This document shows, one piece after another, positions 1 to 64,000 of a stretch of DNA of 64,000 nucleotides; within the stretch, counting starts at the first letter, position 1; each line of letters begins with the position of its first letter. Both the position numbers and the translations under genes were made by a program. Below the pieces are notes generated by a model. That model saw nothing but the letters and a program-made list of their open reading frames with translations, had not been told where the DNA came from and made no database searches. Origin of the DNA: Capitulum mitella. Lineage: Eukaryota > Arthropoda > Thecostraca > Pollicipedomorpha > Pollicipedidae. Location of the stretch: assembly GCA_030062745.1 (NCBI GenBank), contig CP099847.1, positions 4,076,304 to 4,140,303 on the forward strand, read 5' to 3'.

Positions 1-124
1 GTAAATAAGGGCGCAATGCGTATCTTTTAGCGTATTTTCAGTGAAGATAGCCAACATCGATACATCTGGTCATTTCCAGCGTTTATATTCATGTATGCAT
101 GCATATGTATATATGCATATGTAT

Positions 125-595
125 GTGAGTATCATTGTGCCAAACGTGTTTTTAGTAGGGTCTTTCAATGCATATTTCATACAAGTCGGCATATTGCAAA
201 GCAGACCTGGACCAGGTCACAAAATAGTTGCCGTTGACCTTTGGTGACCTTGACCTGAAATGACCCTGGTGTATAATGAAGCGTATCCATGTGCGTACAC
301 GTGTTTTTATTAGGGTCTTTGAATGCACATTTCATACAAATCGACATGTCGCAAAACAAATCTGGGCCAGGTTGCAAGATATTTGACCTTGACCTTTAAT
401 GATCTTGACCTTCACTGACCGTGGTATATGTAAACGTACCAGTGTGCGCACATGTCTTTTATTAGGGTCTTTGAATGCATATTTGATACAAACCAACATG
501 TTGCAAAGCAAATCTGGATCGGATCACAAGTTGTTTGACCTTGACCTTTGGTGACCTTGACCCTTATTGACCCTGGCTTTGGTCTTGGTAAATCC
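125..595. repeat. Three-copy tandem repeat, 152-155 bp unit
   Basis: The phrase GGGTCTTT followed by AATGCA recurs at 158, 313 and 465, and the sequence between follows the same order each time: a CA-rich part, then several TGACCTT motifs. I see no coding potential. TGACCT is the reverse of the nuclear-receptor half-site AGGTCA and some copies are directly adjacent, but no function is implied by that alone. Confidence 0.8.
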
Positions 596-599
596 ATTA

Positions 600-2284
600 C
601 TTGTGCCCAAATGACGTCGCGTGACTGTGTTCAAACGGCAGTTAAGGTAGAACGCTAGTACTTTCACAAAGTTCCTATTTGTCAGCGACAACCGTCGTTT
701 TCGTCATGTTGGCTTGGTTTCAAACGCTTAAAACTTCAAAAATTTCGGGCCGATTTCCGATTTTTCAGCGTCATTCGACGAGTTATTCAATTGTCATAAA
801 CGTTACAAAGTAGCAGCAATCAGCTCCGATCCGTTATCGAGATCTTCAAGAAAAACATATGGGGAGCACAAAAAGACCCCCCTTCCAGTGCGCCTGTTAA
901 GGTGCAGGCAACAATATCTGGTTGACAATGGTCTGGGTCTAAAATCATTCATCAAAACCATTCGGGCATAATGTATTGTAAAAATTTCGTTATTTTGTAA
1001 TTTGCATGTGTTGGTTCGCCATATCGGCATGTCACCTTTTTTACAGCTTGTCATTTTGCCGTTAGCCTTAAAATTTTCGCCATATTACTTGCTGCCATTG
1101 AGCAGTTCGCCATTTTGTCATGTCGCCTTTTTAACTGTCTCCATTTTTCCGTTCGCGATTTGACCACTAGCCAACTGGGTATGCCACTTTTTTCCATGGC
1201 GGCATTTTGCCGTTCGCCATATAGTCGTTCGCCATTTTGGCATGTGGCATTTTTAACATGACACCATTTCGACCTTCGAAAGTAGCCAAGTTCCCCTTTC
1301 ACATGACGTCTTTTTCTTGTCGCCATTCAGCATTCGCCATCTGGCATTCGGCCAAAAAAGCATTCGCCATTTTTACTTTTCGACAATTTGTCCGGACACT
1401 GCCCCGTGCCATCCGTGTTTACCCAATCCCGTCCAGAAGCTACGCACGCTGGTGTTATTTTAGGCAAGCCCGTGGATCATCTGGGTACAGGAGGGATTGG
1501 TGTCATGATGGAACGACACAAAAACAAACTGTACACCTCAGCGCGAAAAAGAAAAGAATGCCCACAAAAGGCGTGTGATATTACACAGGAAACAATGTAA
1601 TAATAACAAAACATTGATCCACGTCCAGCATGCCTAACACACTTGTTCGATTTTCATACGGAAACGCTTGCTTTGTATCCCGCTGACAGCTCAAATAGCC
1701 ACGCCCAGGGGCATGGTCACGATACCGCTTAGTGGGGGGGAGGACGGGAGACGGCGCGTCAGAACGGCGCACTTGTCGGACATACAGGGCCCGTTTTGTA
1801 GAAAAATGACCCACTTCTTGGGAAAAACTGACTGCTCTCTTCGGATGAGAACGGCACATTTTTTAATTTAATGGGACCACAATGAACCAACAGAGACCAG
1901 ATTTCAGAAAAACAGAACGTCATAAAAGGCAAAAATGAGCCATTTTTAGGCAACAACGTTTCATTTGGAACAAAAGAGATCCGTTCGAGCTCGGCACATA
2001 CGATTAGTAGGGATAGCCAAGAAATGGACCAGAACAAATGGAACCATTCAAAACTGAAAAGCCCTCTGATTTCGGCCACTGTTCTGAAATCTGGAAGCCC
2101 TTATCTGTTCCCAATTTTAGACCACAAGGAAAACCTAAATTTTCAACCTCAAAAGGAGGCAGTCCCCTTGACTATTCCCTTGGTTACGGCCATGGTTCGA
2201 AATATCTCTTGCCCCGTGCAGGCCTTTGGGAAGCCAAGAAATGCTTTCGGAAGCTCAAGAGCCAGTTCACTAGCTCAGGGATCG
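600..2284. other. No gene recognised; degenerate short repeats
   Basis: From about 1030 to 1370 the motif TTCGCCATTTT recurs many times in degenerate form. The rest is unique-looking sequence whose short open frames have no recognisable domain. Confidence 0.5.
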
Positions 2285-2720
2285 TTTTTAACTCTCGCCA
2301 GTATTCGGCATTTTGCCACCTTGAACAGCACACAGTGGTTGGTATAAGTCCCCATACACTTTAATACCTGGCGTGGTAGAACAATGAAACAGACACCATC
2401 GCGCAGCACGTTTTTTTTCTTGCCAAGCGATGACACCCAGCTTGTCCCTTTTAAGCCACATAGTGCCCTTACAGCCTGCTTTAATGGAGGACATGTTGAT
2501 AGATTCTGATTTCCATTCGATCCTATGGGACTGGATGCTATGCATATCAGCTCTTCAGAGTGCTGAACAACCCATCAAAGGTCAATAAAAGGCCACAGAG
2601 ATCGCAACTCATAAGTATGACCTAAGATGACCTAAAGTGCGGAGATCACTGACATCATGGTTGACGCCTTTGCATAATACCGAGTAGGACCACCACTGAG
2701 CATTGTAAAATGCTTGCAAC
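2285..2720. repeat. Dispersed repeat, copy 1
   Basis: This stretch and 9345-9855 share several diverged blocks in the same order and orientation: CGCCAGTATTC plus GCCACCTT and GTGGTTGGTA, then CTTACAGCC, then TTCTATGGGAC-type sequence, then GCGGAG-TCAC, TGCATAA and CACTGAGCA. No coding capacity is visible. It is an uncharacterised interspersed repeat. Confidence 0.6.
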
Positions 2721-3930
2721 GGATGCTATACGAAGAAGACAATGGCCATATCAAGATTTATTCATGACATGACCTTGAAAGAAAGTCTTAGATCATTGAC
2801 CTCTCGAGGCATCAGGCTCGCATTTCTAGGAAATGTGTAAAAATATTTTAAAATTAACTGCACAAAATTTCGGTCATTGAAATATCCACTAAACGTAAAC
2901 TTGCAAAAAAGATCATGGAGTTGCACGACCCAACTCTTCTGCTCTGGCGAGGATTAAAATGCAAAAGTCATTTGTGAAAGTTTGTCAGCTCTAAACGATT
3001 TTAAATATTAAGATATATTTCGAAAACCCGGGCCACTTTGAAGCTCAAACGCCCTTCCAAAACTATGGAACTTTTTGAAACCTCAAAGACCCTTTAAATC
3101 CACAGGATTATATTAAACAACTCAGGGGTCCTTGAAAAGATAGCTGCTCTCGGTAATTCGGCTACTCTTGAGTTTGAGCCTCTTGAGGTCATCAGATTAA
3201 GGAACTGTTTCATTGTTTTAGGGGCTCTTTTAGCGGATCAACGACTGATATAAACCTTTAGACGTTCTGACGGACGCAAAGGGCCGATGAGTTTTAAAAC
3301 GGCTCCAATAAGGAAACCTTTGATAGCTAAGCGCATTTTTCAAACCTAACGTGACACTTATGATAGCTCTACGGCTTTTTGGATAGGTCAAGGGCCATTC
3401 TGTGTCTATTCTGCTAGGCTCTCTTCAATTCACATTTGAAGGGATGGCTGCCTCAGCCAGCCGTCCGTTGGTTGCGTCGCTGACCACGCCAGACAGAGTC
3501 CAACTTTCAGAACAGAGACTGTCAGTCCGGAGATGCCAGCTCACACAGGTCGCACCGGGCGTTGCGCGTCCTGTAATGACCGACGGCTTCAGATATCAGG
3601 GCGGCAAAAATCGTTTTACGCCGTTTTTTTTTTTTTAGTAACACCTATACGGGCAGGTATTCTCCCTCCGGCTGTCATGTACGACCAGTGTAACATCGTC
3701 ACCAGCTCTGATTCAGCTGCCCCTGTGCGCCCTCCTAGCGGCGCCGCCGCTGGCTCGGGACTGCCATGGATGCTCGGCACGCTCCAGTGACCCGGTAATG
3801 CCGGCAGGAGTGCCGCCGGCGGCCGGCCGGCCCGCCGCAGTGCTCAGGGCCGGCCCGGCAACCGCCACCGCACGGCGCTCCGCACCGGCACCGGCCGGCT
3901 CAGCCTGCCGGCCACCGGCGGCCGCTGAAC
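2721..3930. other. No gene recognised
   Basis: AT-rich up to about 3400, then GC-rich. A T-run lies at 3625-3636. I see no supportable gene. Confidence 0.5.
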
Positions 3931-4224
3931 CAGCTCCGAGTCAGGCTGGACCAGCTCCGGGCCAGCCTAGATCAGCTCCGGGTCAGGCTGGACTAGTTTT
4001 GAGTCAGCCTGGACCAGCTCCGGGTCAGGCCGGACGAGCTCCCGGTCAGGCTGGAAAAGTTTTGAGTCAGCACGGGCCAGGTTCAAGTTAGGCTGGACCA
4101 GTTCCGAGTCAAGCGGGACCAGGTCCGAGTCAGGCCGGAGCAGCTCCGGGTCAGGATGGGCCATTTTCGAGTCGGGCTAGGTAAGTTCCGAGCCGGACTA
4201 AACCATCTCCGAGTCGGACTGGGG
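3931..4224. repeat. 21-bp minisatellite, about 14 units
   Basis: Successive 21-bp units read like CAGCTCCGAGTCAGGCTGG plus two bases, with substitutions but no length change. Because 21 is a multiple of three, frames stay open through the array. It ends about 190 bp inside the possible intron that follows the exon proposed at 4417-4616. Confidence 0.9.
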
Positions 4225-4416
4225 TGGTCCAATTATTCGGCAGTCGGACAGACGCCCGGGCGGTTCAGGGTGATCCCAAGGGTCAACAACTGGCTTTGTG
4301 TTCAGTGGAATTTCCGTGGACGAAATCTGAGTGCCTGCAGAGCCACGGGCTCCGGCACCTAGCCGGCCCGGCCCCAAGGCAGCTGCCGGTCAGGCCAGCG
4401 ACCGCCGCCCACTCAC

Positions 4417-4616
4417 CTGACCCGGGCCGTGACCTTGGAGGGCGGCGGCGGCGGCGCGCCGGCGCGCCACCTGGGCGCCGCCGGCCGCTGAAGGTCACTG
4501 ACCGGCGGCGCGGCGCGGCGCCGCTGTCTGGCCGCGGCCGCCGCCGCCGCCGCCGCCGCCTGACGACGCCCGATCGATGGCGGCGCGCCCGTCTGGAGCG
4601 CGGCCGACGCCGCCAT
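4417..4616 (-). CDS. Possible first coding exon of an unidentified minus-strand gene
   Basis: From an ATG at 4616 the minus strand reads 66 codons and ends at a consensus donor, TCAG|GTGAGT (exon end 4417, phase 2). Upstream are a TATAAATA box (4738-4731) and a CRE-like TGACGTAA (4756-4749), at sensible distances for a transcript starting near 4705. The peptide is rich in alanine, proline and arginine, with a run of nine alanines, and shows no known domain. Later exons would lie below 4.2 kb or outside the window. GC-rich DNA keeps frames open by chance, so this is a hypothesis resting on the promoter, ATG and donor occurring together. Confidence 0.35.
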
Positions 4617-4623
4617 CGATCGG
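4570..4623. repeat. 16-bp perfect inverted repeat around the proposed start codon
   Basis: The arms 4570-4585 and 4608-4623 are exact reverse complements (CCGATCGATGGCGGCG and its complement), separated by 22 bases. On the minus strand the ATG at 4616 lies in the first arm, so a transcript could fold its start codon into a stem. Confidence 0.85.
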
Positions 4624-4730
4624 CGGACGGTGGCCGCGCGGCTCCCCTGTCCGTCGGCCCGGCTGCACCTTTGTTGTGACGGACTGCCAGACGCGGGGCG
4701 GGGCAGGGCACCCCGGCCGCCGGCTGTTTT

Positions 4731-4738
4731 TATTTATA
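4731..4738 (-). promoter_or_regulatory. TATA box (TATAAATA)
   Basis: A TATAAATA on the minus strand at the edge of a GC-rich island. It lies about 115 bases upstream of the ATG at 4616. Confidence 0.4.
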
Positions 4739-4748
4739 GCTGCAGGTC

Positions 4749-4756
4749 TTACGTCA
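4749..4756 (-). promoter_or_regulatory. CRE-like site (TGACGTAA)
   Basis: TGACGTAA on the minus strand, ten bases upstream of the TATA box at 4738-4731. This is a variant of the CREB/ATF site. Its placement supports a promoter pointing left. Confidence 0.3.
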
Positions 4757-4983
4757 TGCGGGAGGGATGCGGATCCGCCCGCGACTCCACGCTCGCCTCG
4801 GAGAAGCGCGGCCCGGGCCAGCGCCTCGCGACAGGCGGGCCTGGCTCGTCCCTGCGTCTGACATTACTCCGAAGTGCCGCAGGGCAAAAACTAGCTCCAA
4901 ATAATCTTCTTTAGTCTAAATCTGGAAACGTTCCGCCGGTACTGTGCCTCCCGGCCGTGACAATGGAAGATCAGTCGACCCTT

Positions 4984-5085
4984 GTTAGCTACTGGTAGAC
5001 TCCGGGTGGTAAACCGCAGGGCTCGCATGGACCGCGGGCAAATACCATCACACCGTGCCTGGGTTCGAGCCCAGCCTCTGCCAAT
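4984..5085 (+). repeat. tRNA-like sequence, possible SINE remnant
   Basis: TTAGCTACTGGTAGACT resembles a pol III A box and GGGTTCGAGCCC (about 5060-5071) is B-box-like. The boxes are farther apart than in a real tRNA and the T stem does not pair at canonical spacing. A degraded tRNA-derived SINE is the best reading. Confidence 0.3.
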
Positions 5086-6539
5086 GTCACGCATTCCTAA
5101 ACACATATCAGGAGTAAGAGGTCTCCTCCTGTTCATCTCCTCCTATGCGACAGCTTTCGGTAGCCTGCCGGGGTAGGCGCTTCGTTCGTTCCTTGTTTTA
5201 ACAGCAGTGGTGGGCCAGCTTATCTGTGCTGTTGCCATGGGCACGGCACAGGCCCAACGCCTGTATAAACCCAACGCCAAAAAAGCGGCGAGATTATAGG
5301 GGGTTTTACTAATATCCATTTTATCAGGGTATTTTCAGCGTTCAGACGTTGCTTTCACTGATGGCTATCGGTAACAATGCAGTACAGCAGGCTGCTGGTT
5401 ACGCCTATGTGAGGACGACTGAGCAGGGCCTCCGTCACCGGACCAACTCATCCCGAACAGCACGCCCGGCCTGTTTCGCGTGTTCATCGAGTGGCCTCGA
5501 CACGGCACAGCTGTGTGCCGAGATATCGCCCCAGGCGAATCGCGCCCACTGCTCTGTGGAAACACATCCACACCATGACCATTGAGCAGACGGCGAGCTG
5601 CCGGCGTGCCAGTGGAGTCGTAATGACACCGGTGCTGCGCATGCCATGTGCATCCAACCGAATTACGCGAGAGATTTTTTGTCGACCCTTTTTGTTGGTA
5701 GTTGGTAGTTCCATTGCTAGAGAGCTAGGGCATCACAAAGCGCAACACGTGCGCAAATGTTTGACCGGCGAGCCTGGCGAGCAGCGTGTGTCGCCGTCCG
5801 ACGAACCGCGGCAAAGGAACGGTCCCCGCTGATCAGCAGAGTCGCCGACCAGACAGCTCTGTCATGCCCGGACTTTCTCCTTCCGAGCTTTGAGCAGTAT
5901 TGCCAGCCCGCCATTGACTGGCCATACTGCGAGGAACTGACCGAGTCGCAGGTGTGTCGCCTGTGTCCCAGTTATGTACCCGCTCATTGCACAGAGGACC
6001 GAGCGAATCTCGTGCTTAATGTCGTCCGGATACCGGCGACATCTCGAGGGGTTTCTGTCAAAACGTCGCCGGTGGGAGTGTCTGGCAGTCAATGAGAAGC
6101 CCCTTCGATCGTTCCGGCGTCGAAATTCAGCATCGGCCGGGCAGAGCTAGAGCATGAGGTGGCCACCGGCGTCTCGGAGGAGGTTCATTCGGGCAGGAAC
6201 CGAACACTCCGCGTGTCAGACTCATGGACGGGAACCGTACATATGAAATGGATTACCCTCGCATGCACCGCCTCCACGACACGGACTCGTTCAGCGTTCC
6301 TGTTTCCGGTGGTCGCTTACTGCATTCACGCACCAACCGGAGTCAGGTTAGCTCGATGACTTAAAATTTTCCGGACCGTATCGTTATCGCGATCAAAACT
6401 AGGCGATGCCATAAAAACGGGCGTACTGCTTATGTTGTTTCTTTCTTATTCAACAGCTACTCAATTCAACCTTTACAGATCGTGCTTAGACCTCTTAGGT
6501 CATATAGAAAAGGAGCATCTTTATCGCTGCAGTTCTCTC
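5086..6539. other. No gene recognised
   Basis: GC-moderate DNA with short overlapping open frames on both strands and no recognisable protein. I see nothing I can support. Confidence 0.4.
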
Positions 6540-6619
6540 TGTCACAGCTTTCGGTTGGTTATTGGGGCTTAGGGTGCGCACCGACTGCAGGGTCATTCGG
6601 CGCCCATGTCACAGCTTTC
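6540..6619 (-). mobile_element. Very short hairpin retroposon, copy 1, with 13-bp TSD
   Basis: The element at 6553-6606 is flanked by TGTCACAGCTTTC at 6540-6552 and again at 6607-6619, a perfect target-site duplication. On the minus strand the body starts GGGCGCCGAATG, can pair with a later TCGGTGCGCCC-type arm, and ends CAATAACC with a short AACC tail. It matches the element at 52385-52444 with two differences in the body. A defined 5' end, a simple-repeat tail and a long duplication are marks of target-primed reverse transcription. No protein is encoded. Confidence 0.8.
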
Positions 6620-9344
6620 AGTGTTTCCAATAAGATATTGTAACCTAAATTATGCTTTCGATTTGTGATAAGCATAGTTGCCAACAGTAACATCTTCGGT
6701 ACTGAGTCAAAATCCTGTGACTTGTTCGCAGGAATTTTGACGTAAGAGAAGATCGATGACTGAACTTAAATCTGAAAGGACCCTGAACCCTCAAAAACTT
6801 TGCGGAAATTTGTAAAACTGGAAAAATGCTAAGATTAGTTTATGAGAAAATCCTTATTTCCGGCTCCATGTTCACACTAAAATTTGTATAAAAAGGTTAA
6901 TGAAGCCAAAAGAAAGTAAAACGAAGCCATTTTGTACAAAAAATCAATAGTTTAGTCACATTAGTAAAAGCTGGCCCAAACGCGCGGCACCAATAAAGGA
7001 CAGAGGACTTTACCTATAAAAAACAGCATATAAGTACCATACGTGGCGCAGGCTAAATAGAAATCTAAAATAATCAATACAAAATGCACGTCACCAGTAA
7101 GTTCGTTTCATCGGTGAACACCAACACCTTTAGTAGTTTTTGAGATGAATGAAGTGGATAGACCTTACATTATTTTATGGTATGTCGGCGGGCCTTTTGA
7201 ATGTCAGGGGCCTGTTCCGTCCGACCCGTCAAATTCCTGACATCCCTAGTTATGTCTTGGCCTTCCGTAGCGAAATGGTATTCGTGAGCGCGGTGCAGGG
7301 CCAAGCAGTGTGACAGGCCGTTCCAGGTGTTTAGAGCATGAACTCGCGGATGGCTCCTCCGTAGTTTTGGTCGCACCTGAGGCCTGGCCAACCTCCTGCT
7401 GTGTCCTGTGTGGTGCCCCGTCGACGCTCTGTGTTAAATGCAAACTAGAATTGGCGATTTCGTTGCAGAATGGTCTGTGTGTAAAGTAGAATGGTCTTCA
7501 TGTTTTATTTAATTTGTATTCCTTTCTCTAGCAGGCGTGGCATGGCCGTTTCATTTCATCATGTTCCATGTTCCACTCATGTCGCATGTTCCATTATCAT
7601 GTCCCATGTCATTTTTTCATGTTTACTGGTTTCTGGTTTGGCAGTTTCTCGTGATTACAATTGTGTGTCCACATCGTCAGCAATATCAGTTGCGTTTTCA
7701 AGCGCAAAATAAAGCATTTACGACTTATATTAGACAAACGACTATTTTTCTCAATAATGTTTGCTGTTTCCCAACATCGTTTTGTTCTCCCGATTCAGGT
7801 TACTGCAGGTCAGCTGGCTGGTTGCCAGTTGCGATCTTGCTTGAATACGTCGTTTTGCATTAGCGCAACGTCGTCGTCGTTTTGCATTAGCGCTGTGGGC
7901 CCCTTCCCATTCAAATTCATCACATTATTACGGGATAACGGGGAGAAAAAGCATCGCGTAAAGAACACTGTCTTCAATAATATTCACATTTAAGCTTCGT
8001 CCGTCTATTCCTTGGATCATTAGGAAAACTGGCTACAGACAAATCGTTTGTGGCATGTACAATAAATGATCAATGACTCCCTTTCCTCTGAGGCCTTCAT
8101 ACTGCGTACAAGACCGCAGACCATTTCGTACTGCAAAATGGACAAAAACTGCAGTGAGAAATGGGATCTCGGTGATTGACGCCTGCGAGGTTTTTGAGCG
8201 TCAGGAGCGAAAGCCATCTGATAAAGTTATCACATATTAGAAAGATACAGACCACTGCTTAGGAGTCAGGTAAACGACTCTTGCATGGCTTAATAGTCAG
8301 GTACAAAGGCGCTGCCTTTTCAGCTTGAGCTACCAAACTTCATTAACTTGCTGAATCTATGCCTTGGTAAGGATCTGGATGAGCTAAACGATCAAAGAGA
8401 AATAATATGCTTTATTGCTAACAAATTTCAGTAAGTATCTAAGCATTAGCGCTAGACCCATAGGAAAAAGCGTCCTTGTTCCCCCTCCCATTCCCCACCC
8501 CGCACTTTTTCTGGATTCTCCTCGCCCCTGAAGCAGAGAGTGTCACTTGCATCTGATGATCTGCATGTTCAGACGCTGGGTGAAATGGAACGAATAATGA
8601 TAAAAGTATATACTCATGAGTATTAGATACAACGACTGCATTTAATATGGGTGACAACAACACCCTGTCACCCCGTGGCAACGGATTTCGTCCCGAATAG
8701 CTTAAATTCTTCTGGTGAAGTTCGGGATCTATTCATAAGTGATGCGCTTATTTATAGAGGACTCTTCCAAACGACGCTGTCCTGGAGCTTTGAGAGAAGG
8801 TCTTTTATCTTAAAAGAAGAACGGGAAAAACCATGAGGCAGAATTAAGTGGTGCAATCTATTCGGCCTATTAAACACGCGAACCTGTGCTAAATTGTATT
8901 GATGGTCGTTGCAAACAAATTTAACTGTGTTATACAAAGATGAATTCATCTGACGCAAGCTCGTTTTATGAGGGGAGATTCATCGAAAACAGCACCTGGA
9001 TTATGAAAAGCAACCTCCAATTTAAGCAGAATCCTTTAAAATTCAACCAATAAATATTCTTTTTTCCTGTTCATTGAATGTCTCTGCCAAAATCCGAGGC
9101 CTCAGTCAATAAAATGAATACAGACCAAAGATCTAGAGACATTGCATGTAGACACTAGCTTTGTATGCCCCATCGTTCTGTAAATAGATTTGGAATGCTT
9201 TTTCACGATGATCGATTTCTTCTTGAGGTCTTTCTTCAACGTATGTTAAATTAAGTGGCCCTTTAATTTGAGATTTTCTTTTAATCTTTAAATCTACCAC
9301 TGGCGTTGATAACATATGATGCTCAGCCCAGCCTTTGCAGTAAT
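6620..9344. other. No gene recognised
   Basis: AT-rich DNA. Degenerate CATGTTCCAT repeats occur at 7555-7625, and a short direct repeat containing CGTTTTGCATTAGCGC at about 7850 and 7880. No gene is supportable. Confidence 0.4.
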
Positions 9345-9855
9345 TTAATCCTCGCCAGTATTCACCATTTCGCCACCTTTGAAAGTACAGGTGGTTGGTA
9401 CGACCTCTCCCTTCCCCTCGCATCTGCAAACTTGACTGGTGGACCAATGAATCGAGAACGAGGGCGAAGCTCGATTTTTTTGGCTACGCGATGATATTTA
9501 TTTTGATTCTTTCAAATCGCACAGTGACCTTACAGCCAACTTTAAACAAGGTCATGCAAGTGGATTTCGTTTTCCGTTGGATTCTATGGGACACAGTTGA
9601 TATGGAACGTAAGTTACAAGGTGGTCTAAAGGTGCCCAAAATGTCTTTTTACTATTAATAGTAACAGAAACTACCGCCAGTATATAAGTCATCGCTTCCG
9701 GTTGTTTCATGATACTTTCTGGCTTTAACAAGTACTTTTGACCTGAGACGACTTTGAACTAAGTAGTTAAAATTCACGCGCGGAGGTCACCAATTCTGTA
9801 GGTGACATCCATGCATAAGAACGAGTAACACTGAGCACAGTAAAACTATTAAATC
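9345..9855. repeat. Dispersed repeat, copy 2
   Basis: Second copy of the repeat at 2285-2720, same orientation, with the shared blocks in the same order. The two are well diverged, which suggests old insertions. Family unknown. Confidence 0.6.
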
Positions 9856-11020
9856 GCGTGTAATGTGAAGACTACCGTCGTTGTATGATGATCTGTCCAT
9901 TGCATATCCTCGAGAAACCCATAATAGTGCAGCAACCTCAGAAGATACCAGCTTCAGATTTTCAGGAAGGACGCAAAAAGCAAAAAAACTCGGCAACATC
10001 AAATTTCATTGATTTAAAGAGTCGCTGTGAGTCACCTTCCGAAAAACGTTAGCGGATTTGCATTTCTCCACCATCATCCCACCCTTCGTGTTGCCAAGGA
10101 TTCAACATCAAGTGGGCATCTGCAATGAAAGTACTACGCAACATCTTTCATAACAATGAAGGGAAAATTTTCAGCAAAGGATGGGATAAAAGATTAAGGC
10201 AAAGACATACCACGATAAATACCAGCATTGTCGTTAGCTGAGTTTGTGCGGTGGAACGTTGGTCAATAACTTTGTACTACCGTCCAATGTTTCACATTGG
10301 TTCATTTTTCTCTCAGATTCATAAAGCTTGATGAGTACAATCAGAAGGAAAAGGATGGCGTCGCCTCAGCATAAACGGTGAAATGACACAATAGACATAA
10401 GAGCTATTACGGCGGCTTAAACAATTATCCGGGTCGATGAGAAATCGCATGAAATCAAAACGGACGAAGGTGTTTGCCTAAGTGATGAATGGTTAACAAT
10501 TTCTGGAAAGTAAATTCATCGTCTTTGAACGGCCCGTGAATGAAATCAGAAATACCTGTAGAGAGATTGCACCAGTTGGTGGAATACATGGATTATAAAA
10601 AAGCAAAAAAAAAAACAATGATTTGATGTTCTGTGATGTGTAGTATATTAATTTAGCAGACTTCCAAACTGAAATCTGATTTCGATACAACAGATTTAAC
10701 TACGACGGACGCTTGGTACAAGACAGCATTAAGAAATACATTTCACGTTATCGCCACTGGTGTAAATGTTCTCGATGCCGAAGACGTGAACGAAACGTGT
10801 GGGATAAAAAGCAAAATTGTTTATTGTTTAATGACAAACGATCGCCAATTGGTAGTGTCCAATTACAGGCGGAGTCACGGTATAAAACTGACACGCTTGC
10901 TTAAGGGGGTAACAGCAATAACTAAATCACACATCAAGTTACACACTATAACCACACGAACATCAAACAAAGTACACTTCCCTAAACACTAACCAAACTT
11001 CATTGCTGATGTTGGCCTGC
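9856..11020. other. No gene recognised
   Basis: AT-rich sequence with only short open frames and an A-rich run near 10605. Nothing supportable. Confidence 0.4.
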
Positions 11021-11022
11021 AC

Positions 11023-11556
11023 CTATAGTGATGATGAACTTTTTAACATTGGTTCCAAAACAGAAAGCTCTAAAACTGAAAACATCCGCCGCTGGGGTTG
11101 GCGCAAAACGTTGTTTGTTTCTGTAGGAAGTCGGTTAAAAAATGCCAGCTTTAACAGTATTGAAACGAGCAAATGCGGAATGGAACAGTGGAAGACGGCC
11201 GTAAAACAACGGGGCATGTATGGAGAATCTATAGCACCCTGTTAAACATTGCGAAGGAATACTAAGCCGTACTGCAGACGCCTGGCTGCAAAAGAGGGTA
11301 TGCCGAACGTCTGCAGCAGTAACCCATACTCCAGCGACTGGGCAAAAACATCGGTGGCTCGTGATGTCATCCAGATGAGAAATTTGTATCGGATACGTTC
11401 TGGTCGCTCCACATGAGACCTGGATGTACCGCCCCAAACAACACAGCCGTATTCCATGAACGATACACCACAATTGCTATTTGATCTGCGGCATATGGAA
11501 ACAGACGAGAGAAAATAGTAAACGGAAGTAAACTGGCAACCTAATTTTCGGCCCAT
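11023..11556 (-). pseudogene. LINE reverse transcriptase C-terminal fragment
   Basis: On the minus strand, three overlapping frames together read like the thumb and C-terminal part of a non-LTR retrotransposon polymerase. The motif MEYGCVVWGG followed by ER-IRYKFL, then AARRLQYGL-FL-N, then FNTVKAGIFNRLP, follows the usual order in that family. At least two frame changes (about 11240 and 11140) and the absence of the catalytic palm make it a dead fragment. The clade cannot be told. Confidence 0.6.
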
Positions 11557-13113
11557 GCATGTACAGTATATATATATATATATATATACAAAAGATCAGG
11601 CTCATTATATTATGCTGCAGTTCAAAGGAGTCACATGTCTTAATCCTTTACTTGTCAGGAAATAACGTCTCAAAGATGTAAAAATATGGGGAATGGATGA
11701 GAAACTTAAGTTGAAACGATTGTTGGCCTCAAATATGCCTTTTTCAATCCAACAAAGCCAACTTTGCTTTGTACTTCGTATTAGGAATTAATCATTCGAA
11801 TGGTAAACATACGGTTTGCTTCAAGTGGATACAGATGCAGCATCATCTTACATATGTAGAAATTGTCCACAAGCAACGTATCACTAGTTTCGGTCGTGTC
11901 CACATGTAAGACTTGACGAGAAAATGTAAACCGATGGATCGTTACAAACAAACGAAGCAAAATGCTCCAAACAGTCTTTATCAGGAGCGTTTGACCAAAA
12001 AGACAGATCGGTAGTCTTCGGCAACTTTTTTGGTAGTAACGGCAGAACACGTATTACACAACGTTTCAAACCACGAATCATGACATTGAGGCATTGAAGA
12101 ATATCATTCAGAAGGGCGAAATACTTAGGACTGGAACCTATAGCGGTGGTAAAGCGATCAATTTTAAGAAGAAAATGTCCACGTTTCATGCCTAATGCAC
12201 ACATACGATACATGGTTTTGTGCGTTTCGGTTATGTTTTTTTTTTCATTGTCAGGGTACCATTATAGTTGAACCTAATGACCTGTCTTTGTTCTCTGGTT
12301 TTTAAATCCATCATCCGTGCACGTCTGTCTGACGACATGGCGCTAATTTTTACGTTGCTGCAGGTATTATACGGCACTGGTAGGTTTCGAACTAAGATTT
12401 GGATTACAACTGGACTTAAGGTTTGTAAAGTTTTGAACGGGAGTAATGCTTTCATATTGTGTGATGTAGCTGTTTGTGAGTGCTGATGAGAAATCATGTA
12501 ATAAACTAAAAAACTGCATAAAGATAAGACACAAGTTTTCAGTATGGAGAATCCATGGTAGGACATCGTGAGTAGGAAGTGTTTTTACTCCTCGGCAAAA
12601 ACGCCTCAGTTGCTATTGAAACGTTGCTAAAAAACTAATGGCCAAGTCTGGCTTTGGCCCGTCCTCTGTAGTGGAAATATAGAACTAATAGTATTGGTCA
12701 ACTACCGCAGGGCTGACGCGTGGAAGACCACAGCCAAAAGAAACCTTCGGCCAAGCTATGTTACTTGAAACATGCTGTAGTGAAATCCAGATACGATGTA
12801 AGTAGGCTTGGGACAGATTCTGAATCGAATTCAATCAAAACTGTATCGATTTAGGAATTTAGCATTTTTTTCGTGATTTACAAACTGAATCGGTTCAGCT
12901 AAACACTGTATTGAATCAGAATCAGAATTGAATCGCGCATTTTTCCGAAGAGTCAGACATGAACCTATTCACCAAAAAATTTACAGTTCACGAAAAGCAA
13001 AAAGCGCGATATTTTTTCCTCCATTTTTACATTTTTACGTCTCTTGTATTGTTTGTAGTTCAATATTCCATATAAATGCATATACCTATATATCACCTGT
13101 TTTGTTGTTTGCA

Positions 13114-13178
<65 letters not shown>

Positions 13179-13186
13179 TATATAAA
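13114..13186. repeat. TA dinucleotide microsatellite
   Basis: About 70 bases of nearly uninterrupted TA. Confidence 0.95.
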
Positions 13187-14720
13187 CGTCCTTATACTTC
13201 TAGACTGGACTGAATAGGTTCACTTAAAGAATGCACTGAATCTGAATCGGAACCGATGCTCCGCTCGGAAAATCCGAAAGTGAACCGATTCACTTTAGGT
13301 GCATTAGGCGTAAGCCTAGATGCCAGCCCAAAAAACAAATACAGATACAAATACAAATAGTCGGGGCAAAGAAAATCGCACTATGCGTAAAAATGCACGG
13401 GCTTCAAGTGTCATATTGGTTTTCCGCATATTGTACAGGACTGCAAGCTTCTGATGAGTAGGCGGTTGCGATTCCAAAGTTACAGTTCTGCGTAGGCACA
13501 GATGGACGAACCACCTAGGCATTCTCTTCTTGTGGGTTGTTTCGTTTTCTTTTGTTTTGCTTTTTCGTTATGTTCCTTTTTTCGCTTAAAGGACAGGCTG
13601 CTTGTCTTAGTGTTGTAATTTTTAACCTTAGCTGTTGAAAATACAACCTATCACAGGCTTCTCAGCTGAACGCGATGCTGTTGTCCGAGTGTAAACTTTC
13701 CGAATGATTCAAGACATGTCGCTACTGTGAGACCAGGACGAAGATCAGGACATACGCTGCATCTTGGGCCGCATGGTCACAAGCCTGTCTGTATCCACAC
13801 TGGCTCTCCGGGCGTATATTGTTGAATACACAAACGGATGAAATCACAACATTTCACGGGATTTCACACCAATCCAGTGAGAAGCGAAGACACCCAAACA
13901 GAAACAGGCATTGACTGCATGAGATCCTCAAGACACAAAATATGGTTTGGAACGAAGCGCATGCCACACAAATACAGAGAGCTTCGGTAAATAAAATCAC
14001 GATTTTTAAACAAATTCAAATCACCATTAGCATTACCCACTACAGTTAACTGGTACCGCACAGTGTAAAGTCAGGTTCAAAATCTACAAAATCTGCCGGA
14101 AAAGCGAAGGTCAAGAATAAACTCCAACTGATTCGGTAATAACGTTTGCAACACAGACGCATTTCAAATATGCAGAAAAGCTTGACAATGTAGCGTTACA
14201 AGAACAGCAGCCAGACACGTCTTGCAGAAGACACTCAGCCATTTACAACAGATGGACTTTCATACATTTCCTAAAAATTGCGACGCTGTTGGCACCCATA
14301 CAAGCCGCACCACGAAGATGCGCGCTGTGCGAACAGTAAGCTCAAGGTGATATGAATATTACAACTTTGCTGTATAAAATGTACAGATAAAAACCAGCGT
14401 ACAAAATTGACGAATCATTCTAGGAGATAGAATGGCAGCATGTGATTACATTGTATCGACTATAATTCGTCTTGCTTTCTCCTCACTTGCATGGGCTAAC
14501 AGGTGACTAGGTATCATGAGATACTCGAGGGAAAGGGTGGACAGCAGGTATCTCCATTCTATGGAACGACAATCGCGTAAACAGCTGGCATTGGAGAATA
14601 GTGCGTGCCATATTTAGCAGGTATATCGAATCTTGCATACCAAGCAGTGCAATCCAATTTCGTATGACAGTCCTACATCAGAGTTTATTCGAGATCTGAC
14701 TGACCGAATTCCACGGATTA

Positions 14721-14726
14721 TTTATT
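14721..14726 (-). terminator. Candidate poly(A) signal for gene A
   Basis: Minus-strand AATAAA about 1.2 kb beyond the stop codon at 15905. It is the first one I see in that direction. A weak call without transcript data. Confidence 0.25.
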
Positions 14727-15624
14727 TACGTGAATCCGGCCAAAACGTCTTCAAGTGGGTAGAGCTGAGGCCAGAGGCTGATATGAGCCTGTTGCGCCGA
14801 CCCGGACCCTTTACTGAAGCGTTTCCAAACATGACACCTTAGCGCCGCCACTGCGGCAGATGGCGCTGGTGATGGTCTGCACCGTGCCGTGCAAACAGTA
14901 CGACACGACCGTTCTGAGACCAGCTGACACCTCGATCCCGGTCCACTCGCAGGGGCCCGCTCTGGGACTCTGATGCAGTACTCGTCGCACACCGCTTATG
15001 TGTTGGGCCCTTCATCCCATCCATTACGGCAGTGTTCTTTCCGGTATCGTTTTGTCTCCCGTATTTTGTTATGTACTTCGTCGTCTTAACAACCCTCAAA
15101 TATTACAGCAGTGAAAGGAAGAACACATTCCTAGACCCAAGACAACTGTCCTCACAATTTAAGGAGCGGAGAAAACAGCCCAATATCATGTGACGAAGCG
15201 TTGGTCTACTCCTCGACAAGCCCAAACCTCGACCAGCTGTGTAGTGCTGAGCCGGCCGTAACTCCGGGACAGTTCTTCTTGGTCACACAGGCTGCAGCCC
15301 TCTCAATGACTGAGGCTATGTCCTCTTCAGTGGCCCCGCAGGGAGGCCCAGTACTCGTATGGCAGCGTCTTCATCACCAGTCCACCTCTCCACGTGGAGA
15401 GGCATGGCATCCCAAGACCGTCCACGGCCAGGCAAGCCGTGGCTCCCTCAGAAGTCAACAGCATCCTGTCGGTGCTGGCCGTGAGGGCGTTGTTCGAATG
15501 CCGCCGTGCGCTGTGATCTGTCAAAGCCAAGCAGCACGGATCCCACGAGGGCACATCTTCACGTTGGCCTCCACCACTACACACACAGATGGACGCTAAC
15601 GCCGCTGTTTGTCTAATGTTCGCT

Positions 15625-15835
15625 TCCAGTCACTGCGCATTCGGTCACTCTTGCCACTGCGTTCCCGGTCACTGGCAGTTGTGCCCCCGGCGTATGTCCG
15701 GTCACTGCGTTCCTAGTCGCTGACCACCGTTCCTCTAATCGCTGTGTGTCCGGTCACTGCCGGCTGCGCGTCCGGTCACTGGCGGCCGTGTGTCCGGTCA
15801 TTGGCGGCCGTGTGTCCGGCCACTGGCGGCCGTCT
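15625..15835. repeat. About 22-bp degenerate tandem repeat in the gene A 3' region
   Basis: Units like GTGTCCGGTCACTGGCGGCC recur about nine times, best preserved at 15745-15830. The array begins about 70 bases beyond the gene A stop codon, so it is probably within the 3' UTR. Confidence 0.75.
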
Positions 15836-15904
15836 CCCCGGTGGCCGGGCGCCTGCGCCGGCGGAAGGTCGGCCGGCTGCGGCGGGGAGGCCCGAGAGCG
15901 CTGG

Positions 15905-16021
15905 CTACGGCTCGCAGTCGCCGGGTGGCTGCAGGGCCGTGTGCAGCGTCACGGCCACGTTCCTGTTAAGGCTGACGGCAGGGTAGAACGTGCCCTGCAG
16001 CCCGCCGAAATCGATCCGACC
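15905..16021 (-). CDS. Trim9: Gene A exon 10: end of SPRY and stop
   Basis: Thirty-eight codons (637-674) and TAG. Acceptor GTCGGCAG|GGTCGG. It reads GTFYPAVSLNRNVAVTLHT, almost the human TRIM9 sequence, followed by a short divergent tail that ends CEP. Confidence 0.93.
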   Translation of the reverse strand, partial: GRIDFGGLQGTFYPAVSLNRNVAVTLHTALQPPGDCEP

Positions 16022-17045
16022 CTGCCGACACAGAACGGGGGCTGGCACCGCCGCCGGCAGCTGACCGCCTTCCCTGGCAGTCTGATCGCCACACAGACAT
16101 GCAGCCACTGTCCGTCACCCCAGACAGACAGTCAGAGACACCAGTATCCGTCACCTCGGACAGTCTAACCGCCGGACAGAGACAGTCAGAGACATACAGC
16201 CATTATTACTCATCATGCCTGACAGTTTTACCGTCAGACCGACACAGTCAGACATGCCACTACCCGTCGTCCCGGATAGTCTAACAGCCAGACGAAGACG
16301 GAGATATAGAGCTGACCCAGCGGTCTCCACATTCATGCTTGTCGGGTGTCTTCCACATGTCATGTCTCACCACAAAGGTTACCGGGAGTCCTACACATTC
16401 GAGGAATAACGATGGATGCCTTATTTGTCTACGTTAGCAACAAGGATAGCATTGAAAGACGACAGCACATCTACAGGCCATTGTGTCACGCGTCAGCCAA
16501 ATCAATTTCTAATCCCCAGAAAGCATGCGGACTCCGGGTCGTCTCAAGTGCCCGCCGCTGTCGCGCGGCTCACCTGGATGACGCCGTTGATGTAGAAAGT
16601 CAGCTTCTGGGTGGTCAGGTTGAGCAGGACGCCGACCGTGTCGCCGGCTTTGATGCCGCCGTCGGCCCGGCCCGAGTGAATGTCCTGGTGCATCAGCCAC
16701 GACCGCTTGCCGTCTACGTACATGCTCCAGCCCTTGTTGTCCTTGCCTGAAAACAAGGACTCAGTTTGCGTACATTCAGGCCGCATTCACAATATTTACG
16801 GGTGGTGAGTTACTGAACCATCCACTCGCATTCATTACTGGTAAATTAACGGAAAAAGGAGAGGCCAACCCCCCCCAAAAAAAAAAAAAAAAAAAAAAAA
16901 AAACACAAACAAAAAAAAACACAAAAACCACCCCCCCCCCCCCCCCCACCCCCCAACCCAAAAAAAAAAAAACACACACAAAACAACACCACACCCCCCA
17001 CCACACAAACAAACACACACCAAACACAAAAACAAAAAAAAAAAA

Positions 17046-17104
<59 letters not shown>

Positions 17105-20100
17105 GTAGACAGCGCAATAGACATTTCGTCTCACCCCGCGAATAGTCATCTTTGATGGTCGTCGAGACGACCCCGGACTGAGCGACCACTACCCAATTCA
17201 CATTAAGCTCAGCTCCGCTGCAATCCACCATACCAAACTCCACGCACCCAAATGGATTTAAAAAGGGCGGACTGGCCAAATACGAGGCTTGGTGGACCTC
17301 GCCTAGTCAATTCACGGACCACACCATCAGTGAGTCTGGAGCCATCGCTCGCAGCACAGACCACCGTCCCAAATCCAAAACCCCGAAATAGGCATCAGCG
17401 CCTTGGTGGACCCCGGAATGCCAACAAGCCATCGCAAACGACGAGAGCCTTGAAGCGGTACAAAGGGTGATGTGCGAAGCGCATCTCCTGGAGTACCGCC
17501 GAGCAAAGGCACTCTGTCGCTCCACCATACGTGGAGCGCGAGACAGCTGGCAGGAACACGCAGCCACATTTAACAGATTTACACCCACAAGCACCATCTG
17601 GACACTCATGAAACGCTTCCACCTCAACGCCCCCGCCAGGTCCCTTTCCACACTCACAATAAACAATCAGCGCATCACAGAACCTGGCGACATCGTGGAA
17701 CACTTCAACTCACTACACCAACGTCTCCGCAAACCACACTTACGACACAGCACTAACAACCTCACTTCAACACTTGCGGCAAACGCAAACATTCAGTCGA
17801 CCAACACTGAAACATACAACACTCCATTCACCATGTATAATTGCGCCTTGCCCTCGCAGTGCGGCCCGTCGTTGGGCCGGACGACATCCACTACCAATTC
17901 TTCAGACACTTAAGCAAAGTATCTTTAACGTACCTGTTGACGGCCATTAACAATCTCTTCTTAACGACTCCTTTCCGCCAAATTGGCGACAAGCATCATC
18001 ATTCCCTTGCCCAAGCCCCAAAAGACCACACCCAGCCAAAGCATACCGACCAATATCTTCAAACTCGGGTAAATAAAAGCCTCAATGCATTTACGCTCGC
18101 GCCACCGGACCACTTCTCCAACCTGACCATCCATGGCAAAGCCATAGAGCAGGTTAAAAGTTTCAAATTTCTCGGCATCCACCTCGACGAAAAACTGACC
18201 TTCCAACAGCACATCAAACACACCACGACACGATGCGCAAAACGCATCAACATCCTGCGCTGCCTCTCAGGAACAGACTGGGGCGGAGACAGACAAACAT
18301 TACTCAGACTTTACAAGGCTATCATTCGACCCATTCTGGAATACAACAGCTTTATTTTCAACACCATCTCTCCGTCCCTAGCACAAAAACTGGAAGCCAT
18401 ACAAAATCACGGCATCCGAGCAGCCACCGGAGCATTGCACAGTACCCCGACTGTCAGCCTTCTGGCCGACGCGGACATTCCATCCCTACAGATCAGACGA
18501 ACACAACAACTGTGTCGGTACTACATGACAGTTCAGACTACAGAAAACCATCCGGCACAGTCTTGCTTCAAACACGACAAACTAGACAAGAGCCGTGCAG
18601 CACGCAAACGCCCACCTTTTCACGTTCAAATAAGCACGGCTCTGGCAGACCTTCAGTTTGCCGTACCGCCCACTGCACCCAGACCGCCCCTCAGGCCATT
18701 CTGGATTCACCAACCACCCACTATCGAATATCTCCTCGCAGAACGCAAAACAGACATAACTCAAACAGAGATACTCGCAAAATTCCGCGAATACACCACT
18801 GTTAACAACCACAAATCATTCATATACACAGACGGGTCCAAAATCGACGACAAAGTCGGATTTGGACTCACATCGCCTGGCTTTGAGCTCGGCAACCGCC
18901 TCCCAGACCACACATCAATCTTCACCGCAGAGGCCATGGCCATACTGATAGCCATTCGCATGGCTATCAGACACAACATGGTTAACGTAGTTGTCTGCTC
19001 TGACTCAAAATCGGTCCTACAAGCCATCAGCAACACGGCCGACCCATCACACTACATCATTGATTGCATACAACAGCACGTGTCCCCTAACGTAAACGAC
19101 ATTTCCTTCCTTTGGATACCGGGACACGCTAACATCAAAGGTAATGAGCGAGCAGACCAGATTGCGAAACAGTCACTAGCATTTGACACATACTTTGACA
19201 CCAAATTTTCACTCGACGACTGCAAGGCCGCCCTGCAACAACACATCCGTAAACACCAACAGAACACCTGGACACAAAATCACCACGCACACTTGTACGA
19301 CATCAAACCCACACTTGGCGCCTGGGACACATCAAATCAAAAATACAGACGCCAAGAAGTCGTCCTCACCAGACTTCGAACGGGTCGCACACAATGCACA
19401 CAACCACTCTTAGAGGACGGCTCTTACCAAGCACCACAATGCCACACATGCAACACAACACTTAACGTAAATCACCTCCTGCTGGAATGCAGGGATTTCG
19501 AAACACAAAGACGACCCATTAAGGCCCTCTGCCACCAAAAGAACATTCCACTCACCCTGGGTACCCTACTGGGTAACCAGCACCCAGACCTTCTACAGCT
19601 GCTATTCACGTACCTAAATGACACTCACCTAGCACAAAAACTCTAACGCCACACAACACCGCACATCCTCCTCACTCCTTCCTTTCTTCCGCAACACCCG
19701 GCGTGAGAGGGTGAACGCTTAGCCAGCGTGAGAGGCGGTGTGGGCAATCTCCTCCTAGCCTGCACGATAAAGACCCCTCGGTGCTTTTCGCGAGGAGTAG
19801 GCCACGTGCCGGCACCTTGGCAAAATCAATTCTAAATCCTAAATTCCTAGTTTTTCAGGAGGGCTCAAAGTAACGTAACAGAGGCGGCGACTCCCTTCCT
19901 CTTCCCCCTGCGCGTCTTGCCCCCGCTTCACGGAGGCCCCCCACCATGCCGATCTCAGCGGCATCAAAATTTTTTGTCACACACATTCACGTAACGTAAA
20001 AAGCACTTGTGTTCATTGCTCTTTCCACCTGTAACGTTAAATGAAACACTTGCGCTATCTTTAAAAATCGCCACATACACTCTAACGTAACGTAACTCAC

Positions 20101-22819
20101 ACAGACTTGACAGGCGGCGCATAATGACCAAAAGGTCGAGGCACGCCTCTAAACCCAATATAAGTAAGTAAGTAAGTAACTGAACCATCCAGTATCACAC
20201 TGAGCCGTGTAACAGTATTACCCATGGACGTATACTTAGTTTTTGTAGATTGCATGACATGACATTGCACTTTGGGTTTCTTGTGTGCAAGGCAGGCAGG
20301 TTGCTGTACTTTTATGCTACTGACAAAAGGCCGCAATCAGCAGCATACAGTACAACGTGTCCACTGTCACGTGCGCCGGTGACCTGAATTCTTAATGAGT
20401 ATGACGTCCCTGGCGGTGGAGGTGAGCTGAGTTCTAACCGGGCATGACATCACCGGCGGCGGCGGTGAGCTGAGCTCTTACCGAGCATGAGATCCCTGGC
20501 GGCGCCGGTGCGCGCCATCCCGAAGGCCGGGTCGGCGTCACCGTCGAACTTGTCGACGGAGAACTCCCAGTAGTGGCGGCCGCGGGAGAAGCCTGCAGAG
20601 GCCAGCACCAGCCGGCTCTCGAAGCTGTCACAGGTGGCGCTGCAGTTGTCCGCACTGAGCACCACGTCCCGGTGCCGGCCCAGCGGGTCGAACGTGAACC
20701 ACGCCACTGCAGCCGGACACAGCCGTCAGCAGCCGACCAACGTGAACCACGACACTGCCCCCGGAGACAGTCGTCAGTACCCGACCAACGTGACCAACGT
20801 GTGCCTGACCATACCACTGCCCCCGGACAGACCCGTCAGAAGCCGACCAACGTGAACCAAGCCACGGCCGCCGGACACAGCCGTCAATACCTCACCGCGG
20901 TGAACCACGCCACTGTCCCCGGACACAACCGCCACCTCCAAAACCGCCAGTACCTGACCAACGTGAATAACACCACTGCCCACGGACAGAACTGTCAGTA
21001 GCTACCCAACGTGAACCACGCCACGGCCGCCGGACGCAGCTGTCAGTACCTCACCAACGTGAACCACTCAACCGTCCCCGGTAACAGCCGTCAGTACCTC
21101 ACCAACGTGAATAACATCACTACCACCGGACAGATCCGTCAGTAGCCGACCACGTGAACCACGCCACTGCCCCTGGACACAGCCATCAGTATCTCACCAA
21201 CGTGAATAACACCACTGCCTCCCGACAAACCAGACAGTACCTCACCAACGTGAATAACATCAATGCCTCCTCGACAAACCAAACAGTACCTCACAAACGT
21301 GAATATCATCATTGCCTCCGTAAGGAACCGACAATGCAGGACGCAGTCCACCGCAGACACGTTGAGACAGTCGCCAAGAAGGGCAAAACAGGAAGGTATC
21401 GTTCCCACGAAAGCCGGCATTTTGATAATATTTGGCGTTTTCCAATAAACCCTAACGGTGGCCTTACGGAACCGAATTCGAGTACTAGAAATTTTCGGGT
21501 ATTCCAATGATGGTCCGAAAGGCCGGATCGGTTCACATATCCTACAACACAAGTGAACGAGTTTGGAAAGTTCTATTGTATGCCATCCGAAATCAGAAGA
21601 AGGCCCAGAAAAGGAACACAGCACAAAGTGGGTCGATTCCTGATTTAAGACGAACACATATAACGGAAATTGGAGACGAGTTTTGCTTTGCGGCATTGAA
21701 CAGCTACACTTTTACGACAGTCAGATACCTGTCGCATGTGATTGGGCTTTCTGTCACGCTTGGGAAATTTTTAAGTTGATCGTAATCTGACAACGGGTTT
21801 ATGTAACAGACATGTCCATTTTGGACTTGCTGTCGGCCTCTGTATGCGATAATGTTCATGTCAATATCTTTTGGAACATGCTAGCAACTGGCGTTAGTTT
21901 ACCACTCTTCTCTCCCTAAAAAAAAAACAGACACATGCTACGGTGAATATTAGTAAAAAGACTAAGGATTTCGGAGAACATTTTCCTGTGTGTTACATTT
22001 TCTGTCTTTTTTCGTTCGCTTAAAATGATAAAATAATCCAACAGTGCTTCTTAAACGGCAAACTGATGTCAAAATTGCTCCACAAGAAAACTAGCTGGCA
22101 ACACTAGTCTGATGAAAGTGACAATGGTCGTCGTTACTGATCTGCACAAAGCGTCAGAATTTACATGTTATTGAAATCGTACATTTGGCCAAACGTGAGA
22201 GCTTTTGTTTTTCATAATAGTCCACACGATTGGGCGTGGACGATATTCGGGCCTGTTCTCGCCTGCCTATCTGAGGTAGGCTTGCACAGTCGTACGTCAC
22301 AGTGTGTGACGTCACGTCTGGACAGGACACTGTCGACTGGTCATGTCCGCCCCGCGAACCGTCCTGTGCTGAGCAATACACGCGGTTTCCTTCCCCAGAG
22401 AGGGCCTGCTCAGCATGTCTGCCAGGCGCTCGGTCGGCGTCGGTCAGCAGTACTGAACGGCGGTTCCGGCGGTGACTGCGGCGGCCCGGCAGCGAGCCAG
22501 TGACGCCCTCTTCAGCCGGGGCCAGAGGCCGTGCGCGCAATCTGTCGCCGCTTGAACGGCGGCCAGACCGGGCGCCGGGACAGAGCCAGAGCCGGCCGGC
22601 CCTCACCCCACTTCCTCCACCCAGGGTCACGCACCATTAGTGCTTTTGTGTTGCCCAGCTTTTTCTCGTCGCCGCCTGGCACGGAAATGGCGCGTGGCAC
22701 CGCCGTTCCCCCTCCCTCCCCTCTTCTTTCTCAGCTGTCCCTTTTTACGCCGGCACTCCGAGCTTCTTTGCAGATCTTGTCACTGTCCGTAATCTTTAAA
22801 AGATCCTAATCTACCCTAA

Positions 22820-22870
<51 letters not shown>

Positions 22871-22895
22871 CCTCTTTCTCTCTCTTTCTCGTTCC

Positions 22896-22928
<33 letters not shown>

Positions 22929-25900
22929 CCCCCTCTCTCTCCCTCTCCTTTCGTCCCCTGACATCACCGTGAGTTTACGCTTGGTCTCTTCGCATCCCCT
23001 TCCCTTTCTCCCTCTCTGGCGACGGTGCTTTTCCGTTCCAGCGACGCAAACCAAACACAAAAGATTACTTGATATTGTTACTAGGCTTGCATCAGCAGGG
23101 GAAATCATGAAATTGCTTCGTACCAAAGAAGATACCAAATGTTAATTCTCGACTTTAACGGCAATTTTATACGCAGCTAGTTTGGGTTCCAAAGAAAAAA
23201 ACGGGGACTGTATACGTGTGTGTGTGTGTGCGCGTGGTCGTCATGGTTTCGAAAACACTTAGCACAAATTATGTTCCACTGTTTAACGCGTATTCGAAGC
23301 ATTTAGTTCCACATAGAAAAGTACGAAACGAGCATAAAGGCTTGAAATCTCCTCGAACAAAAATGCGCTAATGCTGACGAAAATACGTAGAATTGCGTAA
23401 GGCACACACACACACGAAAACGAGTGTTTACAACCTGAATTGCACCATGTGGCACGCACGAGAACGTGTGAAAAAAAATGTGTCTTACCGTCGCTGGTCT
23501 TCAGGCAGATGACCTGGCTGGGGTGGCCGTCGCCAGTGCTGTTGTAACCTTTGACGCGGCAGACATAGCGAGTGTTGAAGTGAAGGCCCGTGATTCGACA
23601 GCTGGGTTCCCGACCACAGTAGGCATCCTGCGGAGACAGACAGTGCAGAAGGTAAGCCTCCCAGCCACAGTAGGCATCCTACAGAGACGGACAGCACAGA
23701 AAGTAAACCTCCCGGCCACAGCAGGTATCCTGCGGGGACAGACCGCGCAGAAAGTCAGCTTCCAGGCTACAGTAGGCATCTTTCGGAGACGCACAGCGCA
23801 GAAAGTCAGCTTCCAGGCTGCAGTAGGCATCTTTCGGAGACGCACAGCGCAGAAGGTCAGCTTCCAGGCTACAGTAGGCATCTTTCGGAGACGCACAGCG
23901 CAGAAAGTCAGCCTCCCGGACACAGTAGGTATCCTGCAGACACAGGCAGCGCAGAAAGTCAGCTTCCCGGCCACAGTAGGCATGCTACGGAGACAGACAG
24001 CGCAGAAGGTCAGCCTCCCGGCTGCAGTAGGTATCCTGCAGAGACGGACAGCACAGCACGTCAACTGCTGACCGACGTAGCGGAGAAACATCAGGCCCCT
24101 CTCGCTCCTCATGAGACCGCAGTCTGCTCCTGCTCCTGAAGGAGTGTTAATTCATTCCTGATTCTGACAGAAACTGCTGACTAACGTTTTATCCTTAGCA
24201 AGGGTCTCTCAGCGACGCCTCAGCGTCACAGGCCGGGAGTCCATTTTCCGTCGCTGCCGACGAATAACGAACAGACCATCGTTACACACCGGTTCAAAGA
24301 TCGCCGGCCGTCTGACAGGCGCCGAATTTAACGCGGTCGTAATGTGTAACCGGAAATCGCGAAGCCCGCCCATCGACTTCAAGCTGCTACTCCGCCGGTC
24401 GGTTGGGCCGGCCGGAAATGAGCGGGTCGAAATCGCTCGGCGAATTTGCTGGCGCGGCTCCCGCGGGCTGGGACGGCGGCGCGCAGCTGGGAAGCCGGCG
24501 GAGTTTCCGTAGTCGGCGCCGTTGTTTGTTTAACAATGAGCGGCTGTCGACGAGCACCGTACCGTCGCGAGCCAGCGGGTAAACACAGCGGCCTCCTGTC
24601 CAGCAGGCGTGCCGACAGCTTACCGGCCGCCGGACGGCAATAGCTTGCCGGAAATCCGACCAGCTGGGGCGCTGGCACTGCCAGCACGAGCTGTTGTCAG
24701 CTCACCCTCGTGAGCTGCCGGAAACGCCACCGTCTGGACTTCTTTACTGATAATCCAGCACTAAAGTACAGTGTCGATCCGAAGCTCAATGAAATTACAG
24801 ATGAACATTCAACTGAGACACCGGAGATCAGTGTCGTTCTATAAACCAGTAAAGTTCTCGTCCTCGTTCTTGTGTTGTTCTGGTCGTTCCTGTGCAGTAT
24901 ATCAGTAAAAACTATCCAGCAGGGTAGCATTCATTACTCATCAAGCTCGCATTACCCGAAGCAGTCGGTTTAGATTTCGTTACAGGCAACAGCAAACGTC
25001 AAAACCTGGACAATAAGGGCTACGAAATCCCCAAAATGGCGCTGAAAGCCAGCTAGTTGAAAACGGCAGCTGTTATAAACCGGAAGAGTAAAATGTGAAG
25101 GCAAATACAAAGGTGACTGGTTATACAAAGGTGATTACAAAGGCAGCTTGGCGATACAAAAAGGAGGATGAAAATACAAGGGTGAAATATCAAGCAAAAG
25201 ACACTCCAGGAATCAGAAATGCACGAAGAGAGCGCCATTTCAACCTAACGGCGACAGGTAGAGAGTTTAATTCACGTATTAAACGTGTCGCCGCTCCTCT
25301 CGCCGCTGAGTCTGTGACAGCACGCCGGCGGACCAGGAGCCGGCCAGTCAGAGGCTGAAGGATCAGAGGGCGGCGGATCAGGAGGGCGGCGGATTACAGG
25401 GCGGCGAATCAGAGGGCGGCGGGGCAGAGGCCGGCGGGTCGGAGGGTGAAGGATCAGAGGGCTGCAGATCAGACGGCGGCAGACCGCACGGCGGCGGAAC
25501 AGAGAGTGGCGAATCAGAGGGCGGTGAGTCGGAGGGCGTCGGATCAGAGGGCGGCGGACCAGACGGCTGCGGATCAGAGCGCGCCGGATCAGAGGGAGCT
25601 GGATCGGAGGCTGATGAGCAGGAGGGAAGCGCGGCCCACCTTGAAGCCGGTGCCGTCGTCCAGCTGCACGATGAAGCCGTCGTGGTGCGAGGTGGGCCGC
25701 GGCCGCCAGCTCAGCAGCAGCGTGTTGTTCTCGGCGGCGCACTGCTCCGGCACCAGGATCGGCATGCCGGGCGCTGCGGGCCGCGGAGAGGGGCAGCGTT
25801 ACAGCGACCCTGTCTCCGTCTGGTGCCGCCTCCGGCTGCTGCGGTGCGCTGACAGAGCTCGGCGTCGAAAGGAAGACTAGTGCACGACCCGGAAGTAAGA

Positions 25901-28900
25901 TTCGCCGGTTACAGTCCAGCGGTACAAGAACCCAGACGTCACGTGGGTTTGGTGAGGACGCTGGAGCAACATCAGAACAAGGTATGTACATTATCGATGA
26001 ATTGCTCTTCCATCAGCACATTGCGTGGTAACGTTTGGTCACCAGTCGTCAGACCTGTTGCATAACACGTTTCGCGGCATCAGCGTAGTTTCCGAAGACA
26101 TCTCCTAACATCGAGCTCATCAGACGGAATAACGAAACTTCCCCCTTTTATGGTTTACTCATGCAATATCACATGATATCACTGACACATCTGCGCAAGC
26201 ATCACTGTTTGATATCAACCATCATGCCACCATGATAGCAACCATCTCTATTTTATGCCTTCCATTTTTACCATGCTTTAGCGAAGAAGCCTTAGATTTT
26301 TCCAGTGCTTCGTGTGTTGACCGTTGAACAAATTGTGAAATAACTTGGAATTGTGGGATATGGTGTACAGATTCGCCAATCTACAGACTTCACAGGACAT
26401 GGCTGGGAAAATGACTGATTCCTGGTGCAACATGTGGTTTATGCCCACGCTAGTAAAAGTGTGAAAATATGTGGCGCGTCACGTGGAATTCCGTGAACAA
26501 GCAAAACTGACCTAAGACGACCGTATGCGCCGCACAATGGACCACATGGCCAGAGATCCTGTGGGACTGACAGGCTTTTAACCCCTTTCCCTCCCCACTA
26601 TACACACACACACGATTCATATATTTTGGCATTGGAAATGTGGCCGGTCTGAAATCCTATTAAGACTGATTCTAGAAAATCTCGTGTGGCAATGCAAAAC
26701 TGAAAGAACATAGCAAGTTGCACGGCCAATAGGTGATTCGTGATTGTCATGAATTCTTGCCGTTCATTTCCTGTGAAAGCGTGCGTAATGTTTTATGATC
26801 CCCACTGTTTCCTTTCATATGATTTACATGGAAAGTATAAACACATCGCAAGAAGCCCGAATTATGGTGTCATATACTCTCATATGTTGAACAAAAATGA
26901 ATAAACCACTAAGTTCCTAATAAGAAACATTAAGCATACACTGTAACAGCAGTTTACAGAAGCCCATAAAATGTTAGAGCCATGCACAGAAGTACAGCAA
27001 AGCTATGTCAAGCAAATTACCTGCTGGCTTTCTTTCCTCTCCTGGTTTGCTGGCTACAGCAGAGAAGGCGAAATCATATACCTCTTCCAACTCAAATGTG
27101 TTTAGCACATCAAAACCGAAATGAACGTTTCCTTGAAACGGAAAATGAATGTCTTGGGATTTCAATGGGGTTTATTCCGTAGTTCAAGAACACCGTAGTT
27201 TGGTTCAGCACCGACTAAGGATAGATCGAGAGGCCCAAAGGGACCATTGTGCATCATGATGCCTCATTTTGGAGAACAAACAAGGACAAAAACAAATTCA
27301 TCCTAAGTGACAAAAGAACACCTTCAGTTGGTTACGGAACCAAAGCACGCAAAGATCAGATGTCTTTTTTCTCCACAAACGAAAAGATGCCGGTATTTCC
27401 GCGCCACTGTTTTCTTCTAGCTATTTTAATTCTCTTGCAACGAAGTTTCACTCATAACTATTTGTACATCACGCATGATGGCCGTTCAGCATGTTTTGTT
27501 CTGAGGCATTAGGAAAACGTGGAAGGCTTAAATAGTACCTGAGAGAGACATCAGCCAATGTCACGTTGAACGGCCCGCGATGACGTAATCAGAACTTTTA
27601 GCAGTAACTGTGTTCTTCGGACAAAGAATCTGTTAAGAACTGAATAACTACTGGAGCCATCCGTTCGTAGCAAACAACGTATCATACGAGAGCTTACGAA
27701 TATATGTGTCATTGACACAGCCAATGCGTTGTTTGAGCGGTTCAGATACTCTAAAAAATCATTTGCAGTCAAAAGAGGTTAAAGGAGAGAAAAAATGCAA
27801 CTTTTACGCTGAGCAAATGCGCATAAAAGTGGACCTTCTTTTGCGACCAACTTTTTGATTCGATACGAACAGTTCTAATGATGATTATATTACGTGTTCT
27901 TCGTTAGACTGATGAATTTTGAAAGTCCATTAAAATATGCTCTACTTGGATATTTTGGAACAAAATGGGCATTTTGCTGGGTGCTTTTGGCGGATTTCTG
28001 CAACTTTTAGCGCACATATTTAATGAACGTCGTGTAAGATGCGTCTCTCAAATACTTCGCGTGGAGTACATAAAAATAAACAACCGTGAAACCATCAGAT
28101 GTCAGCGTAACGTCCGATGCAGTCGCAACAGAAAAGTCCACTCAAACTTGGAGCCACTCCATCTCCAACAACAAAGAGAGCGGATCTGGCCAGAGGAGTC
28201 GGAAGGGGCGGGGCGGTCCTGGTGGCCGACCCGGCCGGCCGGTCGGCGCGCGCCACACTCACGCTTCATCTCGATGAAATGGAACTGCTCGATGGCGGCG
28301 CGCACCGTGTCCGTCTCCAGACTGAGGTCCAGGTCGGCGCTGACCTGCGGATCCACCATGTCCCGGTCCCAGAGCAGGTCGTACGAGGCCACGCGGTGGG
28401 TCAGAATCTGGCTGATCTGGAGGACGGACGGCGCGTCAGAGCCGGGGGCGGCCGGGCCTACGGACCGTGCCTCTCACAGAACGGCCGCAGCCAGACAATC
28501 CTTCATGCAACGGATGGGCTAACGGTGGGAGTAATGACTGAAAATGGATCCACAGCATGGCCAAGGAGCTTTCTATGATTTCACGAGGTGCAATCTCTCC
28601 CCTACAGGAATAACTCGCTCCCCCTGCTTCTTACCTGCAGGAAGGCGCTGTCATCCCTCTCCTTGAGCGCCTCGATGCAGAACATGAGGAGGCCGTTAGT
28701 CTTCTGCAGCCGGGACGTGGCTCTGGACACCTGGAAACAGTGGAGCGTGACAGCTAAGTCCGGGCCGCCTGGGCCAACGGTGCTCAGAGGCCGGTGTCTC
28801 ACGGCGATCCGTGATCTATCATTCTGGGAGAGGACGAGGGACCGGATGGCCCGGGGGTAGAGCGCTGCAACTCGGGCCACGGGGCGTATGTTCGGATCCG

Positions 28901-31900
28901 ACCGACTGCGCGGGTTTTATCTCTCTTTGGTTTCCTAGACTGCCATTGCTAGCAGCAATCAGAAAGGTCGTTAAAAAGCTGCAAACGACAATATCAGCAG
29001 CTTGGTGAGGAACAGAACAAATTCAGGGTCAATGAACACTGGGAAACCCAATAGAGGGAGTCCTGTTTACTAAACCAGCATACCTTGAGGCAGGGTAACC
29101 GAGCACGCCTTGAGAGTAAGGATGATGCGTTGATGATTTGTGAGAACCCGAATACTGGCGACGAACAGTGCAATATCAGGCGTGGCAACGAGGCGTGTAA
29201 CGGGACGTGCCACGACGTGCCACATTGAACTAAACTGATCTTTATTGTCACCTGCACATGTGTGCGTAAGAGCCTCTGAAATGTGACCAAACCTTTTGGT
29301 TTTAAGCGAGGCCTCGGTGAATGACGCACGATGACTGAGCTGACGGCACACAAAGGCGAAATCTCTGAGAGGCTCCTCCACGTGTCAGGGCCGCCGCCTG
29401 GAGTGATGATGCCATGATGGCGCGGACTGAGCTGACCACATACAAGGGCGCGGTGTGTGAGAGTCTCTCCCGCGGAGAGGGTGAGGGGGCCGATCTGCTC
29501 ACCTGCTGTTTAAGCGAGCGAATTTTGTCGTCCCTGGCGTCGCGCAGGAACTGGACCAGCTGCTGCCGCCGCTGGTAGATCAGCTGGACGAGCTGGTCGC
29601 ACTGCTCCACGATCGACGACTCGAAGCTGGAGCAGTTTTCCTGGCGTCGAGGCCGCTCCGTTAGGACGACTGCGTGACCCATTAAAGCCACTTAATATTC
29701 TGTCAACGGCCTCATGCGCAGCGACAGGACCACCCAGCTCCGTCTCGGGCCGTATCCGAACATTCCAAACACCAGCAACCAGTTCAGGCGTTTCGGAGAA
29801 TCGAGGAGTGCGCTGGCAATTCCGTCCACCCATTTTTGTCATAACTGCTGCATTTTTACCTTTTTGATTTTCCCCAGTCTTTTGCGGCCCTGGAATGCAT
29901 CACTGAGAACTTAATGAGTCCCTCGACTGTCCTTCCAGGCCCGTTCCAGTTTTTGCTTCGACTCAGACCGTTAATGATTCGTCTGCCAGGTAAATTGGAT
30001 ACATGAACTGGTCCCGATAGACGGATATCAATACCGTCCAACAGCCGACTGTTCCCCAGAGATCGTCCATTCGTTCTGCCGGTGTCCGGGGAGGCGCACC
30101 AGGGCTGATTACGGTCCGTACCGTGACGAGTTACCGGGGTTTCACGGCTGCACAACAGACATACGTTATGTGGGGAGATGTATAATAAATTTTCCCCCGG
30201 CGCAGGCAGGAAGGGCATCCCTCAAGGGTAGAAGGGCCAAAAGCGGAGAAGATAGAAAAGGAGAAAGAGAGAGGAAGGAGAGAGAGAAGGAGGGGAGAGA
30301 GGGAGAGAAAAAAGATAAATAAGACAGTCTAAAAGGCCAAGAGAAGGACTGATAGAGTGGCAAAATAGCAGAAACATAGACAGTCGCAGACACCCACCGT
30401 GGCCACGTCGGTGAGGCTCTTGAGCTGGTGGATGTAGTCGGCGGCCGACTTGGCCCGCTCTGTGAGCTGCTGCAGGTGAAACGACAGATCCGTCTGGGAA
30501 CAGAAGGGGCGATCAGCGCGCTGGCCGAACCGGAAGTCCCGCTGCACCTTCTCGCTTCGCTAGGTCGGCCCATCAGGCCAGCAGCGCTGCAGGGCGAGCC
30601 ACCACCCCGGGCTCATCATCCTGCCACACAGAGCGGGCCGCCACCCGGGCCCATCATCCTCCCACGGACCAGTGTTATGTCACCGCTGCGTCCAGCATCA
30701 GCTCTGGTTGCACTCCTGGAATGGAGCGTCATGACGGAAGAGGGCAAAACAAGCTAAGAAAATGCCGTTCACTTCACAGATCACAGAAAAATGATTCCGT
30801 TTCTTATCCTTCTCATTGGAACATTTTCATCGGAACATTTTCATGTTCTCGGAACGAAATATTCCAAATGCGCTCAATCAAGAAATATTTGCTAAAAGAC
30901 AGGCTGCTGCGTGTTTACGAACGCTGACCATTTTGCACGCTTGAATGTTTGGCTAAACCAAGACTGGGATATTTCCCAAGAACTGTGCACTTTAAACCGA
31001 AATGACTTGGTCTAACATGACTGAACTATTTATGGTTATTATCGGGGTAAATGTTGCATGACACAACGAGCTTTAAGGGCGTGCAATCGCCAATGGCCTT
31101 CCCGTGTTTCCCACAGGCTTTGAAAGAGAGTGTAATCAAGTACAGAAATTTAACTGAACCGTTAAGTTCTGACGTTTTCGATGTCATCACATGTGGTCAA
31201 TTACTTAATGAAATCGTCTTGATTTCCGCTTTTATGCACTAAATTTGTATCCATTTGGTGCTACTACAATAACGTCCCGTGTTAGTGAGTGTTGCTCGTC
31301 CATGATCTTTTACGCACATGAAGATGAGCTTGACTCTTCACCAAATATGTAATTATATGACCCTGAAACTTCAGTGATTGGAGCAACATAGACGTGTAGA
31401 GCTACTGGACTTCTTTCAAAAATGTTCTTCATGCCAAAAACTTGTGTACAAAGTTTGTTTTTGGGGATGGTGCCAGGATTTTCCACAATATTCAGAAGGT
31501 TTCGCAGTGAGCTGCTGCAGTCAGGGGTTCGATGGTCACGTCACAGGAAGTTCTGGTCTTGCCGGCGGTCCGCTCCGTGGACCAAGCGTCCCGACGGTCC
31601 CTGGCGGTCTGACCTGGCGTCCCTGGCGGTCTGACGTGACCCCCGGGCCGGGTCTATTTCGGAGCCGTTCCACGACATACGGAGAGACCGGCAGAGCGAG
31701 GACGGGAGCTGGCGGTGACGCGGCGCCATGGGTGGCCGCCCGCCTGAACACTGGGGGAACACCGGTCGGTGCTCCGGTGGTCCGAGTTCTGGCGTCACAA
31801 ACGCGGAACACCGCTCATGGCGATACAGCAGGCGTTGCCGTTTCAGTGCTGCGTTAAGCACGTCGAGTTGTGCCATGCCAAGCGTTCTGTTTCCTGTGCT

Positions 31901-34900
31901 GAAGTGGAGATAAGCAGGAACCTACAGGAAGTCCTCAGCAACTGGCGTGCGCCAATAAGTGAAAGATGGCTGAAGTCCACGAAGATGGATGAATGAGCAG
32001 GCAAGTAATTTCACACAACGGCGATATATTTATGTGGATGACATACTAATATGAATCATGTAAGCACGGCGTTTCCTGTTTTGATAGCATCGCCCATTGC
32101 CGCTGAGCTATTAAAAGGACAAAGTTTACGGCACTTTTTTTATGTGTGATGCCACCGATGTCGTGTATGGACTAGCGTACACAAATTAAAAGGCCTGCTT
32201 GGCAGCGACACCCGGCCCTTGACAGGGTCCCAACTGCGGGTCACGTTCCGACAGTTCCAGTATCGCTGGCGCTGCACGGCTCGGCTCCTGCACGCCGCGG
32301 ACAGTGGTGACGCTGCACTTTGCTCTGGCCGGGCAGCGCTGGGCGGATCCCTCAGAAGCAGCGCCAGTCGTCCGCCGTGGATCGTTTAGGGGCCGCGGAA
32401 CGCTTTCAGGGCGGACGCTGCCGGAGGCGGTTTTAAATTTATTTCGCTCCATGCGACATCATGTGGTTTGTGGTTAATTTTAAAAAGCTCGGGGTTCGAC
32501 GCCGTCCCTTTACCACTCCCGGGCAGCCACCACGTTCCGATGCTCAGGTGCACGCCGACGGTGACGGTTTGCCGTTTGGGGCACGGCATCTGCGGCCACA
32601 TGGTGGCCAGGGCTGAGATGCACGGACACACGCCGTGAACGGTCCGCTGGGTTACAGAACCAGGAGTAGGACGCTGAAATCCGGTCCTAACATTGTGGCG
32701 TACTGTCGTCCGGCTAGCCCTGGACTGGTCAGAACGCCCGCATGTCAGCCAGTTTAACTAGCGTGCAGCCTGTGCTCTATTGTTGCACGCCTCCATAGCT
32801 GCTTTTCACCACCGGACAACGTGTCACACTGCTGAAAACGTCATGGCACGCGACAGGACACATTCAACACGAATAGCCAGCCTCTCGTGTCGAAACACTG
32901 TGACACACGGGGCCATAAGTACGCCAGAGCTCTGTCCTGTACAGGAATGGGGGAGGGGAACATCAGGACGTTCTACCCCGCAGGCAGTCGGCGCCCGGCC
33001 GTCTTTCAGTGGCCGGCGTCTGCGCCGATCTCCGGCTGCCCTCCGGCCGGCAGATGGCAGCACCGTCTGTCGCCGGCTGCAGTCGGCCTGACCGGCCGGA
33101 GATAACGGGCCGGCTGCAGCGTGATATATGGCCCGCTGACGACGGGACACCGCCGGCAGGAGGCCAGCGCTCCTCCCCCGCCGGCCGCCGACCCAGCGCG
33201 CGTCCAGGCCGGCAGTCCGGCGCCGGGCACCGCCGGCCGGACAGCGGGCCGGACGGACCCGCTGTCCGGCTGCTGACCCAGCGCACGTCCAGGCCGGCCG
33301 TCCGGCCCCGGGCACCGCCGGCCGAACAGCGGACCGGACAGACCCAGGGTACCGCCCGGCCGCTGACCCAACGTACGTCCAGGCTGGCGGTCCGGCCCCG
33401 GGCACTGCCGTTCGGACAGACGCGGGGCACCGTCCGATCAGCGATTCTGCAGGCATATCCACCGGCAGCACCCCTGTTACCCACAGCCCGGGCTAACCCG
33501 CAGCGCTCCCGTCACCCACAGCCTACGCCGGTCTGTACACACCGTGCACGGACCGGTGTCACGCACACGCGGTGCGTGCTGACCCATAATAGCGGCGGAG
33601 CGGGGCCGAGAGGCCGCCCGAGAGCACGGTCCGCCTGACGGCTGGCCGGCTCATCAGCAGGCCGGGTCCGGCAGGACGCGCGGCGGCTGGTCGGCAGCAG
33701 CCACGTCCCGCCCCCGGCCGGTGGTCTCAAGTCTGAGCACGCGCCACCGACCGTCGCGCCACGCCTCTGCAGAACAGTGCTTGATGGCACTTCAGCCGTA
33801 CATGGCGACGGCCATCCACCTTGCCGGCACCAGGCATGAGGGCCAACTGACTTGGGTGACGGATGGGAGCCATTTCGCAACACTGACGCTGGTCTTGTAA
33901 ATGCGTTTACGCCAAATGCGAAGCGTGCTAATAAAACTGAACGTGACGCCGCAAAGCCATGTCCGGCGTTTTGCACGAGCAAACGCCCAGCGAGAAAAAG
34001 TGGACTCGTTATCTGCCAAGACGCTTGATCTATCTGCCTCCGGCCGGCGAACACCGGCGTCACACCCGGCCACCCTCGGCGGCCGGCCGGACATCGTCCG
34101 ACCCCCTGGCGCCGGCCCGCCAGTCATTACCGTCATATTCAGAGGACACAATGGCGCCGCAGGGAGCCACGCCGGAGCGACGCTGGCAGGGAGGCGACCC
34201 GTCGACGGACCCAGTGGCGTCTGCTGACGGACATCACGGTCCGATCTGCAGAGAGATCTGACTGACGGACCTACTGATATCCGTAAACAGATCACGCTGA
34301 CGGGTCCCGCGATATTCATAGAGAAATATCCTGTGGATATCCTATGGATGCCCTGTGATATCTATAGAGAGCTCCCATTAATGAATCCTTTGATATCCAA
34401 TGAGGGTCCCACTGATGGGTTCAGTGATATCTATAGAAAGATCCCACTGACGGATCCTGTGATATCTGCAGGGAGGTCTCACTGACGGACCCTGTGATAT
34501 AGTTAAAGATATCCCACTAACGTATCTTGTGATATCTATAGACAGATCTCACTGACGGATCACGCGATATCTACAGAGATCCCATTGACGGATTTAGTGA
34601 TATCAAAAGAGACTGTACTGACGGGCCCAGTGAGACAGGGAGATCCTGTGGAATCCGTAGAGACTGTACTGGTGGACCCAGTAACGCCAATGGAGAGAGA
34701 CCCCACTGATAGAACCAAGGACACAACTGAGAACCCAGATGTGCTATTCCTAGGGGAGATGCATTCTTCTCGCAAAAGTATTCAAGTTCAAAATCGCCGT
34801 TAGCTCAAATGGTAATTTAGCCAGTGCACTGGCTAGATTTTCACCACATGGCACCATTCAGAGGGCTACCATCACTAGAGATGCCCCGCCGGTCTTTCTC

Positions 34901-37900
34901 CAGCACCTGGTACCGTTCAGAAGGGGCGGACTACCACTGGATCCTGACTACCGCTGGATAACCACAGTCTGGCGCAATGAGCCGTGCTGGTGATACTGGC
35001 CTGGCAGGCCACCGTTCGATCTGACCGAATTGAAATAGTTCGAGGGTCTGTTGCCGGGGGCTAGTGCCCGGATTAGTCCGGGCCATCTCGGCCATTACCT
35101 CTTCAATTTCGGACCGTATTGATTTTCGAGCTCGGGGCAGCTCCCCCGTCGAGCCTGCTCAGTGGACAGTTTTAATACTGCGCCTCGTGTTCGGAGATAC
35201 CTCAGCGATGGCTCAGGAGACAGCAGAGGACGTGACCGGCCGCTGCCAGCCGGTGCGGCGGCGGCGCGGCAGCTCGCTGCTGTCACGTGACCGGCCGGCA
35301 CCGGCAGCCCCGCCGGCCGAGCGGCCATATTTAGCGGCCGTCACCCGGCTGCACGGGGGCGCGGCGGCACTCCCGAGACGCCTCCGCCGTCTCAGCCGGC
35401 CGCAGTCGGCATCTGTTTGTGCGATGCGGACTTTGATCGATGTTGGGCCGGCGGCAGGCGCCCATCCGTCAGCGCCCCCGGCGTAATCCCCAGCGCGCGC
35501 TCCGCGGGCCGGCGCCAGACCGCAGCGGGCCGGGGGCAGAAGTCTGCCGCCGCTAACGCGGTCACCGGCGCTGGCGCTGTGGGTATCGCGGTCACCGGCG
35601 CTGGCGCTGTGGGTACCGCGGTCACTGGCGCTGGCGCTGTGGGTACCGCGGTCACTGGCGCTGGCGCTGTGGGTACCGCGGTCACTGCCGCTGGCGCTGT
35701 GGGTATCGCGGTCACCGGCGCTGGCGCTGTGGGTACCGCGGTCACTGCCGCCGGCTCTGTAGGTACCGCGGTCACTGCCGCTGGCGCTGTGGATACCGCG
35801 GTCACCGGCGTTGGTGCTGTGGGTACCGCGGTCACTGACGCCGGTGTTGTGGATATCGGGGTCACCGGCGCTGGCGCTGTGCATAGCGCGGTCACTGCCA
35901 CTGGTGTTGTGGACAGCGCGGTCACCGGCGCTGGCGCTGTGGATGTCGGGGTCGCCGGCGCTGGCGCTGTGGATGTCGGGGTCGCCGGCGCTGGTGCTGT
36001 GGATATCGGGGTCACTGATGCTGGTGCTGTAGATATCGGGGTCACCGGCGCTGGTGCCGTGGATACCGCAGTCACCGGCGCTGGTACTGTGGATACCGCG
36101 TCACCGGCGCTGGCGCTGTGGACACCGTGGTCATCGGCACTGATAATGTCGATACCACGGTCACTGGCACTGGTGCGGTGGATACCGCGGTCACTTGCGC
36201 TGATGGTGTAGATACCACCGAATGGACCGTATGTGGATCCGCGGGATGAACGAACTGGACGACTGTGGATACCTGCTACTGTGGATACCTGCGACTGTGG
36301 ATACCTGCGGTCACTGGCCCTGACGCTGTGGATAACGCTAAATGGTTCGGATATATAGATACTTTGGGATGAGCAAATGCTATGGATACCCATGTCTGCG
36401 GATACTGCGGGACGGGCTGATGATATGGATACTACGGATATGGATACTGGCGCTGGTGCTGTGGATACCACATTTTAGGCCAGTATTGCTGTGGCCACCG
36501 CGATATCGTGCAGTTGTGCTATGGATACCATGTGGTACTGTACCCGTGCTACAGATGCTGCAAAATTGAATAAAGCTCTGGATATCACAAAACAGTGCAC
36601 TAGCCCTGAGGCTTACGCCAGCTAGTGTTGATTATAGTGACTCATCGTAATTTGCCGAAGCGCATCGTCGCTTTGGATACCCTGGATTGATCGGCCCGTT
36701 TATCGCAGCCGTGGGCACCGTGCACTGGTCGGCTGTTCATCGTCGCTGTGGATATTGTGGGTTGGTCGGACCGTTTACCGTCTCTGTGGATACCTTGGAC
36801 TGGTCGGCTGTTTATCGTCGCTGTGGGTATTGTGCAATTGACCGGACCGTTTACCGTCGTTGCGAAAACCGTGGATTGGTTGTAATGTGGATGAGCAGGC
36901 CAGTGCGCCACACAGCACACCGAAACGGCTGCTTATAACGAGCCTGAGAGGTTCAAAAATGTTCTGAGCATTCAACGGGGCGCTCACACCCTTTCCTTCT
37001 GAACTGCAAACCACAGCGCACACTGCAGCTGTTTTAAAGACTTCAGTGTCTTTCTCTTTTGCGACCTTTGTCAACCATTTGCTCAAATAACGTGAAAATG
37101 CGGCAAAATTGCAACGCCCAAGGCATATTTCTGAGTGCATAAACACCCGTTCGGTTACAGAGAGCTACACCCAGGCATCGCACCTGCACTGCAAAGGGGA
37201 GCAGCGGCCACGGCCGGCGGCCCCGGGGACTAAACAGCGCACATACACACAAACACACATCCATCCTCTGGGCCCACGCACCTGCGACCGCGTACAGACG
37301 CAAGCGCGCACCCGCACGTACGCAGCACCGCAAAGATGTCGGCGAGGCAGCCCAGTGAGACCGTCCGTATGCGAGCCGGGGACGCACAGCGACTATCGGC
37401 CAGCCATTGACACACAGAGAGATAGATATCGATGGCGTGCCAGATCGCGCGGCACGGCGCTGCGGCCATATGGCGCCCTCCCACTGATGAACTGTATCTG
37501 TTTATGGTAAACAGCGCGAGGGGCGACCTCGTGCCGTGTTCGCTCGTGCGGCGCGGCCGTTGCAGCTGTTGCCAGCTAGCTGACGAGCCCGCATTCCAAG
37601 CAGCGGCTGAGACTGCGTCTCGTCTACGACCGCTACGAATTATTGCGGGTGGTGACTGATGCGTTGGTTATTAGGCGTTCGGGCGTGAATGAGCCCGGAC
37701 GTCTGGCATTCGTCGGGAGAGTGGGTTATATCGAGTAAAAGAAAACAGAATCGCGGAACTAAGTATGCGGAGTGCTGACATTTGGCGCGACAGTGGTAAA
37801 TCGTGCAATGCGTTCCACTGGTCACAGTATATTGGGAGCACATTGCCTGAACTCCATCGCCATCGATAACCAATCTCACGGACGAACAGGTCTGGCCAAA

Positions 37901-40900
37901 ATCGGACCCCAGTCTACAGGTAGTCCACAGTCCGTTGTACTGTCATGATGTCGATAGCGTCACACGGCACTGCTGCTTCGTAATAAATATTCGCTATACA
38001 GCAAATAGTATATGGCCATATATAGCATTATATGTAGCATCGCCATGGACTGTTGCGGAGCCAGATTAGGCTGGATGTGAAAGGCGCCGGCGGAGGACCG
38101 CGTGCGGCGCCGTGACGACAGTTCTGAGAGCTGCAGCAGCTCTCAGAACTGTCAGGTTCGCCGGCCGGCGGCTGCCGGTGAAGTGCAGCCACGTATGAGT
38201 CAGCGCGGTGACAAAAACTCCACTGCCGTCCCCCGGCGCCACGCCGCCATCGATCGACGCAGGGTCGCTCCCCTCCCCGCCCGGTCGGCGCCGCGGCGGC
38301 CGCCACCGACCGACGCCGACGCTCCTAGCCCCAGAGAGTCCGACTGGAGGCTGGGCAAGGCTGATGACCGCGCAGAGGCGGCAGCGGCGGTACAGCGGTA
38401 CAGAGGTACAGCGGTACGGCGATACGGTGACGCCGTGTTCCAACGCACCAAACTCGTTCTGCACCAGCGTATCATTACACAGTTGTCCAGCGGTACCACT
38501 GGTGAGGCGCAGAGGCGCCGTTTCGTTCAGTTTAGCACAGTCATACCGAAATACTGACGTGCTCTAGCAATATCACAGCCACGACTTTACAAGAGCGTGG
38601 CCGAGAGGCTGAAAAATATATTGCAACACGCAAAACACTTGCCCACTCAACCTCAAATGACGTTGGAATGACAAAACTGAATGGTACTAAACGGAGATTA
38701 ATTGACTACTATGTCTTTGGTTGGACTGGTGCTTCAGAGTACAGCAGCAACAGTACAAAGGCGTAGTCGCGAAAAGGTTCGACGACACAACAGCAAGGAC
38801 GTCGATCGAAAGACGGCGCAACAGCGAGAACCAACAAAGAGCCGAGAAGAGGATGGACTGACAAAGAGCCGAGTCAAGGGAAGATTGGCACGTCCTCCTG
38901 TGAAGGAGGCGCAGTAACACGGTGCACGTTCAGCAGAGGATGGGCGAGTGCGTGCTGCAGTAGAAGGGAAAGGACTCTTTAACGAGGTAGTAAAGCCACG
39001 AACGGAGTTGGACACACGGTGCCGGGCCCCACTGCAGGACGGACCGACACAGAGGCCGGTGGAGGACTTGTGAACAAAGAACCCTGTCCAGGAAGCACGT
39101 ACACAGACGAGCTAAGGCTGGAAAAAAATACCTAATCCGTCCCCGACTGGGGGTTGATCCCCGGGGTTTTCCAAGATTGTGAGAGAACGAACGAATGCAG
39201 CGTCACGAAACTTCGTGTAACTTTTGTAACGAAACTTTTGCTTGATTATTTTTACACCCTGTGTCAAAACTTTTACCTCAGGTCCAAGTCAGTTGTCTGG
39301 CCCTGGTCAGGTCAAGTGAACCTATGTCCAAAAAGTTTAGCGCCCAGTAAACTTTTATCATGTTGTATCATGACAAATATACTATGTTTGTTAGGAAAAC
39401 ATGATATCACAATAATGCCTTCAGGGATAAGAGACCTGATAAAAACAATAAGCTTGTTATCTCAGATTTTTGGGACTTTCCGGGTCATTGACCTAAGGCC
39501 AAGCCCATTCTTAAGACATGTCGTCGTTTTTTCGAGAACTGACGGCATTTTTCAAAACATTTTTAGTGTTGGTTAATGCAGATATCTAGAAGCCGTCAAT
39601 GGGCAAGGCATCAATGACCTCCAGCCATTCACCTGAGGTCATGTCATGAATAACTATTATAAGCCAAAGTTCATCGCCGTCAAAATCAGCGATGAATTAC
39701 TCAGGGCGGGCAGAAAACTGCAGAATTGGCTCGCACACTTGCAAGGAATATCAGGAAGTTAAAAAGTTTCAAAGAATTGCGTATTTTGGCAAATAAACAG
39801 ACTCTCGTGAATAAAGCTTCGCCTATTGTGTAAACTGATAACTACTGAATTTTCCCCAAATTTAAGCATGAAAAACCATCACAAGAACCACTAGGACCAA
39901 TAAATATTCATGGAAAAGCTCTGCAAAAATAAAAGAAACGCTAAAATTGGTTCCCGTTAATGTCATGCCGCGCTCGGCTAAGGCGCCCGCCGGCAGTCGG
40001 CGCGAAAATAACCGTATCTTTAACTCACCGTTTCGGCGTATATATTAGACAGATCGGAGAAATTGGACGTTTATCGGCACTTATGGGTTTTAATCTTTTC
40101 ACTGGTGCCTTTACCTAGACATTATTGATCACAGACCTTGAGATCCAGGTCGCTTCTCGGTCTGATACAGTCGGCTGTGAGAAGACATATGTAGGGCGTC
40201 AATAGCTTACATATTATCCCAAACTAAAAATGAGACCAGATTGGAGCTCTACTTGTCACGAGCTTTCCAGCGGTGTGCTTATTTTTATCGTGCGACCAAC
40301 CGTTCGTGAGTTAGAGGGGGCGCGGCCAACACAGCAGTCGGACGTGATCGGCGCCGACTGCCAGTCGGGCGCGGGTTAACCAGAGCCCAACAAGGGACGG
40401 ATGGGCTACGTTGACAGAAGGGAACTACAAAGGAACGACCGGAAGAGAGGCGAACACGCGCGCACGGAGGAACAAAAACGGAAGAAGATGGAGAGGAATA
40501 CAGCTGAGTACCAAGCAGGGATGTACACGAATCCTAGTATGGGAACTAACAAAGTAGAGCACGGAGGACCGACTCTGTGCGCAATCAGTGACTGGGAGGC
40601 CTGAAATGAACCTCTTAGGCCTGCCTATTGCGTCTAAGGCACAACTGTCCTCCAGGGGCCCATGTGGCCGCGGCAGCCGGCGCCGCGTAAATAATGTAGC
40701 GCCAGTGCCGGCGCTCTGGCCGGGGGAGGGGGCGGGGGAGGGGAGGGTACCACGGCCACTACCTGAGCAAGGGTCCCACGGCCCCTGCCGCAGGGGGAGG
40801 GGTCGGCAGGTGTGCGACGACGCCGGCGGCCACGCGCCTAACCTATCATTAGACCGGTGTTGCGGCAGCCAATTAAGCCGTACTACAGAATAGGCGTACC

Positions 40901-43900
40901 AAAAAGCTGTAATTTAGCACGCATGGGAGAATAGAGGATGAGGGCTGAAGTGGAAAGGCGAAAGCCTGTTGCTCCAAAATGCCGGAGGAAAGCCGAAATC
41001 GGAAGTAATGGTAGGGGTGGAGTAAGGCATGTTCAATCATTTGTTTTGTCCCCGACGAAATATTCCGTGAGGGGGACACGGGCGTGAATTCGCAGTTTGT
41101 TGTTTGTGGCATTGAGCAGTTCGGACTAACAGAGTGGGTGCGATTTGGAAAGATAACTGAGGTCGTCACACAGACCCACCCATCCTAATTAGTCCTTATG
41201 CATATCTTTAGTTCTGGGAGGACGTTACAGTGAATTTAATATGTAGTCAACGAAGTTTCATAAACCTTCTAACGAAAAGCCGGACTCCGTTACCGCGTTT
41301 TAGATTAGCTCCGCTGCCGGCCGGGCGTCTCCGTCGTGTCGTTACTGCGAGAGTCTCCCGCGACTAACGCAGAGCCGGCCTCGGTGCATCCATTACCGAA
41401 CCGCTTACCATTCGCTGTAAGCCGGACCATCAGCCGGACCGTCAGGGGGACAGCCAGCCTGACCATCAGCCGGGCCATCAGTCAGACCATCGGCCACTAT
41501 CCGCCGCCATCAGCCGGACCGCCAGCCGGACCACCATTCGGACCATCAGCCGGACCATCAGGTGCCATCAGTTACATGTCCAGCCGGCGTCGCACATGCC
41601 ATCCGTGAGTGCAGGAAGTCGCTGACCAGGCAACAGCGGTATGAGCAGCCGCCATGTGTCGTCAGTAGCCGGCGTATTTCGCTCTGCCCGGTGATGACGA
41701 CTGCCGCCAGTTCGGTGCCGGCAGTCGTGCCTCACGGGTGCCGTGGCAGCTGCGCGCCGCTCTGCCGCCGGGCCTGGCTGTTTTCAGGTCTGAATGAGAC
41801 GGCGGACGGCTCCTGTTTCGGTGGCGCGCCGCCGGCGCCGCGGGCCGACAGTTTATTGTCGGACGCCGGGCCGGGCCGGCCAGCTGCGCCGGACGGCGAG
41901 CCACTTCAGCAGCGGGCAGCTGCGCCGAGTCTACGAGGAGCCCGTCACCTCGGCTGACGGCCGGCTGGGCACGGCCTGAGGACCGACCGCCGGGCGAGTG
42001 AGCGCGATCTGAGGAACAGACACCCCGGCCTGCGGGTGGCCGACAAAGATCCAACAGAGCACCCTGACAGTTTGGCTGACGACCGGTTTACAGTTGATAC
42101 ACAGACCGAAAACGGACTTTATAATCAAGAACCGTTCGCAATATAGGTGATGTCTCCGTTGGTATTGGGGCTCAAGGGCACATCTAGGTCGAGGCTAGTT
42201 AGCCTCCGTTTGAACAGAGCTGTGGTATTGGGATTGTAGGGCACATCTAGGTCTAAGCTAGTTAGCCTCCGCTTGAACAGAGCTGTGGTACTGGGACTGT
42301 GGGGCTCATTTAGGTCTAGGCTAGTTAGCCTCCGTTTCAACAGAGCTGGTGCGTTCGGCGTTCAAAGCCGGACCGTCGAAATATTCCTAACTCACAAAAT
42401 GCTGTTGTGTTGCGATGTGCAATTTAGAACGAAGCATGATTACACCGTTTCGATACGGATGTACACCCGCTCAGTTTTCAGCGGCATTCTGCATTAACGC
42501 GTTAGTTCAGATATTTTCCTGGAGAGTTCAAAACAATTTTCACATTTGCCTCATGCTTCCACGCAAGGTTGCACTTCCGTACCAGATCGCGTTTCCTGCC
42601 GCGTGATTTTCCGACATCAGCTCGGCATTTTACATCGGGGCCTAACTTCCAATACGGTCCCATTTCCACGCAGGAGCGCAGCCAGGATTTTCTTAAGAAG
42701 AGGGGGGGGGAGAGCTCAGTGTGCACGGAAATCATGCGAAAACCGCCTGCTGGGAAGACGACGTGCAACGATTTTCGCGAAAAATGTGGGTCTTAGGGGT
42801 GAGAGACCCAGGCCCTCCTTTGGCTGCGACGATGTTTCCACGGTACGACGAGTGACAAGACAGAGTGCATCAGACTACTATTGATCAGTGGACAGTTCTG
42901 GAGATGCTCACATTTGTGATGGACTTGAGAAGACGTCTGCGACAAACGTGCTCTGTCGACCAACAGTCTATTTTCACCAGAACCAGCTGTGGCAAGCCAG
43001 CTGCCTCAGAATCAACGTATTCGTTGAATCACCTGGACTGTTCGACCACCGTCTGACCGCTCCATCTCGACAGACGTAGCGTCACGGGAAACGTGATACA
43101 CTGCCGGTGCCCAACAGGAGCCTGGCCTCGTCGAACGAACAAAGAACTGGCTTTGGAAAACGGAGCGGCCTACGGTGTTTCTGTACGTGCCATGCTACGG
43201 GAACGGAATGTTATGCCTGATCTGCAGTTCGGCCGAAATCAGGAGCTTATAGGGCGGGGTAATTCGCTTCTAACGACAGATGGAAAACACCGGGGCGAGG
43301 ATGTGCTCCTCAATCCGCCTTGACAGCTTAGAGGGACAGCCCGGGGCACACCAGTCCCGCCTTCCCCAGCTTTGTCCAATGTGGCGGACCTCCTCGGGCG
43401 AGAGCGCGGGGGTTATGCCGTTCCTGTGCGTGACCAGGGAACATTTCCGCGGCGGCAGCAAGGCGCCATACTTTTGCGACGCACTTTGGGGAGCCGACAC
43501 CGGACGCTTCCATCCAGTGTCCCCCACGATAGCTCGAGGCACTCGGACGTAATCGATGGTCGGCGGGGCTGGCCGATTATACCTGACGTCATCACTGTCG
43601 GCGCTGACGAACGCGCCCGTCCCACCAAACGCATCCCCAGGGAGTCGATCCACATTTAATTACGGCGCGGCCCGGCCGGACTCGACCGGTCCTCTGTGCG
43701 GCGTCCCCTCGTCCACCGAAGGGCGGCCGGACGTCGCGGGGGCAGCAGGGGGACTGACACAATCACCCCAATCGCGTCCGATTGGCGATGAGCACCATCA
43801 TGGCGGACAGTGGGAGAGGGGGTGGCGGCGCTTCCGCCTGATGCCAGTCCACTGCGAGCGACGGACACGACGGACCAGTGGACGGACAACGGTGCCGAAC

Positions 43901-46088
43901 CACCGAGACGGACCAGTGGACGGACAACGGTGCCGAACCGCCGAGACGGACCAGTGGGTCGGACAGCTGAGGAGGACCAGTGGGAGGTGAGGGGATGGGC
44001 GCCCAGACCCTGCTCGGCCGCTGAGATGGCCCTCCGAGAGGAACAACTGAGACAGAGTTCCGACAGTCACGGCGAAACACTGATGGACCACCCTCGGCAC
44101 GAGCAGTCCAAAGGCGCGTGGACCACCGGAAAACCCAACGAAACCATGGGCTGAACGTGGTCGAGCCACTCATACTCAATGGTAGACCGTAACAGAAAAG
44201 GACCTGGCTGTGAACGTGCGCTGCCTTGGACCTCCGGCCCCCGCTTTGACCTCGGTCAGGCCGACAAAAATATCGATGTTGAGAAATAACCCACACAGAG
44301 AGCTCGACTGCCGGCAGCTGTCGACAGCACCGCACGGGTAACGCACGAAGGCGTGCGGCGGGTGACCTCGACCTGGTGGTGTGTGGCGGAACAAGCCGAC
44401 GTCAGCTCCCTGTTCAGCAGCAGACCGGAGTGACGCCATCTCCTCTGTTAAGCAGCGAACCAAACTGACGCTGCCTCGCTGTTCCGCGGCAGACCTGAGT
44501 ACCGTCACCGGCAGGCCGGAGTGACGTCAGGCCGGAAGCGGCCGCGGGCCGAGTGTTTCGGCGCGGCGCTCCGTCCGGCGCCCGAGGCCTATAAATACCG
44601 GGCCGGGCCGGGCCGAGCCGGGCCGAAGGCAGGGCCCGGCCCGGCCCGGCCCGGCTCCCGCCGCCGTCCGCCGCCGGCTCCGACAGTGTTCGGCGTCGGT
44701 CCGCGGCAGGCGAGTGACCGGCCGTCTGGCCGTGCAGCGGCGTCGCCCGTCCGAGTCGCCGGCGTGATGGACCCGTCGGACGGTCCGCAGCGCGGCCGCG
44801 GTGACCTCCGGGCCGCACGTGTGTCCGCCTGGCACTGAGCCCTGCCGCTGCCGGCGTCTGGGCCGCGGTTGGAGAGGAGACGCCGACTCACAGTCGGCGG
44901 TATTTCCTCTAAGGCGGACGGCCGGCGCGCCGCGGCGTGACAAGAACTTCGAAATGTTTTGAAGTCATCGAACCGACAGGTTATAGATCCGCGTGATACC
45001 GCACGTCACTGTTGGAAACGAGCGACAGCAAAGCAGCTGACAGCGAACAGCGGCCAGTGTGGGGTGTATGAACCAGGCCCACCCCTGAAAGACAAAGCAC
45101 GGCTCCTGAACGAAACCACAACGAACCCCATCCCTCCCTCACCAGGCAGAGCAAGGCGCCTGGACCTCACGCATCCTACATGGTCAGGGAAAGGCCTCTG
45201 AATCACATGGGGCAGGACGTCTGGACGAGGCCCACCCTGCACGGCCGGGGCAGGCCGTCTGAACCAGACCCATCATCCAGTTAGAGCGGGGCGTCTGAGC
45301 CGGGCTCGGCTCCGGTAATCGATAGCACCGTCTACCTTGTGCGTCTTGGCGATGGCGGCCAGCGAGTGCAGCTGGTGCGAGCGGTGCCGGTCGGCCTGCA
45401 CGCAGCCGTTGCAGGCGGCCAGCTTGCAGTCGAGACAGTAGTTGACCAGCGGCTGGCCCGGGTGGTCGGCGCAGCTGCTGGCCTGCTGGTGGGCGGCCAG
45501 CGAGGCCGGGCCGCGGCCGGCGCGCGCCGCCACCAGGCTGTGCTGGGCCAACGGGCCGCGGCTCGGGTGGCATCGCTCGCGACACGGCTCGCAGTAGAGC
45601 ACCTCGCACTGTTCGCAGAGCACGGCCGCGTCGCGCGGCGCCGCCTCGCACAGCTGGCACTTGAGCTGCACGTCCTTCGCCTCCACGTAGCGGTCCACCA
45701 CCTTCTGCAGCGTGCGGTAGCGCGGCAGGTTGTAGGCGCCATTCTCGTCGAAGTAGACGTATTTGCCGCACTGTCGGCACTGCAGCGCGAGCGGCGCCGG
45801 CTCCGGCGAGGCCAGGTACGAGTGGGGCCGACTGCCGCCGCCGCCGCCGCCGCCGCCGCCGCTGCACACCACACCGCTGTCCGTCTCGCTGGCCACGGAC
45901 AGTTTGTCCACGTCCGAGCCGGAGGTGTCCGACTCGTCCGGGTCGGGCCGCGCCGCCGACGCCGCCGCCGCCGACGGCGCGCCCTGCCGCTGCAGCGCGC
46001 AGTTGAGGCACAGCGCGTGGCCGCACGGCAGCAGCACGGGGTTGCTGTAGAACTGGTGGCAGGCGGGGCAGCGCAGCTCGTCCTCCAT
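15905..46088 (-). CDS. Trim9: Gene A: TRIM9-type E3 ubiquitin ligase, complete, 10 coding exons
   Basis: Joining the ten exons listed separately gives 2025 nt, 674 residues plus stop, with every junction GT-AG and in phase. Order: split RING (C7, C10, C22, H24, C27, C30, then C104 and C107 after an acidic/Gly linker), B-box 1 (C144-H183), B-box 2 (C206-H238), coiled coil (252-361), COS box (362-412), FN3 (about 413-503) and SPRY (504-674). This is the class I TRIM layout of TRIM9/TRIM67, and the length is close to human TRIM9 (710). Known members are brain-enriched, act at microtubules and membranes, and shape axon guidance and branching with the netrin receptor DCC/Frazzled. The start ATG at 46088 follows GCCGCC and is followed by G, an excellent context. 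Intron 1 is 14.8 kb and intron 8 carries a LINE. A second copy, gene B, lies upstream. Confidence 0.93.
16081..16290. repeat. Degenerate tandem repeat in gene A intron 9
   Basis: GACAGACAGTCAGAGACA- and CCGTCAC-type phrases recur about four times at a spacing of 40-60 bp, 60 bp upstream of the exon 10 acceptor. Too diverged to say whether it derived from the splice site. Confidence 0.6.
16574..16746 (-). CDS. Trim9: Gene A exon 9: SPRY domain, second part
   Basis: 173 nt: completes codon 579 and codes for 580-636. Acceptor TTTTCAG|GCAAG, donor CAG|GTGAGC. It reads KGWSMYVDGKRSWLMH, then GDTVGVLLNL and LTFYINGVIQ, close to the family. Same length as in gene B. Confidence 0.93.
16871..17101. 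repeat. A/C-only low-complexity tract inside the LINE
   Basis: About 230 bases made only of A and C runs, including more than 25 A in a row, about 19 C, and a final run of more than 40 A. It sits where endonuclease coding sequence would be expected. An expansion or an assembly/sequencing artefact are both possible. Confidence 0.9.
17467..19646 (+). pseudogene. Broken LINE polyprotein: RT remnant, RNase H, zinc knuckle
   Basis: A first frame (17467-17913) has the region before RT. The RT begins near 17850 in shifted frames (a VGPDDIHYQFF-like stretch, then IPLPKP near 18000) and the palm with its FADD-type motif is missing near 18060. From 18065 a single frame runs to 19646: thumb (FKFLGIHLDEKLTF), RNase H with YTDGSK, the downstream acidic residues, and WIPGHANIKGNERADQIAK, then CHTCNTTLNVNHLLLEC as zinc knuckle. 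Internal deletion plus frameshift make it inactive. Confidence 0.88.
20482..20706 (-). CDS. Trim9: Gene A exon 8: SPRY domain, first part
   Basis: 225 nt: completes codon 504, codes for 505-578 and leaves one base. Acceptor GCTGCAG|TGGCG, donor CTCG|GTAAGA. It has GFSRGRHYWEF and DADPAFGMAR, hallmark TRIM9 SPRY motifs. Forty of 76 residues are identical to gene B by my count. Confidence 0.93.
20691..21330 (-). repeat. 48-bp exon-edge array at the gene A exon 8 acceptor, about 13 units
   Basis: The plus-strand phrase AACGTGAACC recurs at 20691 (true exon), 20739, 20787, 20849, 20897, 20960, 21008, 21056, 21104, 21151, 21199, 21247 and 21296. The spacing is 47-49 bp, with two units of about 62. 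On the minus strand most units read GCAG|TGGCGTGGTTCACGTT, the real acceptor and exon 8 start. Several then run into GGTGAGGTA, a good donor. Confidence 0.93.
22307..22314. promoter_or_regulatory. Perfect palindromic CRE (TGACGTCA)
   Basis: A full CREB/ATF site next to a second TACGTCAC half-type site at 22292, in a GC-rich part of gene A intron 7. No core promoter is evident. Confidence 0.25.
22822..22935. repeat. CT microsatellite
   Basis: Imperfect TCTCTC run of more than 100 bases in gene A intron 7. Confidence 0.95.
23489..23627 (-). CDS. Trim9: Gene A exon 7: FN3 domain, second half
   Basis: Forty-six codons (458-503) plus one base. Acceptor TCCGCAG|GATGCC, donor G|GTAAGA. Contains ITGLHFNTRYVCRV and YNSTGDG, matching VDGLHFNSTYNARV of human TRIM9. 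Same length (139 nt) and phase as its gene B counterpart. The acceptor side is copied into a 51-bp array. Confidence 0.92.
23614..24072 (-). repeat. 51-bp exon-edge array at the gene A exon 7 acceptor, about 9 units
   Basis: The phrase that reads GATGCCTACTGTGG at the true exon 7 start recurs exactly every 51 bp (at 23614, 23665, 23716, 23767, 23818, 23869, 23920, 23971 and 24022 on the plus strand). Each copy is preceded on the minus strand by a pyrimidine-rich tract ending in AG, so each unit looks like an acceptor plus exon start. The unit length is a multiple of three, which keeps meaningless frames open on both strands. Confidence 0.93.
25354..25625. repeat. 15-16-bp minisatellite just inside gene A intron 6
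   Basis: Units of GGATCAGAGGGCGGC type recur about 17 times, starting about 15 bases beyond the exon 6 donor. Unlike the exon-edge arrays, the unit does not obviously contain the splice site. Confidence 0.85.
25640..25773 (-). CDS. Trim9: Gene A exon 6: FN3 domain, first half
   Basis: Starts with two bases completing codon 413, then 44 codons (414-457), acceptor CCGCAG, donor AAG|GTGGGC. It contains ENNTLLLSWRPRP and GFIVQLDDGTG, the B and C strand pattern of TRIM9 FN3. Two residues shorter than the gene B exon. Confidence 0.92.
28263..28416 (-). CDS. Trim9: Gene A exon 5: COS box
   Basis: Codes for residues 362-412 plus one base. It opens ISQILTHRV after a CTCCAG acceptor and ends EMK before GTGAGT. 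In TRIM9 relatives this COS region binds microtubules. ADLDLSLETD matches TDFDLSLDNS, and the 51-residue length equals the human segment. Confidence 0.92.
28635..28730 (-). CDS. Trim9: Gene A exon 4: coiled coil, last part
   Basis: Thirty-two codons (330-361), acceptor TTTCCAG, donor CAG|GTAAGA, phase 0. It contains TNGLLMFCIEALKERD and ends AFLQ, close to the TRIM9 segment TTGLMEYCLEVIKEND that ends GFLQ. Confidence 0.93.
28843..28905 (+). repeat. tRNA-derived SINE head in gene A intron 3
   Basis: GGCCCGGGGGTAGAGCG is a good pol III A-box region and GTTCGGATCC (28890-28899) a good B box. They are about 40 bases apart as in a tRNA, with the usual arm-like sequence between. Acceptor-stem pairing is poor, so it is more likely the head of a SINE or a tRNA relic than a working tRNA gene. 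Confidence 0.5.
29503..29640 (-). CDS. Trim9: Gene A exon 3: coiled coil, middle part
   Basis: Forty-six codons (284-329), acceptor GCCAG|GAAAAC, donor CAG|GTGAGC, phase 0. It reads FESSIVEQCDQLV, matching FEACLVAQCDALI in the family. Gene B has no intron at the 3' edge of this segment. Confidence 0.92.
30243..30325. repeat. GA-rich low-complexity tract
   Basis: A purine tract of AGAAAGAGAGAGGAAGG type in gene A intron 2. Read on the coding strand it is pyrimidine-rich. Confidence 0.8.
30398..30493 (-). CDS. Trim9: Gene A exon 2: coiled coil, first part
   Basis: Thirty-two codons (252-283), TTCCCAG acceptor, ACG|GTGGGT donor, phase 0 at both ends. The length equals the matching 32-residue segment of human TRIM9. 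The pattern LTERAKSA and YIHQL aligns with LSDRAKEA and FLVQL. Confidence 0.92.
33186..33430. repeat. 85-90-bp GC-rich tandem repeat, three units
   Basis: A phrase like ACCCAGCGCACGTCCAGGC recurs at about 33191, 33276 and 33366 with GGCACCGCCGG between. Intron 1 of gene A. Confidence 0.8.
34220..34640. repeat. About 40-bp tandem repeat (GATATC / CTGACGGA)
   Basis: About ten units in which GTGATATCTATAGAGA alternates with CCCACTGACGGATC. Lengths vary between units. Intron 1 of gene A. Confidence 0.85.
34797..34875 (+). repeat. tRNA-like fragment
   Basis: GCCGTTAGCTCAAATGGTA looks like the 5' end and D arm of a tRNA, but no B box follows at the right distance. Possibly a decayed tRNA or SINE. 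Confidence 0.2.
35557..36215. repeat. 30-bp minisatellite, about 21 units
   Basis: Units of GCGGTCACCGGCGCTGGCGC plus TGTGGGTACC, almost all exactly 30 bp. Since 30 is a multiple of three, frames stay open for hundreds of codons on both strands. The predicted ten-residue repeats have no known relative, and the array lies in gene A intron 1. Confidence 0.93.
36660..36870. repeat. About 30-45-bp tandem repeat (CGTCGCTGTGGATA)
   Basis: GTTTATCGTCGCTGTGGATA and GGTCGGACCGTTTACCG alternate about five times in gene A intron 1. Confidence 0.75.
38117..38153. repeat. Perfect 18-bp inverted repeat with one-base centre
   Basis: GACAGTTCTGAGAGCTGC, one A, then its exact reverse complement. It would make a long hairpin in RNA from either strand or a cruciform in DNA. 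Confidence 0.97.
41420..41560. repeat. About 13-15-bp repeat (ATCAGCCGGACC)
   Basis: ACCATCAGCCGGACC-like units recur about nine times within gene A intron 1. Confidence 0.8.
42162..42347. repeat. 61-63-bp tandem repeat, three units
   Basis: GGCTAGTTAGCCTCCG with AACAGAGCTG recurs at 42197, 42260 and 42321. CTAGTTAG is itself nearly palindromic. Intron 1 of gene A. Confidence 0.9.
43870..43975. repeat. About 37-bp tandem repeat, three units
   Basis: GACGGACCAGTGG with ACAACGGTGCCGAACC recurs three times, the last shortened. Intron 1 of gene A. Confidence 0.85.
44590..44597 (+). promoter_or_regulatory. TATA box (TATAAATA) in a CpG-rich island, plus strand
   Basis: A perfect TATAAATA lies in a very GC-rich stretch within gene A intron 1, pointing away from gene A. 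It is followed at once by an extreme GGGCC-type hairpin (44598-44655). The next ATG in a kept frame (44767) opens only 23 codons. If real it would drive a non-coding or short antisense RNA. Confidence 0.3.
44598..44655. repeat. GGGCC-rich inverted repeat
   Basis: CCGGGCCGGGCCGGGCC on one side and GGCCCGGCCCGGCCCGGCC on the other, around a short AAGGCA centre, could form a very stable hairpin. Confidence 0.85.
45336..46088 (-). CDS. Trim9: Gene A exon 1: RING, B-box 1, B-box 2
   Basis: Codes for residues 1-251 and ends AAG|GTAGAC, phase 0. It holds every zinc ligand expected for the split RING and both B-boxes. Between the RING halves is an acidic Ser-rich linker with DSGVVCS (70-76) and nine glycines from a GGC-type run at 45836-45862. 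CpG-rich throughout, so long meaningless frames are open on both strands. Confidence 0.93.
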
Positions 46089-46900
46089 GGCGGCACGGCC
46101 AACCAGCGGCCGGAGCAGCAGACGACTGAGCCGAGCCGGCCGGCGGCCGACGGCCGGCCGCGCAGGCGCACACCGGCAGACGGCGCAGGCGCCGCCGCCG
46201 CCGGCCCAGCCCCACGCTCAGCACGTATCGACGCCCGGCCGCGCCCCCTCTGGACTCGCCGCTGCCCGGGTATCAGCCAGGGGCGGACACAGATGGACAA
46301 AGACACCAGGACTCCGTGCTCCCCCAATCCATTCGGGGTCGAACATATAAGCGTTCATTTTTCCGATTCAAAATAAACATACCTGACACCAGAGGGCTGA
46401 TATACGACATGAGTTCATACGTTTACATATTCATTGGCTGGATCTTGACACAAATGTACATTTTCGCGGCGTCAAACTAGAGAAACGTGACAGAAGCCAA
46501 AACACGTTTATTGATAGTTTACCCTCCACTGAAGAAGAAACGAGGAGGGAGCCAGAACCTCACTTTTTGGAAATTTAATGAACGCTGATGCATGAACGCT
46601 ATAAGGAAAAAATGTTTTGCCCCCTACCCCACACACACACTGTTTGAATGCCTCATACATCCCTACCATCCCCACCACGGTATTTAACCGGTCCATCCAA
46701 CAGCGCGCCATATGTACACCAGACGTTCAAAATTTCGGTGCGGCGTCTTGCTCAAGAGACACGTGAGCCGCACCACAACGCACCGGATGTTCAAAGGTGC
46801 TCTGGGTATGAGTTAGATCTGTGAAGATCTGTGTCCGTCGAACGCGAACAGACAATGACCGGTAGGAATGAATCTCTTGCGACTGGTTGAAGCAGGAGCG
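46089..46900. other. 5' flank of gene A
   Basis: GC-rich up to about 46260, then ordinary. It must hold the gene A 5' UTR and perhaps its promoter, but no core element is convincing. Nothing else is recognised. Confidence 0.5.
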
Positions 46901-46911
46901 TGCTCCGTCCG

Positions 46912-47580
46912 AGGACTTGAGCGACGACATCTGGTTTTCGGACGAGGTTTATCTTCATCCGCACGGCCAAATCAACCGTCAGAACTATCGGTTATGGGGC
47001 CAAGCTCCACCGGACGAAGTTCTTGAGACTCCGCTTCATTCGCTTAAGGTATCTGCTTAGTGCGCACTCAGCGGACAGGGCATCATCGGCCCCGTCTTCT
47101 CTAGGGCCGGCACAGCGAGACCACAGCTGTCAACACGCAGCGCTATATCTCCGTGCTGAACCGCTTCTGGGCGGCCCTGGAACGGAGGTGTGCCGACACC
47201 GCGCATCAGCAGTGGCTGCAGCGAGACGGGCCTACCCCCCACTCGGCTCGCAAGTCATGCAATGGTTAGAAGACCATTTGAACGGCCGCTTCGTCTTCAG
47301 GATGAAGCGGTGTCCAGGAGATTCACTGTCAGCTGGTCAGCGCACTTCCTGGACCTAGCTCCCTAGTTTTCTTCTAACGGGGTATCTCAAGACATGATTT
47401 TACCGATCAAGAACGGAGAGCCTGAAGGAGTTCAGGGATGAGATCAGAAACGCCGTTTGCTATATCAAGTGGGAGATGTGTCGCAGAGTGGTGCGTGAGG
47501 CTCCCCACAGACTCGACGTGTACCTGATCCGAAAAGGAGGGTATCTTGAGTATGTACTCTCAATCTTACGTCGTCAGTCT
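46912..47580 (+). pseudogene. Mariner-type DDE transposase relic
   Basis: Pieces in successive frames read as the catalytic part of a mariner-like transposase. IWFSDEVYLHPHG and NRQNYRLWG come first, then TPLHSLKV, IIGPVF, an AVNTQRYISVLNRFW stretch, QWLQRDGPTPHSAR with the second catalytic aspartate, then a decayed FLDLAP region and a C-terminal SLKEFRDEI. Stops and at least three frame changes break it, and the N-terminal DNA-binding part is not seen. No terminal repeats were found. Confidence 0.7.
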
Positions 47581-48317
47581 GGTGCTCATTCTTGTTGTCG
47601 AACAAAATAGCATGGAATATACTTTCACTGCATGTTAGTTTCGTTGTTTTCCTTAAATAAATATCAAAGTTATCGGCTTTTAAAATATGGTACATAACTG
47701 TGGGACGCCCGTATATCTGGTCTCATTGGGATACCCAAATGTGTTCCATTTGCTTTTCCTCATGTTTGCAGATCGCCTTCTTTTCATGTTCATTGAGCGA
47801 TAACAAGCATTACCGTCACTTGCATCCCTTGTCCGCTGGCATTTAGTTTGATACGATACAAATAAGAAATAAGCCTGAAGCGAAAGCTATTTATGCAACA
47901 CAAGGGCAAGGAAAAGTGCATCGCAAACTTGCCTGTGGTTTCCATCTGAATGCCACGTGTCCCTGAACCTCTGTATTTGCTTACAGTCAATCCATGAGAT
48001 ATCTGAAATCGTCATGGCGTGAAAAAGGCAAAAGTTTCCCGATGAACCTCGACTGCCTTCGTGTCACCGGCTGGGTAAATCACGGTTGGGGCAGTAGCCC
48101 CTCAGTCTTTGAATGCATTTAACGCAAGCCCTATTACGTGTTTTTTTATTACATCGCTTATTGTGGCGATGGATGGAAAGAAATCGACTAAACACAATTC
48201 TGTCCCTGCCAGCTTTAAACAGGTTCCTATCTCTATGTCCTTCCGTTTCCGTTTTTTAACAGCTTCCTCTACCAGTGCCACTCTGTCATGTGAGACTGTG
48301 GGAGGAAATCGTGCCCG
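47581..48317. other. No gene recognised
   Basis: Intergenic AT-rich sequence between the transposase relic and the foldback-type element. Confidence 0.4.
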
Positions 48318-50105
48318 GACAGAACTTAGTATCGCACTTCTTCGTATCGCATTTCTTCGCACGTAAAACTTCGTACGCAGATCTTCGTACGCAAATCTTC
48401 GTCCCGTTAATCCTCGCGCGCAAATCTTCGTACGCAAATATTCGTGCGCGCAAAACGTCGTAAATGCAAAACTTCCTATACGCATTCCTTCGTATCCGCA
48501 AAACTTCGTATACGCATTTCTTTTTATATGCATTTCTTCGTATCGCATTTCGTCGTATACATAAACCTTGTCATCGCAATTCTTCATATACGCAAAATTT
48601 TTTGCCTCGTATGTTTTTGGGAGCAGGGGTACTCAAAATTTGTCGTCATGTTAATGATCGTACGAAAGGCTTCACATTGAATTTTTACGTCTCGCGGCTT
48701 CAAGCATGAGATGACTGTTCTGATGACGCAATAACGCAATGACTGGTGGTCGCCCGAGGACTCAGCAGCAGAAAAGCTATCTGAACAACGTCGTCATTTT
48801 GCTGCAAATAAGTCGGAATAATTACCGCATTTTCGTGACAAGATACCTTAGATGCCACGAATTTATCCGCCGTTCTCCTGTCCGACAAGGTAAGGGCGTT
48901 GACTCTGGTCCCGATGGACCGGGTTCCAGTCCCGGTAACAATGAACCGGGACTCGAATGGTTTGGCCCGACCATTCACAGTGTGGTCAATGGTAATGGAC
49001 AAGAGAGGGGCAGTCATGCGACCTGGCCCGGGAGGCCGTGTCGCAACATTGTGCGGCACGAAAAAGATCCCTCCGCGGTCCTCTCTGGCTGAAAAAGCCG
49101 GGCGCAAAATTATCCGTTGAACTGGAATTGCACTACTGAGTGGTGGCTTCATAGTACAGGCAACAAACTCAGCCTAGTATGTAAATGCTCTGAGCCAAAA
49201 GCCGTCCATGCAGACCGTTCGGATAAAATTTCTAAAAAAGAAGCTCATCTTAATCTTTCTGCAGAACGACGCGGAAAAAAAACTTATTTTTGCATCTACG
49301 AAAATTTGCATACGGATATATTCGTATAGCATGTGGGCAGAGGCGTTTTCCCCATAGGACTTAAGTTAGATTTCCCAAAAAGTGGGGACATGGCCTCCTC
49401 CCCCGTTCCCACGCCCATGGTCTAGTGCATCACTGTCACGGAATCCAGTCTACGTACACAAAAAGGAACCCTGATGACCTGTAAAGCGGGCTCTGCTGAT
49501 CTGAAACGAGATTTCCGTGCAGGCATACAAATATTGGCATTTGCTCCATTTTATACATCTTCAGTCTACCAAAGCATGACACTGGGTGATGGTTGAAAAG
49601 AATATCCTAAAAAGGATTTTGCTCATCCCTCAACATTCTGGGACATTCCTGGGCCCCTGTGTCTTACCTGTGTCCACCGATCGAAGGCGTTTCCTCAATT
49701 GCAATATAGGTACGTACGACCAGGCCAGTGAATATAATTTACCTTGCTAAAAGGAAGGAAGACATGCACACGTTGTTGTGTGCTAAAGTAGAAATGCGAC
49801 AGTTGCGAAGTGCACAAGTACAGTAAAATGCGATAGGAAGATTTGCGTACACGAAGAAACGCGATACGAAGATTTACGTATGGGAAGAAATGCGTTTACG
49901 AAGTTTTGCGGATACGAAGAAATGTGCGTGCGAAGTTTTGCGATACGAAGAATTGCGTATACGAAGTTTTGAGTTAACGAAGTTTTGCGATAGAAGATCT
50001 GCATACGAAGAGATGCGATGCGAAGATGTGGGATACGAAGATCTGCGTACGAAGTTTTGCGTACGAAGAGATGCAATACGAAGAAATGCGATACGAAGTT
50101 CTGTC
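48318..50105. mobile_element. Foldback-type element with long inverted repeats made of short tandem repeats
   Basis: The left arm (48318 to about 48622) begins GACAGAACTT and then repeats ATCGCATTTCTTCGT- and ACGCAAAACTTCGT-type units. The right arm (about 49815-50105) is its inverse and ends AAGTTCTGTC. The outer 70 bases of the two arms align with few mismatches. About 1.2 kb lies between, with no transposase recognised. Arms built of short tandem units are a mark of Foldback elements of flies. I could not find a target-site duplication, so the outer ends may be slightly off. Confidence 0.75.
48883..48945 (+). repeat. tRNA-like segment inside the foldback-type element
   Basis: CCGGG, a seven-base loop TTCCAGT and CCCGG make a perfect T arm at about 48928-48944. 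GGTAAGGGCG just upstream resembles the end of an A box. Probably a tRNA-derived SINE piece. Confidence 0.35.
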
Positions 50106-51333
50106 ATGGAACCGGCGGAATTCATTTCGTCACAGGTGAAAACTGTGTAATCAATGTCGTGGCTGGATGTAGCCGAAGAGACCTGTAAATATCATGTTTA
50201 TAATGCATAGATTGCCAGTAGTTTCACAAAACGTATGCATATATGATTTAGCAAAGGGAAACGACCTTGTGTTTGAAAGCTGACGTAAAAGATGCCGAAA
50301 CGGGTTACCCTAAATTTAGAGGTATTTCGTTTTTCACTCGTAAAACAGCATGATACGACGACTCGCCAAGTTTACAAGGTACTCTGCATTTGATACCAAC
50401 CCACGCTTTCATTCGCCATTATCTTCCTGGCTCTCATCATTCTTTCGAACTGGTAGCTGACTGGAATATGAAATCGAACACGTTGCTTTCGCTTTGTTGC
50501 TTACTATAAAAGGCGTCTCCATGGTTTTGTATGCCGGTGAAGACGATTTTATGTGGTTTGTCATGAAGCTTACTTTAAAATACTGCCAACGGAAAAACAC
50601 ACCACACACACAAACTATATATGATCAATTTGGTGAAGCGCTGGAAGATAGCAAACAACCCTGAACAAGAGGCTGCATTTGTGAGACCATTTCACCACCA
50701 GCATCAGTCGGTCAAACCTAAACACACGCTCACGCAGTGTGCCCTGCGGCCCTCGACAAAAGACACTTTTCATACCATGCTGGTGGTATGAACTGCAAGA
50801 CGGTCTACCACAGAAGCGTCGGCGTGTGCATTGATTTTAATAGCCGATGCTCGGAGATCTGTGCACAAAACCAATCACCAATACATTGTTCACATTTGGC
50901 AACGCTTCAAGAGCATGTGCAACAAGAACAATACAAAAACTACCTTAGGTATCAGAACGCACCAAAATGATCCGTATCACTCATCGTGTGTTTTAAAATG
51001 CATGCTTGTGCGATCCAAGCTGGTTCTGTGACACGCATGTCCTGAGCCACTCCAGGGTGATCTCTAGAACTCCCAACACACACAAGAACACTGCATGGAA
51101 CCACATGGGCGACAAAACCGTTCTCGAGGTTCACGACCTCTGAGATGTTCACTCCAAAGATGGGGCTTCCTGGCTGATCACCATCGTTGATTAGTGTAGT
51201 AAGGTCCGTACAAAACTTCGCTGCTGTCTGAGATCTTTCCAGCCTGGACGGGCGAAACTTTAGCTGTCAGGTTTCCAGCCAGTTCAGGGCGTCACGTGGT
51301 GAGAAGTAAAGCTTCTGGTGGAATCTTCCACCC
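50106..51333. other. No gene recognised
   Basis: Intergenic DNA downstream of gene B. Only short frames without domains. Confidence 0.4.
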
Positions 51334-51339
51334 TTTATT
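51334..51339 (-). terminator. Candidate poly(A) signal for gene B
   Basis: Minus-strand AATAAA 313 bases beyond the stop codon at 51652. The distance is ordinary for a 3' UTR. Confidence 0.4.
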
Positions 51340-51504
51340 CTTCAGCCCTGGGCGCGGTGCCCGCCGAGTGACGTTTGACGCTGGCAGTTGAGCCGTTGCT
51401 GTCAGCGTTGAGCAGGCCAGAATGGTAGCACGCTCCAGGAGTCCGTTTCCCGTCCTGGCCTCATTTGCTTCAAGATAGTTGCCTTGGGAAACCTAATCGG
51501 TCAG

Positions 51505-51697
51505 GCGCAGACCAGACCCGACCAGACAGGCCGCATCGGGGCCCCTCAGACGGTCCGCTCGGTAGGTCCGGTGACCATGAGCTGCAGCTGTCCGCGCCGG
51601 AGTTGTCGGGAAGACCAGACCAGATCGGACCGGACCAGACACCACGGTTGGCTATGAACTGTCGCTGTCCGTGCCCGAGTGCTCGCCGGGAGGCTCC
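51505..51697 (-). repeat. About 77-bp duplication of the gene B terminal coding sequence
   Basis: 51573-51616 resembles the last coding part of exon 10 (51651-51697): ATGA-CTG, GCTGTCCG, CCGAGT- and TCGGGA-type blocks align in order at an offset of about 77 bp, with GACCAGAC-type sequence between. The copy lies past the stop codon and has lost it. Confidence 0.6.
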
Positions 51698-51786
51698 ATT
51701 CCTGTGCGCAGGCGCACTTTGCAGTTCCTGTTGATGCTCACTGCCGGATAGAATGTGCCCGCCAGGTCTGTGAAGGCCACCGGACC
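51652..51786 (-). CDS. Trim9: Gene B last exon: end of SPRY and stop
   Basis: Forty-four codons and TAG. Acceptor TTTTCAG|GGTCC. It reads GPVAFTDLAGTFYPAVSINRN, keeping the TRIM9 core, then a longer acidic tail than gene A. Confidence 0.92.
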   Translation of the reverse strand, partial: GPVAFTDLAGTFYPAVSINRNCKVRLRTGMEPPGEHSGTDSDSS

Positions 51787-54700
51787 CTGAAAATAAAACA
51801 CGGTGCAGCATGTGAGACACGACAGGAATCACCAGATAACTGAACAAATAATGAAATGTTTCACAACGTATAAGAAACCATAATGAAATCTTTCACAACA
51901 TATAAGAAACCATGACGACGTCTGTACCACTTTCACTTTCGGTTAAACTTTCCTCACCGTCCTCAGTAACAGAAAGCAGGGATCCTTCCCCCCCTTCAAT
52001 TATTCGGCACTGTCGACACCCGACTGTCTATTCATATTCACCCGACCGCCTATGAGTCACATAGTCGCCTGGCTTCGCCGACACAATAAAGCCGCAGACA
52101 CTGAGCCCATGTCCCATCGCGAACATGATCAAGTCCACGGTCTTCCTCGAACATCTCTAAACGACTAATATTAAAAGCAAAGGTGGCATTTTTTCTGAGA
52201 CCCGAGTGCTTAAAACCCTATAAAAACTACAGGCCGAGCAACGCAAAAAGTCTGGTCTGCGTAAAGTCCTAAAGAACCCATGGGGAGCACACTACAGAAT
52301 ACTTATACACAATCCCATTGGAGCGCAAGGCAGTCCGGAGTTAATCGGAGTCGATCCAGCTCAGGTGAATTCGAGCTCATCCTCGGTTGGTTGGTTGGTT
52401 ATTGGGGCTTAGGGGCGCACCGACTGCAGGGCCATTCGGCGCCCATTCGAGCTCATCCTCAAAACGGTTCAGAGGAGTCTTGGGTAGACTTACTGCCGTT
52501 GCTAGAGATACGGGGAAGGCGCCTTGGAAGGGCCTAGACGCCATTTTTCAGACATTTAAATATTCGGCACATGACATTAGCTCGGAAAGTGCCCGAAACT
52601 TTATTCAGACCTTCAGCTTTCGGCAGTCCCCTGCCATGCTTAAAGCTGCTTTAAGATGGCCTAAGGTTTGTCGGCGACCGGCTCACGATGGGTTCCCTCG
52701 AGTGCCTGTGCAGCATATTCAAGAGTCTGAGGTCCGTCAGTCTGCTGCCGGCTCAGAATAGTCTGAAATCTGTCACAGTCAGTCTGCAGTCTGGTGGCGG
52801 TTCCGCGACTGATTTACTGCCCGCTGCGGGGGAGCGTCTCACCTGGGGTCGGCCGTCCACGAAGAAGCGCAGCTGTCCGCGGCCGAGGTCCAGCAGCACT
52901 CCGACCACGGCCGAGGCTCGCACGCCGCCCTCCTGACGCTGACCGTGCCGGCCGGCGTGCATGAACCACGACCGCTGCCCGTCAATGTACATACTCCAGC
53001 CCAGCGCGTCGGCGCCTGTCAACAGGGCAGCGCGTCATCAGCATCCACGACCGCTAGCCATCAACGTACATACTCCAGCCCAGCGCGTCGGCGCCTGTCA
53101 ACAGGGCAGCGCGTCATTAGCAACCACGACCGCTGCCCGTCAACGTACATACTCCAGCCCAGCGCGTCGGCGCCTGTCAATAGGGCAGCGCGTCATCAGC
53201 AACCACGACCGCTGGACGTCAACGTACGCACTCCAGCCCAGAGCGTCGGCACCTGTCAACAGGGCAGGGCGTCATTAGCAACCACGACCGCTGCCCGTCA
53301 ACGTGCGCACTCCAGCCCAGAGCGTCGGCGCCTGTCAACAGGGCAGCGCGCCATTAGCAACCACGACCGCTGCCCGTCAACGTACATACTCCAGCCCAGA
53401 GCGTCGGCACCTGTCAACAGGGCAGGGCGTCATCAACTGGCCGTCAACGTACGCACTCCAGCCCAAAGCGTCGGCACCTGTCAACAGGGCAGCGCGTCAT
53501 CAGCAACCACGACCGCTGCCCGTCAACGTGCGCACTCCAGCCCAGAGCGTCGGCACCTGCCAACAGGGCAGCGCGTCATCAGCAACCACGACCGCTGTCC
53601 GTCAATGTACAAACTCCAGTGCAGAACATGAGCGTCTGTCAACAGCACAGCAGGAGGTCATCAGCACGGCTGACCACACGTCGGTCCGTAACATCACCTG
53701 ATTATACATCAGCTGACACTGAGCCATTCACAGTCCTCTGGTAGGTATCAGCAACAAGTCATAAGCATCACCGCAGAGCAGAGCACCACTTCATGTTGAC
53801 AATGGTTCGGCGGCAGACAGGGAGGTGGGCAGGCTAGAAAATGTGTCTGTATAGCGTTTGTAGGACTAAACGTCGCGTCAAAAGAGGACGCATGGAAAGA
53901 AATGGTCCAATGTTCTCAGATGCCGATCCGAAGCGAGTGTACTTTTATCCTTCTCAAGTGTACTTTTACAGCTCGGTCCCACATGCATTCGATAAGCTTT
54001 CAACAACAAGCGCGCGGTGCAGGAAGGTGCAGGAAAAGCCTGATCAGCCTAAACAAAGACCATCTCATCCGCAGGTACCTTTTCATCTCCGCTGGTTTGA
54101 ACCAGGACAGTGGGAAATCTAGTCAGGAATTAATCAGTTCGGACTAGTTATAAGCAATGTGGGAGATGGACTACAATTTTTTGGATCCGTCCTAGTATTT
54201 CAGAATTAGAGCCAAAGATTCGAATTCGGATGGTTGGAATATTCGGCTGAGTATTCAGGTTCGGCGAACGTTCCAATTTTGATTCCAAGATTTAAATGCT
54301 CGGCGTACTTTGGGATGGACACCTTTTCATGCAGATATTCGCCGAATATTCGAATGCCAGCCGAGCATTCGAATACTCTTACATTTTGCTGAAGAATCTG
54401 AGGAAAAATACGGTCCAAATTATACATCACCAAACGGAAATATTTGAGGCATTATTGCCTACCGTTGTTTTGGCTTCTGTGCATCGCCATGGATGAGAGC
54501 AATGCTGTGAGAGAAACTACCAACATATGATCCCTCCCCCCATCACCGTGACAAGGATCTGCCCATCATATTTTGTGGGGAAACGAGCAGCCTCGAGAAT
54601 AATCTGGCATTTGTTCCGTGTCTGGCAACGACGGGCAAAGAAGCCGGGTCGGTATCAGTCGGTGAGTGAAGCTGGACGCTAACGTTAAGTACATATGAGC

Positions 54701-57700
54701 CTGTTTATTTTGTCTATTTTGGTTTCTTGATGTGAATACAAGGAAAAGCCGGTCTCTCAGTACATTAATTGGCATTGCGCGTGCAATGCTTTCGCACATT
54801 TGCTGATTTTCCATTGTCACGAGCATATACTGATCCGAAATCGAAGCGGGAAACTGGGGCACCGGGAGCCCCACACATACTTTGCTAGCGATCAAAGTTC
54901 GGAATTCTCGTCACGAGGATATGGTTATCTTTAAACACATTGTATTCAACACGACATCAACCATATTTCATTGCTCTCTTTGAACAGCAGAAAAACGTGT
55001 ACGTATTCTGTTCACAAAAATCACATTTTCCGACGACGACGACGGTTTTAAATGCCTGTTACGGAGTAGTTAGGAGCAATACGGAGGGCCAAGAGGAACC
55101 AAGTTATAATTCTAATATTGTCTACAGGTACGGTAGAGGTAAGAGGTAAGAGATTCCTACCAGAGGTAAGAGATTCGCACTAACTTCAAGGCTGGATGGG
55201 TGCTTTCCAATGCTTATCTCTTCTTCTCAGACAATCATTCAGAAGTGCCGTATCGTATGGGCCTGACGTTCGCACCTCTGGTTACACATCAGGATGACTG
55301 ACAATCACAGCGCCCTCTGCCGCTGACGTCATGCCCCCCCCCCCACCTCGGCAGTACCCGGCAGCCGTCCGCCCGGTGCTCGGCGCCGGACGCAGCTTTA
55401 CACTTCTGACGTGTTCATGCAATTGTGTGAACCAGTCTGATTTGTACATATTGTTCCACGCATAGTGTCAGTAGTCCCAAACGTAAATCACCCGAACATA
55501 CAGTCTCAATAGTGCCAAACGTTTGGAACGAAACGGCACAAACTTTAAAAGAATCGAATGTACCCGTCTGAATGTTCAAATCCCAAAACGTATTCGAATT
55601 CCCAGCTCTATTTAAAATGTAACTGCTACCAATTAGGCCTCTCACCCAAATAACACCATCAAATGCACAAAATCACCACAGGTTTTGACTTTCTCTTTGC
55701 ATATCAAATCAGGTCTGCCATGTTTTGGCTGTCCTCCTAGCAAAACAATGATGGATATCAAAGCCAGGTGGGAAAAAATTGTCAGAAGCAGATCATATTT
55801 CACTGTGACGCACGGTGAGTCGCAGTTTGTTCCTGATTCCACATTCGGTTAACCCACCCGGGTACCCACAACATTCTTAGTTTCCTCCAGTATTTTAACC
55901 AACATCCATTGCCACACTTGGGCCTTTTCTCATAGTCATTCAACATACCATGCCATTTGATGCTGTCATTACATGCGATAAGTCAAAAAACAGCTTCAAA
56001 TAAACCAAAGTCCGTTTAATCATGTGTACGCTGTGAAAGAACAAGGACTTGAAATGATTCAAAGAAAAAGAAAAAATGAATGAGACAACCTCCTTGGCGC
56101 GATGTAATGTTATAAACGGCGAACATACCTTGGCTCTACACGCCTAAACGAAGCTAAATCCAAATCCGGTTACATTGGGGCTGCATGTTGGTTTTCAACT
56201 CAACCGTCTCTCAAGGCCTGCCCAAACTCCCACCTGTACTGCTGGCGACAGGTTTAGGTTTTGGCTGCGCCCGCTGCGGCCGGCTTTGCTAGCCAAATCT
56301 TGCCCGCCTGATTTTTAGCGTTCCATAACCGCAAGCTAATGTCAGGCATCCAAACAAGGCTTGCTAGGCTGTGTCTGAAGAAAAGCACCAGCCATCTGAA
56401 GGGGCTCACCCCGCATCTGATCCCCGGCGCCAGGCCACCTGGAGGAGCTCACCCAGCATCTGACCCCCGGCGCCAGCGCGGCTGACGGGACTCACCCAGC
56501 ATCTGCGACTTGGTGACGTCCGGCCGGGCGACCCCGAAGGCCGGGTCGGCGTGGCCGTCGTACCGCTCCAGGCTGAACTCCCAGTAGTGCACGCCGCGCG
56601 AGAAGCCCGTCGTCGCCAGCGCCACGCACGGCTCGAAGCTCTCGCAGCTCACGGCGCAGCTGTCCTCGGTGAAGCGCAGCTGCGGGTGCGACCCGCCCGG
56701 GTCCAGCGCGAACCACGCCACTGGAACGACGTCAGAACCCTGAGCAGCGTGAACCAGGCCACTGAAAAACCTCTAGAACCGACGGAATACGCCAAGTTAG
56801 CGCCGCCAGAACCTCCAGGAGCGTAAACCAGGCTACTGGAACACCACCAGAATGTCCAGGAGCGCAAACCAGGCCACTGTCATATCGTCAGAACCGTCAG
56901 GAACGCAAACTAAACCACTGGGACACCGTCAGAACCTTGAGCAACGTGAACCGGACCGATGTTGCGTCGTCAGGGCACCCAGGAGTGCGAATCAGGCCAA
57001 TGGAATACCGTCAGAGGATTCACGTGCGCAAACCACATCAGCGCGAACACATTACTCTGAAAATTGCAGAACTTACAACAGTTCGAATCAGAGCGAGAAT
57101 AACCTAGTCCGCTGTTGTTAAGCCAACCGTTGCAACACCATCCGAACATCCAGAAGCAAGAACCAGGTCACCTTGGTACAAGGTTAAAGTAAACACAGTG
57201 TGTCTCCGTACTTTTACTGCAAACAACCTCATGGCCACAAAAAAGTGTAGTTACCATTTAACCATTGTTTTGTTTATAGAGCGGATTTAGACGCGTGAAA
57301 CATGAAAAGATCATAACCATGGCAGTTGCTCATAGTTCTAAGGACGTGCACCATGTAATGCACTGGCATGGTTTCGCAGCAGCAGCTGCTACCGAGCGAT
57401 CGTCTTGCTCGCTGCAAACGACCTCTTCCCACTTGCGCTCGCGTATTTGCTGTGCATTGCATGCATGAGCTTTCCAAAATGTTACAGCACGGCAGAAAGG
57501 CACCGGAGCAGAAAATGTGCCGCGGCACCGCATGACGAGCTGACAGACCAGAGCGCTCACCTTCCGCAGTCAGCAAGCACACTGGCTGGCTGTAGGGCCC
57601 CGTCCCCGTGGCGTTGTAAGATCGGACGCGAGCCTTGTACAGGGAGTTGAAGTGGAGACCATCAATTGTGCACACCGTCTGTTGACCACAGTACACCTCC

Positions 57701-60700
57701 TGCAGAGGGGACACGGTCCTTTCAGCACATGTTGACAAAAACACGCCAGTACGGGGGACTGGGCGCAATATGATCACGAATTCCGAGCTCCATTACGCCC
57801 AAATAACCGATCGGCACTGACATGGAAGACGGCGACACAAGACCGTTGACTGCGGTGCACGGCCAGGGGACATGGGGCCTCTATCCACTGTCCGACGCAC
57901 GGACTGTTGGCTGACATATTATGCTACACATGGGCTACAAGGGCGTCATCACGGTAAAAAATTAAGGAAGACAGAGGTTTTTTATCAACTTATTTCCATG
58001 CAACGTCAACTGACACAATGTCCAATTTTGCAAGCATATGCGATGCTACCCCCCCCCCCCAGCGACGCTCATGCGAACAGAAAAGACATCAAGGGGTATT
58101 CTCAGGTCCCTTGACCTCAGCATGCTTTGTGGAGGAAAAACGCCTAAACGTTAATGAATCCATGAACCAATCCAGCAGCAGCAGGCAGCGCCTGCTGAAA
58201 AACAGGTACACTTAACTTTTTCTTAAGGCGTATTAAAAAAAATGGAAATAGTTTTGCAAGTCCATGTATGTGGTCACACACAACTCATGCAGGAGTCATA
58301 AAAGCGTTAGTGCACTTACATCCTACGACCTGTCAGGGTTAGATGGCACACCTGTCTAAGCAGACCCTCACCGCGTACTGGCCGCCGTTGCCGTCGTCCA
58401 GTTCGAGCACATGGCCCTCCACAAAGCCGGCTGGGTCCGAGCGCCACGCAATGACCACGCTGTTGTTCTCCGAGCAGCATCCCTCGTGGACGACAGACGG
58501 CGCTCCGGGCGCTGTCAAACGTTAGTACGTCCTACGTCATCGCGGAGCCGGGTGGCCCACGAAGATCCTCAGATAGTTCGAACAGTAGGTTAAATAAAAA
58601 TGGGCGTGCTTGGAAAAGGCAAAAATCGCCTTCGCGTTTCAAAGCGTTTCCTACCTTTACGACAACACGAACTGCAAGACCACGGTGCGGACCAAAGAGA
58701 TAAACGGGTCGTACTGAGGAACAGACGATATCGATTGCCTTTCATTGTCTGGAAAACTCTTCAATTTTTGGCTCCACTGTTCACAGATATATCTTCAAGC
58801 TCCTAGTTTGGCATTACAGAGCTCAACAAATCAGACATTTATCTATTTACACTGTGCTTCAAATCTTTTGCACCAAATTACGTGTTCAACAAACAAGTAG
58901 TTCGGACAAACAGATGTTAGGCACCGCAGCGGTCCGTGTTTCCAAATCGCCGACACCCGTCAGGTTTTGCTAACGCCAGCTGCAACGTGCCGTTCACAAA
59001 GATAAAATCCATCTTACGTTTCATTTGCATGAAGGACATCTGCTTGATGGCCTGCTCCACGGCGCTTGTGTCCAGGGTCAGCTCCGTGTGGAGCTGCGGC
59101 TTCGACAGCGACAGCGCTTTCAGCTCCTCGTCCAGGCTCTGCAGCACCGAGTCGGCCCGGCCCTGCAGCGTGGCACCCATCTGCAGGCAGAACAACACGG
59201 ACTGAGCATGGAACAACGCCATCCGAGCACAGAATAACGTCCGTCTGAGCACACATCCGCCGTCTGGGCACAGAATAACGACCGCCTGAGCACATAACAG
59301 CCGTTCTGGGCACAGATCAACGTCCGTCTGAGGACAGAACAGCCGTCTGAGCACAGAACAACGTCATCCGAGGACACTATCGTCTTGAGCACAAACAAAC
59401 GTCGTTCGAGGACAGATTAACAGCCGTTTCGCATCATCCGAATACAGTGTGATAGCCGCCTGGGCGTCGACTGCTGCAATCTGAGGGCAGCGTCTGAGCG
59501 CGGAGCATTATACATCTCACGACGTAACTATTTAGCAATAAAATCACCTCTCAGGAAATAGCTGCATCTAACCAAGGTAAGCCATATGAGCTCATAGCAT
59601 TGCTCTAGTGAAATTCTCCTAAGCGATGGTAGCTGTTTCCAGTTTCCTGAAAGTGTCCAAGGAAGCGCTATCACGCTGGAGACAGACGTCAGCCGTGTCA
59701 CTCTCAGCACGGTGACCGATGACCTGAAAGAGGGCTACCCTTCCGTTAGCACGGTGCGCAGTGAATACTGGCCTCAGGAAGTCCACACTGCTGTTCTCCC
59801 GTCGGCACGGTGCCGCACAGAACGCTGACCTGCAGGAAGGCCACACTGTTGGGCTCCCGGAGCGTCTCGATGCAGAAGCGGAGCAGGCCGGTGGTGCGGT
59901 GGATCTGGCCGGTCCACGAGGTGACCTGTTCGCGGGCGGCCGCCGTCTGGCGCTGGCTCTCCTGGCGGACGTGGTGCAGCAGGCGCTGCTTCCGCTCCTG
60001 CAGTGCCGCGGCCAGGGCGTCGCACTGCTCCGAGATGGTCTGCTCCAGGGCCGCGCTCGATTCCTGCAGAACAAGTCAGCGTCACGACCTGGTCCAGCAT
60101 GGATTAGCTTTTCCTTAAATCATGGAAGGAAGGAAAACGTTCATTGTCATGGTCTTTTGTAGATCTTTATACGGGGAAACTGTTTACCCGTTGCTACAAA
60201 ATGCAAGGTTTGTTAACACGCCTTTGAGACGAAAAATCAAAACTTCCATCGAGCTGTTTAATTCGTTTGCCGTTTATTAGATTACGTATTTGTTCCACTT
60301 CAAATGTACTTTGGCGCTGTCGTTACCTTACCCAGAATACCTGTAACAAAAGCTGTGTGTTCATTACCCACCGAGAGCTGTTTCAAATATCCAACCATTC
60401 TAGAGCAAACGGAAGCAGACGATCACTGGCTGTAACTGCGTCGTCCCGTCTGTCCCCGAGTGTCCGGTGTCTTGTCTGAATCGCCTGCCGGCCTGCAGCG
60501 ACCGTGCAGCGTCGGTCCGTGATAGGGCATACTCACGCTGACCGTCTGCGGTGGGCAGCGTCGGCCCGTGACAGGGCATACTCACGTTAACCGTCTGCGG
60601 TGGGCAGCGTCGGCCCGTGACAGGGCATACTCACGCTGACCGTCTGCGGTGGGCAGCGTCGGCCCGTGACAGGGCATACTCACGTTAACCGTCTGCGGTG

Positions 60701-60877
60701 GGCAGCGTCGGTTCGTGACAGGGCATACTCACGCTGACCGTCTGCGGTGGGCAGCGTCGGTCCGTGACAGGGCATACTCACGCTGACCGTCTGCGGTGCC
60801 TGCCGCAGGCGGTGGATAACCTCCGTGGCCGACTTCGCCCTCTCGGATAGCGACTGAAGGGTCCGCGACAGCGTCGT
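51652..60877 (-). CDS. Trim9: Gene B: second TRIM9-type gene, 5' partial, 8 exons in window
   Basis: Eight exons joined give 1305 nt, 434 residues plus stop: coiled coil (1-110), COS box (111-164), FN3 (165-257) and SPRY (258-434). All introns are GT-AG and each splice phase equals that of gene A, so the two are paralogues of one ancestor. Gene B has one fewer intron, a longer and more diverged COS box, and a Ser/Asp-rich C-terminus ending DSDSS. Its FN3 half EVYCGQQTVCTIDGLHFNS is closer to human TRIM9 than that of A. No RING or B-box exon is present from 60878 to 64000. By analogy with the 14.8-kb first intron of A it may lie farther upstream, or the gene may lack it. Expected role: TRIM9-like, at microtubules or netrin signalling; E3 activity unproven. 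Confidence 0.9.
52369..52460 (-). mobile_element. Very short hairpin retroposon, copy 2, with 16-bp TSD
   Basis: The element at 52385-52444 (60 bp) is flanked by ATTCGAGCTCATCCTC at 52369-52384 and again at 52445-52460, a perfect duplication. It starts (minus strand) GGGCGCCGAATGGCCC and ends CAATAACC with four AACC units in all, against two in copy 1 at 6553. It lies in intron 9 of gene B. Confidence 0.85.
52843..53015 (-). CDS. Trim9: Gene B exon 9: SPRY domain, second part
   Basis: 173 nt as in gene A. Acceptor GTTGACAG|GCGCC, donor CAG|GTGAGA. It reads LGWSMYIDGQRSWFMH, VVGVLLDLGRGQLRFFVDG. Its first 50 bases are copied into the adjacent 79-bp array. Confidence 0.92.
52961..53640 (-). 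repeat. 79-bp exon-edge array at the gene B exon 9 acceptor, about 9 units
   Basis: The plus-strand phrase ACTCCAGCCCA recurs every 79 bp (52993, 53072, 53151 and so on to about 53613), with one unit shortened to 67. Each unit has about 28 intron bases, including TGCTGATGAC and the acceptor CCTGTTGACAG, then 50 bases of exon 9 that still encode LGWSMY-DGQRSW. Confidence 0.94.
53661..56495 (-). other. Remainder of gene B intron 8
   Basis: Apart from the ATTCG-rich stretch at 54.2-54.4 kb and a C-run near 55336, I see nothing in it. Confidence 0.5.
54190..54390. repeat. Degenerate ATTCG/CGAAT-rich stretch
   Basis: ATATTCGCCGAATATTCGAATG and similar partly palindromic words recur through about 200 bases of gene B intron 8. 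Origin unknown. Confidence 0.6.
56496..56720 (-). CDS. Trim9: Gene B exon 8: SPRY domain, first part
   Basis: 225 nt, same length and phases as gene A. Acceptor TTCCAG|TGGCG, donor CTGG|GTGAGT. It has VAWFALDPGG, GFSRGVHYWEF and ADPAFGVAR. Confidence 0.93.
56707..57015 (-). repeat. 41-bp exon-edge array at the gene B exon 8 acceptor, about 7 units
   Basis: The phrase GCGAACCACGCCACTGG at the true exon edge recurs as GCAAACCAGGCCACTGG-type copies at a spacing near 41 bp (56711, 56752, then after a 74-bp step 56826, 56867, 56908, 56949, 56989). On the minus strand each gives CCAGTGGCCTGGTTTGCGC, the acceptor AG plus the exon start. The same junction of gene A is amplified with a 48-bp unit. 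Confidence 0.88.
57561..57699 (-). CDS. Trim9: Gene B exon 7: FN3 domain, second half
   Basis: 139 nt. Acceptor CTGCAG|GAGGTG, donor GAAG|GTGAGC. It reads EVYCGQQTVCTIDGLHFNS and YNATGTGPYSQPV. No array at its edge, unlike gene A. Confidence 0.93.
58372..58511 (-). CDS. Trim9: Gene B exon 6: FN3 domain, first half
   Basis: Two bases plus 46 codons. Acceptor TTTGACAG|CGCCC, donor GCG|GTGAGG. CCSENNSVVIAWRSDP and GHVLELDDGNGGQY match CCTHNNSATLSWKQPP and GYILELDDGNGGQF of human TRIM9. Confidence 0.93.
59018..59180 (-). CDS. Trim9: Gene B exon 5: COS box
   Basis: Fifty-four codons plus one base. Acceptor CTGCCTGCAG|ATGGG, donor AAAC|GTAAGA. Only the end (HTELTLDTSAVEQAIKQMSF, then MQMK) resembles the family well. 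The first 30 residues are diverged and three residues longer than in gene A, so microtubule binding may differ. Confidence 0.88.
59181..59425 (-). repeat. 19-22-bp array abutting the gene B exon 5 acceptor, about 11 units
   Basis: GAGCACAGAATAACGTCCGTCT-like units begin within 15 bases of the exon 5 start. On the minus strand they read TTATTCTGTGCTCAG, echoing the real acceptor GTTGTTCTGCCTGCAG. No exon sequence is included. Confidence 0.8.
59830..60063 (-). CDS. Trim9: Gene B exon 3/4: coiled coil, middle and last parts, fused
   Basis: Seventy-eight codons in one exon, exactly the 46 plus 32 of gene A exons 3 and 4. Acceptor TTCTGCAG|GAATCG, donor CAG|GTCAGC. LEQTISEQCDALAAAL aligns with FESSIVEQCDQLVQLI, and TTGLLRFCIETLREPN with TNGLLMFCIEALKERD. 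The join is at EQ-VTS, where gene A has a 772-bp intron. Confidence 0.93.
60506..60799 (-). repeat. 49-bp exon-edge array at the gene B exon 2 donor, six units
   Basis: GCAGCGTCGG starts units at 60506, 60555, 60604, 60653, 60702 and 60751. Each unit on the minus strand holds CCGCAGACGGTCAGC|GTGAGT, the last exon bases and the consensus donor. Units 2 and 4 read GGTTAAC in place of GGTCAGC, so the amplification partly went in pairs (98 bp). Confidence 0.95.
60782..60877 (-). CDS. Trim9: Gene B exon 2: coiled coil, first part
   Basis: Thirty-two codons, acceptor CTGCCTCAG|ACG, donor AGC|GTGAGT. LQSLSERAKSATEVIHRLRQ aligns with LQQLTERAKSAADYIHQLKS of gene A. First gene B exon in the window, starting in phase 0. 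Confidence 0.92.
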
Positions 60878-63800
60878 CTGAGGCAGAGAAGCCCAGTCAG
60901 CGACGGGAGGACCGGCCAGCGCACCAGAAAGCCGAGCTTAACTCCGCACTCGATCATGTATCCAGCGCACCATGACCCCGGGAGAGTATCAGACCCATCC
61001 CACAATTTTAGACGCCGGCCTGACTCACACCAGCATCGACTTGCAGACCTTATCCAGACCACGCCTGAACCTTTCCCAGACCCGACGACGCCTCTGTCCG
61101 GACCTGATCCAAGCCTAGTTAAAGCTCTCACGTACAGACCCGGCCCCGAGCCGGCCCTGGCCTTAAGGTTCAGACCTGATCCGGACTAGACCTGGACAAG
61201 GTCCAGCAGGCTCAGACCACGCCTGAGATACCTGGATCAGGGCGGCAAGTCCGGATATCACTCGATCTTCATCATCAGATCTGCCCCAGCCTCCACAACA
61301 CCTCCCAGTTGTCGGACCGCGACTTCACACATAATAACAGGTAGCTCATTCTTTGCTGGATGCCCCCGGGAGCTCGCAAGGACATACCACATTTACTCCA
61401 GACCCCTCATCTCAGCTGCCAGGTACCTACGCTTTATTACCCCTCCTCGGCGATCAAATGTCTGGTCCGTAATTGCCTTAGACAGGGACAGACAAAATAA
61501 CCTTGGGAGAAAGGAAGGTAACTGTCATTTCCTATGAACACGGTTCCAGGAAGAGCAATGGACACATTGTTTTTTTCTTATTTCTGTCTGTAACGCGTTT
61601 TATTAAGGACAAGTCCAAGTCGGATGGACCAAACCGCCTTCGTTTCTGCTTCCAGGCAGACCGCTGGTGTTGTCTCGCGTGTTGTCCGAGCTGGCAGCGG
61701 CTCCCCGCCGTCCACAGCGGGGAGGTGTTACTACGGGGGAACGGTGGGGCGCGTGTTCCCCCGCCCAACAGGGGGGGGGGGAGCCCGGGCCGGCTATGCG
61801 GCGCCGGCGCTGGGGCGCCTCTGCGGCGCGGATTCAGTGCAGAGGCAGACCGCAGAGGCGGCGGTCGGCACGGTGCCGGCCGGTCCGGGGCCGTCCGGTT
61901 CCCGTCCGCCACGCGCCGTCGGGTTCCGCTGGCGCCACTCCGGCCGCTAGACAAAGGCGCGGCCGCCCCAGCCGCAAAATCAGCTGGGAAAACTGGCCGG
62001 TACACAATTATGGCCATGCAACGTCATGGAATGATGCTGAGAGCTCATCAAAGCTCGAGGCAACAGCAGGCTGCCATCTTCCTGTTCCTGTGCACAAGAG
62101 CGTTCAGTCTTCAGCAAGATGATTCAAAGCAAAATGGCTACGTCGAGCCCAAATCCCAGGATGACAGCCAAAAGCATAATAGGTACGGGAACTTGGGAGC
62201 ATGAGCACAAAGAAACCTGAGCTCAGGCACCCATCGACGTGCATTTCATTTTGATGAAACCGCAGTCTGACATGGGAAAACCAACACACTTATAACCTAC
62301 AAATCACTACTAAACGCCGCACAATCACCTGTACTACATCCAATAATGGCGCGGGTCACGTTCACATTAGAGGACAAATAGAGCAAAGCCCCGTCAACAT
62401 CGTAAATGGTCAATGAACGTTCAGAGCTGTTTCCCGGAGGGGAACATGAAGTCATGTAAGTGCAGTATTTGCTTAAACCTTAAAGCAGCTGACGGAAATG
62501 GGCGACAAGACTAATCTGAGGAGGGTTCGGGGTAGGGGTGTCTTTAGAATGCTCGGGACAACATACGACTTGTTTCATCAGTTGTGTTTGCCATCCTGTT
62601 GTGACGGTGCGGTCTCAGAAACATACCCACCGTAAGGGCACCTGCACTCGGCTGCGTCGTTTCACTCGGCTGGTTGCTCCGTCTGACGAACAGACTCCAG
62701 GCCCGATCTACAAGCACGCAGCAGGCAGGGCCGCGGCCCGTAACTTAACAGCCCGTGTTGTTCCGTGAGTTCGCGAGTATCTTTCGGCTATGCGATCACG
62801 AGGAAGTCATGCAAATGGTTTTGCTCTGAGCTATTTATGGAAGAAGTAAACTACAACTACACATGATTTGTATGGGACCTCTTGGACATTTTTACAAAGT
62901 TAATGGTGATTGTTTTTTCGGAATATACGCAAGTGTCCAGGTTTGCTATATTGTTATATATGTTGTATAAGCACATGTTATACAGATGTCCTAAAGGCGT
63001 TATAAAACCGAAATATTCCGGCACACCTTGATATCACCCAGCCAGTCAGTTCACCCAATGTCGATAACAGGTAAGTCCTCCTGGGACCACGATTCTCGCC
63101 GTCAAACCTTGGTGGCAAAGATGATCCCCTCCAAAGGCGACAGAAATCGAGGAGAAGGCTGATATTAATACCGATGCGGGGAGATTTTCAACAGCCCCAT
63201 ATGGGAGTTCGCTTTAAAATTGGGATCTCTGGTTTTGCGGCCATTCTTCTCGCTGGTTTTCCTCATCCTGACATTCGTCTTCGGATATGTGTGTGGGTGT
63301 TGCAATCATCATCTAAACGTTCGTATTTGAAATATCTCTCCGTCAAAGACCTTCGCATTTTTAAGCATGTGCAATTAATCACGCACTTTTTTCTATAACT
63401 GGCGCCTTTTTGCAGTCACCGATCTTACTGAGAAAGACATTTCAAATTGGACCGAGGTATTTGGGGCTTTAACAGCAAACCCGCCATACCCACGTATACT
63501 AAAAAAAAAATGATCATGGACATACTTTCACCAGACTTAGACCTCCCTTTCCGGAAGTTTAAAATTAGGCATATGGCAAGAGCTGGAAAGAGGCGGTCTA
63601 AAATTAATTCTGATCTCCCCCTAGCAATTTTCGCACATCTCCAGCCATGTCCTCGGGGTCGTGACATTCCGCATGAATTGAGTAACCCTATGGGATCGAA
63701 CACGCCATGTTTGTACCTTAATAATACTATCTGTGGATAATACTAGCACGGCGAAATGCGTAAAAAGCACGAAAAAGGCTGCAGTGGGACTGGGGTCAGC

Positions 63801-64000
63801 CGTATGACTGGGAATGAATGACCATCCATAATTCTGGTGTCGAAAATTCTAGATTCGACTTTACCAGTATTGCAATGCACGTAGGTGGTCGCAAAACAGG
63901 CTTCGGTATTTGACCATAATAACAGCCAAGTGTACAAAATGCCGCGTAAATAATCTGGGTATAATGGGGATTTCCAAGCGGAAAACAAAGGGAAACTTGA
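60878..64000 (-). other. Probably gene B intron 1; no gene recognised
   Basis: No RING or B-box motif on the minus strand. It has a GC-rich island at 61.65-61.98 kb with long meaningless frames and AT-rich DNA from 62.8 kb. If gene B is built like gene A this is part of its first intron. Confidence 0.6.

Follow-up and report, generated by a model that had tools for sequence, protein, structure and literature searches.

The question raised by the 64,000-nucleotide window analysed here is how tandem repeats came to lie across the splice junctions of two neighbouring genes, and whether their position there calls for a process specific to junctions. An earlier sequence-only reading had proposed that five junctions each begin a tandem array whose unit contains the splice site plus exon bases, that this is far more than chance would give, and that such arrays belong to no named class.

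Both host genes are of the TRIM9/67 type, lie on the minus strand and have open frames (Table 1). The RING, B-box, FN3 and SPRY domains of gene A match TRIM9/67 structures, the best being PDB 7qs5 (TRIM67, E 1.4e-63) and 7b2s (TRIM9, E 7.6e-62), and a coiled coil is predicted from its likeness to TRIM proteins. Gene B is putatively assigned to the same family through its homology to gene A, with which it shares 190 of 423 amino acids when exon 1 is left out. The reading frame is unbroken across every assigned junction of both genes. Exons 2, 7, 8 and 9 are of equal length in A and B (96, 139, 225 and 173 bp), exons 3 and 4 of A (138 and 96 bp) correspond to one fused 234-bp exon in B, and the length differences in exons 1 (753/639), 5 (154/163) and 6 (134/140) are multiples of three. 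B exons are numbered here after their A counterparts, and we assume that the sequence-only reading numbered them likewise. The possibility that A intron 3 stems from a tandem duplication was considered and rejected, as the intron matched its flanking exons no better than shuffled sequence did (154/500 and 235/500 shuffles scored equally well). Two TRIM9 pieces were closer to fly (27/35 and 41/79 positions) than to human (18/31 and 29/78), and GC content is 51-52%. On both grounds amphioxus was tentatively set aside as the host; a barnacle or another crustacean would be a guess. Rfam at gathering thresholds gave no match within the window, and the phage collection gave none for positions 15001-40000, the sole part compared.

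Table 1. Genes, exons and repeat arrays; positions are those of the window unless a locus is named.
Feature	Position	Strand	Description
Gene A, TRIM9/67-type	15906..46088	(-)	10 exons, 674 aa, PDB structure matches
Gene A exons 1-5	46088-45336, 30493-30398, 29640-29503, 28730-28635, 28416-28263	(-)	
Gene A exons 6-10	25773-25640, 23627-23489, 20706-20482, 16746-16574, 16021-15906 (coding end)	(-)	
Gene B, gene A paralogue	51651..60877	(-)	8 exons within window
Gene B in-window exons, first four	60877-60782, 60063-59830, 59180-59018, 58511-58372	(-)	
Gene B in-window exons, last four	57699-57561, 56720-56496, 53015-52843, 51786-about 51651	(-)	
Gene B exon 1	L066:2573-3211	(-)	just outside window; gene B then 647 aa
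A exon 7 acceptor array	23608..24063	(-)	51-bp unit, 9 copies including the real one, spacing exactly 51 bp
A exon 8 acceptor array	20691..21303	(-)	48-bp unit (some 47/62/63), 11 copies
A exon 8 donor array	20373..20510	(-)	43-bp unit, 3 copies
B exon 8 acceptor array	56721..57000	(-)	41-bp unit (one of 33), 8 copies counting that at the junction
B exon 8 donor array	56391..56505	(-)	43-bp unit, 3 copies
B exon 9 acceptor array	52964..53645	(-)	79-bp unit (one of 67), 9 copies, the outermost weak
B exon 2 donor array	60506..60798	(-)	49-bp unit, 6 copies
B exon 3 (fused 234-bp exon) donor array	59749..59859	(-)	about 57-bp unit, 2-3 copies, weak
Degenerate array upstream of B exon 5	59204..59376	(-)	19-22/41-bp, AG-bearing units
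Intronic repeat near last B exon	51848..51913	(-)	32-bp unit, 2 copies, 61 bp upstream of exon

All five junctions named by the sequence-only reading (the A7, A8, B8 and B9 acceptors and the B2 donor) do begin arrays of the kind described, with the unit lengths it gave, and the donors of A8, B8 and B3, which it lacked, bring the number of TRIM9 junctions inside arrays to 8/33, or 8/34 with the B1 donor, which lies outside the window and carries no array. Each detection method by itself gives seven: Tandem Repeats Finder (TRF) omits the B8 acceptor, where it reports just 56803-56936, and 32-bp self-matching at a threshold of 22/32 includes this acceptor and omits the B3 donor (21/32). Two looser cases fell away, since the array near B exon 5 stops 32 bp before the exon, with a junction self-match (19/32) equal to background, and that near the last B exon ends short of a junction that is not inside it. 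Units are spaced from the real junctions by 51, 48, 41 and 79 bp at the A7, A8, B8 and B9 acceptors and by 43, 43 and 49 bp at the A8, B8 and B2 donors, with a few irregular; one B8 acceptor copy, at 56795 by alignment, was taken as 56803 in later computations. The exon-derived part amounts to about 20, 16, about 16-17 and about 51 bases at the four acceptors and about 17 at the B2 donor (16-52 per unit over these five junctions). AG is retained in 5/8, 7/10, 4/7 and 8/8 spare acceptor copies, respectively, and at B9 a CTRAY motif precedes it in 8/9 copies; GT is retained in 1/2 and 2/2 spare copies at the A8 and B8 donors, GTGAGT in 5/5 at B2, and the spare copies at B3 are GC and GT.

Mean unit identity ranges from 61 to 96% per array (95.5% at the B2 donor), and some neighbouring units are near-identical (up to 96% in A7 and 94% in B9). 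Differences among copies of this order, the position of the arrays within a 30.8-Mb contig and the occurrence of like arrays at independent loci make an assembly artefact scarcely credible, even if one amphioxus mirage was seemingly misassembled in the draft genome, according to portions of PMC3087553 and PMC3902484.

The same portions of these two papers show that a name for such arrays does exist. Minisatellites across exon-intron boundaries are called mirages; they were originally described by Canestro (2002, as cited there) and are reported in amphioxus for Adh3, the globins BflGb6 and BflGb9, PGBD5 and troponin C, with units of 10-72 bp (Adh3), 60 and 108 bp (PGBD5) and 150-160 bp (globin). 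The TRIM9 arrays resemble them, as far as those portions describe them, in repeating an acceptor or a donor head to tail together with some of the exon, in carrying AG or GT in many copies, in their drift and in affecting both 5' and 3' boundaries. Units span the boundary at the eight junctions (one weakly), an authentic copy adjoins the exon with drifting copies beyond it, and unit lengths fall among those published (41-79 bp at TRIM9, 21-56 bp and 25 bp at two further loci described below). It is thus likely that the TRIM9 arrays are mirage-type minisatellites in which the exon-proximal copy is kept while spare copies drift and grow. They differ from the amphioxus cases, as reported in the same portions, in that the host looks like an arthropod and not a cephalochordate, and in that eight arrays occur in two adjacent paralogues. 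The class itself is therefore already known; what is new is probably a lineage other than amphioxus, together with a dense locus.

Mirages of this type probably arise when a short tandem duplication across an exon edge copies the splice site and a few exon codons, acceptor duplications often also carrying a branch-point-like motif. The exon-adjacent copy would preserve the coding sequence under purifying selection, and the intron-side copies would be free to drift and to expand by unequal exchange or slippage. The observed divergence among units fits a history of duplication and unequal exchange. We infer that splicing takes place at the exon-proximal site, through exon definition across an exon of normal size, that unequal exchange made the arrays grow, and that the spare sites are not in regular use. 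Such use is unlikely because 42/44 spare copies would lead to an early stop or a broken frame; among the 33 that retain AG or GT, the frame stays open in one, the first A7 copy. A crude splice score, with 12 acceptors and 12 donors as its training set, ranks the real acceptor 4/9 at A7, 1/11 at A8, 2/8 at B8 and 2/9 (tied) at B9, and the real donor 1/3 at A8, 3/3 at B8, 3/6 (tied) at B2 and 1/3 at B3. Since the real site is not always top-scoring, and the real A7 acceptor is without a CTRAY motif that 6/8 of its spare copies have, the splicing choice rests on inference.

Retention of AG or GT in 33/44 spare copies, and the presence in 5/11 A8 units of GTGAG after the exon-derived bases, which makes them microexon-like, would also suit a role as functional decoys or poison exons, with frame-breaking splice forms adjusting TRIM9 output. 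We regard this as very unlikely: the dinucleotide is lost in the other 11/44 copies, for four of the six positions with arrays (A7 acceptor, B2 and B3 donors, B9 acceptor) the homologous junction in the other gene has none, and published amphioxus mirages are said, in portions of PMC3087553 and PMC3902484, to leave regular splicing undisturbed.

The claim that junctions are hit far more often than by chance stood against one kind of null and failed against another. When arrays were placed within their own introns (with up to 60 exon bases), 7/26 arrays held a junction versus 1.3 expected (0/20,000), and with randomly placed units 0.8 were expected (0/4000), both statistics coming from a locus chosen for its pattern. 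Against array coverage the excess was not significant: shifting the junction set gave a mean of 3.9 versus 7/33 observed, with 331/3000 shifts reaching 7, and the self-match test gave 5.0 expected versus 7 (P 0.22). We give roughly even weight to an explanation that needs no junction-specific process, in which minisatellites form abundantly at any place in introns, are cut back by selection where they reach exons, and in some cases happen to include an edge. The array-level nulls speak against it, within the limits of a selected locus, and the coverage-based tests for it. The locus is also repeat-rich, with a close local copy at about 14% of TRIM9 intron positions by 32-bp self-matching, and TRF arrays over 12.5% of the gene span (intergenic part counted) versus 4.3% of Ras-family introns.

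These introns belong to a control sample that was not chosen for repeats, comprising 29 of 49 planned gene regions chosen among the matches listed; 71 exon pairs less 11 duplicates gave 60 introns, 6 of which were removed before the array test because their donor or score was poor, and some of the 34 Ras-family loci belong to one gene. A scan of exon edges elsewhere in the genome, which had been put forward as a check on the excess, was carried out for this sample and found 3/108 junctions in arrays, about chance level. Own-intron placement predicted 1.9 (P 0.29) and TRF coverage about 4.7, which favours the explanation without a junction-specific process; the unit null predicted 1.0 (P 0.08), which leans against it. 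The earlier idea of duplication followed by unequal exchange draws support from edge-spanning units, the frame in the exon-proximal copy and drift, and no clear excess is seen beyond the selected locus.

A Rab gene (L046) has one intron with mirages at both ends, the donor array having a unit of about 21 bp and the acceptor array one of 56 bp, each copy carrying about 40 bases from the exon, and a second locus (L062) has a 25-bp acceptor array; TRF lists longer periods too at both. A search of the 477-Mb genome with the A7 array gave at least one match, which was itself, and the A8 junction region found, among the matches listed, only itself, its own array and its B8 homologue. With no further matches, these counts being lower bounds, the A7 and A8 arrays appear to have arisen in place.

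Whether mirages, rather than being peculiar to cephalochordates, recur across this arthropod-like genome wherever intronic minisatellites abound, so that multiplied 3' and 5' splice-site modules can feed new exons or introns, is in our judgement evenly balanced. Should the host be something other than amphioxus, minisatellites across junctions originated more than once, as a general by-product of genomes rich in such repeats. These loci allow direct study of how the spliceosome chooses among near-identical sites in series and whether duplicated splice-site modules turn into new exons or introns, and their junction arrays are a practical pitfall for gene prediction and assembly.

Exon 8 is arrayed at both ends in A and in B, which raises the possibility that its arrays already existed before the duplication that gave A and B and were passed on to each of them. 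The exon portions at the acceptors are similar (16 versus 16-17 bp), and the acceptor side gave by far the best of 14 A/B intron-flank comparisons (score 39, 0/500 shuffles), exon-derived bases included; the donor units, both of 43 bp, agree at 23/43 positions in register (shuffle P 0.0006), with the donor signal and exon-derived bases included. Shared ancestry is nonetheless unlikely and was undemonstrated once the A7 and B9 units served as controls, as A8 and B8 acceptor units, in their intron parts, surpass shuffles by no more than the A8/A7 or A7/B9 pairs do, the donor flanks match no better than shuffles (318/500), and the donor arrays enter the exon by 29 versus 10 bp.

Among the literature matches listed, with subscription journals mostly outside the coverage, none reports mirages by that name outside amphioxus; boundary repeats in human genes and in potato do appear. 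The human CBS 31-bp VNTR (c.1444_1467+7), polymorphic with 16-21 repeats in a portion of PMC2630376, has by its coordinates a unit running from coding bases to intron base 7 and so includes the donor, as the TRIM9 donor units do, but is a single human locus. In potato RdRp, a portion of PMC4974935 describes a boundary duplication with a putative branch site, polypyrimidine tract, acceptor and exon start, again like TRIM9, except that the duplicate there turned into a new intron, of which the TRIM9 arrays show none. Minisatellites in human segmental duplications likewise alter gene structure, some of them at exon-intron boundaries, but, in the portion of PMC2812944 concerned, they lie in recent paralogues and the repeats are coding in about half of the cases.

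The window is animal DNA and contains two neighbouring TRIM9/67-type paralogues, gene A and gene B, whose positions are summarized below together with the arrays at their splice junctions; exons of gene B are numbered after their gene A counterparts, and A8, for example, denotes exon 8 of gene A. The nearest PDB structures to the gene A product are TRIM67 and TRIM9, and the two proteins are identical at 190/423 aligned residues (exon 1 excluded), with a dS of ~0.8 by simple count. Given that the open frames of both genes are continuous across all assigned junctions, and that exon lengths match (exons 2, 7, 8, and 9 are equal; the length differences in exons 1, 5, and 6 are multiples of three; exons 3 and 4 of gene A, 138+96 bp, form a single 234-bp exon in gene B), the authentic splice sites of both genes are fixed. 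Intron 3 of gene A (28731-29502) is missing from gene B, and may have been either gained by A or lost from B; its edges read CAG|GTGAGCAG and CAG|GTGTCCAG, a possible short direct repeat.

Genes and junction arrays (L046 and L066, other regions cut out of the same genome)
Feature	Position	Strand	Description
Gene A	46088-15906	-	674 aa; RING, B-box, FN3, SPRY matches
Gene B	60877-51651	-	paralogue of gene A
Gene B exon 1	L066:2573-3211 (outside window)		completes 647-aa frame
A7 acceptor array			9 copies, 51-bp spacing; ~20 exon bases per unit
A8 acceptor array			11 copies, mostly 48 bp; 16 exon bases per unit
B8 acceptor array			8 copies, 41 bp, one unit shorter; 16-17 exon bases per unit
B9 acceptor array			9 copies, 79 bp, one of 67; outermost copy weak; ~51 exon bases per unit
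B2 donor array			6 copies, 49 bp; ~17 exon bases per unit
A8 donor array			43 bp x3
B8 donor array			43 bp x3
B3 donor array			~57 bp, weak
L046 Rab arrays	L046:1078-1264 and 1572-1782		donor and acceptor of one intron

Array copies were located by aligning junction probes along each region, and at arrayed junctions they lie in register with the real splice site. The five junctions at which the sequence-only reading had placed the start of an array (A7, A8, B8, and B9 acceptors, B2 donor) were all recovered in this way, and the A8, B8, and B3 donor arrays are additional to them. Its two looser cases, both in gene B, did not hold up, as the array at exon 5 is degenerate and ends 32 bp before the exon, and that at the last exon is wholly intronic. 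Genome searches with array sequence covered the A7 array and the A8 junction region. A 15-bp x ~16 array (25360-25596) begins 43 bp past the donor of A exon 6, the junction itself not being included.

Spare copies, i.e. those other than the authentic exon-proximal junction, retain AG in 24/33 acceptor and GT in 9/11 donor cases. A CTRAY motif lies 19 nt upstream of the junction in 8/11 A8 copies, 22 nt upstream in 7/9 B9 copies (25 nt in one further copy), and 25 nt upstream in 6/9 A7 copies, the real A7 site not among them; in B8, CTGAC is nearer AG in several copies, as judged by eye from printed sequences. Splicing at a spare copy would run into an early stop in 42 of 44 cases; the frame would stay open for the first copy of A7 (+17 aa) and for one B3 copy whose donor is GC (+19 aa). 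Since the real site ranks first in 3/8 arrays (A8 acceptor, A8 donor, and B3 donor) by a crude score trained on 12 acceptors and 12 donors, we infer that the inner site must be chosen through contextual cues, exon definition for instance. GTGAG directly follows the exon-derived bases in 5/11 A8 units (20707-21215), which are thus AG-(~17 nt)-GT microexon-like units in sequence.

In each of the two genes, exon 8 has one array at its acceptor and another at its donor. The acceptor units of this exon have a nearly equal exon share (16-17 bases), and among 14 A/B intron-flank alignments that of its acceptor flanks ranks first (0/500 shuffles, exon-derived bases included), which hints that the exon 8 array predates the A/B duplication; however, the margin over shuffles for the intron parts of the A8 and B8 units is not larger than for unrelated arrays, and the donor flanks align at shuffle level. 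The remaining arrays are each confined to one gene, and junction arrays therefore seem to have arisen repeatedly.

Both the TRIM9 arrays and the mirages of amphioxus are tandem repeats across exon-intron boundaries. Mirages have been published for amphioxus Adh3, globin, troponin C, and PGBD5, and the earlier view that such repeats belong to no named class is consequently incorrect (PMC3087553, PMC3902484). These reports describe normal splicing, copy numbers differing between haplotypes, and somatic instability of the Adh3 mirage, and they propose that mirages contribute to the gain of introns (PMC3087553, PMC3902484); there, repeat origin is left open, unequal crossing-over is suggested for the instability, and spare sites are considered possibly usable as cryptic splice sites. 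The human CBS 31-bp repeat, judged by published coordinates, also spans a donor (PMC2630376). If the host is an arthropod, the present arrays would extend mirages to a phylum distant from amphioxus, and this would be their main new element. The TRIM9 pieces are nearer to fly than to human sequence, and GC content is 51-52%, unlike that of amphioxus.

Whether arrays meet junctions far more often than by chance, as had been claimed, depends on the null employed. TRF arrays make up ~12.5% of 15906-61000 and contain 7/33 junctions, versus a mean of 3.9 when the junction set is shifted around this interval (at least 7 in 331/3000 shifts), and a self-match test is concordant (7 observed versus 5.0 expected, P 0.22); both nulls let junctions land mid-array, a placement that selection would forbid. 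Counted by array, a junction lies within 7/26 TRF arrays of the two genes versus 0.8 expected for a random founding unit (0/4000) and 1.3 for random placement inside the own intron with <=60 exon bases allowed (0/20,000), on a locus picked for showing the pattern.

Exon edges elsewhere in the assembly (477 Mb, 16 contigs) were sampled from the Ras-family exon matches listed, part of one gene family. Removal of 11 duplicates from 71 exon pairs, and of 6 of the remaining 60 introns for poor donor or score, left 54 introns from 34 loci (108 junctions). Arrays cover 4.3% of these introns and contain three of the junctions, coverage alone predicting 4.7: both boundaries of a single intron in the L046 Rab gene (donor unit ~21 bp, acceptor unit 56 bp), and one acceptor (25-bp unit) in another region, L062. 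Among 17 arrays, hand-merged from 30 TRF rows, these 3 compare with 1.9 expected for own-intron placement (P 0.29) and 1.0 under the unit null (P 0.08). The TRIM9 proportion (7/33) is higher than that of the Ras family (3/108; Fisher P 0.0015), TRIM9 being a selected case. Together with the tests within the locus, this control indicates that junction arrays occur at other loci too and that the TRIM9 locus is repeat-rich, and does not establish that arrays have a special affinity for junctions.

Two spare 56-bp acceptor copies of the Rab gene are identical across the printed stretch and are therefore probably recent. At another Ras-family acceptor (exon from 3176), an array (L045:2970-3167) ends 8 bp upstream, a near miss at the exon edge.

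Mobile-element-like features also occur in the window. A 601-aa open frame with an RNase H match (17841-19643, + strand; PF00075, E 2e-12) probably represents a retroelement in gene A intron 8, in opposite orientation to the gene. Between A and B, ~1.8 kb (48311-50112) with long imperfect inverted arms (e.g. 116 nt with 79% and 79 nt with 89% complementarity) resembles a non-autonomous DNA transposon whose ends are repeat arrays, the arms being built of a TTCGTATACGCA-like unit in tandem.
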